Part shown: piece by piece, positions 1 through 64,000 of the stretch
How the letters are laid out: the number at the start of each line of letters is the position of its first letter
Numbering within the stretch: the first letter of the stretch is position 1
NCBI RefSeq assembly: GCF_032854445.1
Contig: NC_088302.1
Location: 1,364,001 to 1,428,000, forward strand
Reading direction: 5' to 3'
DNA length: 64,000 nt
Source: Liolophura sinensis
Lineage: Eukaryota > Mollusca > Polyplacophora > Chitonida > Chitonidae
Made by a program: the position numbers and the translations under genes
Notes under the pieces: generated by a model
Databases searched by the model: none
The model's input: only the letters and a program-made list of their open reading frames with translations
Told to the model about the DNA's origin: nothing

Positions 1-945
1 AGGAAGGGTGTGTTGTAGGGAGGCTCTTACCTGTGCTAGTCCTGTCAGGTATCACAGGGTGTGTGATCAGGAGGGGTGGGTGGTAGGGAGCCTCTTACCT
101 GTGCTAGTCCTGTCAGGGTGTGTGGCAGGGAGGCTCTTACCTGTGCTAGTCCTGTCAGGTATCACGGGGTGTGTGATCAGGAAGGGTGTGTGGTAGGGAG
201 CCTCTTACCTGTGCTAGTCCTGTCAGGTATCATGGGATCTGTCATCAGGAAGGGTGTGTTGTAGGGAGGCTCTTACCTGTGCTAGTCCTGTCAGGTATCA
301 TGGGATCTGTCATCAGGAAGGGTGTGTGGTAGGGAGGCTCTTACCTGTGCTAGTCCGGTCAGGTATCATGCGATCTGTCATCAGGAAGGGTGCGTGGTAG
401 GGAGGCTCTTACCTGTGCTAGTCCGGTCAGGTATCACGGGGCGTGTGATCAGGAAGGGTGTGTGGTAGGGAGCCTCTTACCTGTGCTAGTCCGGTCAGGT
501 ATCATGGGATCTGTCATCAGGAAGGGTGTGTTGTAGGGAGGCTCTTACCTGTGCTAGTCCTGTCAGGTATCACGAGGCGTGTGATCAGGAAGGGTGTGTG
601 GTAGGGAGGCTCTTACCTGTGCTAGTCCTGTCAGGTATCACGGGGCGTGTGATCAGGAAGGGTATGTGGTAGGGAGGCTCTTACCTGTGCTAGTCCTGTC
701 AGGTATCACGGGGCGTGTGATCAGGAAGGGTATGTGGTAGGGAGGCTCTTACCTGTGCTAGTCCTATCAGGTATCATGGGATCTGTCATCAGGAAGGGTA
801 TGTGGTAGGGAGGCTCTTACCTGTGCTAGTCCTGTCAGGTATCATGGGGTCTGTGATCAGGAAAGGTATGTGGTAGGGAGCCTCTTACCTGTGCTAGTCC
901 CGAGAGGTATCATGGGGTCTGTGATCAGGAAGGGTGTGTGGTAGG
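1..945. repeat. 68-bp tandem array containing PFAS exon 20 end and donor
   Basis: About 14 units are spaced 68 bp apart (for example at 126, 194, 262 and on to 874), with one short unit. On the gene strand each carries GAGCCTCCCTACCACA (exon 20) and AGCACAG|GTAAGAG (donor). The array may continue to the left. Confidence 0.95.
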
Positions 946-1102
946 GAGGCTCTCCCCTCTCCCTCAGGCCAGCTTGTTCTTGCTCCACACACTCGGGGTT
1001 ACACTGTAACCGCTCCAGCTGGAAGCTTGTCTGTTCCCACAGGTCCCTCAGTTGAGTCATCCTGTGGGTCAGTACCTCCTTAGTCCCCACGCTCACACTC
1101 AC
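889..1102 (-). CDS. PFAS: PFAS exon 20 (last exon seen)
   Basis: It encodes [11 protein letters not shown] and [16 protein letters not shown], then [13 protein letters not shown], just before the glutaminase domain. The acceptor is TGGTAG|G. The proposed donor AGCACAG|GTAAGAG lies in the first unit of a 68-bp array, so the exact 3' end is less certain because each array unit offers the same donor. Confidence 0.88.
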
Positions 1103-4100
1103 CTACCAGTACACAAGGGATGTGGTTCAGGCACTCCGACACAAAATACTTATTTCTATGATTGATGGTTTATGTTATACTCAAGACTATTTCAGCTCTA
1201 CGGAGGAGGCCAGCATTATGGTGGGAGGAAACAGGGCAGAGCCTGTGGGAAACTGCTGGTTGCTGGCACATGACCTTCCTACATGCTGAAGGCACAAAGT
1301 AAGACTGTTTACACTGTTGAGGAGAAACCTGGTAAAGCCCGGAGAACTAACTATATATCATTTTGTCTGACCTTATTTGTTCATTTATTTGATCTGTGCT
1401 TAATGTTTTACTCATGGATATTTCATTTCTATGATGGAGGTCAGATTAACGAGAGAAGTCTGTAATATTTATTGACTTATTTATTTATATGCTTGGAGTG
1501 TTGCAAAGTCCACAATCTGAAATAAGAGTCTTTGACTTTCCAAGGAAGTACGAAAGGGTTAAGGAGTTTGCATCTATGCATGTCCAGAAACCCAGGGTGA
1601 GGGGTGCTGGGAGGAGTCAAATACAGGACAGTGAGACTGATTGATGAATAATGCCTTACCAATGGCTCATCAGACTTTCTGGATGATCCAATCAGGAAGC
1701 AGGGTACATCTTTGGACTGGTAAAACTTTGGTACGACATCTCTGTTGTAGTTTGGGATCTCAAGAACCACACCAAGCTCTTCTGCAAACAGTACTTCTAT
1801 CTCACTCCCTGCAAATTATGGTGTGCATCTGATAACATAATACATGTATGGTCATCTGATAACATAATATGTGCATATTCTCTTTCCTGAAACAATAAAA
1901 ATATTTCAAACAAACATTATGAAAAAGTGGGAAAGTTAAGTTGTCTTTGTACTGATCAATTGCTTCAATATTAACCCACCCTTCTCCACAAAAATATTAT
2001 GTCTGGCTCATCTTGACAAAAATATTATGTCGGACTCATCATGACAAAAATATTATGTCTGACTCACCATGACAAAAATATTATGTCTGTCTCATCATGA
2101 CAAAAATATTATGTCCGGTTCATCATGACAAAAATATTATGTCTGTCTCATCATGACAAAAATATTATGTCTGGCTCATCTTGACAAAAATATTATGTCG
2201 GACTCATCATGACAAAAATATTATGTCTGTCTCATCTTGACACAAATATTATGTCTGTCTCATCATGACAAAAATATTATGTCCGGCTCATCTTGACACA
2301 AATATTATGTCTGTCTCATCATGACAAAAATATTATGTCTGACTCATCTTGACAAAAATATTATGTCGGACTCATCATGACAAAAATATTATGTCTGTCT
2401 CATCTTGACACAAATATTATGTCTGGCTCATCTTGACACAAATATTATGTCTGTCTCATCATGACAAAAATATTATGTCTGACTCATCTTGACAAAAATA
2501 TTATGTCGGACTCATCATGACAAAAATATTATATCTGACTCACCATGACAAAAATATTATGTCTGTCTCATCATGACAAAAATATTATGTCTGGCTCATC
2601 TTGACAAAAATATTATATCTGGCTCATCTTGACACAAATATTATGTCCGGCTCATCATGACAAAAATATTAAGTCTGGCTCATCATGACAAAAGTACTGA
2701 AACCCTTGAAATGCATTCAGTGATTAACCATATTGTCTGAAACGCTCAAAAATTGTTACATCATTGAAAAAACAGAGGTTATTTGTATTAAAAGATATAG
2801 ATGCAAAACATGTAGAAGACAGTAGACATTTCCAGAAGAAGCATGTTTTTACCATCTTCAAATGCAGGAATGTCGACATGAATCCCACAATTCCCTGCAA
2901 ATGCCATCTCAAGGAGACAGGTAATCAGTCCTCCGTCACTGACGTCATGCCCTCCAGTCAACAGGCCCTCTGAACACAACACAATAATACTCAGGCTGAA
3001 AACGGACACTCATGTCTGGCCAGACCCAAACTTTGCAGTACTTGGCCATGTTATCAATGGTTAATGCCAAATCCACACACTACCCACATAAAAACACTCT
3101 CAATGAAGCCACAACTAAGCTACATACATGTGCAATGAAACTGAGCCAATCAAGTGGAACAGCCCACCACAACATGAAGGAACGCTTTACTGCCGACGAT
3201 GTAACTGCTGTTTGTCATATTATCAATACAATGACAGTTTCTGATTGGCCCCTTTGTAAGTTTCAGCAGCAAAGGTAATACTTACTAATTTAATTTGCTT
3301 CTAAAAATGAAAGCTTTTTGGGGAAAATTTTTAGGTCAAATCGAGTGTTGCCACATCTTTCAGGAAGAAAGTCGGCTTTCAAACTGAATACAAAACCATG
3401 CACAATGGTGTGATTGCGGGACACTAAATAGCCTTTACAAACAGCTCGCTACCTTGAACACGACTCTGTCTGACAATGAATGCCTGTACAAACAGCTTTG
3501 GGTCATACAGAATGCCTTTACAAATAGCTTTGGGTCATAACAAATTCCTGTGCAAACAGCTTTGGGTCACACTAAATGCCTAAATGCTTGGGGCCTCCAT
3601 GGCTCAGTTGGTTAGCGCCCTAGCCCAGCGTAATGACCAACGCGGTTGCTGTGAGTTCAAGTCCAGCTCATGCTGGCTTCCTCTCTGGCCGTATGTGGGA
3701 AGGTCTCTCAGCAACCTGCAGATGGTCGTGGGTTTCCCCCTGAGCTGTGCCCGGTTTCCACCCTCCATAAGGCTGGCCGCCATCATTTAAGTGAAATATT
3801 CTTGAGTACGGCATAAAACACCAATCAAATAAAATAAATAAATGAATAAACAAACAGCTCCCTACTTCGTACATGATTCTGTGTGACACTTTAGGTCATA
3901 CTGAATGCCTGTACAAGCTGCTTTGGGTCACACTGAATGCCTGTACAAACAGCTTTGGGTCATACAGAATGCCTGTACAAACAGCTTTGGGTCACACAGA
4001 ATGCCTTTTACAAATAGCTTTGAGTCACACTAAATGCCTGTACAAATAGCTTTGGGTCATACAGAATGCCTGTACAAACAGCTTTGGGTCACACAGAATG

Positions 4101-7100
4101 CCTTTTACAAATAGCTTTGAGTCACACTAAATGCCTGTACAAATAGCTTTGGGTCACACAGAATGTCTGTACAGGCAGCCTTGGGTCATACAGAATGCCT
4201 GTACAAACAGCTCTGGTCATACCGAATGTCTGCACAAACAACTCTGGGTCACACTGAATGCCTGTACAAACAGCTTTGGGTCACACTGAATGCCTGTACA
4301 AACAGCTTTGGGTCACACTGAATGCCTGTACAAACAGCTTTGGGTCATATTGAATACCTGTACAAACAGCTTTGGGTCACACAGAATGCCTGTACAAACA
4401 GCTTTGGGTCACACAGAATGCCTGTACAAACAGCTTTGGGTCACACAGAATGCCTGTACAAACAGCACAATACCTTGTATAAGGTTCTGCGTGACGTTGA
4501 AAGCCTGTACAAACAGTTGAGGGTCATCTAAGTCTGGGCTGTCATCTCCGAGCTGCTGATAGCACTGGGCTAAAGCTGACCCACCAAGTCGGTTGCGACC
4601 CCTAGAGAAAGGCACATACAGAAGTGCCCCTGTGAGGAAAGTACAAATACAGAGCATTACAAATACAGAGCACCATTACAAATACAGAGCACCATTACAA
4701 ATCCACACCCTGTACTCACATTATTTAATAATTTCTTTTTTGTTTTTATGTTAAACTCTACATGAGATCATATTAAAACATCTTGTGCAAAGAGCTGTAC
4801 ACAAAGAATACAGGAGTGTTTCACTGATACCATGACTGTCAGTTTTATGTTTGGAGGAAAGTGACGTTCCTCAGGTAAACCATCGACACAAGCTACTGAG
4901 AAACTTTCCCACAAGTGATGTACAGATTTGCTTTCACCTTCACACTGACGAAAACGGCCTCCCCATGTGTCCTAGAGGCTTTCACACTGGCAAAAATGGC
5001 CTGCCCATGTGTCCTAGAGGCTTTCACACTGGCGAAAACGGCCTTCCCATGTGTTCTAGAGGCTTTCACACTGGCGAAAATGACCTCCCCATGTGTCCTA
5101 GGGGCTTTCATACTGGCGAAAACGGCCTCCCATGTGTCCTAGAGGCTCCACACTGGCGAAAACAGCCTCCCCATGTATCCTAGAGGCTCCACACTGGCGA
5201 AAACGACCTCCCCATGTGTCCTAGAGGCTTCAAGGATAAGCCCAGCGCCGATCATGAGCAGCGAATGTCAAGCTTAAGACAACTGAGCGATCAATGGTGC
5301 CTACACCATGCCATACAGATATGTAAGTGTTTACTTACCCTTGTCATAGGTACACTTGAGGTCTGGTGTGATAGTGCCTTCATCATGCCATACAGATATG
5401 TAAGTGTTTACCTACCCTTGTCATAGCTACACTTGAGGTCTGGTGTGATAGTGCCTTCATCATGCCATACAGATATGTAAGTGTTTACCTACCCTTGTCA
5501 TAGGTACACTTGAGGTCTGGTGTGATAGTGCCTTCACCACGCCATACAGATACGTATATGTTTACCTACCCTTGTCATAGGTACACTTGAGGTCTGGTGT
5601 GATGGTGCCTCCACCAGGCCATACACATATGTAAGTGTTTACCTACCCTTGTCATAGGTACACTTGAGGTCTGGTGTGATGGTGCCTTCATCATGCCATA
5701 CAGATATGTAAGTGTTTACCTACCCTTGTCATAGGTACACTTGAGGTCTGGTGTGATGGTGCCTCCACCACACCACACCAATACCTAAGTGTTTACCTAC
5801 CCTTGTCATAGGTACACTTGAGGTCTGGTGTGATGGTAGCTGTGATATCTTCGCATCCAGCATACACAGATATGACCAGTGTGCCTACGACAATATAAAC
5901 ACACATTACTGTTTCATGGATAACAAATTCCTGAATTTGACTTGACATGTTCTATGTGTTAAATTCAGTTTCATAGAGGGTAATAAGGCATTTCAGTGGA
6001 TCACTTCCTCTAAAGTTTCCAATGTCACACACAGACACCTTACATTACACTCCAGGGTCCAAATGAAATACAAAATTTACACAAACAAGGTGTAAACGAG
6101 TGTACAAGGTAGGTGCACAGATAATAATTTACATGCACCAACTTTAAACCACTCAGATATATTTAATGACATAGTATTGAACTCCCATCAGAAATCAGAT
6201 TTGCCATGAGAACAAGGCAATTACCAAACCTATGAAATGTTAGAACAGTTTTACATGCTCAGTCCATACGCACAATGTGCATGTGCTCAAGGTTTACTAC
6301 ACGGACTGGCAATTACTGACCCGGAGCTTTGATGGTGTCCTGTCCAACCCTGGCTGCCATACTCAGCGAGTCCTTCCCACCGTCCACCGCAATCCCCAAG
6401 TCCTTCATGACAGCACACATGGCCTTACAGGCATCCACCAGAGCTGCCCCCTCCCCAGGTAACTTAGCAGGCCACATCCAGTTACCGCTACACTTCACAT
6501 CCTGCAACAAAGATATAAAACGCTTCACATCCCACAACAAAGATACAAACACTTCACATCCCACAACAAAGATACAAACACTTCACATCCTGCAACAAAG
6601 ATACAAACACTTCACATCCTGCAACAAAGATACAAAAAATTGACATCCCACTACAAAGATACAAACACTTCACATCCTGCAACAAAGATACAAATGCTTC
6701 ACATCCTGCAACAAAGATACACACTTCACATCCCACAACAAAGATACACACACTTCACATCCTGCAACAAAGATACACACACTTCACATCCTGCAACAAA
6801 GATACAAACACTTCACATCCTGCAACAAAGATACCAATACTTCACATCCTGCAACAAAGACACAAACATTTCACAACCCACAACAAAGATACACACTTCA
6901 CATCCCACAATAAAATTACACACACTTCACATCCTGCAACAAAGATACAAACATTTCACACCCACAACAAAGATACAAATGCTTCACATCCTGCAACAAA
7001 GATACACACTTCACATCCCACAACAATGACACACACACTTCACATCCTACAACAAACATACAAACACTTCACATCCTGCAACAAAGACACAAACATTTCA

Positions 7101-10100
7101 TATCCCACAACAAAGATACAAACACTTCACACCCCACAACAAAGATACAAACACTTCACATCCTGCAACAAAGATACAAATGCTTCACATCCTGCAACAA
7201 AGATACACACTTCACACCCCACAACAAAGATACACACACTCCACATCCTACAACAAAGATACAAACACTTCACACCCCACAACAAAGATACAAACACTTC
7301 ACATCCTGCAACAAAGATACAAACACTTCACACCCCACAACAAAGATACAAATGCTTCACATCCTGCAACAAAGATACACACTTCACACCCCACAACAAA
7401 GATACACACTTCACATCCTACAACAAAGATACAAGCACTTCACACCCCACAGCAAAGATACAAACACTTCACACCCACAACAAAGATACAAATGCTTCAC
7501 ATCCTAAAACAAACATACAAACACTTCATATGCCACAACAAAGACACAAACACTTCACATCATGCAATAAAGATACAAACACTTCACATTCTGCAACAAA
7601 GATACAAACAAAAGGTGTTGACACCTGAATCCTACAATATGTTTAACCTGAATCCTAAAATGTTTACAAATGCATTTATGTCAGAAGCTCGAACAACCCA
7701 TACAAAATGCTGAAGACGTTTTAAGCAAATATTTATTATGTGCATACAAAATATGAAAATTATATTTTTATTTTCTATCAGGTTTGTTTCATTGTCGGAT
7801 GCACTGAAACCAGCTGTACAAATTTTCACAATGGGATATACATTACCTTGAAGTCAACTAGCATGTGCACAGGTGACATGTTCACAGAACAACATCTACA
7901 TGCAAAGCACTTGTCTCTTTCTGGAACCATGTCTATCACATGTGTATCATGTCCATGTCCATGGAACCATGTCTTTCACACAGATGTAGAACAACAAATG
8001 TGAAGTACAACCACACATTCCCTGGCTATGTTGTGATGGTCTTGTGTCTAGGAGGTATGTAACAGCCCCTGATAAATGACCTAAAGTTTCGCCCATCAGT
8101 TTCTGTCGTAAAGTTTCCCACGGGCTGAGTTAGTGGAAAAATGACAGTAGTGGGTGATTAGCTCCCGGCCTGTTCCACCACCCTTCATGGCAACTATGGT
8201 CTCTAATCAGCGCCACGGGGGTTGAAGTCACTGCCAGTGAGTACAGGTCTCCCGACCAGCCCATGTCCCTTTATTAGTTTACTCATGAACTGAACCCAAC
8301 AAATTATGCAGTCAGGCGATGACTATTACAAACCTACAAATTGCAACCATGGTCTTGATCCATGGTCATGGCAAAAAAGCTATCTACAAATTGTACCATG
8401 TATGATCCATGGTCATGGCAAACAAGCTACGTACAAATGCTACCATGTTTGATCCATGGTCATGGCAAACAAGCTACGTACAAATGCTACCATGTATGAT
8501 CCATGATCATGGCAAACAAGCTACCTGCAAACGCTACCATGTATGATCCATGGTCATGTTAAATAAGCTACCTACAAATGCTACTAGGTATGATCCATGG
8601 TCATGGCAAACAAGCTACCTACAAATGCTACCAGGTATGATCCATGGTCATGGCAAACAAGCTACCTACAAATGCTACCATGTCTGATCCATGGCCATGG
8701 CAACCAAGCTACCTACAAATGCTACCATGTATGATCCATGGTCATGTCAGACAAGCTATGTACAAATGCTACCACATATGATCCATGGTCATGTCAGACA
8801 AGCTATGTACAAATGCTACCATGTATGATCCATGATCATGGCAAACAAGCTACCTACAAATTCAACCATGTATGATCCATGGTCATGTCAAACAAGCTAT
8901 GTACAAATGCTACCATGTCTGATCCATGGCCATGGCAAACAAGCTACCTGCAAATGCTACCATGTATGATCCATGGTCATGACAAACAAGCTACGTACAA
9001 ATGCTACCATGTATGATCCATGGCCATGGCAAACAAGCTACCTACAAATGCTACCATGTATGATCCATGGTCATGGCAAACAAGCTACCTACAAATGCTA
9101 CCATGTATGATCCATGGTCATGGCAAACAAGCTCCGTACAAATGCTACCATGTATGATCTATGATCACACCAAACAAGCTACCTGCAAACGCTACCAGGT
9201 ATGATCCATGGTCATGTCAGACAAGCTACCTACAAACGCTCCCATGTATGATGCATGGTCATGTCAGACAAGCTACCTACAAACGCTACCAGGTATGATC
9301 CATGGTCATGTCAAACAAGCTACGTACAAATGCTACCATGTACGATCCATGATCACGCCAAACAAGCTACCTGCAAACGCTACCAGGTATGATCCATGGT
9401 CATGTCAGACAAGCTACCTACAAACGCTACCATGTATGATCCATGGTCATGTCAGACAAGCTACCTACAAACGCTACCAGGTATGATCCATGGTCATGTC
9501 AAACAAGCTACCTACAAATGCTACCATGTATGATCCATGGTCATGTCACACAAGCTACCTACAAACGCTACCAGGTATGATCCATGGTCATGTCAAACAA
9601 GCTACGTACAAATGCTACCATGTATGATCCATGATCATGTCAAACAAGCTACCTACAAATGCTACCATGTACGATCCATGATCATGCCAAACAAGCTACC
9701 TGCAAATGCTACCAGGTATGATCCATGGTCATGTCAAACAAGCTACGTACAAATGCTACCAGGTATGATCCATGATCATGTCAAACAAGCTACCTACAAA
9801 TGCTACCATGTACGATCCATGATCATGCCAAACAAGCTACCTACAAATGCTACCATGTATGATCCATGATCATGTCAAACAAGCTACCTACAAATGCTAC
9901 CATGTATGATCCATGATCATGTCAAACAAGCTACCTACAAATGCTACCATGTATGATCCATGATCATGTCAAACAAGCTACCTACAAATGCTACCATGTA
10001 CGATCCATGATCATGCCAAACAAGCTACCTGCAAATGCTACCAGGTATGATCCATGGTCATGGTAAACAAGCTACCTGCAAATGCTACCAGGTATGATCC

Positions 10101-13100
10101 ATGGTCATGGTAAACAAGCTATCTACAAATGCTACCATGTACGATCCATGATCATGCCAAACAAGCTACGTACAAACGCTACCACATATGATCCATGGTC
10201 ATGTCAGACAAGCTACCTACAAACGCTACCAGGTATGATCCATGGTCATGGCAAACAAGCTACCTACAAATGCTACCAGGTATGATCCATGGTCATGTCA
10301 GACAAGCTACGTACAAATGCTACCAGGTATGATCCATGGTCATGTCAGACAAGCTACGTACAAACGCTAACATGTATGATCCATGGTCATGTCAGACAAG
10401 CTACGTACAAACGCTACCACGTACGATCCATGGTCAAGACAAACAAGCTACCTACAAATGCTACCATGTACGATCCATGGCCATGGCAAACAAGCTACCT
10501 ACTAACGCTACCACGTATGATCCATGATCATGCCGAACGAACTACGTACAAACGCTACCAGGTATGATCCATGGTCATGTCAGACAAACTACGTACAAAC
10601 GCTACCAGGTATGATCCATGGTCACGTCAAATGCACCATTGTTTGGCTAATGTGGAAGGCATGTAGCACCATTACCTTGTGAACAGTTGTCTATTCAGAG
10701 CCCTTGTTATGTAACAAATATTTGTACACATGTATTTCAGGCACCAATGGATTTCACTGAGAAATATCTGTCACCAACCTCCCACATGTTTTATAATTAC
10801 AGATATGCAAATTTGCCAAGGCGTGATTTATGCTATGCCAGTGACAGGAAAGATTATTTTTTTTGCCTTTTGTTGGCAAAAATCCCGCCAGTGACAGGTA
10901 TAATAGACACATGGAGATTTCAAGCCCTGCTGATTGTAAGTTATTGCTTAAACACAGTTTCACATCATCTGATGGCAGTTCAAAAGTAAGCGATTTATGG
11001 GGTGCTTAGTTCTGTGATAGCTTGGTACATGAAGAGCTCTGCATTTGAACAGATATTTGACACTCCACATGTGTAAAGGTACTGGGTGGTCACGCTCAAT
11101 CTCCAGGGAGTGTTCCCTCAGTAGCCATGACACGGTAACAAGGTAGCCATGACACGGTAACAAGGTAGCCATGACACAGTAACAAGATAGCCATGACACG
11201 GTAACAAGGCAGCCATGAAGTAGATGTGACCATGTCAACATTGTGTTCACTCTGCACCTGAACAAATAACCCCAAGCAGTAGACAAGAGAGATTTTTTTG
11301 TAAGTCTGACTGCATCATTATGTTATTAAAACAGGAAGTGATTTATTTTCTGTTTATATTTCCATCACAAACACCTGTTTTTCTCGGGAACAGAACAACA
11401 GTTGGTCAAGTGTGGTGTTGAACAGTGGGAGACAATTTAGTGCCAGCAGCCACCTACCGTGACCATGCTGTCACAAGGCTGTGTATGGACTACACACATC
11501 CAGAAATAAGACCACTGGCAAATTTATGAAACTATGGTGATAAAGCTAACATAAAACATCATTAATGGTCCAGAAGTTTTCCATGAAACACTGAACATAA
11601 ATGCACGATTTTCCTGTACAGGTCAACAACCTGGCAACACCGCTTTCATTATCATGGCCTGAAATGCATGTATTGTTCCAAGCCCCTCATGAAGACCATT
11701 CCTCCAAACTCCAGACACTTTTGTATCACCTAGGAAAGACACTGGAAATGGCTTAGCAGAAACCCAAGAGAAACACACATGTCTCCAGACTGGCTTGTTC
11801 ACAGCACGTGTGTGCGGTGGCTTGTGCTCACAAACTGTCTGGCCTCTTCATTCTACTTCTATTTCAATCTTATCACACTTCATGTGTTTTCCTTTAACAT
11901 TTAAACAGTGGTTCCTTTTCACGGTTCCTCTGACATGCTTCCCTATCTCCCCACACCTACTGTTCTACACTCTGATTTGTTATGAGTTTTTGAGATTTAG
12001 TTTGCCAATACCCCTCTGCCACACCCATCTCCTACTCCCTGCAGACACCCCACTGAGCTACAACTCTTTACACCAGGTAACCCCTAAAGCTGACTGAGCT
12101 TGACAACACTGCTGCCCAAGCTATGAGGATTTAAACTTAATCCCATACATTATCATTGTTGTTTATTCACAAATGTGATCCTACCTCACTGTTTTTTGTA
12201 AATTTACCAAATATATGATTGCAGTGAAACAATGGAGATGTGACTAACAAAAAGACAAATCTCAACTTTTCCTTCCTGATATTTTTTTGTGCAATCATGC
12301 TCAATTTTCTTCTGTTACATTAAAAAACAAGAAGAAGAATTTGAAGCCTTATACTTTTAGTCCCACTGCTCAAGATTTCCAAACAAATCTCATAAAGCCT
12401 GACAGAACAGACCCCAAAAAGCTGACCAGCAAAGTCTTATAGAACAGACCCCAATAAGCTGACCAGCAAAGTTTTATAAAACAGACCCCAAAAAGCTGAC
12501 CAGCAAAGTCTTACATAACAGACCCCATTGAGCTGGCCAGCAAAGTCTTAGCATCAGTTACCAGAGTGAAATATTTTATATGAGCTCTCTATTGTAACAT
12601 TAACTTTGCTAATGTCCAAGTGCTATGAGATGAAAAAATGTCAACTCATCAGTGTTTATGATGACTGTCCAGAGATATCAATTCCCTTCTTGGTCACACC
12701 AGTTGGATACAAAAGCCACCTATACTTCTAATGAGTTCTCCCTCTGCATTACAGACACACTACCTGATAACCCATTAACACTTGCCATTGCCCTGATTCC
12801 CCTACCACCACCCCTCAGATTCTTCTCTAAGATTCAGTGTAGTCCTCTCACATCAAGATAAGGGATTATCTCATAAGCTGAAAATGGCTTCTAACACACA
12901 AACCCATCAGACACTGAATCTATTCAAGACAAGAGTCAGCATTTACCAGACAATGCCTACCCAGGTTGAATACTGGAACAGTGTATCATTGGCTGATTCA
13001 TGGAACATCGTCATGGTATAGCCATCATGGTATAGCCATCATGGTATAGCCATCATGGTATGGGGGTCATGATACGGCTGCCATGATATGGCCGCACTGA

Positions 13101-16100
13101 TGTAGAACTGGCGTTGAACTGTAGACACTCATTCATTCCAACAGAAAGATTTGCATAATGACTTATCTTAATCATACATATAAACCTGTTCAACCTGTTG
13201 TATCACTCTGACCAAACCAACAGTTCATAACACTGATTTAATGACCTACATGTAATTGGTACAAGTAAATACTCAGCAAGACATCCAAAAAATGGCATCA
13301 TATTTCATTCCTTGCAAATATTCATCAAATCACACCTTACATGATTGAACTGTTTAAAGACACACCTAGCTTCAGTCTCATTCCTCTGACACAGATACCC
13401 TGGAATGCTTTGTCTTAACACAGGACATGCTGTATCATTTTGGCTTCTGGTAAGGTCTCTAACAGTCAGGTAGTTTCCGGTCACCTGCTGAGATTAACAA
13501 GACGCTTGAAATGGCTTACAACACTGGCCCTCAGAGACAAGCACCTCCATGCTGAGTGAACCTAAAGCCGACTGAACACGCCAGTGTTTGTATCAACAGT
13601 CCATTCAGTCATCAGCCAAGCCCTGTCAGTCAGACTGACTGAAGACTAGACAAACACAGATAAGCCAATCAAGGGGCAGACTGGGATAAAGGTACCACCT
13701 GCTGGTGGAGCATTCACTGACTTGTCCCTCCCCCAAGCCATCAATCAGCAGTGTCTGTCAGCTTATGATTGGCTGGGTAAGAAGTATCCCTATTTTCCCA
13801 GTATATAATGATTGCTCTGTGTTACACCAAACACACTCAAACTTTTTTTTGAACCAGCATCATAACCATCCTACCAGGAGTTTTTGCACTGTCTCCAAAA
13901 TGTGCACCAGCAGTTTCAACAGCAACAAGAAAGTGGCTGCAAAGCTTCAGAGTGCAGAAAGCTGTTTTGAGAAAGCCTGTGACCAAATCAAGATACTGAA
14001 CACCAAACTGAGCGATCTGCGGCAGAAGTATGAGCGAGCCAGCAGTCTGGGGCAGAGAGCGTTTCGTTACAGTCTTCAGCTCAGGATAGCCACAGCCGAA
14101 GGCCTCAGAGACACATACTGCATGTTTGCCAGCAACATGGCCGCCAGAGTCAGCAAACTGAGGAAGAAACTGTATCCTCAGGTGGAACGGCTGAGGCGGT
14201 GAAATGACATGCCGTGATGGATGACATGGCCCAGGGACAGAAGATTACCAAAGGTCCTTTTCAGGACCAACCCACTCCTTTTGAGAGAGTTCTTTCTATA
14301 ATAAGCACATCATAAATTTTAAATCGTCACAGCAACATCGCCTCAAAATATTCACAATTTTCACATGGCACCAAAGGTTGATTTCCATTTCAAGAGGAAC
14401 ACACAACATCTAAATTTTAGTTAGTGTTGAAACAAAGTAAGGAGTTACAAACCTTGAGATTAGTGATCTGAGCAAAGACTAGATTTGTGAGAGCCTCTCC
14501 GACTGCCATCCTGGCCCCTTGAGCTGGCTCTATCAACCCTTTGATTGGCTGTTCTCCTATCGCCGTAGCTGACCCTGTCTGTAACACAGTGTGATGGTCA
14601 ATATCTCTTACGGTACCTTCCCTGTAACCTCTGGAACTATCAGGTGGATCTGTTCATATGTATTATGACTATTGTAAAGCGTGCCTCAATACTGTGGAAC
14701 AATAATCTAACAGTTTTATTTACTCTGGTAGACAATTCATTAGTCATGAGACCCATAGTAATTTTCATTTGTTAATTTAGAACATCGGACTGACTATAAA
14801 ATCACCTACCCTAAATCCTCAGCCTTTTCGCATATGAATGAGCAACATACTATGCACATAGGTAATTTATGCACATTTTTAATTTGATTTTGGAGACAAA
14901 ACAACATTGGTTGGATCATCCAGTTTCACAAGAAGTATAATTTTATCAGTCAACACATAACAATGCATTCAGGACATGCTTGAATAAACCGCTGGCAAAC
15001 ATGTGAAAAAGTTGAAGAATTACAGCAAATCCTGGGGCTTTATCTTTTCTGCCAAATGACGCCATGAGACATAGATATTACAGAGGTCAATGTTACCTTC
15101 CCAAAGTAAGAGAGCGCTGTGATGGCCACATCAGCCAGGGGCGTGTGGAGAGGCCCCACACACTGCTGCTGGGCAACTAGGCCTGTCACTGACCGGTCTA
15201 CCTGCAACAAGGGCAGTCAGCTGTGTAAGATGCTGGAGGGTGAAATAAGGTATCATGCAAACAGACCAATGTAACATTAACTATAGAACTGTCCAAACTA
15301 GAAGGTATTGGAACAACATTATATCTCTGTCCTTCCAAATAAGGTTAGGCAAGAACGTAACTCCTACTTCAAAATTTATGACAAATTTCAACTTCTAGAG
15401 AATCACTGCGCTAAATGCAATAATTCTTTGGCTTCTACTGTATTTCCTTGATGACCTAACAGCAACGCTACAAAAACTTCTCTGACATCAAGATAGAAAA
15501 CCATCAAAGGAGATCTATATGACCACATGACAGTTATTTATAACTGGTCCAATAGGTGATGGTGTCACACTGCAGTAGGTGGCCTGGGTGATGGTGTCAC
15601 ACTGCAGTAGGTGGCCCAGTAGGTGATGGTGTCACACTGCAGTGGGTGGCCCAGTAGGTGATGGTATCACATTACAGTAGGTGGCCCAGTAGGTGATGGT
15701 GCCACATTACATAAGGTGGCCCAGTAGGTGATGGTGCCACATTACAGTAGGTGGCCCAGTAGGTGATGGTGCCATACCTTGTTAGTGAGGTAGCGCTTAC
15801 TGGCCACGGAGGGGAGGCGCAGCACTCTCTGTAAGGCGTCCAGGACACTCAGGTTCTCAGGTAAGGTGAGTCCCTCTACGGGAGGCAAGGAACGCTCCAG
15901 CTTAAACACCTGAGGGGTGGGGAAGAGTGAAATTCAGGGTCAAGGACTTTTCCAGTCACAACACTCAAAACACCCATATGTGCTGACTGGTTGTCTGGAT
16001 GTAATGGTGAGAACTAAGCACAGGTTGTAAATAATACACAAAGAATTTCCTTAAGTGATAGTAATATTACTGTTGAGAGATTACTATACTACAAGAGAGG

Positions 16101-19100
16101 GATTACTGTACAATAGGTGAGGGATTACTGTACAATAGGTGAGGGATTACTGCACAACAGGTGAGGGATTACTGCACTATATTTAAAGGATTACTGTACA
16201 ATGGGTGAGGGATTACTGTACTATACAAGAGAGATTACTGCACCATGTCTGAAGGATTACTGTACAATTGGTGAGGGGTTACTGTACTATATCTGAAGGA
16301 TTACTGTACAATAGGTGAGGGATTACTGTACTATATCTGAGGGATTACTGTACTATAGGTGAGGGCTTACTGTACTATAGATGAGGAATTACTCTACTAT
16401 AGATGAGGGCTTACTGTACAATAGGCGAGGGATTACTATACTATATCTGAAGGATTACTGTACAATAGGCGAGGGATTACTGCACTATATCTAAAGGATT
16501 ACTGTACAACAGGTGAGGGCTTACTGTACAATAGGCGAGGGATTACTGCACTATATCTAAAGGATTACTGTACAATGGGTGAGGGATTACTGTACTATAG
16601 AAGAAAGATTACTGCACTATATCTGAAGGATTGCAGTACTATAAAAGAGGGATTACAGTACTATAGTTGAGGGATTACTGTACTATACAAGAGAGATTAC
16701 TGTACTATAGATGAGGGATTACAGTACTATAGAAGAGGGATTACAGTGCTATAGTTGAGGGAATACAGAAATAAGACAACAGTAATAATATTGAAGTATT
16801 ACAATACTACTATTCATGGGCTGCAGTAAGCTACCATAGGGGATTAGAGAGCTAACACTGAAGGATTACCTTCCTGAAGTTGAGGGATTACAGCAGTGTT
16901 GCTGAGGGATTAGAGAACTAATACTGAAGGGTTATAGTACACAAGATGAGGGATCACAGTACTGCAGTTAAGGGACTACAATACAGATTTTGAGGGATTA
17001 TAGTGCAGGAGGGATCACGATAAAGGCATTGAGGGATTGCAGTACTGAAGTTGAGGGATTACAGTACAGAAGCTGAGGGGTTGCAGTATTAAAAACACTC
17101 AGGGAATGCAGTAAAGACATTGTGGGATTACAGTACAGAAATTGAGGGATTAGCACACTGAAGTTCAGGGATTACAGCCGTGAAGTTTTGTCTCACTTTC
17201 CTCGGCATCTTCCCCAACACAAGCTCCAAGTCTAGGTCAACGGGACAGTCTGTGCGGGCCCTCTTCGCTTCACGTCCATTCTCCTCGGTGATCTTCTCGC
17301 GATCAATCAGTCGTATCTAAAAACAAACTACAGCTAGTGATAAGCTCCTGGTTACAGTGGAGGTACACGTATTCAACTGTATCTCGTCCTGCTTCCTCGG
17401 CATTTTGGTGTGACATATTTCAGTAATTCCATGGTGTGACACATTTCAGTAATTCTATGGTGTGACAGATTTCAATACTTCCATGGTGTGACTGATTTCA
17501 GTACTTCCATGGTGTGACAGATTTCAGTAATTCTATGGTGTGACAGATTTCAGTACTTCCATGGTGTGACAGAATTTAGTACTTCCATGGTGTGACTGAT
17601 TTCAGTATTTCCATGGTGTGACAGATTTCAGTACTTCCATGGTGTGACTGATTTCAGTACTTTCATGGTGTGACAGATTTCAATACTTCCATGGTGTGAC
17701 AGATTTCAGTACTTCCATGGTGTGACAGATTTCAGTAATTCTATGGTGTGACAGATTTCAGTAATTCTATGGTGTGACAGATTTCAGTACTTCCATGGTG
17801 TGACAGAATTTAGTACTTCCATGGTGTGACAGATTTCAGTACTTCCATGGTGTGACAGATTTCAGTAATTCCATGGTGTGACAGATTTCAGTACTTCCAT
17901 GGTGTGACATATTTCAGTAATTCCATGGTGTGACAGATTTCAGTACTTCCATGGTGTGACAGAATTTAGTACTTCCACGGTGTGACATATTTCAGTAATT
18001 CCATGGTGTGACAGATTTCAGTACTTCCATGGTGTGACAGATTTCAGTAATTCCATGGTGTGACAGATTTCAGTACTTCCACGGTGTGACAGAATTTAGT
18101 ACTTCCACACAGGCCATTGCTAGGCACAGTTACAGGACTCACTACTACACAAGTCACTGCTACCAGAGTAAAAGAATTATTTCACGCTAAATTTCACATC
18201 TGAAATAAGCTACAGTAACCTGGCCTGATCAATGGCCTTTCATACACAGGATGCAGCAACCGATTCCATAAATCCATTCCTGGACTTACATTTGAACATC
18301 AAAATTAAAAATCTTGTCACAATGCTGAGATCTTGAAGGATGAAAATCTTGAAAATGAAAGATGAACATCTGGAAAACTTTGTGCAAAGATAACATTTAT
18401 ATGATGGTCAAAACTGTAATTTTTAGGGCTCAAAGATAACGTCTAAAAATGTGTTTCACATTTTGATTTGAATTCGAAATGCTTTGTGAAATCTATCACA
18501 GGTACATCAGACCCATGCCCGTACCTTGCCGTCCCCTGTTACTGTGCCCACATAGCAGACAGGGCACCTCTCTCTCTGACTGAGAGCGTCCAGCACACCC
18601 CGGTCAGCCTGACGAACCAGTGCAGCATTACTCTCCTGGTACTCTGCCCCCCACAGCTCCAGGATGTTGATGGTCGGGTCTCCCATCTCAAAATCCTCGG
18701 CTCTGATCACTGCTCCTGCAGGTGCAACAATCTCCTTAAGGACATTACCTGTAATCAGAGGGTGAAGCCAAAAATTGATACATCACAACACTTACCGGTA
18801 GATAAAGAGACACGGCCTTAGTCTGGCATTTTGGGTGTGAAGAGAAATTCAACATAGGTTGCCACTTTGGTGAACGAAAACTTTCTGTCCTTTATCCATC
18901 TTTCAAAATTCGGACTTGAATCCACATATAGCCTGACTCACAGTGAGAAATTAAAGATCTACACTAGTCTTTGCACAGATTCTGTTCAATGTTTTAATTC
19001 CATGTTCAATCAGCAAGCAGAGAAATGTACCAGAGAATCAACTGAGCATAACACCTTGATGAATCTTCCAGCAATCAGTTTGCTCTAGCTCCCTGAAACA

Positions 19101-22100
19101 ACAGCTACAGAATTATTACTTTAAAGACAAGGGAAGACAAGTTTTTGACAAGGGAAAGACAAGTTTTTGACAAGGGAAAGACAAGTTTTTGACAAGGGAA
19201 AGACAAGTTTTTGACAAGGGAAGACAAGTTTTTCCATTTTCCATTCTTCTTTAAGAATATCTAGAATAGTAGAAAAAAAACAAAAAAACACTTTCATCCC
19301 ACAAGTGGATTAGGGCAGAAATGAATTACAGGTGAACGACCTAAAGTTTCACCCTAGGACTTGGAAAGTGTATCCCATGATTCACTGTGCTGACTGTGGT
19401 TCTTACTGACTGGGTGCCGTATGAGAGCATCAGGGGTGGTCAGGGGATCATAAGGACAGTTCAAGAATACAACAGACAAGCTCACGCTTCACTGAGCAGT
19501 TAGTCTATGCTCCTATCACCAACAGTTCATGTTTTCCTCAGTTTTAATCAGTGATTTTAGCACATGCATTTCGCAACAGGTTGATTGTCTTATTACTATT
19601 ATTTTGTGATAAATGGGAATTTAGGAGAAATCTCTCTGGAGATTAAGTGTGACTACCCAGTGCCTTTACGCATGTCGAGTGCCGAGTCACATATCCGTTT
19701 TTAAACATCAGGGCTCTCTGTATACAGAATTTAGCTAACCTGAATGATCGGTTTGTCTGCAGAGTATATTGTGTAAGTACATTCCTTGTTTGGCCTAGTC
19801 ATGCTTTGAGACAGTGTTTGAAATTTGAAGATTTGTAATAGAAATCATCTGTCTCAATAGTTTCTTTTCATTCATGAGTATATTTAGAGATGTACATGTA
19901 TACCTACTGGAAACCGGCCCACCTCACTGTCAGTGACTTGACCACATGTGGCCAGGATTAGCTACCAGTGCTGCTAAGTGCCATGCAGGGTAATGAAAGG
20001 GGTTGGGGGTGGTGGTGACTAGTCGCTCTCTTCTGTCATCTTGCTGCCAACTCAGATTGTGCCAAAGTAAACCACAGTGATACTTTAGGTTATTTTCCGT
20101 ACTATCGCTGTGAGGAGTTTCCAATGTACTCTCAACCATTCACAAAATCTTCACTTTCAAACAAGTCAGACTCTTCCACCCATACCCCTGAAAGCTGTCG
20201 TATAAGCCTCCTCTCCCAGTGCTTCCGCCAGACGTGACTGAGAGTAGAGGAGAGTTATGCCTCACTGTGACTGAGAGTAGAGCAGAGTTAAGCCTCCCCA
20301 TGACTGAGGTTAGAGAGTTAATCCCTACTGTGACTAAGAGTAGAGGAGAGTTAAGCCTCACTGTGACTGAGTGTAGAGCAGAGTTAAGCTTCCCTGTCAC
20401 TGAGGTTGGAGAATTAAGCCTCACTTTGACTGAGAGAGTAGAGAGTTAAGCCTCACTGTGACTGAGAGTAGAGCAGAGTTAAGCCTCACTGTGACTGAGT
20501 TTAGAGCAGAGTTAAGCCTCCCCATGACTGAGGTTAGAGAGTTAATCCCTACTGTGACTAAGAGTAGAGGAGAGTTAAGCCTCACTGTGACTGAGTGTAG
20601 AGCAGAGTTAAGCTTCCCTGTGACTGAGGTTAGAGAATTAATCCCTACTGTGACTAAGAGTAAAGGAGAGTTAAGCCTCACTGTGACTGAGTGTAGAGCA
20701 GAGTTAAGCCTCCCCGTGACTGAGGTTAGAGAATTAATCCCTACTGTGACTAAGAGTAGAGGAGAGTTAAGCCTCACAGTGACTGAGTGTAGAGCAGAGT
20801 TAAGCCTCCCCATGACTGAGGTTAGGGAGTTAATCCCTTCTGTGACTAAGAGTAGAGGAGAGTTAAGCCTCACAGTGACTGAGTGTAGAGCAGAGTTAAG
20901 CCTCCCCGTGACTGATGGTAGAAAGTTAATCCCCACCGTGACTGAGGGTAGAGAGTTAAGCCTCACTGTGACTGAGGGTAGAGGAGAATTAAACCTCACA
21001 GTTACTGAGGGTAGAAAAGAGTTAAGTCTCACCGTGATTGAGGATAGAGAAGAGTTAAGCCTCACTGTGACTGAGGGTAGAGGAGAGTTAAGCCTCACAG
21101 TGACTGAGGTTAGAAGAGAGTTAAGCCTTACTGTGACGGAGGGTAGAGAGCTAAACCTCACTGTAACTGAGGGTAGAGGAGAGTTAATCCCCACCATGAC
21201 TGAGGGTAAAGGCGAGTTAACCCTCACGGTGACTGAGGGTAGTGGAGAGTTAAGCATCAGGGTGACTGAGGGTAGAGGAGAGTTATGCCTCACCATGACT
21301 GAGGGTAGAGAACTAAGCCTCACCGCCACTGAGGGTAGAGAGTTAAGCCTCACTGTGACTCAGGGTAGAGAACTAAGCCTCACCGTAACTGAGGGTAGAG
21401 GAGAGTTAATCCAAACCGTGACTGAGGGTAAAGAAGAGTTAAGCCTCACTGTGACTGAGGGTAGAGAGCTAACCTCACCATGACTGAGGGCAGAGGAAAG
21501 TTAAGCCTCATCATGACTGAGGGTAAAGAAGAGTTAAGCCTCACCAAAACTGAGGGTAGGGAAGAGTTAAGCCTCACAGTGACTGAGGGTAGAGAGTTTA
21601 GCCTCACTATAACTGAGGGTAGAGAGTTCAGCCTCACGCGACTGAGGGTAGAGTTTAGCCTCACCGTAACAGAGGGTAAAGAGTTAAGCTTCACCATAAC
21701 TGAGGGTAGAGAGTTTAGCCTCACCATTGCCGCCTGCTCCCTGATCATGTATACTACAGATGGGGTTCTGCCTCATCTCCACACACCCCCGTATCACCCT
21801 GTTCAGCTTCTGCTCCATTTCTGCATCTCCCCGCTGCACCGCCCCATAATCCAGCTCTGCCTGGTTGTCCCCCTGTACCTGAATAGAGGAGGCCGCCCCA
21901 CCCCCGACACCTATCCTGTACACCGGGCCTCCCAGCTTCACCACTTCCATTCCTGACCGAGGCAGAAGATGAGGAGACATATTCAATGGAAGAACATTAA
22001 CCAAATTGCTAGTCATCTAATTCAGCATATCTAATTCAGCATGATGTATCCTTCAAACTCCAAAATTAGATTAAATTTCTAACTGAGAAGATTAAATGTA

Positions 22101-25100
22101 GAATATTTTAACCAGAAGTTTAGAAACAACGAGCTCAACACAAGAGCTAATTCTTTTCAGGGGTTTTCCTAGCCTCTTTCTCAGAAAATACCGGAAAACT
22201 GAGTTTTAGACAAATTTTATATTGAGTTTTCATGAAATAAATTGAGTTTCTGTATTTTTCTAACTTGGTGGTTGTTCTTCTTTCAGACGTGTTTCGTCGC
22301 TTGTGGACTAGTGCTGACTTTACTTCATCTCTCCCTAGAGTCGCTGATTTTACTTCATCTCTCGCTAGAGTCCCCGACTTTACTTCACCTCTCCCTAAAA
22401 TCGCTGATTTTACTTCACCTCTTGCTAGAGTCGCTGATTTTACTTCATCTCTCGCCAGAGTCGCTGACTTCACTTCAACTCTCATTAGAGTCGCTGATTT
22501 TACTTCATGAGTCGCTGACTTTACTTCATCTCTCCCTAGAGTCGCTGATTTTACTTCATCTCTCGCTAGAGTCCCCGACTTTACTTCACCTCTCCCTAAA
22601 ATCGCTGATTTTACTTCACCTCTCGCTAGAGTCGCTGATTTTACTTCATCTCTCGCTAGAGTCGCTGACTTCACTTCAACTCTCATTAGAGTCGCTGATT
22701 TTACTTCATGAGTCGCTGAGTTTACTTCATCTCTCGCTAGAGTCCCTGACTTCACTTCATCTCTCGCTAGAGTCGCTGACTTTACTTCAACTCTCGCTAG
22801 TCGCTGACTTTACTTCAACTCTCTTGCTAGAGTCCCTGACTTTACTTCATCTCTCGCTAGAGTGGCTGAGTTTACCTCATCTCTCGCTAGAGTTGCCGCA
22901 TATCACCACTACTGGTCAAAGGTTACCCGCACACAAGGCTGTGATCTGGGTTTTCCCCTGGCACTCACCTCGGATGGAACACTTTCAGCAGTCGGTAATC
23001 CCCTTAACGGACAAACGAAATCGCCTACAGACAAATGATTGCTCACTAGAAGGGTCCATTCAATGCACAACACATCCATGTGAGCAAGGTGTGGAACATG
23101 AATAACCCACCAATCAACCAAATCATAGTTAATAAAAGTATGGCGTGAAACATTCACTTCAAACCGACAAGTGACAGTTCTCCACGCGAATCATCTTTAT
23201 TTACATCGGTAAATACCATTTTCCTGCACCTCGGTTTTCTGTTTGAATATCTTATATTGTTTGCTTGACATTATCCCGAAAATCGAGTATAAGGATGGCT
23301 GATGTTTACTGATATGCGGAGACCTTTGCCATCCTTAGCCCGGAAGAGGTGTGCACTCACTTATGACATTGTATCTATACTCAGCTACCCCAATGACAAA
23401 GCTTGCTGTGTTCACAACACTCAATATTCAAATCCACTTAATACATTGATCTATCCACAAGTTAAGACATTAATGCACTTTTTGCAACCATTGGCACTGG
23501 CCTTTATCTGATATTTCCTCAGAATTTCCTTTCAAAATTCGAAAATAAGGTCTGCTTTGAGCTACTCACCGCGTAATGCCATCTACCCGACTGACCTAAA
23601 CTGTTACGTCAATCACACAGTCATCGTCTAATGAGAATCTGACACGATGTCAAAATATATCGCAACATTATTTAAGTATCCCAATCCACAGAACAGCTCA
23701 GCACACAAAGATGCATGGATGACGATGTCATTTTGAAAGCTAATTGTGGAGTGAAGTAAAAATATGAAGTGCCAGATACTTTTAAAAAATATAAAAAAAT
23801 AAAACAATAACCGTACATGTCTAATGGAAACAGTCTGACATTTGTGAGTAGGGCACAAAAGCGAGATACCATAAAAAGCCACTCGACACGCCACGGAATT
23901 GGATAAAAATCGTCCTGAAGACCGCGATGTCGGCGAATCTAATTCTCTTGACTTTTGTTTTCTTGTATTTTCGTTCCGCTGAATAAGTCGACGGAAGGCA
24001 CTGCGTCATTCAGCATTTACAACAACAAAATAGTTATTTCGATCAGTGGGCAAAACCGTTCATAAACGCAACATTCCAAAAAGGTAATAGCCCATGGGGC
24101 AACACCAAATGTTACTTGGTAAATAAACTTGTACAAAACAAGGCCTTTGTTTATGACTGAAGTAGCAACGTAAATGTTTACAGAAGTATTTTCCCAACTG
24201 TTTACTGTTCTTTATAAATCACCAAGTCACTCAAAATCACTAACACTATATTAGAGTCAGTATAACCTCTTCACTTAAGGACTTTTTAGATTTACGTGCA
24301 CGTCAACAATCATGTATACAAAGGTAATGCTACTGTACATTGGACTATACAATTAGCCTTCCTCTTGGAAAGTAGTATTAAATATAGATTAGAAATATCC
24401 AATCGCCTTGCACCATTATCACCAGAATCAGCTGTAAATATCACCAGCTGAGATGAAATAATTTGTTACCTAACAATCAAACGCCCTTCCACTTAAAAAT
24501 ATCTATAATATAATTTAACACTGAGTTTAAGATACATTAAACGCCTTATGAGTTGTACCTCATAAATGTTGAAGTGTGCTGTTCATTTAACCAAACTTGG
24601 AGGCGTTTAATAAGAAAGGATTAAAATGGATTTAACATTGCATTTAAGGTATTTGAAACACTATACAGAGAGAAAAATTAAGTCATGATACATAAATGAC
24701 GAAAAAATATTGAGTTTTCTCATTGTTCAAATTGAGTTTATAAAAAGAAAAGCCCCTGCTTTTAGACCTATCTTGCAAATCTCTTCAATAATCTTGTTAC
24801 GAACCGTGGACACACTATTAATGAAACTCCCACAAATAATGCCTCCCACTCACCCTTCTGGGCCTCTTCTTTACAGACATGCTCTGAGCTGAGCATTCCG
24901 ATGCCTCCGCTGAACATGATAGGTTTGATATATTCTCTCCTCTCTCCATTGGACAGCTTCATGCCGAATGAGCGAGCAAACCCCGTCAGTACTGGCTCTC
25001 CAAACTTGTTCCCATAATCGGACGCTCCATTACTGGCCTCGATGGCCACCTCCACTGGTGAGGCAAAGTTACTGGGGTACTCAAAGGATGGATCCTCCCA

Positions 25101-28100
25101 GGGCAATGGGTAACCTGTGGCAGTGTAAAACAGGGGTAAGCAGTTAGTCAACATGGTGGGAGGGGGTTGAGTATTTATTTTATCTATTTGATTGGTGTTC
25201 TACACCATACTCAAGTATACTGCTTGTCCAGCATTATGTTTGGAGAAACCCACAACCATCTGCAGGTTGCTGGCAGACCTTCCCAAGTATGACTGGAGAG
25301 GAAGCCAGCAGGAGCAGGACTTGAACTCACAGCGACTGCATTGGTAAGTCCCGAGAGGTTGAAATAAATTTATGTTAAAATTAAACTAATAAATAAGTTC
25401 ATTTGTAAAATGATATTCTCCAAAATACAATATATGATGTAAGTAGTTCACTTGTTCCCTTCTTTTTTTGAAACATATTTGTATCATTTCTAAAATATTC
25501 CACCTAAACTAAGATGCAAACATCTTACAAAACCAAAATCCACCCACCCCCACCAACCCAGCCTCCAAAACAAAGAAAACAAAATATCCTGAATTGGTTG
25601 GAAATCACTAACCAAACATAAGGCACTGTTTTAATTCCTGTTAACAGTTTCAGACTTTGAATATTAAAAGAACCAAGACCTAAAAACATCAGACTTCAAC
25701 CTCTAACACTGACCTGGAATGTGGAGATTGCCAAAGCTGTAGCCCGCTGTGCCAGCCACCACATGTGCCCCACGGCCTGTGGCCTGGACGTCCCGGATAC
25801 GACCCCCTGTCCCCGTCGTGGCCCCTGGGAATGGAGCCACACCTAAACAACAACAGCACAAGGTGATACTTCAATTGTGTTCTGTAAGAGGAAAATTCTT
25901 GAGCACAATGGTAGACACAAATCAATCAATAAATCTATTGCTGTTGTGAGGTGAGTACAGTAAACAATGCCTAAGGCTGTCATGTTGATACTTAAAACAA
26001 CTGACAGTGTACAGTTGGTATATCTTGCACTGGGTGAATGCCTACCATAAATCACAATAAGGCATCACTCGAGAAACTTATTAGTTCACAATACATATAA
26101 TCAATTTATAACCCCAATTTTCTATGATTGGGGAGGGAGATCTTTCTGCTCCTTATTAAGGAAACCTCAATTTTCTATGATTGGGGCGGGAGACCTTTCT
26201 GTCCCTTATTAAGGAAACCCCAATTTTCTATGATTGGGGCGGGAGACCTTTCTGTTCCTTATTAAGGAAACCTCAATTTTCTATGACTGGGGAGGGAGAC
26301 CTTTCTGCCCCTTACTGAGGAAACCCTGATTTTCTAAGATTGGGGTGGGAAACCTTTCTGCTCCTTATTAAGGAAAACCCAATTTTCTATGATTGGGGCG
26401 GCAGATCTTTCTGTCCCTTATTAAGGAAACCTCAATTTTCTATGACTGGGGAGGGAGACCTTTCTGCCCCTTACTGAAGAAACCCCGATTTTCTAAGATT
26501 GGGGTGGGAAACCTTTCTGCTCCTTATTACGGAAAACCCAATTTTCTATGATTGGGGCAGGAGACCTTTCTGTCCCTTATTAAGGAAACCCCAATTTTCT
26601 ATGATTGGGGAGGGAGATCTTTCTGTCCCTTATTAAGGAAACCTCAATTTTCTATGATTGGGGAGGGAGACCTTTTTGCCCCTTATTGAGGAAACCCCGA
26701 TTTTCTATGATTGGGCCGGGAGCCATTTCTGCTCTCTGTTAGGCAACACCGATTTTCTATGATTGGGGCGGGAGACATTTCTGCCCCATGTTAAGCAAAC
26801 CCAAATTTTCTATGACTGTTGCGGAAGACATTTCTGCTGCCTGTTCGGCAACACCAATTTTCTTTGATAGGGGCAGGAGACATTTCTACCCCTTGTTTGG
26901 CAAACCCAATTTTCTTTGATTGGGGCAGGAGACATTTCTGCCGCATGTTAAGGAAACCCCAATTTTCAATGATTGGGCTGGGAGACATTTCTGCCCCTTA
27001 TTAAGGTAACCCCAATTTTCTACGATTGGGGCAGGAGTCATTCCTGCACTCTGTTAGGCAACACCAACTTTCTATGATTGGGGTGGGAGACATTTCTGCC
27101 CCATGTTAAGGAAACCCCAATTTTCTATGATTGGGGTGGGAGACATTTCTGCTCCTTGGGGGAGATGACGCTAACAAATCCTGGAATAAAAATAAAATTA
27201 AAAAAAAACACCTTTTTAATTTATCTGACCTTGACACTTGAATCATTTTTCTGTTTTTCAAGGTTGTCTAATCAACTCCACATGTTTAACAGGAAAACTT
27301 GTTCGGACAGTCCACATTTCCCAAAAGTTGGATGGTTTGTTAGTGTTATTTTTACACCCTTTTCCCCTTCATTCTGCCCATAAAACAGAAATATAAATTG
27401 GTGTTGCCTTATGCTGAGCTTACCTGTTGGGAAATTGTGGGTCTCTGCGGTGAAGACGATATGCCTGGCCTCATCCTTCACACAAAATGGTGCGGCTTTA
27501 CAGGGATTCTCAGAGGATAGGCACTTCACCTCATACCCCTTAATACAGCTGAAAGGTAAGGCACAAGTCAATCTTGTTATTGATTGTTATTTACGGAGAT
27601 CAATCATTTTTAACTAAATAAATAAATACAATACAGTCTTATATTTATATAGTCCTAGGCTTCATTGATCAGCAGTTGCACTGTTTAGTCAATTGCAATG
27701 GAAACAAATTAACACAAACCTTTAACACATAGTTTATGACATCCGCCAACTGAAGGTATACATTCATTTATTTAAAATAAATAATGCTTCTCCAGACAAT
27801 GTTTCAATGGTAGCAAATTATTAACAGGAAAGTAAACTGTGCTGAATAGGTCATCTTCTTGTAGGAGCAATCTAACCTGCTGTTGTCCGAGAACTTGATG
27901 ATGTTGTTGTTGTTGGAGGTGATCTGGGTGGCCATGATCTGGGAGAAGAGATCCTCTTCCTCCTCCAGCTCCTCAATCTGCATACGACCTTTGAAGAACC
28001 AATGTCGGCTGTGCTCGCTAAAACATTACCATTTACAATGTCAGTTAGAAAGCTATTGGAAAAGTTCACTTTACAAACGTGTTGTTTTCTCTCACATATC

Positions 28101-31100
28101 AGTCGTTACCAAACCAATTATCCTTACACAGATTCAATCTACCATACAATGGGAAGAGCACTAAGAAGTTCACATGTACAGAAGTGACAAACTAGTTATA
28201 CATATTTTACACTGTCCACCTTTCTTTGTAATTTTACTTGTTATATGAAAAAAGTTACTAATTGAGGTACAGTGTACACGTACACTTAAATAATGACAAA
28301 ATGGATAATTCAGCACATTCCACGGTGTAAGTCTGAAAACTACTTGTAGTGTTAAATTTTTGGGATCATGTCTCTGCCATCTTCTGATTGATGGACAGTG
28401 GAAATGATGTCAGAAAAGTAAGAACAAGAAGTAAACTTAAAACTGCCCTGTGTGCATGATGCTAGCCACGTGTGCATGATTCTGGGCACATGTGCATAAT
28501 GCTATTCACGTCTGTACGATGCTAGTCACGTGCACATGATGTTAGTCACATGTGCATGATGCCAGTCACCTGTGCATGACGCTAGCCACGTGTGCATGTT
28601 AGTCATGTGTGCATTATGCTAGCCACGTGTGCATGATGCTAGCCACGTGTGCATGTTAGTCACATGTGCATGATGCTAGCCACATGTGCATGATTCTAGG
28701 CACAGGTGCATGATGCTGGTCACATGCATGATGCTAGTCACATGTGCATGATGTTAGTCATGTATGCATGATGTTTGTCACAGGTGCATGATGTTTGTCA
28801 CATGTGCATGATGTTAGTCACATGTGCATGATGCTAGTCATGTGTGCATGATGTTAGTAAGATGTGCATGATGTTAGTCACACGTACATCATGTTAGCCA
28901 CATGTGCACGATGTTAGCCATATGTGCACGATGTTAGCCATATGTGCACGATGCTAGTCAGATATGCATGAGGCTAGACACATGTGCATGATGCTAGACA
29001 CATGTGCATGATGTTAGTCACGTGTGAATGGTGTTAGTCACGCTCGCATGATCCTAGTCACATGTGCATGCTCTTCCATGTGTACATGATGCTAGTCACG
29101 TGCATGATGCTACTGACGTGCTTGATGCTAGCCACATGTGCATGATGCTAGCCACATGAGCATGATACTGGTCACATGTGCATGGTGTTAGTCACATAAT
29201 GGAGTTCACAGTCACGCTGACCTGTTTGACTGAGCCAGATCAAAACACTCCACATTCGTGGGGTTCCTCTTCATCTTCTCACAAAACAGCTCCGTGTAGT
29301 ATTCCAGGTCCCAGCTGTCAAACGCTAGCCCTGAAACAGACCAAGCCTCACTGATAAAGTGATCACAGAGAAGATCATCCACAGACAAACTCCAAGCTGA
29401 CGTCTGACAAGTTGTCATAGTTACAGCACTTTCATTATCTATTTGAGCACAAGGCCACCAAGGAACATTAGCCAGCTACCTCACAGAGAATTAAATCAAG
29501 TAAAATCGGAGCTCTGGACAAAGTTGACAGCTCTCTGATCAAAAGTCTAAAGTAGCGGCCTGTATAATTGTCTGCATGTAGCTGGTGATAGTCTGCATGT
29601 AGCCGGTGATGGTCTGCATGTAGCCGGTGATGGTCTGCAAGTAACCGATGATGGCATGCATGTAGCCAGTGATGGTCTGCATGTAGCTGGTGATGGTCTG
29701 CATGTAGCTGGTGATGGTCTGCATGTAGCCGGTGATGGTCTGCATGTAGCCGTTGATGGTCTGCATGTAGCCGTTGATGGTCTGCATGTAGCTAGTGATG
29801 GTCTGCATGTAGCTGTTGATGGTCGGCATGTAGCCGGTGATGGTCTGCATGTAGCTGGTAGCAGTTTGCATGTAGCTGGTGATGGTCGGCATGTAGCTGG
29901 TAGCGGTCGGCATGTAGTTAGTGATGGTCTGCATGTAGCTGGTAGCAGTTTGCATGTAACTGGTGATGGTCTGCATGTAGCTGGTAGCGGTCTGCATGTA
30001 GCTGGTGATGGTCTGCATGTAGCTGGTGATGGTCTGCATGTAGTTAGTGATGGTCTGCATGTAGCTGGTGATGGCATGCATGTAGCCGGTGATGGTCTGC
30101 ATGTAGCCGGTGATGGTCTGCATGTAGCTGGTGATGGTCGGCATGTAGCCGTTGATGGTCTGCATGTAGCTGGTGATGGTCTGCATGTAGCTGGTGAGGG
30201 TCTGCATGTAGCTGGTGATGGTCGGCATGTAGCCGGTGATGGTCTGCATGTAGCTGGTAGCAGTTTGCATGTAGCTGGTGATGGTCTGCATGTAGCTGGT
30301 GATGGTCTGCATGTAGTTAGTGATGGTCTAGACATGCTAGATATCAGAACCCTGAGATTTAACCCCCTGTACTTGTTCTCTAGGCATGTTTAAGTGAAAT
30401 ACACCTGACAACATCATAAAACAACTACAATGTAAATTCACAACATCTATGTCTGATATGTGGCAGAGGTGGCACTATTAACTCCTGTATTTGCCCTACA
30501 AGTTTGCTCAAAGAAGTGCATTTTTTAGAACCAAACAATGACAACAAAATATTACTTTTGATGCCAAAACTTTCAGTTTACTAAAATTCCACCATTTCCA
30601 CCAAACGTCCTTTCTAAGATCACTCTCAGGAACAGGAAAAATGAGGATGGTCACCATTCAAACACTTCAGTTCAAATACCGATGGTCTTACTCATGTGCA
30701 TGTAGCCAAATGAAAGTTTTCTACCACACGGTTTGTGCCTACCTCAGATGATCAAATGATACACAGATAAATGTCACAAACTGCCACTATATTAATCTAT
30801 ATACCTGACTGGAGTTTCATGCCGCACTCAAGAACATTTCACTTATACGACAGCATCCAGCATTACAGTGGGAGAAAACAGGGAAGAGCCTGAAGGGAGT
30901 GGAACTATAACCCCATGCTGGTTAATGCCTGTTTACCTAACTCTCTGTTGGCCTTTTCAAGTGCCGCCTTCCCACTTCCCAGGACATCAATTTCATACAC
31001 CTCCTCAGGGCTCACATTGAGCTCAAAGCTGTCCAATGGTTGCTGATAGCGACACTGAGTCATCTTGTCATGCATAATTGACAAGATAAGCTCCTCCTCT

Positions 31101-33643
31101 TTCAGGGATGGTTTGTAGCCATCAGTAAATCTGATGAGATAGCGTGTAGAGCTCTCTATACGCTGTACATTCTTCAAACCCACCGACCGGCAGATGGAGC
31201 ATGCATTTGTTGAGAAGGCTGTCGAAAAATTTAACCTGGAAAACGCAAAAATCACCTAACTGTAACTAAATATTATGAATCAGATATTGTGATGTTTTGG
31301 AAAAAATCAATCAAGTGATTTAAGTTGAATTGGAAAATCTGAAAAATCAGAAACCACCTATAAATATGTACACAGTGATAACAAGGCTGATATCAGACCA
31401 TATATAAACTAACCAATGCCTTATGTACTTGGAATATCTGATGCATTCTGTCAGACTATAATGTTGACTGGATCAGGCTGTGGGTGTGACCCTGTCAGGC
31501 TGTGGGTGTGACCCTATCAGGCTGTGGGTGTGACCCTATCAGGCTGTGGGTGTGACCCTATCAGGCTGTGGGTGTGACCCTGTCAGACTGTGGGTGTGAC
31601 CCTGTCAGGCTGTGGGTGTGACCCTGTCAGAATGTAAGGTTGACTACATCAGGCTGACAGTCAGCCTTTGGGCATTACCCTGTCAGACTGTAAGGTTGAC
31701 AGGTTCACACCCATACACTGCCAGGCTGTGGGTGTGACCCTGTCAGACTGAGTGTGAGTGTCAGGCTGTGGGTGTGACCCTGTCAGGCTGTGGGTGAGAC
31801 CCTGTCAGACTGAGTGTTACCCTGTCAGGCTGTGGGTGAGAACCTGTCAGGCTGTGGGTGTGACCCTGTCAGGCTGTGGGCGTGACCCTGTCAGACTGTA
31901 GGTGTGACCCTTTCAGATTGTAGGTGTGACCCTCTCAGAATGAGGCTGGTGTCTGGTCCATTCCAACGAGACACTGTGGTGATGTGGCCAAAATATTGAT
32001 GATAAGTGATGATAGATCCCAATCTAGAATCAGCATTCATCACTGTAACTATTGTAGGTGTTTGGTGGAAGCATGCTGTGCATAGATATTGATGATAAGT
32101 GATGATAGATCCCAATCTAGAATCAGCATTCATCACTGTAACTTTTGTAGGTGTTTGGTGGAAGCATGCTGTGCATGGATATCTGGACTTCATATCTATC
32201 AAGTATTATTAGAAACAAATGTTGAGAAATTTTGTGTTTTCTGAAATCAATTCCTATCGGGTAATTGTGACTCCTATGACCCTGGCATAGTTCCAAATTT
32301 CTTTACAAAATTTGCTAGTCATGTAAGAGAGTACAGAGAATGCTAGCCTGCCTGTGAGTAGCAGTAGTAGTAGCTCACAAACATTCCCATTGTAAAGGTG
32401 TACCCAACGTGAGCCAGTTACCTGGGCCCTATCTCCAGCAGCAGGTCTGTGTCCTGGACACTGGGTTTCAGCTGACTTGTCCTCTGTACATTCCCCTCCA
32501 GGAACGGGGTACCCAGAATCCATAGCAGCTTCTTCTCCTCTTCATCAGTAATGGCTATCGAGTAAAAGCAGGTGTCAATATCATCAGTCTTCTACTTACT
32601 GCACTTATTTGCAACATCATATTTTTGGCTGATTTATTTGCAGATTTGTGTTTTAGAAAACATGCGCTGTGTTATCACCGGTTTTAAGATATGGTTAATA
32701 ATCAGAAAAGTTTCAGAGAAATAACTGATTTCAACTCCTCTCTTTTGATTATCCTCAAAAATTACAAATGAACATTGGACATTAAGTGAACAATTATATC
32801 TATGTCTACAGGTTCAATACACTGAACTGTTTATGTTTAAGTCTGTGGAAAAACCGGATAGCGTGTTTATAATGCAAGAGTTTGGCAAAAAAACAATTTT
32901 TCAGTCATATGATGACGAAGGAATCCTTAGAGTGCATGAACGTGTAATGTACCTCCTTGTTGCAGGACGGATTTCCACTCATATTTTATCTAGTGCCGCT
33001 TCACTGAGACGACTTACCAAAGGCAAGTACGCCGCCAGCCTGAGCAATTATACTGATAATATCCCCTTAATGCTGAACGCCATGTGAGTAAGCTACTGCT
33101 TCCTCTTTTAAAGTCTTAGGTGTGACCCGACCCGGATTGATCCTTGATCAACTGCTCCTGAAGCATTCGCTGTACCAACTTTATAATGCGAGAAAATTCA
33201 CGAACAACACAGCATCCTTCTATGTACTGCTTACCAAATTACATAAGTTTATGTTTTTTTTTTCACTGGTCTTTTACACTCCACTTCAGAATTATTCACA
33301 TGTCTGATAGTGAACGGTGTACGAATGGAAAGGACTGGCTTTCACTAGGTATGTGGCTCACCCACTGACATGATAAAGCCACAGCCCAATCAGTGAGAGC
33401 TGGACTCAAACAGACAACCTCATTGGCCAAGGACTAGGGAACTTTCTTGTCCTTTCTGTCAGCAAGGGTCCTAACTGCAGTTTACATTAACCACTCACCT
33501 TGTGTTGATGTCAGGATGTAGTAACAGTGCTCTGTCTGCAAAACAGAGACATCTTTCTTCAGTAAGCCTTTTATTCTGCTCTTCAGCAGTTTTGTTGTCC
33601 CTTCACTCAGAGCAGGCTGTTTGTAGATTTTCTGGATTGTCAT
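889..33643 (-). CDS. PFAS: Phosphoribosylformylglycinamidine synthase, 20 exons, C-terminus outside window
   Basis: The enzyme catalyses the ATP- and glutamine-dependent conversion of FGAR to FGAM, step four of cytosolic de novo purine synthesis. The exons, each listed separately, were joined by GT-AG sites and every phase fits, giving 3178 nt or about 1059 residues without a stop. Family signatures appear in order: PALSEG (N-terminal domain), [79 protein letters not shown] and GHDVSDGG. The vertebrate protein has about 1340 residues, so about 280 are missing. These are the class I glutamine amidotransferase domain with its catalytic Cys, expected left of base 1. The start ATG at 33643-33641 aligns with the usual N-terminus. 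The gene is inflated by minisatellites in most introns and hosts an antisense gene in intron 14. No in-frame damage is seen. Confidence 0.97.
1141..1450 (-). mobile_element. Two SINE fragments
   Basis: Bases about 1141-1280 keep the GGCCAGCATTATGGTGGGAG block and the end of the body. Bases about 1360-1450 keep the tail-proximal TGATTTGTTCATTTATTTGA-like part. Both are old and lie between PFAS exons 19 and 20. Confidence 0.6.
1660..1808 (-). CDS. PFAS: PFAS exon 19
   Basis: It encodes [15 protein letters not shown], collinear with the vertebrate VLFAEE segment, then a variable stretch ending SDEPL. The acceptor is TTTGCAG|GG and the donor CATTG|GTAAGG. Confidence 0.93.
1985..2695. repeat. 28-bp tandem array, PFAS intron 18
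   Basis: About 25 units are built on CATGACAAAAATATTATGTC and a GGCTCATC spacer, with CAT/CTT and T/C variants. No exon sequence is contained. Confidence 0.95.
2853..2969 (-). CDS. PFAS: PFAS exon 18
   Basis: It encodes [17 protein letters not shown] and [15 protein letters not shown], the GHDVSDGG motif of the second synthetase half. The acceptor is GTTCAG|AG and the donor GATG|GTAAAA. Confidence 0.97.
3430..4520. repeat. 32-bp tandem array from the 3' end of PFAS exon 17
   Basis: The unit contains GCCTGTACAAACAG and GGGTCACACAGAATG. These are minus-strand copies of the exon 17 stretch that encodes [10 protein letters not shown]. Two extra copies also keep the donor region (near 3450 and 3860). 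A SINE splits the array at 3590-3850. Confidence 0.93.
3590..3850 (+). mobile_element. Full-length tRNA-derived SINE
   Basis: It starts GGGGCCTCCATGGCTCAG, with A box TGGCTCAGTTGG and B box GAGTTCAAGTCC, then a conserved body (GATGGTCGTGGGTTTC, TGCCCGGTTTCC) and an AAATAAATAAATG tail. The body looks like the central domain named Nin-DC in mollusc SINEs, from memory. It interrupts the 32-bp array behind PFAS exon 17. Confidence 0.85.
4474..4629 (-). CDS. PFAS: PFAS exon 17
   Basis: It encodes [20 protein letters not shown] and the segment [14 protein letters not shown]. The acceptor is CTCACAG|GG and the donor ATACAAG|GTATTG. Its 3' coding end seeds the 32-bp array that follows. Confidence 0.95.
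4950..5232. repeat. 42-bp tandem array, PFAS intron 16
   Basis: About seven units with ACACTGGCGAAAACGGCCTC and CCCATGTGTCCTAGAGG. The period is a multiple of three, so long frames appear that mimic zinc-finger linkers. Confidence 0.93.
5290..5880. repeat. 77-bp tandem array with PFAS exon 16 end and donor
   Basis: About seven units, of which the right-most is exon 16 itself. Each unit repeats ACCTCAAGTGTACCTATGAC and AAGG|GTAGGTAAACAC on the gene strand. Confidence 0.95.
5801..5884 (-). CDS. PFAS: PFAS exon 16
   Basis: It encodes [20 protein letters not shown]. It is short (84 nt), but phases fit both neighbours. The acceptor is GTCGTAG|GC. The donor AAGG|GTAGGT is embedded in a 77-bp tandem array that repeats the exon end and donor. 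Confidence 0.93.
6321..6501 (-). CDS. PFAS: PFAS exon 15
   Basis: It opens [18 protein letters not shown] and contains [16 protein letters not shown]. The acceptor TTGTTGCAG|GATGTGAAG is copied tens of times in the adjoining upstream array (in gene sense). The donor is CCGG|GTCAGT. Confidence 0.97.
6490..7612. repeat. 29-bp tandem array with PFAS exon 15 acceptor
   Basis: About 38 units of CTTCACATCCTGCAACAAAG type. On the gene strand this reads TTTGTTGCAG|GATGTGAAG, identical to the real exon 15 3' splice site and first codons. Some units have CCCAC in place of CCTGC, which destroys the AG. Confidence 0.96.
7613..8339. other. PFAS intron 14, unique part
   Basis: No gene is seen. CCTAAAGTTTCGCCC near 8090 recurs as CCTAAAGTTTCACCC near 19341, with a short shared flank, suggesting an old dispersed repeat. 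Confidence 0.4.
8340..10635. repeat. 47-bp tandem array, PFAS intron 14
   Basis: About 48 units containing GATCCATGGTCATG, CAAACAAGCTACCTAC and AAATGCTACCATGTAT. Variant units (GGCAAA, GTCAGA, GTCAAA) are interspersed in runs, suggesting repeated block duplication. It is the largest 47-bp-class array in the window and has no exon nearby. Confidence 0.96.
11125..11220. repeat. 22-bp short tandem array
   Basis: Four to five units of AGCCATGACACGGTAACAAG in PFAS intron 14. Confidence 0.9.
12395..12550. repeat. About 37-bp tandem array, four units
   Basis: Units carry AGCTGACCAGCAAAGTCTTA and AACAGACCCCAA. They lie in PFAS intron 14 between the 47-bp array and the nested gene. Confidence 0.85.
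13010..13095. repeat. 14-bp short tandem array
   Basis: Units of CATGGTATAGCCAT, partly palindromic, decaying to the right. They lie 800 bp upstream of the nested gene. Confidence 0.85.
13665..13808 (+). promoter_or_regulatory. Core promoter of the nested gene
   Basis: A CCAAT at 13665-13669, an inverted CCAAT (ATTGG) at 13768-13772 and TATATAA at 13802-13808 lie in textbook order upstream of the ATG at 13900. Transcription would start near 13832-13840. Confidence 0.55.
13900..14202 (+). CDS. Unrecognised 100-residue intronless gene nested antisense in PFAS intron 14
   Basis: The open frame starts [11 protein letters not shown] at an ATG in good context (CCAAAATGTG), 92 bp downstream of a TATATAA box, and ends VERLRR-stop. 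Residues about 11-50 look like an amphipathic coiled coil ([29 protein letters not shown]). A second helical block follows ([20 protein letters not shown]), and the C-terminus is basic ([10 protein letters not shown]). No signal peptide or membrane segment is seen. The frame is also open upstream to 13705, but that part lies across the promoter, so I start at 13900. Composition and helix periodicity look like selected protein, unlike array ORFs. Intronless form plus TATA suggests an inducible gene; that is inference. I do not recognise the family. Confidence 0.7.
   Translation: MCTSSFNSNKKVAAKLQSAESCFEKACDQIKILNTKLSDLRQKYERASSLGQRAFRYSLQLRIATAEGLRDTYCMFASNMAARVSKLRKKLYPQVERLRR
14453..14578 (-). 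CDS. PFAS: PFAS exon 14
   Basis: It encodes [17 protein letters not shown] and [17 protein letters not shown]. The acceptor is TTACAG|A and the donor CTCAAG|GTTTGT. The following intron is 7951 bp and holds the nested antisense gene. Confidence 0.96.
15097..15201 (-). CDS. PFAS: PFAS exon 13
   Basis: It encodes [17 protein letters not shown] and [17 protein letters not shown]. The acceptor is TTGCAG|G and the donor GGGAAG|GTAACA; phases are 0 at both ends. Confidence 0.97.
15545..15777. repeat. 35-bp tandem array abutting PFAS exon 12 donor
   Basis: About six units containing GTAGGTGGCCCAGTAGGTGA and TGGTGTCACAC. The last unit runs into the donor GTATGGCACC of exon 12. Confidence 0.93.
15778..15909 (-). 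CDS. PFAS: PFAS exon 12
   Basis: It encodes [14 protein letters not shown] and [15 protein letters not shown], as in the region following the linker between the two synthetase halves. The acceptor is CCTCAG|G and the donor AACAAG|GTATGG; a 35-bp array abuts the donor. Confidence 0.96.
16045..17185. repeat. About 22-bp degenerate array abutting PFAS exon 11 donor
   Basis: Some 45 imperfect units of GGGATTACTGTACTATAG and a GTGA variant. They become more divergent towards the exon, ending within about 20 bp of the donor at 17196. Confidence 0.93.
17197..17316 (-). CDS. PFAS: PFAS exon 11
   Basis: It is a 40-codon exon with a variable charged start ([18 protein letters not shown]) followed by the conserved LVLGKMPRK. 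The acceptor is TTTTTAG|A and the donor GGAAA|GTGAGA. Arrays lie on both sides. Confidence 0.93.
17405..18115. repeat. 26-bp tandem array, PFAS intron 10
   Basis: About 27 units of CCATGGTGTGACAGATTTCA plus GTACTT or GTAATT. The two terminal variants alternate irregularly. Confidence 0.95.
18525..18748 (-). CDS. PFAS: PFAS exon 10
   Basis: It encodes [29 protein letters not shown] and [14 protein letters not shown]. The acceptor is TTACAG|GT and the donor GCAAG|GTACGG, phase 0. Confidence 0.96.
18750..20214. other. PFAS intron 9, unique part
   Basis: It contains only the 22-bp array at 19125 and a possible dispersed-repeat remnant at 19336. No coding signal is seen. Confidence 0.5.
19125..19240. 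repeat. 22-bp short tandem array
   Basis: Five units of GACAAGGGAAAGACAAG plus a T run, in PFAS intron 9. Confidence 0.92.
20215..21735. repeat. 30-36-bp array carrying PFAS exon 9 donor-like sequence
   Basis: More than 40 units built on GAGAGTTAAGCCTCACTGTG and ACTGAGGGTAGAG. On the gene strand each reads CGGTGAGGCTTAACTC, which matches the exon 9 donor ATG|GTGAGGCTAAACTC at the array edge. Unit lengths are multiples of three, leaving frames of over 300 codons open on both strands. Confidence 0.94.
21725..21952 (-). CDS. PFAS: PFAS exon 9
   Basis: It encodes [16 protein letters not shown] through [12 protein letters not shown]. The donor GCAATG|GTGAGG is the leading edge of a 1.5 kb tandem array whose units repeat the donor sequence. 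Confidence 0.97.
22310..22905. repeat. 30-bp array with higher-order duplication
   Basis: Units read TCGCTGATTTTACTTCATC and TCTCGCTAGAG. A block of about 200 bp (near 22316-22510) is repeated at 22514-22712 with the same variant order, so duplication occurred at two scales. It lies in PFAS intron 8. Confidence 0.93.
22906..24853. other. PFAS intron 8, AT-rich unique part
   Basis: Two kilobases of non-repetitive AT-rich DNA, unusual in this window. No exon or element is recognised. Confidence 0.5.
24854..25114 (-). CDS. PFAS: PFAS exon 8
   Basis: It encodes [28 protein letters not shown] and [11 protein letters not shown], all highly conserved. The acceptor is GCCACAG|GT and the donor AAGG|GTGAGT, phase 1. 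Confidence 0.97.
25170..25350 (-). mobile_element. Degenerate SINE of the same family
   Basis: The minus strand keeps the body (CAGCAACCTGCAGATGGTTG, CTGGCTTCCTCTCCAG) and a B-box remnant, but lacks the tRNA head. It lies in PFAS intron 7. Confidence 0.8.
25714..25842 (-). CDS. PFAS: PFAS exon 7
   Basis: It encodes [18 protein letters not shown] followed by [15 protein letters not shown], the first ATP-site loop of the synthetase. The acceptor is TTTAG|GT and the donor TTCCAG|GTCAGT. Confidence 0.97.
26110..27165. repeat. About 53-bp array with palindromic core, PFAS intron 6
   Basis: About 20 units. Each contains CCCCAATTTTCTATGATTGG followed by GG, an inverted repeat CCCCAAT/ATTGGGG with an 8-nt loop, then GGGAGACCTTTCTG and TTATTAAGGAAA. 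Confidence 0.95.
27424..27548 (-). CDS. PFAS: PFAS exon 6
   Basis: It ends with [15 protein letters not shown], the nucleotide-binding ETHNFPTG motif of FGAM synthetases. The acceptor is CTTTCAG|C and the donor CAACAG|GTAAGC, phase 1. Confidence 0.97.
27877..28017 (-). CDS. PFAS: PFAS exon 5 (SEHSRH motif)
   Basis: It encodes [12 protein letters not shown], with the conserved His/Arg of the synthetase active site, then an acidic [10 protein letters not shown] stretch and IIKFSDNS. The acceptor is TTTTAG|C and the donor AGCAG|GTTAGA. Confidence 0.96.
28445..29200. repeat. 20-22-bp array near PFAS exon 4 donor
   Basis: About 36 units of CATGTGCATGATGCTAGTCA with many substitutions; the array ends about 20 bp from the exon 4 donor. 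ATG and GCATG palindromes give alternating purine-pyrimidine tracts. Confidence 0.93.
29222..29330 (-). CDS. PFAS: PFAS exon 4
   Basis: It encodes [15 protein letters not shown] and CFDLAQSN, the linker leading into the SEHSRH active-site motif, which is completed by exon 5. The acceptor is TTTCAG|GG and the donor AACAG|GTCAGC. A short-unit minisatellite ends about 20 bp beyond the donor. Confidence 0.96.
29565..30335. repeat. 21-bp array, PFAS intron 3
   Basis: About 36 units of GTGATGGTCTGCATGTAGCT plus G. As 21 is a multiple of three, four frames of about 250 codons stay open. These are composition artefacts. Confidence 0.95.
30806..30925 (-). mobile_element. SINE 3' body fragment
   Basis: It carries CACTCAAGAACATTTCACTT, CCAGCATTACAGTGGGAG and AACAGGGAAGAGCCTG, matching the body of the SINE family. 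It ends close to PFAS exon 3. Confidence 0.65.
30937..31235 (-). CDS. PFAS: PFAS exon 3
   Basis: It opens with [11 protein letters not shown], a hallmark of the family, contains the MHDKMTQ segment and ends EKANRELG. The acceptor is TTTTCCAG|G and the donor TTAG|GTAAAC. Confidence 0.96.
31465..31935. repeat. 22-bp array, PFAS intron 2
   Basis: About 20 units of CTGTCAGGCTGTGGGTGTGA plus CC, with breaks where TAAGGTTGAC variants occur. Confidence 0.93.
31993..32178. repeat. 93-bp direct duplication
   Basis: Two copies, starting ATATTGATGATAAGTGATGA at 31993 and 32086, differ by very few bases. This recent two-copy duplication may be the first step of an array. Confidence 0.95.
32422..32554 (-). 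CDS. PFAS: PFAS exon 2
   Basis: It encodes [14 protein letters not shown] and [11 protein letters not shown], which align to the N-terminal PurS-like region. The acceptor is GATAG|CC and the donor CCCAG|GTAACT; it ends phase 2. Confidence 0.94.
32885..33085 (-). mobile_element. Second-family SINE fragment in PFAS intron 1
   Basis: It shares the ATTTTTCAGTCATATGA block with the copy at 35095. An 84-codon plus-strand frame over it ([11 protein letters not shown]) looks gene-like but is explained by the element. Confidence 0.5.
33499..33643 (-). CDS. PFAS: PFAS exon 1 (start codon)
   Basis: It begins [15 protein letters not shown], collinear with the N-terminus of animal PFAS, and ends phase 1 at AAG|GTGAGT. 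A TTGTAG acceptor-like site lies just upstream of the ATG, so a further 5' UTR exon is likely. Confidence 0.93.
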
Positions 33644-33649
33644 CACCTA

Positions 33650-34940
33650 CAACACATCTCATTTATCAGGTGTAATACTTTTGTAAAATTCAGTAGATCC
33701 ACTGATAAGTTTCACAAAACCTACAGGCAGATAAAACTATGAGAAATTTTGACTCAATATTTTTTATTTTATAGTCTGAAATGATAAACGGCTGAATAAT
33801 AAGTCAAAATGAGGTTTTCACTTTTGAGGTTACACTGTATGCATACTTATGGCATTAACAATTAAACCACCTATCTGCAGTATTCACAAATATTTGTTGT
33901 TGGCTGGAATATAGCTACTCCATTCTAACTGGCACAATATGACTTTGCTAAAAAATCAGTTACAACAAAATGGTTTGCTAACGTACACTGGGAAACTTGA
34001 TAATCTGTTATTCATAGCCTAAGCTTATTGCTTTAATTAGGTAAGATCTACATGTTGTAATTTCAGGCAAATGTTTAGGTCATGTTAGGTACTTGGGGGT
34101 CACTGATTTTGACCTTATGGTACAAAAACGGCTGGGGTGTAAAAACGTTCTGAGGGTATCGCCATGACACTCTAATGTCGCGTGCGAGGCAATCCAGCAA
34201 TCCAGCGATCTAGCTAAGCAGTCTACTATTGTTGTTGTTGCAGCGCAAGCTAACCAATTTCCGTTATTAGTCAATTTGCAATGCGATGATCAAAACAGCG
34301 CAGTTGCACCAGTAAAGCCAGCTAGAAACAATACACCACATGAGGATAACATAAAAAAAGGCTACATCCAATGACAGCGACAATGCTTTCGTGTTTTGTT
34401 GATCTGCGCCGTGCTGCAAGAAAATCGGTCACGCTGTTACAGATTTAGTGTAACTCCACCATGTAGGTGTCGTTCGTCTGTGAATAGTAGTTTAAGCTAA
34501 CAAAACAGACCGATGACAGTTGGGAGCGTGCTCCTGACAGTATACGCCAGTACCACAGTACCACGCATTAACTTGTCAATATCAGCTTACGTTCTGTGCA
34601 GACCCCTTTTTACGTTTCACACTTGTTGATCCACACGTTATTTCGCGCTAGAAATTACTTCGGGTCTCTTCGGCAAAAGTCGGAAATCAATCGAGAGTTA
34701 CCCCCCCCTCGATTACTTTCGGCATATGTCTTACCATGTACAAAACAATAAAAAAGTAAAAACTAAATAAATAAACGCATAAATGAAAAATAAAACCCAC
34801 CTTCTTCAAAAGAAATTCTAAATTTGTGGATTCGCCTTCCCTTTTTTCCTGACATGCCACATCAGTTTTCGAAGACTACAAAAGCGAGTGTTTAATAGAA
34901 TGCAATTCAAAATTGATTTTTTTCTGCCCTATAAAACTAT
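33650..34940. other. Presumed PFAS 5' region
   Basis: No coding exon is seen. A CpG-richer stretch at about 34160-34660 may hold the promoter and a 5' UTR exon (AAGAAG|GTGGGT on the minus strand near 34802 is a possible donor). There is no TATA box I would trust. Confidence 0.35.
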
Positions 34941-34944
34941 TCCT

Positions 34945-35050
34945 TTGAGTGTCGTTTTATGCTGCACACAAGTATATTTCACTTATATAACAGTGGCCAG
35001 TATTAAGGAAGGAAGAAACTGTGCAGAGCTCATGAGAAGAAAGTTATCAA
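34945..35050 (-). mobile_element. SINE 3' body fragment
   Basis: GTCGTTTTATGCTGCACACA, TATTTCACTTATATAACAG and GGCCAGTATTAAGG match the family body with many changes. Confidence 0.6.
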
Positions 35051-35094
35051 ATTATGTATGTAAGTATGATTGAGATTTAAAGTTGTACAGGTAC

Positions 35095-35310
35095 TTCACA
35101 ATTTTTCAGTCATATGACGAGAAGTCATTAGTTAACCAACCAGTCCCGTTACCTTCCTCTAAGCTCTAAGTGCTGAGAACCAAGCGAGGCAGCAACAAGT
35201 ACCATCGTTGATATGATGATATGATAAAAATCTTGGATATGACCCCACTCAGGTGTGATCCTGGGTTTCCCGACACTCTAACCATTAGGCCCACTGATGT
35301 GGTAGTTATT
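35095..35310 (-). mobile_element. Second SINE family, near full length
   Basis: The plus strand shows ACAATTTTTCAGTCATATGA (reverse of the common tail) at the left. At the right is a tRNA-like head whose minus strand reads GGCCTAATGGTTAGAGTGTC followed by a B-box-like stretch. The head and tail differ from the first family. Confidence 0.6.
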
Positions 35311-35354
35311 ATAAGTCATTATCCTAACCTTTAGGTTTAATTGTCACCCACAGA

Positions 35355-38045
35355 CCAAAAGTTGTCAATGGTGGAATAGCCAGTACAGCTGGAAATGTCA
35401 TTGGTGGATTAGTCAGTACAGTTGGAAATGTTGTTGGTGGAATAGCCAGTACAGCTGGAAATGTCATTGGTGGATTAGTCAGTACAGCTGGAAATGTCAT
35501 TGGTGGATTAGTCAGTACAGTTGGAAATGTTGTTGGTGGAATAGCCAATACAGCTGGAAATGTTGTTGGTGGAATAGCCAGTACAGCTGGAAATGTCACT
35601 GATGGATTAGTCAGTACTGAAAATGTTGTTGGTGGAATGGCCAGTACAGTTGGAAATGTCATTGGTGGATTAGTCAGTACAGCTGGAAATGTTGTTGGTG
35701 GAATAGCCAGTACAGCTGGAAATGCCATTGGTGGATTAGTCAGTACAGCTGGAAATGTTGTTGGTGGAATAGCCAATACAGCTGAAAATGTTGTTGGTGG
35801 AATAGCCAGTACAGCTGGAAATGTCACTGGTGGATTAGTCAGTACTGAAAATGTTGTTGGTGGAATTGACAATACAGTTGGAAATGTCATTGGTGGATTA
35901 GCCAGTACAGTTGGAAATGTTGTTGGTGGAGTAGCCAGTACAGCTGGAAATGTTGTTGGTGGAATAGCCAATACAGTTGGAAATGTTGTTGGTGGAATAG
36001 CCAGTACAGCTGAAAATGTCATTGGTGGATTAGCCAGTACAGTTGGAAATGTTGTTAGGGGAATAGCCAATACAGTTGGAAATGTTGTTGGTGGAATGGC
36101 CAGTACAGCTGGAAATGTCACTGGTGGATTAGTCAGTACAGTTGGAAATGTTGTTGGTGGAATAGCCAATACAGCTGAAAATGTTGTTGGTGGAATAGCC
36201 AGTACAGCTGGAAATGTCATTGGTGGATTAGTCAGTACAGTTGGAAATGTTGTTGGTGTAGTAGCCAGTACAGCTGGAAATGTCATTGGTGGGTTAGTCA
36301 GTACAGCTGGAAATGTCATTGGTGGATTAGTCAGTACAGCTGGAAATGTTGTTGGTGGAATAGCCAATACAGTTGGAAATGTCACTGGTGGATTAGTCAG
36401 TACAGTTGGAAATGTTGTTGGTGGAATTGACAGTACAGTTGGAAATGTTGTTGGTGGAATTGACAGTACAGCTGGAAATGTTGTTGATGGAATTGACAGT
36501 ACAGCTGGAAATGTTGTTGGTGGATAAGCCAGTACAGCTGGAAATGTCACTGGTGGATTAGTCAGTACAGTTGGAAATGTTGTTGGTGTAGTAGCCAGTA
36601 CAGCTGGAAATGTCATTGGTAGGTTAGTCAGTACAGCTGGAAATGTCATTGGTGGATTAGCCAGTACAGCTGGAAATGTTGTTGGTGGAATAGCCAATAC
36701 AGTTGGAAATGTTGTTGATGGAATGGCCAGTACAGCTGGAAATGTCACTGGTGGATTAGTCAGTACAGTTGGAAATGTTGTTGGTGGAATTGATTTTTTT
36801 TTTTTTTTTTTTTGATTGGTGTTTTACGCTGTACTCAAGAATATTTCATTTATACGACGGCGGCCAGCATTATGGTGGGTGGAAACCGGGCACAGCCCGG
36901 AGGAAACCCACGACCATCCACAGGTTGCTGGCAGACCTTCTCACGTACGGCCGGAGAGGAAGCCAGCATGAGCTGGACTTGAACTCACAGCGACCGCATT
37001 GGTGAGAGACTCCTGGGTCATTACGCTGCGCTAGCGCTTTAACCGACTGAGCCACGGAGGCCCCTGGTGGAATTGACAGTACAGTTGGAAATGTTGTTGG
37101 TGGAATTGACAGTACAGCTGGAAATGTTGTTGATGGATTAGCCAGTACAGCTGGAAATGTCACTGGTGGATTAGTCTGTACAGTTGGAAATGTTGTTGGT
37201 GGAATAGCCAATACAGCTGGAAATGTTGGTGGAATAGCCAGTACAGCTGGAAATGTCTTTGGTGGATAAGTCAGTACAGTTGGAAATGTTGTCGGTGGAA
37301 TAGCCAGTACAGCTGGAAATGTCATTGGTGGAGTAGCCAGTACAGCTGGAAATGTCACAGGTGGATTAGTCAGTACAGTTGGAAATGTTGTTGGTGGAAT
37401 AGCCAGTACAGCTGGAAATGTCATTGGTGGATTAGTCAGTACAGTTGGAAATGTTGTTGGTGGATTAGTCAGTACAGCTGGAAATGTTGTTGGTGGAATG
37501 GCCAGTACAGTTAGAAATGTCATTGGTGGATTAGTCAGTACAGCTGGAAATGTTGTTGGTGGAATGGCCAGTACAGTTAGAAATATCATTGGTGGATTAA
37601 TCAGTACAGTTGGAAATGTTGTTGGTGGATTAGCCAGTACAGCTGGAAGTGTTGTTGGTGGAATAGCCAGTACAGTTGGAAATGTTGTCGGTGGATTAGT
37701 CAGTACAGCTGGAAATGTTGTTGGTGTAGTAGCCAGTACAACTGGAAATGTCATTGGTGGATTAGTCAGTGCATCTGGAAATGTTGGTGGAATAGCCAGT
37801 ACAGCTGGAAATGTTGTTGGTGGAATGGCCAGTACAGCTGGAAATGTCATTGGTGGATTAGTCAGTACAGTTGGAAATGTTGTTGGTGAAATAGCCAGTA
37901 CAGCTGGAAATGTTGTTGGTGGAATAGCCAATACAGCTGGAAATGTCATTGGTGGATTAGTCAGTACAGTTGGAAATGTTGTTGGTGGAATAGCCAGTAC
38001 AGCTGGAAATGTTGTTGGTGGAATAGCCAGTACAGCTGGAAATGT
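35355..38045. repeat. 33-bp array of about 2.4 kb, interrupted by a SINE
   Basis: Over 70 units of GGAAATGTTGTTGGTGGAAT and AGCCAGTACAGCT with a CATTGGTGGATTAGTC variant. It lies between PFAS and FANCB. The period keeps frames of 199 to 474 codons open on both strands (TTFPAVLAIPP or STAGNVVGGIA repeats). It is split by the SINE at 36794-37064. Confidence 0.96.
36794..37064 (-). mobile_element. Full-length tRNA-derived SINE with target-site duplication
   Basis: It is the same family as the copy at 3590. The poly-T end (minus-strand tail) is at 36794 and the tRNA head ends at 37064 (GGGGCCTCCGTGGCTCAG on the minus strand). TGGTGGAATTGA occurs on both sides (36782-36793 and 37065-37076). Diagnostic blocks are better preserved than in the other copies, so it is the youngest here. 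Confidence 0.92.
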
Positions 38046-38514
38046 GAAAGACCAATCACATCAAAAAATTAAAAAAAATATTTTCACTGTATCCTGATCC
38101 AGTCTGCTTGTAGGAGGATAGTCCAGCCAAATTTGTACTGCTACCTCACTGGATTGCCATGCCAAAGACACCAAATGATACTGAGGCCAGTTAGGGTACA
38201 CTAAGAACCACCAAGCTTTGTACCATGTGAAGTGTAACATCCTGATATAAGCACTATGACTGAGGAAAATCAACTATAAAGCCATTCGCTGAATTCATAA
38301 AATGGTTTTACTATATACTAGTACAAGCATAACAAACATACATACAGGATATATGTATGCAAACATCTTCATTAAAATGTCACAATGAAATTATCAATGT
38401 ATATGTATCTATACATGGCTGATGAAATGAGAGAATTACTTGAGCAATGCTGACAACATGATTCATAATATCACAAGGTTGTCTCAGATCATGACAGTGC
38501 CCCTTAACTACTTC

Positions 38515-38885
38515 AATGGCTGGGGATTTAATCAATTAGCCAATCGAGAAGGTGTTTTAATCATTTACGCTGCCCAATCGAGAAGGTGTTTTAATCATTC
38601 AGGCTGCCCAATCGAGAAGGTGTTTTAATCATTTAGGTGATCCAATCAAGGTGTTTTAATCATTTAGGCTGCCCAATTGAGAAGGCGTTTTAATCACTTA
38701 GGTGATCCAATCAAGAAGGTGTTTTAATCATTTAGGCTGCCCAATCGAGAAGGTGTTTTAATCATTTAGGCTGCCCAATCGAGAAGGTGTCTTAATCATT
38801 GAGGTGATCCAATCGAGAAGGTGTTTTAATCATTTAGGCTGCCCAATCAAGAAGGTGTTTTAGTCATTTAGGTGACCCAGCCGTG
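38515..38885. repeat. 33-34-bp array downstream of FANCB stop
   Basis: About 11 units of CCAATCGAGAAGGTGTTTTA and ATCATTTAGGCTG. It begins 80 bp beyond the FANCB stop, so it may lie in the 3' UTR. Confidence 0.93.
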
Positions 38886-38963
38886 TTTTGAATAATGCTG
38901 GTCATAACACAACTGATAAGACTCAGCTACCATTTAGAAGCACTGAGTTGCACAACAAAACAG

Positions 38964-39449
38964 TCAAGACATTGTCTCATACAACTGAAGAACCGCAGAG
39001 TCTGTGGACTGAATGTGTTTCCGGAGATCAGAAAGAAATTCTTGAAAATGCTTTTGCGAAATGACATCGTCTTTCCGTAGACGTTGAACATTTTTTTGCA
39101 TGCATGAGAAGCCATGGCGGATATCCTGCACAGCATCAGTGGAGTGGCCCTGAACAATGTCATCTGATTGCACCTCCATTATGTCATCATCTCTGATGCA
39201 GTTATCAAGTAGTTCGGAGAGTTTAGACGTGGAAAATTCTGCTTCCTGTCTCAGCATCTGCCGCAGTCTGTGAAGACTCCTAACACTGACAGCCTCGCTC
39301 TGAGCCTCTGGTATCATGGCAACATCATCAGGAAGGACATGATAGAGGTAATGCAAGACGGACCACAGTTGAGACTTGTTTCTGTCAGAAAAAAATTTGA
39401 AATCATCAGTGATAAAGTAACTCTTAGCTTTCCCACTCAACGATCCTCC
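38964..39449 (-). CDS. FANCB: FANCB last exon
   Basis: It encodes GGSLSGKAKSYFITDDFKFF, WSVLHYLYHVLPDD and a helical tail ending VLQLYETMS, then TGA at 38966-38964. The acceptor is TTTTGGGAG|GGA, preceded by a good T-rich tract. Only phase 0 avoids a stop at this acceptor. Confidence 0.85.
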   Translation of the reverse strand, partial: GGSLSGKAKSYFITDDFKFFSDRNKSQLWSVLHYLYHVLPDDVAMIPEAQSEAVSVRSLHRLRQMLRQEAEFSTSKLSELLDNCIRDDDIMEVQSDDIVQGHSTDAVQDIRHGFSCMQKNVQRLRKDDVISQKHFQEFLSDLRKHIQSTDSAVLQLYETMS

Positions 39450-42400
39450 CTCCCAAAAGAATTCAACAGAAAGAAACAAAAATGGTGACCAAGTTTCTCA
39501 TGTCAGATCTTACTTTTTTGCATATCTACCTTTTTGTTGCTTTACACCATACTATTAGCACATTTTTACTCACATGATCCTGTCCATGTTTATGGGTAGG
39601 AGAAACAGAGTGCCCAGAGTACACCACTGAAATGTAATGAGTAACTGGAAAATTCTCCCAAATCTGACATGATCAGAATCACTGCTCCTCACCGAGTTCT
39701 CATCAACAATGGAAGCTGGTGATCAGCATCACTGTTCCTCTCCGAGTTCTCATCAACAATGGAAGCTGGTGATCAGCATCACTGCTCCTCATAGAGATCT
39801 CATCAATAATGGAAGCTGGTGATCAGAATCACTGCTCCTCACAGGGATCTCATCAACAATGGAAGCTGGTGATCAGCATCACTTCTCCTCACAGAGATCT
39901 CGTGAACAATGGAAGCTGGTGATCAGCATCACTTCTCCTCATAGAGATCTCATCAACAATGGAAGCTGGTGATCAGCATCACTTCTCCTCACAGAGATCT
40001 CATCAACATTGGACGCTGGTGATCAGCATCACTTCTCCTCACAGAGATCTCATCAACAATGGAAGCTGGTGATCAGCATCACTTCTCCTCATAGAGATCT
40101 CATCAACAGTGGAAGCTGGGGATCAGCATCACTTCTCCTCATAGAGATCTCATCAACAATGGAAGCTGGTGATCAGCATCACTTCTCCTCACAGAGATCT
40201 CATCAACATTGGAAGCTGGTGATCAGCATCACTTCTCCTCACAGAGATCTCATCAACAATGGAAGCTGGTGATCAGCATCACTTCTCCTCATAGAGATCT
40301 CATCAACAGTGGAAGCTGGGGATCAGCATCACTTCTCCTCATAGAGATCTCATCAACAATGGAAGCTGGTGATCAGCATCACTTCTCCTCATAGAGATCT
40401 CATCAACAATGAAAGCTGGTGATCAGAATTACTGCTCCTCACCGAGTTCTCATCAACAATGGAAGCTGGTGATCAGAATCACTTCTCCTCACACAGATCT
40501 CATCAACAATGGAAGCTGGTGATCACAATCACTGCTCCTCACTGAGTTCTCATCAACAATGGAAGCTGGTGATCAGCATCACTGCTCCTCATAGAGATCT
40601 CATCAATAATGGAAGCTGGTGATCAGCATCACTGCTCCTCTCCGAGATCTCATGAACACTGGAAGCTGGTGATCAGCACCACTTCTCCTCACCGAGATCT
40701 TGTGAACAATGGAACCTGGCGATCAGCATCACTTCTCCTCACAGAGATCTTGTGAACAATGGAAGCTGGTTATCAGCATCACTTCTCCCCAAAGAGATCT
40801 CATCAATAATGGAAGCTGGTGATCAGCATCACTTCTCATCATAGAGATCTCATCAACAATGGAAGCTGGGGATCAGCATCACTTCTCATCACCGAGTTCT
40901 CATCAACAATGGAAGCTGGTGATCAGCATCACTTCTCATCACCAAGATCTCATCAACAATGGAAGCTGGTGATCAGCATCACTTCTCATCATAGAGATCT
41001 CATCAACAATGGAAGCTGGTGATCAGCATCACTTCTCATCACCAAGATCTCATCAACAATGGAAGCTGGTGATCAGCATCACTTCTGCTCACCAAGATCT
41101 CATCAACAATGGAAGCTGGTGATCAGCATCACTTCTGCTCACCGAGATCTCACCAACAATGGAAGCTGGTGATCAGCATCACTTCTCATCGCCAAGATCT
41201 CATCAACAATGGAAGCTGGTGATCTGCATCAATTCTGCTCACCGAGATCTCATCAACAATGGAAGCTGGTGATCAGCATCACTTCTCATCACCAAGATCT
41301 CATGAACAAAGGAAGCTGGTGATCAGCATCATTTCTCCTCACAGAGATCTCATGAACAATGGAAGCTGGTGATCAGCATCACTTCTCATCACCAAGATCT
41401 CATGAACAATGGAAGCCCGGGAAATTTCCTGCCTGAGTCTAACCACCGACCCTGAAGTGCACGTGCCTTGGAAGTGAGGAACTGTTTCCTCAGAAAATAT
41501 ACAAACAGCTGAAATATTAGATTAGCTATTTTGATGGAATAGATACAGGTCAAGAAAATAAGCTAGAGCCTACACCCTTTCTCCTAGCTTGAGACTTACC
41601 TGAACATGACCTTCAGCAATGGCTGCCTTGTTGTTGTTGTTGTCAGCTGAAGTCTGACCCACCTCAAGTGGTCAAGTCCCTGGGGACACAGATAACAGTC
41701 ATACAGAGGCTGGTGAGTCAAGCCAGCCCTGGTCAGTGCTGTGGCCACACTGGTCAGTGCTGGTGGAGTGGATATGACAGACAGTCTAACACCAGACTGC
41801 ACCGCATCCAGGGACAGGCGGGATCTGTACACCTCCACATCTACAACACAAGACACAATCAATACTCCTGATTTAGTTTGAAGTATATTTTCTACAATTG
41901 TGAAGTGAATTTCATATGACAAGGGTAAAGTCTGTGACATGATATAAAAAAAACAAGACAGCCCTAGGAGATGCCGGCAGTATCCCTTGTCAAATGGCAA
42001 ACTGCCTCCAGAAAAGATCCACTCAATATCTCTAGAGAGAGGCTGTCAAAACGTTAGCATGTACACTGAGGTGACATGACACTACTGTTGTGGTCACATT
42101 CAGCCATTTACTATGCCCACTCAGTGTTGTCCTGTAACTAACATTCTGACAGATGTATCACACTGAACAGTTCACATAAATGATGGCAACGTTGAAGCTT
42201 GAAGACAATAGGCCTTCAGCAAGTAACTGGCACACTTTCTGACACCTGCGCTCAACTTCCAAACAGAAAGCTCAATGTGTATGCCAAATAGAAAGCTATA
42301 TGTGTATGCCAAATAGAAAGCTATATGTGTATGCCAAACAGAAAGCTCAATGTGTATGCCAAACAACAAGCTCAATGTGTATGCCAAACAGAAGGATAAA

Positions 42401-45400
42401 TGTGTATGCCAAATAGAAAGCTCAATGTGTATGCCAAACAACAAGCTCAATGTGTATGCCAAACAGAAGGATAAATGTGTATGCCAAACAGGAAGCTCAA
42501 TGTGTATGCCAAACAAAAAGCTCAATGTGTATGCCAAACAGAAGGATAAATGTGTATGCCAAATAGAAAGCTCAATGTGTATGCCAAATAGAAAGTTCAA
42601 CGTGTATGCCACAGTGACTTATTTCGTTTCGATTGACACCATACTCCAGAATTTGTCACTTCAACTTCTTAAGCAATTTCACAGGCCCTAAAAGGGTTGA
42701 AACCTGTTTATTACCACCATGGCCCCAGGAGAGACGAGGGAATCTCCAACCCTGTCTCTTCTTAGCACTTAGTACAAGACGACTACATGAACATGCAGAG
42801 AGTTTATTCTGTCATACTTGATATAGTTCATATTTCAGTTTACATGTACCTAGTTCTCTTTTCTTGGAAGAAGATCTCAGATCTATGGCCTTTCGATTTT
42901 CAAACAGATCTTCTTTAGAGAACTCGACCTTTCCACAAAACACTGTAAACGTTTGTTTCCCTCTGTTTTGATTCCCGAGTTTTCCACATGAAAACGTTAG
43001 AAACAGTAACAAGTGATCTGTTACAGTCACACCAAAGAGAGGCTGTGACAGGACACATAGCACTGTGGTTGTCTCCCCTGGTTTGAGTTTGTCACCATCC
43101 TGATTTTCTTCTGACAGTTCTAATCTTGGAAATTTGAAGGCCACTGGTTGGTAGATCCAATCATCATCACGAGACAAGGTCACTGATTGGCTGGCATAGA
43201 GGTTTGTTTTCACTGGCCAGACAGACTTGGACAGCTGGTTTTCCTTCTCAAGACCAACATGTGATGGTAAACAGGCAGAGAGGGCTAACTGGCCTAATTC
43301 TCTGAAACATAGGGTTATATTATTTATACATCAGTGAAATCCCAGTATTTACTTCACTGATAATCTTCACTAGATAGATGTCACTTTGGTTATTACATTT
43401 TGCTATTACACTGCTGGAGACCTTGACCCATGGACCATGCCTCGTGGACCGCATCACAAGGCCCTGCACTTCAGTGCAATATATAGTTCGCGCATATGAA
43501 TGGAATCAGAAATACGACACAGATGCCACATTGCTTATTTTTTTCACGTATGGAGCAGATAAACTTATAAGCATTTATATACATGTAAAGAAAATGTCAG
43601 GATATAAATAATAAATAGAATATTGCACAGTGAAGGTTGAATGCCATAAATATTGTTCTCGTGAAAGGTAAAAAATGATAACCCACTTGATGCTTCGCGT
43701 CCCGTTGGTTATCATTTACACCTGTCACTCTAACAATATTTATGGCATTCAGCCTTCAGTGTGCAATATCCTCTATATAATACATGCAGTATTGTTTAAC
43801 ATACATGTAAAATTGTTTTGCATACAAGCTGTATTATTCAAATACATGTCGTTTAGTTTACAATACACCTTAGTATTGTTTAAAATACATGTAGCTTTTT
43901 TGAAAATACATGGAACAATGTTTAAAATACATGTAGTGTACTTCTGCCAACTAATATCTTTATATAATGTATCTGCCCACATACTTGTCTGACATGTTAC
44001 ATACTTGTCTGACATGTTACACACTTCCACCCCGATGACCCAACATCCATCACATAGCCTCTGCCACGTGTCCTTCACCTCCAGCGACGTTCCTCCAATG
44101 GGAGGTTCTGATACAGTCATGTAACCAGAGGAACCAAAGTTTTCAGGGTGTCCTAGCAGAGGCACCAAAGAAGGCTGACCAAAGAAAAAGAATTTTTGAG
44201 ATTAGCCAAGTGTTATTCAACATTTAAACTGATTAACATTCCAACATGTATGTGGCAGACATCAGCCAAAAACACAGAATAACATGGTTTCCTTTCTAGG
44301 TCTGCCTAAGTTCTGGTTTCCTATATCTTTGCGCGTCTTGGTTATAAAAATTGGCCACTGCTGCCAGCAGTTTGCGTCTTATCAATATCATTTCAGTGAA
44401 ATGTCAATGGCATATGTAGAGCCCAAAATTTGGCTTCATGTCACAAATACTCCTCCCAAAACTTCCTCCTAAAGAACAGGTGATTTACCTAAGGAGCAAT
44501 CATTGTCACCCAAAAGTTCACACTTCGGGCAAAAAACTCTCACTGGCTTGTCGCTGAAACCATGGTGCAGAGACCTGTATTCAAACCAAACTTTAGCATT
44601 TATTAAATAACACATTTTCCTTGATTCTGATCGATTCATCCACCTAATGTCATATTTTGTTTTGCTAATTTTTTATTAAAAAAAATGTTGGCATTAAATA
44701 TAACATTTTAAGACCCTCACATGCTTCTGAAAGTGCATTTTTACACACCAAAGTTTCAGTAAAACACAGTATCCAAGACAGGCCCCCGAGACATGGACTG
44801 CGCAATTCCGTCTATTATTAACTAAAGTCTAGGGAAATCTCACCTGGTCTGGGATGACTGAATCATGGTTGAGAGTCAAACGGTTGACCACATCACAACC
44901 AAGCTCGACCAATCGCTGTCTGTCGTGTGCCTCACTCGTTAACTCCACTAGTCTGTTGATGTCAGACTGAAACAGAAACAATTCATCTTCATTCACTTAT
45001 TCACATTTTTTTTTCTCCAAAATTTTCACTGCTTTATTTTAATTGCCATATTAGTAAGATTAGCAAAATTCTCAACAGGAGATTTTAGTTAGACATATTT
45101 TAGGGCCCACTGTTTTCTAAGAATCAATACAATATTGGATTTGGTTGACTGTGTGGCTTAAGCTTGTTTTCTCACATGTAAATCAACACAGGTGAGAAAT
45201 GAAAGCAGTGCAGCACTAAGGATACCTGAAGTCTCATCTGTAAGGCTTTTAAAGCTGCCTGTATTGAGGACATGTCTTCCTGGTTAGAACACGAACTTGA
45301 CGCCTGGAATAGAAAGGTAACATCACGTGGTGTTATGTCTGGTGTAATCGGCATGATACTTCAGTGGGGACAGCCCTTTGGCGGCATGGACTCGCCTATC

Positions 45401-48400
45401 ACAAGAAGACACAGGATACGTACACATACCTGAACACTCCTCATCGTCATATGATTGAAAAATTGTTAGGTATCATGTAAAACCTCAAGCATACATACTT
45501 ACAAACATTCTCTGTTTGATTTTGCTTTCTATTACCCATGTGCATAAATGATGACATGAAAACAGGAAATATTTACACATTGTTTGACGCAGTCTACAAA
45601 GTTAGGCCCCAAATCTGTCAGGCTCCATCCTGAAGGAGGCCAAGTAGAACTGGTTGCATGTAACAACATCAACTGATCTGTGCCATTCTCCAGAAAGTCA
45701 TCCACAATCACCTCTGATACGTCTCTCTTCATCATCTCTACCTACGATAAAACACATGGGCTCCTGGCAAAAGGGGTAACATTGATCGAACTTGTTGAAG
45801 ATCACTATTCACTTTAATGGCAGTTAATGTCAGTGGTTTGTGTGTCACTGAAACCTGTCAACAGTGTACCATATGTGAAGTCTCTGTCAACAGTGTACAA
45901 TATGTGAAGTCTCTGTCAATAACGTACCATATGTGAAGTCTCTGTCAATAGTGTACCATATGTGAAGTCTATGTCTAACTTCAAGGCGTACATTACTGAC
46001 TAGAGTACCATATGTGAAGTCTCTGTCAATAGTGTACCATATGTGAAGTCTTTGTCAACAGTGTACCATATGTGAAGTCTGTCAAATGTACCATATGTGA
46101 AGTCTCTGCCTAACTTCAAGGTGTACATTACTGACTAGAGTACCATATGTGAAGTCTCTGTCAATAGTGTACCATATGTGAAGTCTATGTCTAACTTCAA
46201 GGCGTACATTACTGACTAGAGTACCATATGTGAAGTCTGTCAATAGCATACCATATGTGAAGTCTCTGTCAATAGTGTACCATATGTGAAGTCTGTCAAT
46301 AGCGTACCATATGTGAAGTCTCTGCCTAACTTCAAGGCGTACATTACTGACTAGAGTACCATATGTGAAGTCTCTGTCAATAGTGTACCATATGTGAAGT
46401 CTATGTCTAACTTTAAGGCGTACATTACTGACTAGTGTACCATAAGTAAAGTCTCTGTCAACAGTGTACCATATGTGAAGTCTGTCAACAGTGTACCATA
46501 TGTGAAGTCTGTCAATAGTGTACCATATGTGAAGTGTCAGTCAATAGTGTACCATATGTGAAGTCTGTCAATAGTGTACCATATGTGAAGTGTCAGTCAA
46601 TAGTGTACCATATGTGAAGTGTCAGTCAATAGTGTACCATATGTGAAGTGTCAGTCAATAGTGTACCATATGTGAAGTCTGTCAACAGTGTACCATATGT
46701 GAAGTCTGTCAATAGTGTACCATATGTGAAGTGTCAGTCAATAGTGTACCATATGTGAACTCTCTGCCTAACTTCAAGGCGCACATTACCAATTAGTCGT
46801 TACATTTGTTTGACTATCTCAATCATCACTTTAAGTTAGCCACTAAAGCTGAATTAATTAATGAAGCAGTATTTCAGAAACGTTCTAAAAATATTTTAAA
46901 AATTGACACTGCATATCAACAAAGTAAACAGCAATCGTGAGCACCTAGCCACTCATTTGGGAACGTCATTTTACCATGTTAGCAGGGGGTTCATAAACAT
47001 GAAAATGTTAACTACCCTATCTGAAATAATGAGCTTTCTTCAAGGTCGTTTTGAGTTTTATTTTTTCAGATCTAACTGCCCTGTAATAGTGCCACAATGA
47101 GTTTTTTTGAATATCTAACTACCCTAGGCCAAAATTAAAACTTTGTTTGCTTGATGTGATAAGCAGTTTATAACAAAAGAGGGTAGTCAGGTATTTTTTT
47201 TTTTGGAAGAAGGGAAAAACAATTATAGAATTGTGTTCAAATGATTGATCACAATTAAACTTCCTCAGCGTTGACAACAACACAGTACTAAATATGTCAC
47301 TGAATATGAGGCAATTCTCAAAAAAATAAATATTTTTAGATCTTTACAATAAAACTAACAAGTAAACATTAGTTAAGCATTTTTATGCGCACAGTTTAAG
47401 TCAACAGTTTGTGCTAGCATTTTTAGGTCCGGTACAGAGGGTGGGGGTGGGGGGGGTGGGGGGCATGTGAAAATATAACCAAAATCCAGTCCAGCTGATA
47501 CTTTTGATGGAGTGAAGTGGAACCTCATGATCTAGTAAAATAAAATCTATACTGAGAAATCTGTTTCTATTTTCCTAAATTTCCTAATTTTAATTAAACT
47601 TCGTGTGAACATTTATGCTGTCCTCAACACATCATTCAATGTAGATGCTTGTCTAAAAGTTTGAAGAGTGTAAGCACCCAAGTGAGCCTCAGCTCAGATC
47701 ACCAGCTTTCATCTAATTTACACTCTAAAAAATTTACACATGAGGAAGAGGAGGGCCAAAATCATGTGTTGTATGAAGATCATTGCATGCATGAAAAGGG
47801 TGGAACATATCAGCTTGTATGTGAATTTCCCTGCATCTAAAATGCACCTGCCCTTTCTATTGTCACTACCATTGTTTCCACTCTACAACAATTTTCTACC
47901 CACCAAAGCCTCTATAGATAGTAGTGATATCAGTGACAGCTCAGAAAATTATGCCAATATATTCCCAGCTACATACCCCCTAAAAGTTTTGATCGGGAAA
48001 AAAGCCATCTCACATCTGACTAACCTTTTTTTCAGTTTTGGGATGTCCCAAACGGTATTTGTCATAAAAGGGGCTCTGTTAAGGATTGTTTGATAAGGTA
48101 AAGGTTTAAAACAAAAATCTTCTGTTTTGATCATGTTACGGCAGGTAACATGATGCAGAAAGGTCTCAATTTGTCGCTGTGGTTACACCAGTCCATGACT
48201 GAGTTAATTTAATTCACAAAAAATAACCTTGGGGATCTACGTAAGTGGGCTTCGGCTATAACTTGAGCAACTTGTCCTTGGAAATACATGCCACTTTTCA
48301 TCAGTGTTAGAACAAGAGCCACAATTATCAATAGAATTAGATCACGGAGAATTCCATGTTTTGTTGTCGTAAGACGCTGACAGCTGCAATTTTTACAGGA

Positions 48401-51400
48401 TTTCCACGAACATTTTACAATGATTATCTCACAAAATGGGTAATTAATTTGAAACCTCAACTCCCTATGGAAACACACTGACACTGGTCATCAGCTTAGT
48501 AAGGTAATGAAGAATATGGCAACACTATTTTACAGGTGAAAACACTTCACAGGTAGGCCTATCTTGATCTACAAGTATCAGATACGGTATACCTGTCCAA
48601 GCACTTTAAGGCCGGCTGTGCTCAACAGCGGGAGAGAAAAAGAGCGCCCGTCAGCTGTTAACAGTGTGACATTACAAACAATCGGTGAAATAAAAAACTG
48701 TCATTAAATGAAATAAAATAAATATATATGATTAATATTTTAATCAACACTATATCCTTGTTAACATCAATCAAACAATATTATTAAAAACAGTACATAT
48801 ACATGACAATTATCTGTACGAATTTTTCCTTCAAATGGGATAAAACCTGATGCTTTTAAAACTAGGAAAACATATACTAGTAGCTTGTAAAAATTTAGAG
48901 CTCTCTACCTGGACATGGATTGTGGATATTTGTACCAGAAAGTAAAACACGTGGTTGTACACTTCTCTATAATCAGATCACATGGTTCTTGGTTGGGTTA
49001 TGGGGTGTTTTTCATACACGTTTCCACAGCGTGACATCCCCCAGTTTACACAGAAGTAAGGCGAAAGCTGTAGTTGATGTTTGACTGGCTGCAGAGTCTA
49101 CAATGGGATGTTTGGTAGGAGTATGTGGTGTAAACACGTAGTCAAAACAAAACTTTCAGACGGAACTGATAAAGGCATCTGGCGCTCCACATATTTCACA
49201 AGAAGTGTCTTTTTCAGAATTGAGTTTTCCGGACATTTTACTGACATATATTCAGTTTTTCTCTATATTACAGCATACTTCTGAGTTTTTTTAAACTCCG
49301 TATTTAGTATTTTGAATCTATTGTTGGTTGACATCTACGAGCCCCTTTGTTGTAGCTATCTAGAGCAACATCACAAAACCTAGGAGCTCTCTCACACCAT
49401 CAGTACTAAACAATATGTTAATGGGAAAATACAAACAAAAAAAAATATCCAACCAAAGAGTATCAGCTCTGTTCCATGTTCAAAGGGCCGATGTTTGTTT
49501 TAGTTTGGAGCTTGGTCAGGGAGATGTTCATGGACACAAGCGTCATGTTTTAGCGGTCCTGCTCGTCCTCGTCCTGCATGGATGTAAGCATTAGGCCTAG
49601 CTGGCTGTACCGACTTCAGGGAATTTACTGATCATAGCAGAACCTTCTGATTGATAAGTGAACCTTTCAATCAGATTTTGGGAAGATATTTTCGTGCTCA
49701 ATCTGACTTTGCTAAGGAAAAATTTTTCCTCAAGCAATGACTCTCACAAGGCAGTTTTCTTGCTGGCTCACCCTGACAAGTTACTGCGGTTTTCTGCCCA
49801 ACATGTACGCATTGTGACCAGGGCAGCTGTTCTCAGTTCCCTGCTTATAACTGTGTGGTTCAAAATGCATCCGTTCAAAACTTAAGCTAACCACAAAATC
49901 CAGTTTATTGTATAGGCAATATCTGCCTATCCACTATAAGAAACTACACTGACAATCCTGACAGTGCTTCAGCGCTAGTGATTGGCTAAGTTCATATCGA
50001 CTTCTGCAACATAGCTATATCTAAATAAATTGTCTGTCAGTGCCATATCCCCAGTGCTGAACTTCATCTTCTCGGCTTTCAAAATTTTATAGAATTTTTT
50101 ACATATTCTTCTCTGATAACTGTGTCCTATATCATTTTTCTATGTGTATTTAGTGGCAGACTTCATGTTCACTTTAACATTAAAATCTTCACTTAACGGA
50201 CACATAGAAAGAAACTCTAAAAAAAGACTATGTTTCTATGCCAAATAAAGAAAATTATGCCCCAGAATTTTTGCTAAAAAAAGTTCATATTGGTGGTATT
50301 TTTATATATGTTAACTACCCCTCATATTATGCATATTTTCTGTCAACGGTCAGAGTTTTTCGGAAATTAGGTCGTCGTTGATCTTGCTTGGAACTCGGTG
50401 AACAAAGCTGAAGTGCCCCGTGCCCGGTGATCCGTGTCGCTACAGTGTGGGCAAGGTGACATGTACACAGATACTGCATGGCTTCTTCATGGCCAGCTGA
50501 GCCCCCACCTCCGCACACTGCCATACCATCTGTTCCCCACATCCCTGCCCCCATTCGCCTAGACCCATTCAGTCTATACCCCAACGAGTTCTTTTTAAAC
50601 TGGGATCATCGTTGATGTCACCACTGCAACCTACTTAATTTCTGGACTGATCAGTGGGGCTTTTACCCCCCAAAGTTGAAAACTTTGTACTGTTATATGT
50701 TATTACACATCATAATCTGCACATTAAGAAATAAAGCCAAAGCGTTTCATGTATCCTTTAATTTTAGGGTGAATGTGACTGAATATCAGTGACACTATCC
50801 CTCTCTCCAAGACATTTTGACATGTAAAATGTGGAAATTCAGGTTAAGTTCTTAATTTATTCCTGTCTTTCAGTCTAAAGCAGTCCTATGACTCCTGAGC
50901 TAACTTAATTATCACCAGCAGAACAGCAGAAAAGCCTGTAACAGAATATATAATACACACAGGACTATGTGTGTATGGTACCTGAAGGTCAGCACACCTG
51001 AGCCCCATAACACTACGGTCGCTTGATGACCACAGACACAGGTGAGGCTGTAGCTGATAACTGTGGATGATCTGTATCCTGCTGATGCTCCCAGACTCAA
51101 TGTCCACACACCTCAACAAGTGACCGTCCACGAACTCCAGGAGATGCTTCTGACTGGTGCAGGCAAAGATGTGACTTCGACAGAAGTTTAGCACCACCTC
51201 CTCACCCCTTGACCCATGCTGTTTATCTGCTGTGATTTCAACTTTATCCATAACAATGTTCCTGACAACAGAACTGTACTCATGGGGTATAATTCTCCGG
51301 ACATCTTCTCTTCTCAGTCTGTACTGCTTGTATATTTTTCCAGTCCACTCATACACTATGGCCAAAAAATGTGTCTCAGAAATGCCACTGGTTAAAGGAC

Positions 51401-52121
51401 TTTCATCTGCGGTTTTATTTGTGACTTTCAGAAAAAACTTCCCTAAGACAAGGATTTGCTTGCAGATACAGTTTTTAACTGTACTCCATCCTAATAAGTA
51501 ATAATCAGACTGTGCAAGACATTTGTCTTCATTATCATTCAAATCTGTTCTTGCAACATGTGCTAAGCTTTCAGTTTCACTTTCCAAACATACATGACCC
51601 AAGTAATTTCTGCTGTTGTCAACCCATATGAAGGATGGGCCGTCTATTATATGAATATTTCTGTGATGAATTCTCCGAAAATCTGTGTGGTCAACAAGAA
51701 ATTCCCCCTTATTGTAAAGATAAAGCGTGGATAAGCTGTGATCGAACTCGAAGACTCCAACACACTGACACCTGAAGGGCACATCGGTACGGTCAGTTTT
51801 CTTTTGGATCAAAACATACGGTCTGGACATCCCTGAATAGGAATCTGTACACTTCTGCAAGGAAATCAAACGAGCTGACCTACAATGTTCTATCGCTAAA
51901 GATATTGTTCTAATGAATTCGAAATGTGTTTCGGGTCTCGTGACGGAGGCCGATCCATCGCCAATTGGGCCAACACTTTGATCTTGCTGTCCCACATTTC
52001 TTGCGACTACAAAACGCGAGATCTGACACTCTAGGGACACGTTACTTTCCTCACTGACAATCTCAAGTTTCAACAGATAGCCAAGATGAGACGTGATCCA
52101 TGGAAATGGTGATGTCTCCAT
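38964..52121 (-). CDS. FANCB: Fanconi anaemia group B protein
   Basis: FANCB pairs with FANCL and FAAP100 in the nuclear Fanconi core complex that ubiquitinates FANCD2/FANCI at DNA crosslinks. The call rests on collinear similarity across the gene: AYSSVV-like HEYSSVVRNIV in exon 1, IVDDFLENGTDQLMLLH and WSLTDLG in exon 2 (human IDDF.GTEQ and ITDLG), WVIGVEV in exon 5, and SYFITDDFKFF with HYLYHVLP in the last exon. The eight clear exons give about 940 residues, against 859 in human. The start ATG (52121-52119) is the first Met after an in-frame TAA at 52202-52200. The last exon ends LYETMS-stop. Phases fit except between exons 7 and 8, where a small exon is missing. The protein evolves fast, so identity is low but the order holds. 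Confidence 0.9.
39675..41425. repeat. 50-bp array, last FANCB intron
   Basis: About 35 regular units of TCATCAACAATGGAAGCTGG, TGATCAGCATCACTTCTCCT and CACAGAGATC. On the gene strand units with CTCACCGAG read CTCGGTGAGG and those with CATCACC read TTGGTGATGAG, both donor-like. A candidate exon overlaps the right edge. Confidence 0.96.
41393..41432 (-). CDS. FANCB: Candidate 40-nt FANCB exon between exons 7 and 8
   Basis: Exon 7 ends phase 2 and exon 8 opens at phase 0, so an exon of length 1 mod 3 is needed. This one has acceptor ACTCAG|G, reads QEISRASIVHEIL and has donor ATCTTG|GTGATG. It meets the phase requirement, and its 3' half is the first unit of the 50-bp array, the pattern seen at other exons here. 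The splice sites are weak; this is a proposal only. Confidence 0.3.
41600..41840 (-). CDS. FANCB: FANCB exon 7
   Basis: It encodes VEVYRSRLSLDAVQSG to RQPLLKVMF. The acceptor is GTTGTAG|AT and the donor TTCAG|GTAAGT, phase 2. That phase does not fit exon 8 directly. Confidence 0.83.
42255..42610. repeat. 25-bp array, FANCB intron 6
   Basis: About 14 units of AGCTCAATGTGTATGCCAAA with AGAA, ACAA or GGATA variants. Confidence 0.94.
42850..43301 (-). CDS. FANCB: FANCB exon 6
   Basis: It encodes ELGQLALSACLPSHVGL, TVLCVLSQPLFGVTVTD, TFTVFCGKVEFSKEDLFE and KKRELG. The acceptor is TTTCAG|A and the donor ACTAG|GTACAT, phase 1. The TVFCGKVEFSKEDL stretch resembles the human VVCGRVFLSLEDL. Confidence 0.88.
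43620..43769. mobile_element. 150-bp near-perfect hairpin, MITE-like
   Basis: Two arms of about 63 bp (43620-43683 and 43707-43769) are inverted copies with few mismatches. The outer end is ATATTGCACAGTGAAGG against CCTTCAGTGTGCAATAT, the inner end TGATAACC against GGTTATCA, and the loop is about 23 nt. It lies between FANCB exons 5 and 6. A foldback MITE is most likely; a small-RNA hairpin is possible. Confidence 0.7.
44023..44174 (-). CDS. FANCB: FANCB exon 5
   Basis: It encodes PSLVPLLGHPENFG to CDGCWVIGVEV, matching the human region with DDSLVVGVK. The donor GAAGT|GTGTAA was chosen over the nearby GTAACA because it gives the phase 2 that exon 6 needs. Confidence 0.82.
44844..44966 (-). 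CDS. FANCB: FANCB exon 4
   Basis: It has 41 codons, SDINRLVELTSEAHDRQRLV to DSVIPDQ. The acceptor is TTTCAG|T and the donor ACCAG|GTGAGA, phase 0. Confidence 0.82.
45226..45303 (-). CDS. FANCB: FANCB exon 3
   Basis: It has 26 codons (ASSSCSNQEDMSSIQAALKA) and phase 0 at both ends, with acceptor TTCCAG|G and donor CTTCAG|GTATCC. It is helical and falls where vertebrate FANCB has its short coiled segment. Confidence 0.8.
45430..45495 (+). mobile_element. Second-family SINE tail
   Basis: CGTCATATGATTGAAAAATT followed by GTTAGGTATCATGTAAAACC is the tail of the family. It lies in FANCB intron 2. Confidence 0.5.
45577..45741 (-). CDS. FANCB: FANCB exon 2
   Basis: It encodes SEVIVDDFLENGTDQLMLLH and WSLTDLGPNF, the best-conserved block with vertebrate FANCB. 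The acceptor is ATCGTAG|G and the donor CAATGT|GTAAAT, phase 0. Confidence 0.88.
45835..46770. repeat. 28-bp array with higher-order units, FANCB intron 1
   Basis: Basic unit GTGTACCATATGTGAAGTCT plus GTCAATA. A longer insert (CTAACTTCAAGGCGTACATT and ACTGACTAGAG) recurs about six times, marking block duplications. It starts 95 bp upstream of exon 2. Confidence 0.94.
46771..50981. other. FANCB intron 1, unique part
   Basis: About 4.2 kb without an exon that fits FANCB phases. Short frames such as 49658-49885 show no family signature. The G-rich tract at 47439 is the only notable element. Confidence 0.5.
47439..47463 (+). other. G-rich tract, potential G-quadruplex
   Basis: GGGTGGGGGTGGGGGGGGTG followed by GGGGG gives four or more G runs in 25 bp in FANCB intron 1, on the strand opposite the transcript's sense. 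Confidence 0.6.
50982..52121 (-). CDS. FANCB: FANCB exon 1
   Basis: It has 380 codons from METSPFPW to RCADLQ and ends phase 0 at TTCAG|GTACCA. It covers the N-terminal region, predicted to be a beta-propeller by homology. IDGPSFIWVDN aligns with the human NGPLILW segment. Confidence 0.9.
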
Positions 52122-52284
52122 CGTAAAAGCACATGGTTTCGATCTGTCACCGTTGGGTACATATGAAATACCGCGCCATGTGCCTGTCTCGTCGACCAAT
52201 TAACATGCTCCTTACAAAGAAACGTTGCACACTAAAAATGCTAGCCACGTTTAATGCCAATTTTCAGCACAAATAACGAACAAG

Positions 52285-52356
<72 letters not shown>

Positions 52357-52980
52357 GATAAGGTGGTGTTCAGTATAGAAAGACAAAGAAAGATAAATGA
52401 AAAAGCCCATAGCCGTCCACACCGGTTCATGCCTATTATAAATATACAGTGAATAAACATTGATTCTCTATTATATTAAATTCCAGAGAAATTTTGTCTA
52501 ATACACTAGGTCTGTACCAAGAATAACTAAGTTCCGGTGGTAAAATGTGCGCTGTCTGGAAAAAATAGTCCCACATGCTGAGTACTCAGTTAATACTTTT
52601 CGTAATATATTAGATTATAATCAAGCAAGCCAAATTTGTCGTTGTTTGAAGTGTTTTTTTTTTTCCTTTTAAGGATTGTAAGGTATCTAGTCAAAAGAGA
52701 AAGGACTTCTTTGGGTTAATCTCAGGTGAGATGTGACTAACGTGTAAATGCAATTTAATTCCGATATAGTCCAAACAGCAGTCAAACACTTTCCTGTAAT
52801 CGATAGCTTTTAAATGTAGCTCGGCACATGAAGATCTACAGAGCATTAAATAAAGTGAAATGTTGTTGTTCGGATACACATCAAATCTTAAACCAGAATA
52901 TCACTGCAGTTAACCAATAGCAGTCGTCGTAACAAAACAAATACGTCACGTTACCGGAAGTAAACGCAAAAAATATAAAC
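52122..52980. promoter_or_regulatory. Divergent FANCB-MOSPD2 promoter
   Basis: The region of 859 bp separates the two start codons. On the MOSPD2 side are CCAAT (52914-52918), a CRE-like TACGTCA (52942-52948) and an ETS site ACCGGAAGT (52953-52961), within 70 bp of the ATG. A reverse-strand ETS core (TTCCGG, 52532-52537) lies towards FANCB. An AT microsatellite (52289-52355) sits near the FANCB end. ETS and CCAAT motifs without a TATA box are typical of bidirectional housekeeping promoters. Confidence 0.65.
52289..52355. repeat. (AT)n microsatellite in the divergent promoter
   Basis: A pure AT dinucleotide run of about 66 bp lies roughly 170 bp upstream of the FANCB start. Confidence 0.98.
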
Positions 52981-53025
52981 ATGGGTGAAGTGGCAGACGA
53001 CGTTGACGAAACTGTCACCCCAGAA
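52981..53025 (+). CDS. MOSPD2: MOSPD2 exon 1
   Basis: It has 15 codons, MGEVADDVDETVTPE, with donor AGAA|GTAAGT, phase 0. It is short and acidic. It is supported by the strong donor and the fit to exon 2 rather than by conservation. Confidence 0.75.
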
Positions 53026-56000
53026 GTAAGTATTTTGACAATATTTCCTCTTCACTGTCCTGCAAACTTTTGACACCGTGGTAAACCTTTCCTTACTGTC
53101 TTTTTCAGGATAAAGATCCGAGGATAGACAAGCTTCGACAAATGTTTTTAGATGAGTTTGCAGGTAAGGCATAAAGCAGATTTGACAGCATTGTGAGTGT
53201 CATTGAGCAGTGACCGGTGAATGCCTTATGGACGAGGGTTAATAGTTAGGACAAGTTTACGAACTGTTCTGCTGTTCGCTTCAATTACAAAGTGACATGG
53301 ATGTTGCAAGCATATATAGCTCCGTTCTGCACGGTATTAACACGTTGACAGACTCCCTTTGCTGGCTCGTCGTCATATGACTGAAAAATTGTTATGCACG
53401 ACGTTAAACCCTAAGCACCCACTCGCTCTATCTATTTGCTGGCAGAGACCCTAGGAGTAATCTCCCTTCTGACCACCAGTGAAATAAGTTTCAGTATTTT
53501 TATGGTCATCCTGCACATCTCTGTGGCTCGACTCTGTTCCTTTCACGTTTAGCCAAAGAGATACAGCTGGCTTAATTAAAATCAAACACACTTCCTGCAT
53601 CAAAGTCCAGAGTATTTTCGCCCGGCCCAAACATCACACCATCGTTTTAGTAACAACATGACAGGAATAATCTCCCTTGTGCATGTTAAGATTGGAGGAT
53701 GAAAATACTTTTGACTGCGAGCGACACAGTCTGTTTGATCTGAATTAAGCCAGCAGTGTCTCTGTGGCTAGTAGCAGAAGGACACGGTCCAAGCCATGGA
53801 GATGCGCAGGGCTTTTGCCCCCGAAACATCCTAATATTCTGCAATGAAAATGCCTTTGACTTGTTATATCAGCATTTCTGGAGGGAGTGTTCAGTGGAGA
53901 TCAGCTGGATGTTTTGTTGCCTACTGGTTCAGTTTGGGCCTTAAGTAAGTTGATTAGTCAGGTAACTGGAAAGGTGCTGTGGTTTTCACCAGGAATGGCC
54001 TAACTGGACAGGTGCTGTGGTTTTACCAGACATTGCTTAACTGAACAGGTAGTGTGGTTTCACCAGGCATGGCCTAACTGGATAGGTGCTGTGGTTTTCA
54101 CTGGGCATTGCCAAACTGGACAGATAGTGTGGTTTCACCAGGCATTGCCTAACTGGATAGGTGCTGTGGTTTTCACTGGGCTTTGCCTAACTGGACAGAT
54201 GCTGTGTTTTTCACCAGGCATTGCCTAACTGGACCGGTGCTGTGGTTTCACCAGGCATTGCCTAACTGGACAGGTGCTGTGGTTTTCACCAGGCATTGCC
54301 GAACTGGACAGGTACTGTGGTTTCACCAGGCATTGCCTAACTGGACAAGTGCTGTGGTTTTGACCAGGCAATGCCTACTTTACTCTACCCATAAACCTCA
54401 CCTAACTATTAAAATGCAATATTCTAGAGAATGGCTAACAACGTACTTTAAATCTTCAACCTTTTCAAGCACTTAAGCACTTTTTTGTGTGGAATTTATT
54501 CCTATAATTATTATGAAAGTGATGCTAAAAATGATTTGTTTGTGTCACCAAAGATGCAAGCTTCGTAAAACTGTGCAAATTATTTTACTACACCCCATAG
54601 CTCTCTCAGAATGTTTCAAAATATTGGTTGTAGAGGCTGTTGAAAAGGTTGGAAGAAAAGGTATGAAAAGGTATCAAATTAAATGAATCAGTATATTCTT
54701 TCAGGATATTATGGAAGGCTATGATGGCTTTCCATTGTTTACCTCTTGTTTGATTTCAGAGAATATTGAGAAGGGTCTATACGATGACCGCGACGTGAGC
54801 CGTGTCAAATGTGAGGACCAGTATGTGAGGTGTTTTGTGGAGGACAGAGATAAGCTGGAGGATTCCTTGGCTATGATGCATGAGTCCCTGAAATGGAGGA
54901 TGGAAATAGGATTAAATGGTACATGTTACTACAGGATTAAATGGTACAGGTTAATGATTAAATAATACAGGTTACTGCAGGATTATGTGGTACAGGCTAT
55001 TACAGGATTAAATGGTACAGGTCACTGTAGGACTATATGGTATGGATTACAGCAGGGTTAAATGGTTCCCGTTACTGCAGGATTGAATGGTACAGACTAC
55101 TGCAGAATTAAATGATACAGATTTCTGCAGGCTTAAATGGTACAGGCCACTGAAACATTAAAAGGTACAGGTTACTGCAGGATTAAATGGTACAGGCTAC
55201 TACAGGACTAAATGATACAGGTTACTGCAGGATTAAATGGTACAGGTTACTGAAGGATTAAAAGGTAAGGGTTACATCAGGATTAAATGGTACGGGCTAC
55301 TGCAGGTTAAGTGGTGCAGGTTATCAAAGGATTGAATGGTACACGTTACTTTAAGATTATGTCCGGGTTTCTCCAGGATTAAATGGTACACTCCTGATAA
55401 CTTGACTTTGATTGCATAATATCTTACTTGTTTAATATTTATTACTTTTTCTTTTCTTTGAGAAACTCATAGATTGTAACTCTGGTGGTTTGTAGTATGT
55501 GCAAATTCCGTTCTCTATTCTGTTTCTTTCTTATTTCAGATTTAACTGAAGATAACTTTAACCGATGGATGTGGGATTTAGGGGCTGTTTTCTTTCATAA
55601 CACAGATAAGGATGGACACAAAATTTGTGAGTGTTTGTGATCACTAGGAGTAGTTTTCTTTTTTTAAAGATCATTAAATGCAAGGGAAAGTCAGATGTAA
55701 TATAAATGTCCATTGAGTTTGGAAATATTGTAATTAACATGTCCGTTGAGTTCTAATGTGTTTTACAGCCTCTAAATATCTTCATGCCTCGATGATGCCC
55801 GATGTCATGAATTACACGAATTCTAGGGTAGTGTGATCAGCTTTATAGTTAAAGTCATCACAAACATGATACGTGTAACTTGTTTGATGATTGGAGTGAA
55901 GATGACTTTGTCTTGTTTTGGGGCTGGCATTGTTTGGGTATGGATGGTGCCTGGCTGCCAGGTGAAGGAGATAGTGACTTTAGCTCTGACTACGAACATC

Positions 56001-59000
56001 AAGTACAACCTGTACAGCATAAGAAAGGCTCAGTGCTGTGGACTGTATGATCTTTGAACATGCCTGCATTACTGTGAAGACAATTTGGAGTATCTGCTAC
56101 CAGCCTGATTGACTAACATTGAAGAAACAGTTTTCCCACCTGAAACTGCACTCAGAAAGTCAAGATAACTGCCAGTGAACCAGTTATGTGTTGCACAAAT
56201 AACTCTAATGAATCAAGCCTTTGGGCTTCACCTCAGCAGATTTGGGTCAACATACCAACTGTAAAAGTGTGTGGAATCCAATATCTCCAGTAAACTCAAC
56301 TAGAACAGATTCACCAACAGCATTGTTGTTAGACTTAATTTAGGAGAAGCCTCATGTTGGCGTAAGCATCAAATCCGATGTGAGAAATGTATTGGACTAG
56401 GTCATTAAAACAATAGCATGCTGGCCAAGTGCTTCTCAAGAGTGTCGATAACAATGTTTTCTCCTCACTGTGCTCATCAAACTGTTGCATTGACTGTGAC
56501 TCTCCTTAACTTTTATGTGTGTGTGCTGAGGAATCTAAAACAGTGCCAAATAACTCTGTTTTAAATGTTGTACGTTGTGATGACTGTGATGAAATGCAGG
56601 ACAACAATAAGACAAGTAGATGTGAAACATTCAAATCAAACTGTCTAAGACCTGTGGAGACGGACAATTCTCCTAATTATGAAAAATGTATCCGTGTCTT
56701 CCAATGTTGATATGTTATTCTCGTGTTCTGCCCAAGTCTTTAATCATGCAGTAGTACTTCCCTCATGCCTTACTCCCATCATGTCTGTTATACTTATACG
56801 TATAAAGTTACATGAATGTAAACCTTTTATTATTTATTGAGGACAGCTGTACCTCTGATCAGACATTTCTCCTCCCACAAAACCTTGGTCAGCACAATGT
56901 TCCCCTTAAGCCCAACAAAATCAGTCTTCTATTTGCTCTTCAATTCCTGGTCCATTCTTAAATCTACCAACTTAAGGAATTCGTCTCGCCCACTGAAATG
57001 TGTGCCACATTATGCCCAAACTTGATCAATTTAAGTCTGGCCATCTAAACCAAAACTAGAAATAATATGATTCACTTTTCAAGCCAGCAAAGGCGAAATC
57101 ATTCTTAACCTGCTGTGTATGCAGACCCAAAACTCTGTCAGCATGAATGTAAGAATCTGAAACAAACTTAGTAAATGTATATCATGAACAAAAAGAGCTA
57201 GTTCTCCATAGTGATTTTAATGTGGACTTTAGTAAAATCACTCCTAATGCTTAGTGGACTAGTATGACAGAATCTTTAAATCTGCTTCAACTTGTTAAGT
57301 CAGCCACCCACATCACTTCATCCACATCAACTCTCATGGATCACATATATGTGACCTCAACTGAGGTAGTTGTATCAGGTCCCTGTTCTAGCCATAAATG
57401 ATCATTCTCCAGTCTGTGTCACCCTCAAAGCAATGATTAACTACAGTATGAAGCATGTTACAAATCAGTATAGAGTATGTGAAGATTTCAACTACAATTT
57501 TTTCCACCAAGACTTAATCGATGTGCCTTGGGAAACTATAGATCACATAATAAATCCTTAAGCGGGCTGTGAATGAATGGTCAGATCTATTCCAAGATGC
57601 TCTAAATAAACATGTCCCCTTGAAAACAAGACGAGTCAAGTACCTTTTAAAACCATCGTGGGTTACAGAAGATATTCTAAATTCTATGTATCAACGAGAT
57701 ATGTACAAAGGAAAGAGACATGAGGCAAATCCCAAGCACTGGAAAAATAAAGTAAACAATACAATTGCTTGTGCAAAGAAGCGGCCATTCTCAACTGGCT
57801 TGAAAACGAATACATCTTCTCCGAACAGAATCTGGGAGATCCTGAGAAAATGTAATCCTAAACAAAAGAGTCTATAATCAGATGCCATCACTGATGAGGA
57901 TGGCAATGTAATAAATGATCCAGCTAAAACTAGCCATATTTTCAATATCTTTTTCTCAAATGTAGCCCAACATTTGATGGATAATAATAATATAAACAAG
58001 GACAGTTTTGTTCAGAGCCTTGAAAAACTCAGGGAACAAGTTGAGGAAAAAGTTCCTCATGATACCTTCTTTTTCATACCAAATGTCACGTATGTTTCTG
58101 TTTTACAATACCTTTGAGACCTTGATAAAAGTAAGGCCAGTGGTCTAGACAATATCAACGCTGAATTTCTTTCATCAGTTGCCCCTATTATTGCAACATC
58201 TTTGACCATACTAATAAGCAAATGTCTTATGAGCAGTTCTTTTCCAGACGTGGATAACTGCTAAAGTTATCCCTCTTCACAAAGGGAGCCCAAAGAATAA
58301 AGTTGAAAAATATCGTCCAGTATCTGTCCTACCCATTCTTTCAAAAATCATTGAATGACATGCTCATAACTGTCTGTGTGAGTATATCTCTCAAATTTTA
58401 AACTATTGCATGAAAATAAATCTGGTTTTCGTTCCTTATGCTCTTGTTGAACTGCATTGCTGAAAATGGATGAACATTGGCGTAGGGCGATAGATAATGG
58501 GGAAGTTATTGGAACCGTACTTGTAGACTTCAAGAAAGCATTCGAGACTGTTAATCATGATATATTACATAAAAAAACTTAAATTATACAAATTTCACTC
58601 AACTGCTTTACTTTTTTCCAGTATAACCTAATGTATCTAACAGACAGCAGGAGGATGTTGTTGGAGGAGAAATGTCTGATGCTATGGATATTAAGGCGGG
58701 TGTTCTGCAAGGCTCCATATTGGGACCTTTACTTTTTATACTTGTGTACTTTATAGAAATGATCTACCATTATTTATAAAAGACAGTTGCAATTCTACTG
58801 ACAACTTTGCTGATGACACAACTATATAGTGCTCCTACGGCAATATGTCTGACCTTGAGCGCAATCCTAACAGTGGTATGGATCACGTTAAAGACTGGTA
58901 CGACAAAAGCATCATGTTCATTAATCCCCCAAAATCTAAATACATGATACGGGGCTCCAGGCAATGGCTGCAGTCAATCAAACATGTTCCTGTCTCTGTT

Positions 59001-62000
59001 ATGCTTGATTGAAGTAAACTCAAATGAGTCAGTAATGCTAAACTGCTTGGTATTTATATTGATGAACATCTTCCCTGGAACACACAAATCAGTAATGTGT
59101 GTAAAAAGGTTTCGAAATTGTTAGGCATTCTACGAAGGAAGAGAGCTCGTCTAACATGTCACTGAGGTGATATTTTCTGTAAGCCTTATGTTCTTCTTCA
59201 CTTTGATTATTGCTGTTCAGTATGGGGAAACTGCTCAGTTAAAAATAGGGAAAGGATAGTCAAGTTTCCCTCCAAACAAACAGCTGCACAATATTGTTCT
59301 TAGATCAGCGACACATAATATCTATGCCCTTAAAGCAAGGACAAATTACATGATAGAAAGTTTTACACATATAGGCATCAAACTCTGGAACTGCCTCTCA
59401 ATACACATGAAAGAAGCCCCTTCCCTATCAAGCCTTCAATCATGCTACCTAAAATTACAGTTATCTGCAGCCCCTTCCCTATCAAGCCTTCAATCATGCT
59501 ACCTAAAATTACAGTTATCTGCAGCCTCTTCCCTATCAAGCCTTCAATCATGCTACCTAAAATTACAGTTATCTGCAGCCCCTTCCCTATCAAGCCTTCA
59601 ATCATGCTACTTAAAATTACAGTTATCTGCAGCCTCTTCCCTATCAAGCCTTTAATCATGCTACTTAAAATTACAGTTATCTGCAGCCCCTTCCCTATCA
59701 AGCTTGCAATCAGGCTACTTAAAATTACAGTTACCTGTAGCCCCTTCCCTATCAAGCTTTCAATCAGGCTACTTAAAATTACAGTTATCTGCAGCCCATT
59801 CCTTATCAAGCTTTGGATCACTTAAAATTAGTTATCTGCAGACAACAACTGCAATGTGCATGTATGCATGTATGCTTTCATTGTATCAACCATCTAGATA
59901 AAATCCTATCTCTCTTACCTTTTTTTTTGTTTAGAATCTAAATGTGATATGTTCAAACCTAAAATATCTGTACGTGTACATTTTTTTTTTAAATTTTGTT
60001 TATACTTAAATTTATTATTCTAGCAAACCTTTTAGTAAGGCTAGGCCCCTGTGACAATCTTGCACACATGTGCATTGTTCGAACCAAACAGAGGGTGGGA
60101 AAGGGGCAATCTCCCACTCACTTGGTCTGTTTTCTGTACATGTGTGTAGGAGTTTCCAGCCAGAAGGGATGGGGGGCAGGAAGGGGTCGGTAATGGGCCG
60201 TCTCCCACTACCCTACTTCTCCAGTTGGGAAAGTTTTGGTGACAGCACTATTGGTTTTGTTGCTTTTTGTAGGTATGAATGTATGTACCTTCACATTTCA
60301 AACTACAGGATGCTTTATCTTGTTTTATATATATTGATGTTTTTTGTTTTTTCTTTCCCATGTATTGTTTTCTTTGTGAAGGCCTTGGGGAAGAACAGTT
60401 ACGTTGTACATTGACCGAGCTATAAATACAGATATTATTATTATTATATATATATATATTATATTAGGGGATATCACTATATATGGTGATTGCTTTTAGT
60501 TCAGTTAGCTCTATTTCGGCATAATTTCGTAATAGTATGCATAAATTCCAGTGAAAAATTGCATTAAAGGTCAGAAAGTTTGAAGATTTACAGTACTTAG
60601 CGGATTAATGAGTGTGTGTTTTCAGGATTACTCTATCTGTTATCCAAAAGTCAGTAATGACATAGATGTGAAATGTTCTGTGAGTAATCACATAGAAATG
60701 AAATGTCTGGTGAGTAATGACATAGACGTAAAATGTCTGGTGAGTAATCCCATAGACATGAAATGTCTGGTGAGTAATGACATAGATGTGAAATGTCTGG
60801 TGAGTAATCCCATAGACGTGAAATGTTTGGTGAGTAATGACATAGACGTGAAATGTCTGGTGAGTAATGACATAGACGTGAAATGTCTGGTGAGTAATGA
60901 CATAGGTGTGAAATGTCTGGTGAGTAATGACATAGACGTGAAATGTCTGGTGAGTAATGACATAGACGTGAAATGTCTGGTGAGTAATGACATAGACGTG
61001 AAATGTCTGGTGAGTAATGACATAGACGTGAAATGTCTGGTGAGTAATCACGTAAACGTGAAATGTTTGGTGAGTAATGACATAGACGTGAAATGTCTGG
61101 TGAGTAATGACATAGACGTGAAATGTCTGGTGAGTAATGACATCGACGTGAAATGTCTGGTGAGTAATCACATAGAAGTGAAGGACACATGTACTCACTC
61201 AGCTGTTTTCTCTTGTAGTATTTGTCAAAGTCAAGGAATACAGGAAAGATTTGAATATGCTGCCAACAGTGAAGAAGTTTTTTGCTCTCGCCTTAGAACA
61301 AGCGTCGCTGGCTGCCCCGGGGGAGAGGATAGTTCTACTGTTTGATATGTTAGATACAGGATTTGCAAACCTGGTAAGCTGTAGCACGTAACTTTTTGAT
61401 GTATTAGACATGGGATTTGCAAACCTGGTAAGCTGTAGCACATAACTGTTTGATGTATTAGACATGGGATTTGCAAACCTGGTAAGCTGTAGCACGTAAC
61501 TGTTTGATGTATTAGACATAGGATTTGCGAACCAGGTAAGATGTAGCACATAACTATTTGATGTTTTAAACACAGGATTTACAAAGCTGTAGCATACATA
61601 ACTATTTGCTAATAGTTATTTGCTAAAACTACTTGGTATGTTAGACACAGATTTGCAAGCCTGGTAAGCTGTAGCACAAAACTACTTGGTATGTTAGACA
61701 CAGATTTACAAACCTGGTAAGCTGTAGCATAAAACTGCTTGATATGTTAGACACAGATTTACAAGCCTGGTAAGCTGTAGCACAAAACTACTGAATATGT
61801 TAGACACAGATTGGCAAGCCTGGTTAGCTGTAGCACAAAACTACTTGGTATGCTAGACACAGATCTACAAACCTGGTAAGTGGAGCACAAAACTACTTGA
61901 TATGTTAGACACAGATTGGCAAGCTTGGTTAGCTGTAGCACAAAACTACTTGGTACGCTAGACACAGATCTACAAACCTGGTAAGCTGTAGCACAAAACT

Positions 62001-62992
62001 ACTTGATATGTTAGACACAGATTGGCAAGCCTGGTTAGCTGTAGCACAAAACTACTTGGTATGCTAGACACAGATCTACAAACCTGGTAAGCTGTAGCAC
62101 AAAACTACTTGATATGTTAGACACAGATTGGCAAGCCTGGTTAGCTGTAGCACAAAACTACTTGGTATGCTAGACACAGATCTACAAACCTGGTAAGCTG
62201 TAGCACAAAACTACTTGATATGTTAGACACAGATTGGCAAGCCTGGTTAGCTGTAGCACAAAACTACTTGGTACGCTAGACACAGATCTACAAACCTGGT
62301 AAGTGGAGCACAAAACTACTTGATGATTTAGACACAGATTTGCAAGCCTGGAAAGATGTAGTACATAGCTATTTTGGATAACAAATTTTCTTTTCTTTTA
62401 TTTCAGGACATGGATCTTATAAAGTACTGCTTAACCTGTTTCAAATTTTATTTCCCAGGATTGTTAGGTATGTAGTAAGTGTGGCATTTTCCACAGTTAG
62501 CCTGAAGTGTTTGTGAATTTCCTGACATGCTTTATGCTTTCACGTCTGTATGGGCAGTATAATACCACACCATCCACCATCTTGTAAACAAGTCCGACCC
62601 TATTTTAAGCCCATAATGCATCATGCATGCAGATGATGACATCATTATGCAATCACTCTGTTGAATATGTCCCAGGAAGGATTGTGCATCTTCTGACGGC
62701 TGTGGTTTTGATCAACACAAAATAGAAACTGAAGCGTTCCAGTCATATGCATGAGGCCTCACCTGTAGGAACACATAGGCACATGTATCTCAACAACAGT
62801 TTCCATGTATTCATCTTTTTTTCCTGAGTTCATTTGATTTCCACCTTTATATCAACAGTTCTGAGGTCAAGGTTGGCATTAGGTTTCATCATCATCATGA
62901 AGTCTGATCTTTCTAAATGTTTTAATATGAGATGTCCTTCATTTTCTTTCCAGCATATATTCTTGTGTTTGAAATGCCGTGGATTTTTAATG
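52981..62992 (+). CDS. MOSPD2: Motile sperm domain-containing protein 2, 5' seven exons
   Basis: MOSPD2 is an ER-anchored protein whose MSP domain binds FFAT motifs and whose CRAL-TRIO domain handles lipid contacts. The window holds the N-terminus and most of the CRAL-TRIO part. Collinear matches to vertebrate MOSPD2 are YDDRDVSRVK (YDARDVERL), LKWRMEIGLNDL (FQWRKEISVNDL), KFFALALEQ with VLLFDMLDTGFANLDMDLIK, and CFKFYFPGLLAYILVFEMPW (CFKVYYPKYLSKIVIFDMPW). The seven exons have consistent phases and about 176 codons. The MSP domain and membrane anchor lie past the right edge. Intron 4 is 5.6 kb and holds a decayed LINE. Confidence 0.92.
53109..53163 (+). CDS. MOSPD2: MOSPD2 exon 2
   Basis: It encodes DKDPRIDKLRQMFLDEFA, aligned with the N-terminal helix that precedes the CRAL-TRIO domain. 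The acceptor is TTTTCAG|G and the donor GCAG|GTAAGG. Confidence 0.85.
53365..53430 (+). mobile_element. Second-family SINE tail in MOSPD2 intron 2
   Basis: GTCATATGACTGAAAAATTG is followed by ACGACGTTAAACCC and a CACTCGCTC end. It is the least changed tail copy in the window. Confidence 0.6.
53950..54375. repeat. 36-38-bp array, MOSPD2 intron 2
   Basis: About 11 units of GCATTGCCTAACTGGACAGG and TGCTGTGGTTTTCACCAG. Confidence 0.93.
54760..54918 (+). CDS. MOSPD2: MOSPD2 exon 3
   Basis: It encodes ENIEKGLYDDRDVSRVK through MMHESLKWRMEIGLN, the CRAL-TRIO N-lobe. The acceptor is ATTTCAG|AG. The donor AAATG|GTACAT and the last exon bases are repeated as the unit of the following 25-bp array. Confidence 0.92.
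54900..55395. repeat. 25-bp array from MOSPD2 exon 3 end and donor
   Basis: About 19 units of GGATTAAATGGTACAGGTTA plus CTGCA. The first unit is the exon end GGATTAAATG|GTACATG. Confidence 0.95.
55540..55626 (+). CDS. MOSPD2: MOSPD2 exon 4
   Basis: It encodes DLTEDNFNRWMWDLGAVFFH and NTDKDGHKI, like human DLNESSIPRWLLEIGVIYLHGYDKEGNK. The acceptor is ATTTCAG|AT and the donor AATTT|GTGAGT. Confidence 0.92.
55630..57169. other. MOSPD2 intron 4, left part
   Basis: A 63-codon frame at 56519-56710 (MCAEESKTVPNNSVLNVV, Cys-rich, with CDDC) could be a remnant of the LINE's first ORF. Otherwise no feature is recognised. Confidence 0.35.
57170..60450 (+). mobile_element. Decayed non-LTR retrotransposon (LINE) with endonuclease and RT remnants
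   Basis: It lies in MOSPD2 intron 4 in sense orientation. Interrupted frames show an endonuclease remnant (HSDFNVDFSK, STLMDHIYVTSTEVVVSG), then RT segments: LDKSKASGLDNINAEFL, PLHKGSPKNKVEKYRPVSV, the catalytic FADDT at 58806-58820, and KLLGIYIDEHLPWN. Many stops and frameshifts make it non-functional. The 3' end runs into ATT/AT repeats near 60440, typical of CR1/L2/Jockey-like tails. The region near 59350-59830 has expanded into a 60-bp array. The 5' boundary is uncertain and may extend to about 56500. Confidence 0.85.
59405..59830 (+). repeat. 60-bp tandem array from the LINE C-terminal coding region
   Basis: About seven units read PSLSSLQS...LKLQLSA in the LINE frame, directly continuing WNCLSIHMKEAPSLSSLQS. 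The unit is a multiple of three, so the frame stays open. Confidence 0.9.
60655..61185. repeat. 30-bp array with consensus donors, MOSPD2 intron 4
   Basis: About 18 units of CTGGTGAGTAATGACATAGA and CGTGAAATGT. Every unit carries CTG|GTGAGT in sense orientation. It ends about 30 bp before exon 5. Confidence 0.96.
61219..61373 (+). CDS. MOSPD2: MOSPD2 exon 5
   Basis: It encodes FVKVKEYRKDLNMLPTVKKF and ERIVLLFDMLDTGFANL. The acceptor is CTTGTAG|TA and the donor AACCTG|GTAAGC. The last 30 or so exon bases plus the donor are the unit of the 54-bp array that follows. Confidence 0.93.
61345..62350. repeat. 54-bp array from MOSPD2 exon 5 end and donor
   Basis: About 18 units of GGATTTGCAAACCTGGTAAG type with TGATGTATTAGACA and CTGTAGCAC. 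Near units keep the exon frame (FDVLDMGFANL); distal units drift and lose the G of the donor (GGTTAGC). Confidence 0.96.
62407..62467 (+). CDS. MOSPD2: MOSPD2 exon 6
   Basis: It encodes DMDLIKYCLTCFKFYFPGLL. The acceptor is ATTTCAG|G and the donor TTAG|GTATGT, phase 1. Confidence 0.94.
62954..62992 (+). CDS. MOSPD2: MOSPD2 exon 7
   Basis: It encodes AYILVFEMPWIFN, aligned with human KIVIFDMPWLMN. The acceptor is TTTCCAG|CA and the donor AATG|GTAAGT. No further exon is recognisable up to 64000. Confidence 0.92.
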
Positions 62993-64000
62993 GTAAGTTT
63001 TGACCTGAGCTCTTAGTTGTAGCTTTCATGAATTTTATGCACCAAATGTAATGAAACTTTTGTCTCCAGTTTAAATTTCGTTTGGAATTAATGTAAATGA
63101 AGTCAACGTGATAGAAGTTACCACAGTATACATTTAACGTGCCCTACTTTAAGTTGAGCTGGTGTCTTCTGGTTTGTAACACACAGTGATTCATACAGAT
63201 CGATTTCAGACCCTGTATTTGGTGGTAAAATTCAGTTAAAAACTGAATCTGGGGTTACAGAAATTCAATTCTGTGCTTTTCTGTTGCATATACTCAGATT
63301 TTTGGAGAAAACTGAAATCCATTCAAAAACATACATGTAGCGTTGAGTGGTTTTCAGGGCCAAGATGGCAAAGACACCTATGGCCTAATGGCCAGACTTT
63401 GCCCACACAGGTTGGGCTAAGTGATTCAAGCCATTTTGCTCCACCATCTACAGTGTTTAAAGACACATCACAGAAGTCTGTCACTGTCCTGATTTGAGAC
63501 CAATCATCCTGTTAGCAAGTAATGCTAATCACATAATCATCTGTGTTCAGCAAACATCATGGTCAGTCAGGCAGAATCAGGTCAGTCTGGGTGCCTCATT
63601 AAATCCATTTTGACCTGCATAACCCAGTCATTTGAAGCACAGAGCCTTGTCCGCAAAGCATGTGCAATGTGATGTTGTCCTATGTAAGATTTACAGATTC
63701 TTTGTATCCAAAACTACAGTGTACATTGCAAGGTATGCCTACTATGTATCACAATAAAAAGCTGGCACTTGTGTCGGTTTTGTATAGAGAGCAGGCAGCA
63801 GTTTGAATCAATTGCTGGATCTAGCCTACTCATGAATTTACTATTGTGGTTTAAATTAGTTTAGGGAAAGATGGGTGTATATCTCTGTGGGCCGAGTAAT
63901 CACCGTGAAAATTTGAAAAGGATTCATGTAGATCTTAAATTTTGTAATAACAGGCTCAAAACATAAGATTTTAGCTTCAAATCTAATTCATCAAACAATC
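62993..64000. other. MOSPD2 intron 7, start
   Basis: No exon continuing the CRAL-TRIO domain is found up to the window edge, and no repeats are seen. Confidence 0.5.

Follow-up and report, generated by a model that had tools for sequence, protein, structure and literature searches.

Minisatellite arrays spanning exon–intron junctions in genes of the chiton Liolophura sinensis resemble the mirages of amphioxus

Introduction

Tandem repeats that span exon–intron boundaries are known in amphioxus as 'mirages', and were reportedly first described in a 2002 paper in Nucleic Acids Research. According to two later papers, amphioxus mirages occur in Adh3, the globin genes BflGb6 and BflGb9 and the troponin C gene (PMC3087553, PMC3902484), with the second of these papers adding a mirage in PGBD5 and mentioning troponin C (PMC3902484). 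Data on Adh3 together with RT-PCR on the globins suggest that splicing is normal, and both allelic and somatic instability have been reported (PMC3087553). The original prediction on the DNA considered here, which knew of no named class for arrays of this kind, was therefore mistaken on this point (PMC3087553, PMC3902484).

Two other systems invite comparison. In Drosophila, intron gain and sliding by tandem duplication with proto-splice sites likewise copies exonic sequence along with splice signals; however, the outcome there is a new intron position, whereas in the chiton an existing intron is lengthened, with no new intron shown (PMC2891723). In abalone, intron 3 of a TSSK1-like gene holds a polymorphic 27-bp array whose copy number varies among individuals; this is likewise an intronic minisatellite, in a gastropod gene, but its unit, unlike those of the chiton junction arrays, is not described in the available part of the paper as containing an exon edge (PMC6905558). 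Among the papers listed in the literature searches, judged mostly by their titles and the starts of abstracts and including few subscription papers, no report of mirage-type repeats outside lancelets was found. The chiton arrays are mirages in a phylum for which no earlier report was found.

The window analysed here is a stretch of 64,000 nucleotides (C8:1364001-1428000) of the 609-Mb genome of Liolophura sinensis. In the two genes with junction arrays in the window and ten further genes of the same genome, 14 arrays have a unit that spans an exon–intron boundary, and 182 of the 212 intronic copies of the junction keep GT or AG. By structure and splice signals, as read from the assembled sequence, the chiton arrays are mirages. 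As in amphioxus, a minisatellite-like unit crosses the boundary on either the donor or the acceptor side and many copies keep the splice dinucleotide; unit lengths overlap as well, at 25–146 bp in the chiton vs 10–72 and 150–160 bp in amphioxus. The chiton arrays differ in reaching up to ~58 copies and nearly filling an intron, whereas 3 and 6 copies are given for BflGb6, and in their host, a mollusc rather than a cephalochordate. Their frequency can also be estimated, at 8 of 430 edges in the ten further genes. For amphioxus mirages normal splicing and length or somatic polymorphism are reported, whereas the chiton arrays are known from one assembly.

Gene models and array content of the window

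Based on TRF rows merged by hand, 36 arrays make up 23,527 of the 64,000 bases of the window. Exon models were obtained by spliced protein-to-genome alignment against human proteins, with an aligner purpose-written for this study. For PFAS, on the minus strand, the reference consisted of the human PFAS residues of PDB entry 9n9w plus a human C-terminus from outside PDB, and MOSPD2, on the plus strand, was likewise aligned to a human sequence from outside PDB; a CRAL_TRIO domain in the joined MOSPD2 exons (E 9.4e-31) supports the latter model. Because PDB alignments for PRPF8, POLR2B and IARS1 gave fragments only, human sequences from outside PDB served as references; the fragments agree with them by eye. 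The references for the PFAS C-terminus, MOSPD2, VARS1, CLTC, IARS2 and LARS2 were checked via the resulting alignments only, and mean identity ranges from 0.42 to 0.93 per gene. Exon boundaries rest on protein conservation and splice signals rather than cDNA. Three boundaries, the donors of PFAS exons 14, 18 and 21, were added by hand on account of a poorly conserved tail or the end of the model, and all three proved positive. Exon numbers, matched via the arrays, are lower than those of the original prediction by two in PFAS and by one in MOSPD2.

Junction arrays in PFAS and MOSPD2

The PFAS exons concerned and their arrays are as follows, in window coordinates.
1..953 (TRF 5-953), minus strand: 68-bp array crossing the PFAS exon 18 donor, with 65 exon bp within the array
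889..1102, minus strand: PFAS exon 18 (spliced alignment to human PFAS; donor at 889/888)
3889..4466, minus strand: 32-bp array after PFAS exon 15, beginning 7 bp past the donor; unit without the donor
4474..4629, minus strand: PFAS exon 15 (spliced alignment)
5294..5837, minus strand: 77-bp array crossing the PFAS exon 14 donor, ~7 copies, 37 exon bp
5801..5884, minus strand: PFAS exon 14 (spliced alignment)
6321..6501, minus strand: PFAS exon 13 (spliced alignment)
6490..7611, minus strand: 29-bp array over the acceptor of PFAS exon 13, ~39 copies
20233..21711, minus strand: ~33-bp array in the intron following PFAS exon 7; unit with the donor GTGAGGCT and ~3 exon bases
21725..21952, minus strand: PFAS exon 7 (spliced alignment)

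The array with the most copies is that of PFAS exon 18. Counting the exon's own donor, which comes first, the junction is present 59 times, with the consensus CACAG/gtaagag. The 58 further copies, every one with GT, fill almost the whole of the 4-kb intron, the array extending beyond the window into the neighbouring 3 kb (to L003:6940) and measuring ~4.0 kb and ~58 copies in all. The tail of exon 18 is a poorly conserved linker, hence the hand-added donor in the counts, and conservation in the tails of exons 14 and 18 is too low to tell which donor is used. In the same neighbouring sequence (L003), the donor of PFAS exon 21 carries an 84-bp array of ~27 copies. The unit at exon 13 has 12 exon bp preceded by AG and a pyrimidine tract.

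A repeat unit containing the exon edge with its splice site had been proposed for four PFAS exons, there numbered 9, 15, 16 and 20. For the last three, the present analysis bears this out, at the acceptor of exon 13 and the donors of exons 14 and 18. For the first, now exon 7, the unit does have the donor but just ~3 exon bases, and the array was treated as borderline and left out of the counts. At a fifth exon (formerly 17, now 15), the unit had been taken as the last coding bases of the exon; it is indeed exonic, resembling ~31 exonic bases only, but these end 12 bp short of the donor.

In MOSPD2, both exons that had been named (3 and 5, now 2 and 4) have units combining exon edge, donor and intron, as predicted.
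54760..54918, plus strand: MOSPD2 exon 2 (spliced alignment; CRAL_TRIO in the joined exons)
54908..55390, plus strand: 25-bp array crossing the MOSPD2 exon 2 donor, ~20 copies, 72% matches, 11 exon bp
61219..61373, plus strand: MOSPD2 exon 4 (spliced alignment)
61337..61589, plus strand: 54-bp array crossing the MOSPD2 exon 4 donor, ~5 copies, 37 exon bp
61625..62365, plus strand: second array, in the MOSPD2 intron after exon 4; its 53/106-bp unit resembles the exon 4 junction unit by eye

Recurrence in further genes and direction of copying

The ten further genes were PRPF8, POLR2B, POLR3B, POLR1B, IARS1, IARS2, LARS2, VARS1, a second VARS-like gene (VARS2-like) and CLTC. The initial set was picked by Pfam family, blind to repeats; CLTC was added later, as were flanks of genes in the set, some of these genes being known positives by then; a 13-kb region (L017, L018) stayed outside the set for want of a reference. 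An automatic filter gave 245 acceptors and 234 donors in the 12 genes which, with the three hand-added PFAS donors, make 482 edges. Arrays were counted as junction-spanning when the unit held at least 8 exon bp and at least 8 intron bp. Of the 14 such arrays, PFAS and MOSPD2 (52 edges) hold six, of which three would be left without the hand-added donors, and the ten other genes (430 edges) hold eight, namely one each in VARS1, VARS2-like, POLR3B and LARS2 and two each in POLR1B and PRPF8. No junction-spanning array was found in IARS1, IARS2, POLR2B or CLTC.

A test independent of TRF put exon-edge copies above chance. At 16 of the 482 edges, the adjoining intron holds a partial copy of the last 50 bp of the exon, where 0.35 are expected; a copy was counted when its score exceeded the 99.9th percentile of those for mismatched introns. 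Three of these copies score 30, slightly below the null maximum of 31. In 12 of the 16, the copied stretch stops no more than 4 bp short of the edge. In the first version of this test, 13 of 253 edges were positive (0.25 expected), with edges picked by hand in all genes, as was also the case for the earlier array count of 6 in 37.

The original claim that the arrays were seeded by exon edges is upheld. The exonic part of the unit is the gene's own coding sequence. In several cases this part encodes residues conserved in human while the copies are intronic, as at PRPF8 exon 20, whose last codons (VINYK) are conserved with human; on this reading of the sequences, copying went from exon to intron. 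The same observation bears on whether the arrays might instead be artefacts of assembly or a dispersed satellite that inserted at exons. Long arrays are a recognised assembly hazard, and to that extent general knowledge speaks for such a reading. However, a coding-derived unit argues against it, as does the fact that units deviate on average by 1 to 13% from the array consensus around the junction. Moreover, a first-look search of the genome with one unit of the 14, that of PFAS exon 18, placed 15 of the 15 matches listed at the unit's own locus, and we regard an artefact or a satellite as highly improbable.

Are junctions hotspots?

Across the ten further genes, arrays cover 13.9% of non-exonic bases. 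Within the ten intron bases next to an exon, the figure is 4.0% on the donor side and 1.1% on the acceptor side, coverage dropping at every step from deep intron to exon edge without a peak. The original prediction had proposed a shared mechanism acting at junctions, to be abandoned if the overlap of arrays with splice sites were no higher than expected from intron coverage; judged by that rule the claim fails, although the comparison is a crude one, given that growth of arrays is directed into introns while exons are shielded from it.

Seeding was also considered directly, under a null in which each array starts as one unit placed at random. Arrays were collapsed for this purpose, and seeds lying entirely within exons were left out. 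For the ten genes, this predicts 3.8 to 5.0 junction-spanning arrays, and there are 8 among 71, or 8 among 48 on a strict count (P 0.03 to 0.11). Variants of the null gave 6 of 37 arrays with 2.93 expected (P 0.055); 8 of 63 with 5.07 expected when the period of the best-scoring row was used (P 0.12); 8 seen with 2.4 to 3.2 expected for the primitive period (P 0.002 to 0.011), or 9 with 3.62 when the exon minimum was 5 (P 0.007); and 8 of 41 with 3.06 expected (P 0.009), or 3.84 when GC-weighted (P 0.030). With arrays collapsed to one unit, the expectation for the 8 seen was 3.3 to 4.5 (P 0.013 to 0.070), or 3.49 at an exon minimum of 12 (P 0.017); at an exon minimum of 5, 9 were seen and 5.39 expected (P 0.076). 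The figures given first above (P 0.029 to 0.11 before rounding) are those of the enlarged sample. Observed counts exceed uniform seeding under every null tried, most clearly at donors. Both enlargements of the sample were made once the first P of 0.055 was known, and the last of them added no case.

These figures bear on the proposal that tandem duplications favour donors, for instance because R-loops, or breaks linked to transcription or splicing, form where exons end, and then expand. Donors account for 10 arrays in all 12 genes vs 2.5 to 3.2 expected (P below 0.001) and for 5 in the ten further genes vs 1.9 to 2.5 (P 0.04 to 0.10), and the two window genes have 6 junction arrays among 39 vs 1.2 to 1.5. 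The excess in the window genes is not to be taken at face value, however, because the window was picked for the feature and three of its six positives are hand-added donors, and in the further genes the excess is 1.6- to 2.1-fold and marginal. Furthermore, junctions show no peak in coverage, acceptors number 4 in the 12 genes vs 2.5 to 3.2 expected (little or no excess), and the 10 to 4 split between donors and acceptors is not significant (P 0.11). While a real donor preference is possible, a donor-directed origin appears rather unlikely, and it is doubtful that, in minisatellite-rich invertebrate genomes, donors of transcribed genes are preferred ~2- to 4-fold over matched sequence for tandem duplication through a splicing- or transcription-linked lesion common to molluscs and amphioxus. 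The predicted junction-directed mechanism is therefore weakly supported, by a marginal excess of seeds, mainly at donors, and not by coverage.

Splice signals in the copies

Across the 14 arrays, neighbouring columns predict an intact splice dinucleotide in 185 of the 212 intronic copies, and 182 have one. At donors, 151 of 163 copies keep GT, slightly more than the 143 expected; at acceptors, 31 of 49 keep AG vs 41.9, a deficit that comes mainly from one array. The test is a weak one because the copies of one array are not independent of each other and strongly decayed ones go uncounted; a fifteenth array, that of PFAS exon 15, also entered it, but the junction probe found no intronic copy there. 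Unit length is a multiple of three in 3 of the 14 arrays, with no sign of a preference.

The original prediction had also raised selection for redundant splice sites, whether as spare or as regulatory sites. The donor figure would favour it mildly, but splice dinucleotides overall are kept no better than neighbouring columns, so that such selection is unsupported, and the acceptor shortfall and the LARS2 array, in which 8 of 18 donors are broken, point the other way; retention by selection is thus very hard to credit. The counts would instead fit decoy donors being tolerated and decoy acceptors being mildly selected against, the acceptor figure again coming mainly from one array.

Origin of the arrays

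The arrays are probably molluscan mirages that arose by random local tandem duplication and were tolerated since the exon-proximal copy still works. The units are exon-derived, they recur in independent genes, junctions show no coverage peak and the splice dinucleotides are kept about as well as other columns. On these grounds, a local tandem duplication whose ends chanced to flank an exon edge would have given rise to each minisatellite, such seeds falling more or less at random within the genes of a minisatellite-rich genome. Seeds that disrupt exons would be lost, whereas intronic or junction seeds would survive because the exon-proximal copy keeps the coding sequence whole and its splice site working. 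Slippage or unequal exchange may then lengthen the arrays, so that copies move out into the intron, where up to tens of decoy splice sites would remain, tolerated perhaps more readily when they are donors than when they are acceptors. The mode of growth, correct splicing at the exon-proximal copy and the neutrality of the remaining copies are the conjectural parts of this account.

Implications

Should the frequency of 8 in 430 edges hold, a rough extrapolation to the usual animal gene number would give thousands of introns with near-identical strings of donors or acceptors. Such introns, of which that after PFAS exon 18 with its 58 copies is an example, would be natural competition experiments on how the spliceosome chooses among like sites. 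At that frequency, mirages would also shift from a lancelet curiosity to a trait of minisatellite-rich genomes, and would represent a visible early step of intron lengthening and possibly of intron gain.

Other features of the locus and genome

In the spans of PFAS and MOSPD2 (window, L003 and L004), 44% of non-exonic bases lie in arrays vs 14% in the ten other genes. A candidate exon of FANCB had been suggested as a further junction case, and its guessed, unconfirmed counterpart is listed here.
39670..41416, minus strand: 50-bp array in the putative FANCB region
The open reading frames at 38967-39497, 41599-42045 and 42815-43330 gave no match in Pfam or NCBIfam, so that the FANCB identity is not confirmed, and a query joined from pieces of the frames at 38383-38535, 38967-39497 and 42815-43330 gave no PDB match better than E 0.19. 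Between this region and MOSPD2, an open frame of 437 aa (50889-52199, minus strand), without a Pfam or PDB match, is perhaps a large first exon of the minus-strand gene there.

Eight tandem hemocyanin units lie on the contig of the window, and 14 of 14 PDB matches were named hemocyanin, KLH1 included. This family is molluscan, which identifies the genome as that of a mollusc, in agreement with the original prediction, and led to the rejection of amphioxus as a source of the window. A search across this genome with the PF18072 profile gave no match. The GFP family is expected in amphioxus; a search of the chiton genome for it gave no match, but its control matched nowhere either, which makes this absence weak evidence by itself.

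Within a PFAS intron, an open frame of 170 aa lies on the opposite strand (13690-14199, plus strand), without a Pfam match. Two adjoining frames in a MOSPD2 intron (57554-58114, plus strand) look from their sequence like the remnant of a non-LTR retrotransposon, with no match to Pfam. Lastly, a dispersed, SINE-like short repeat apparently recurs, judging by eye from translations, at ~1056-1346, 3584-3787 and 25203-25385 of the window and also in L010/L011 and L017/L018.
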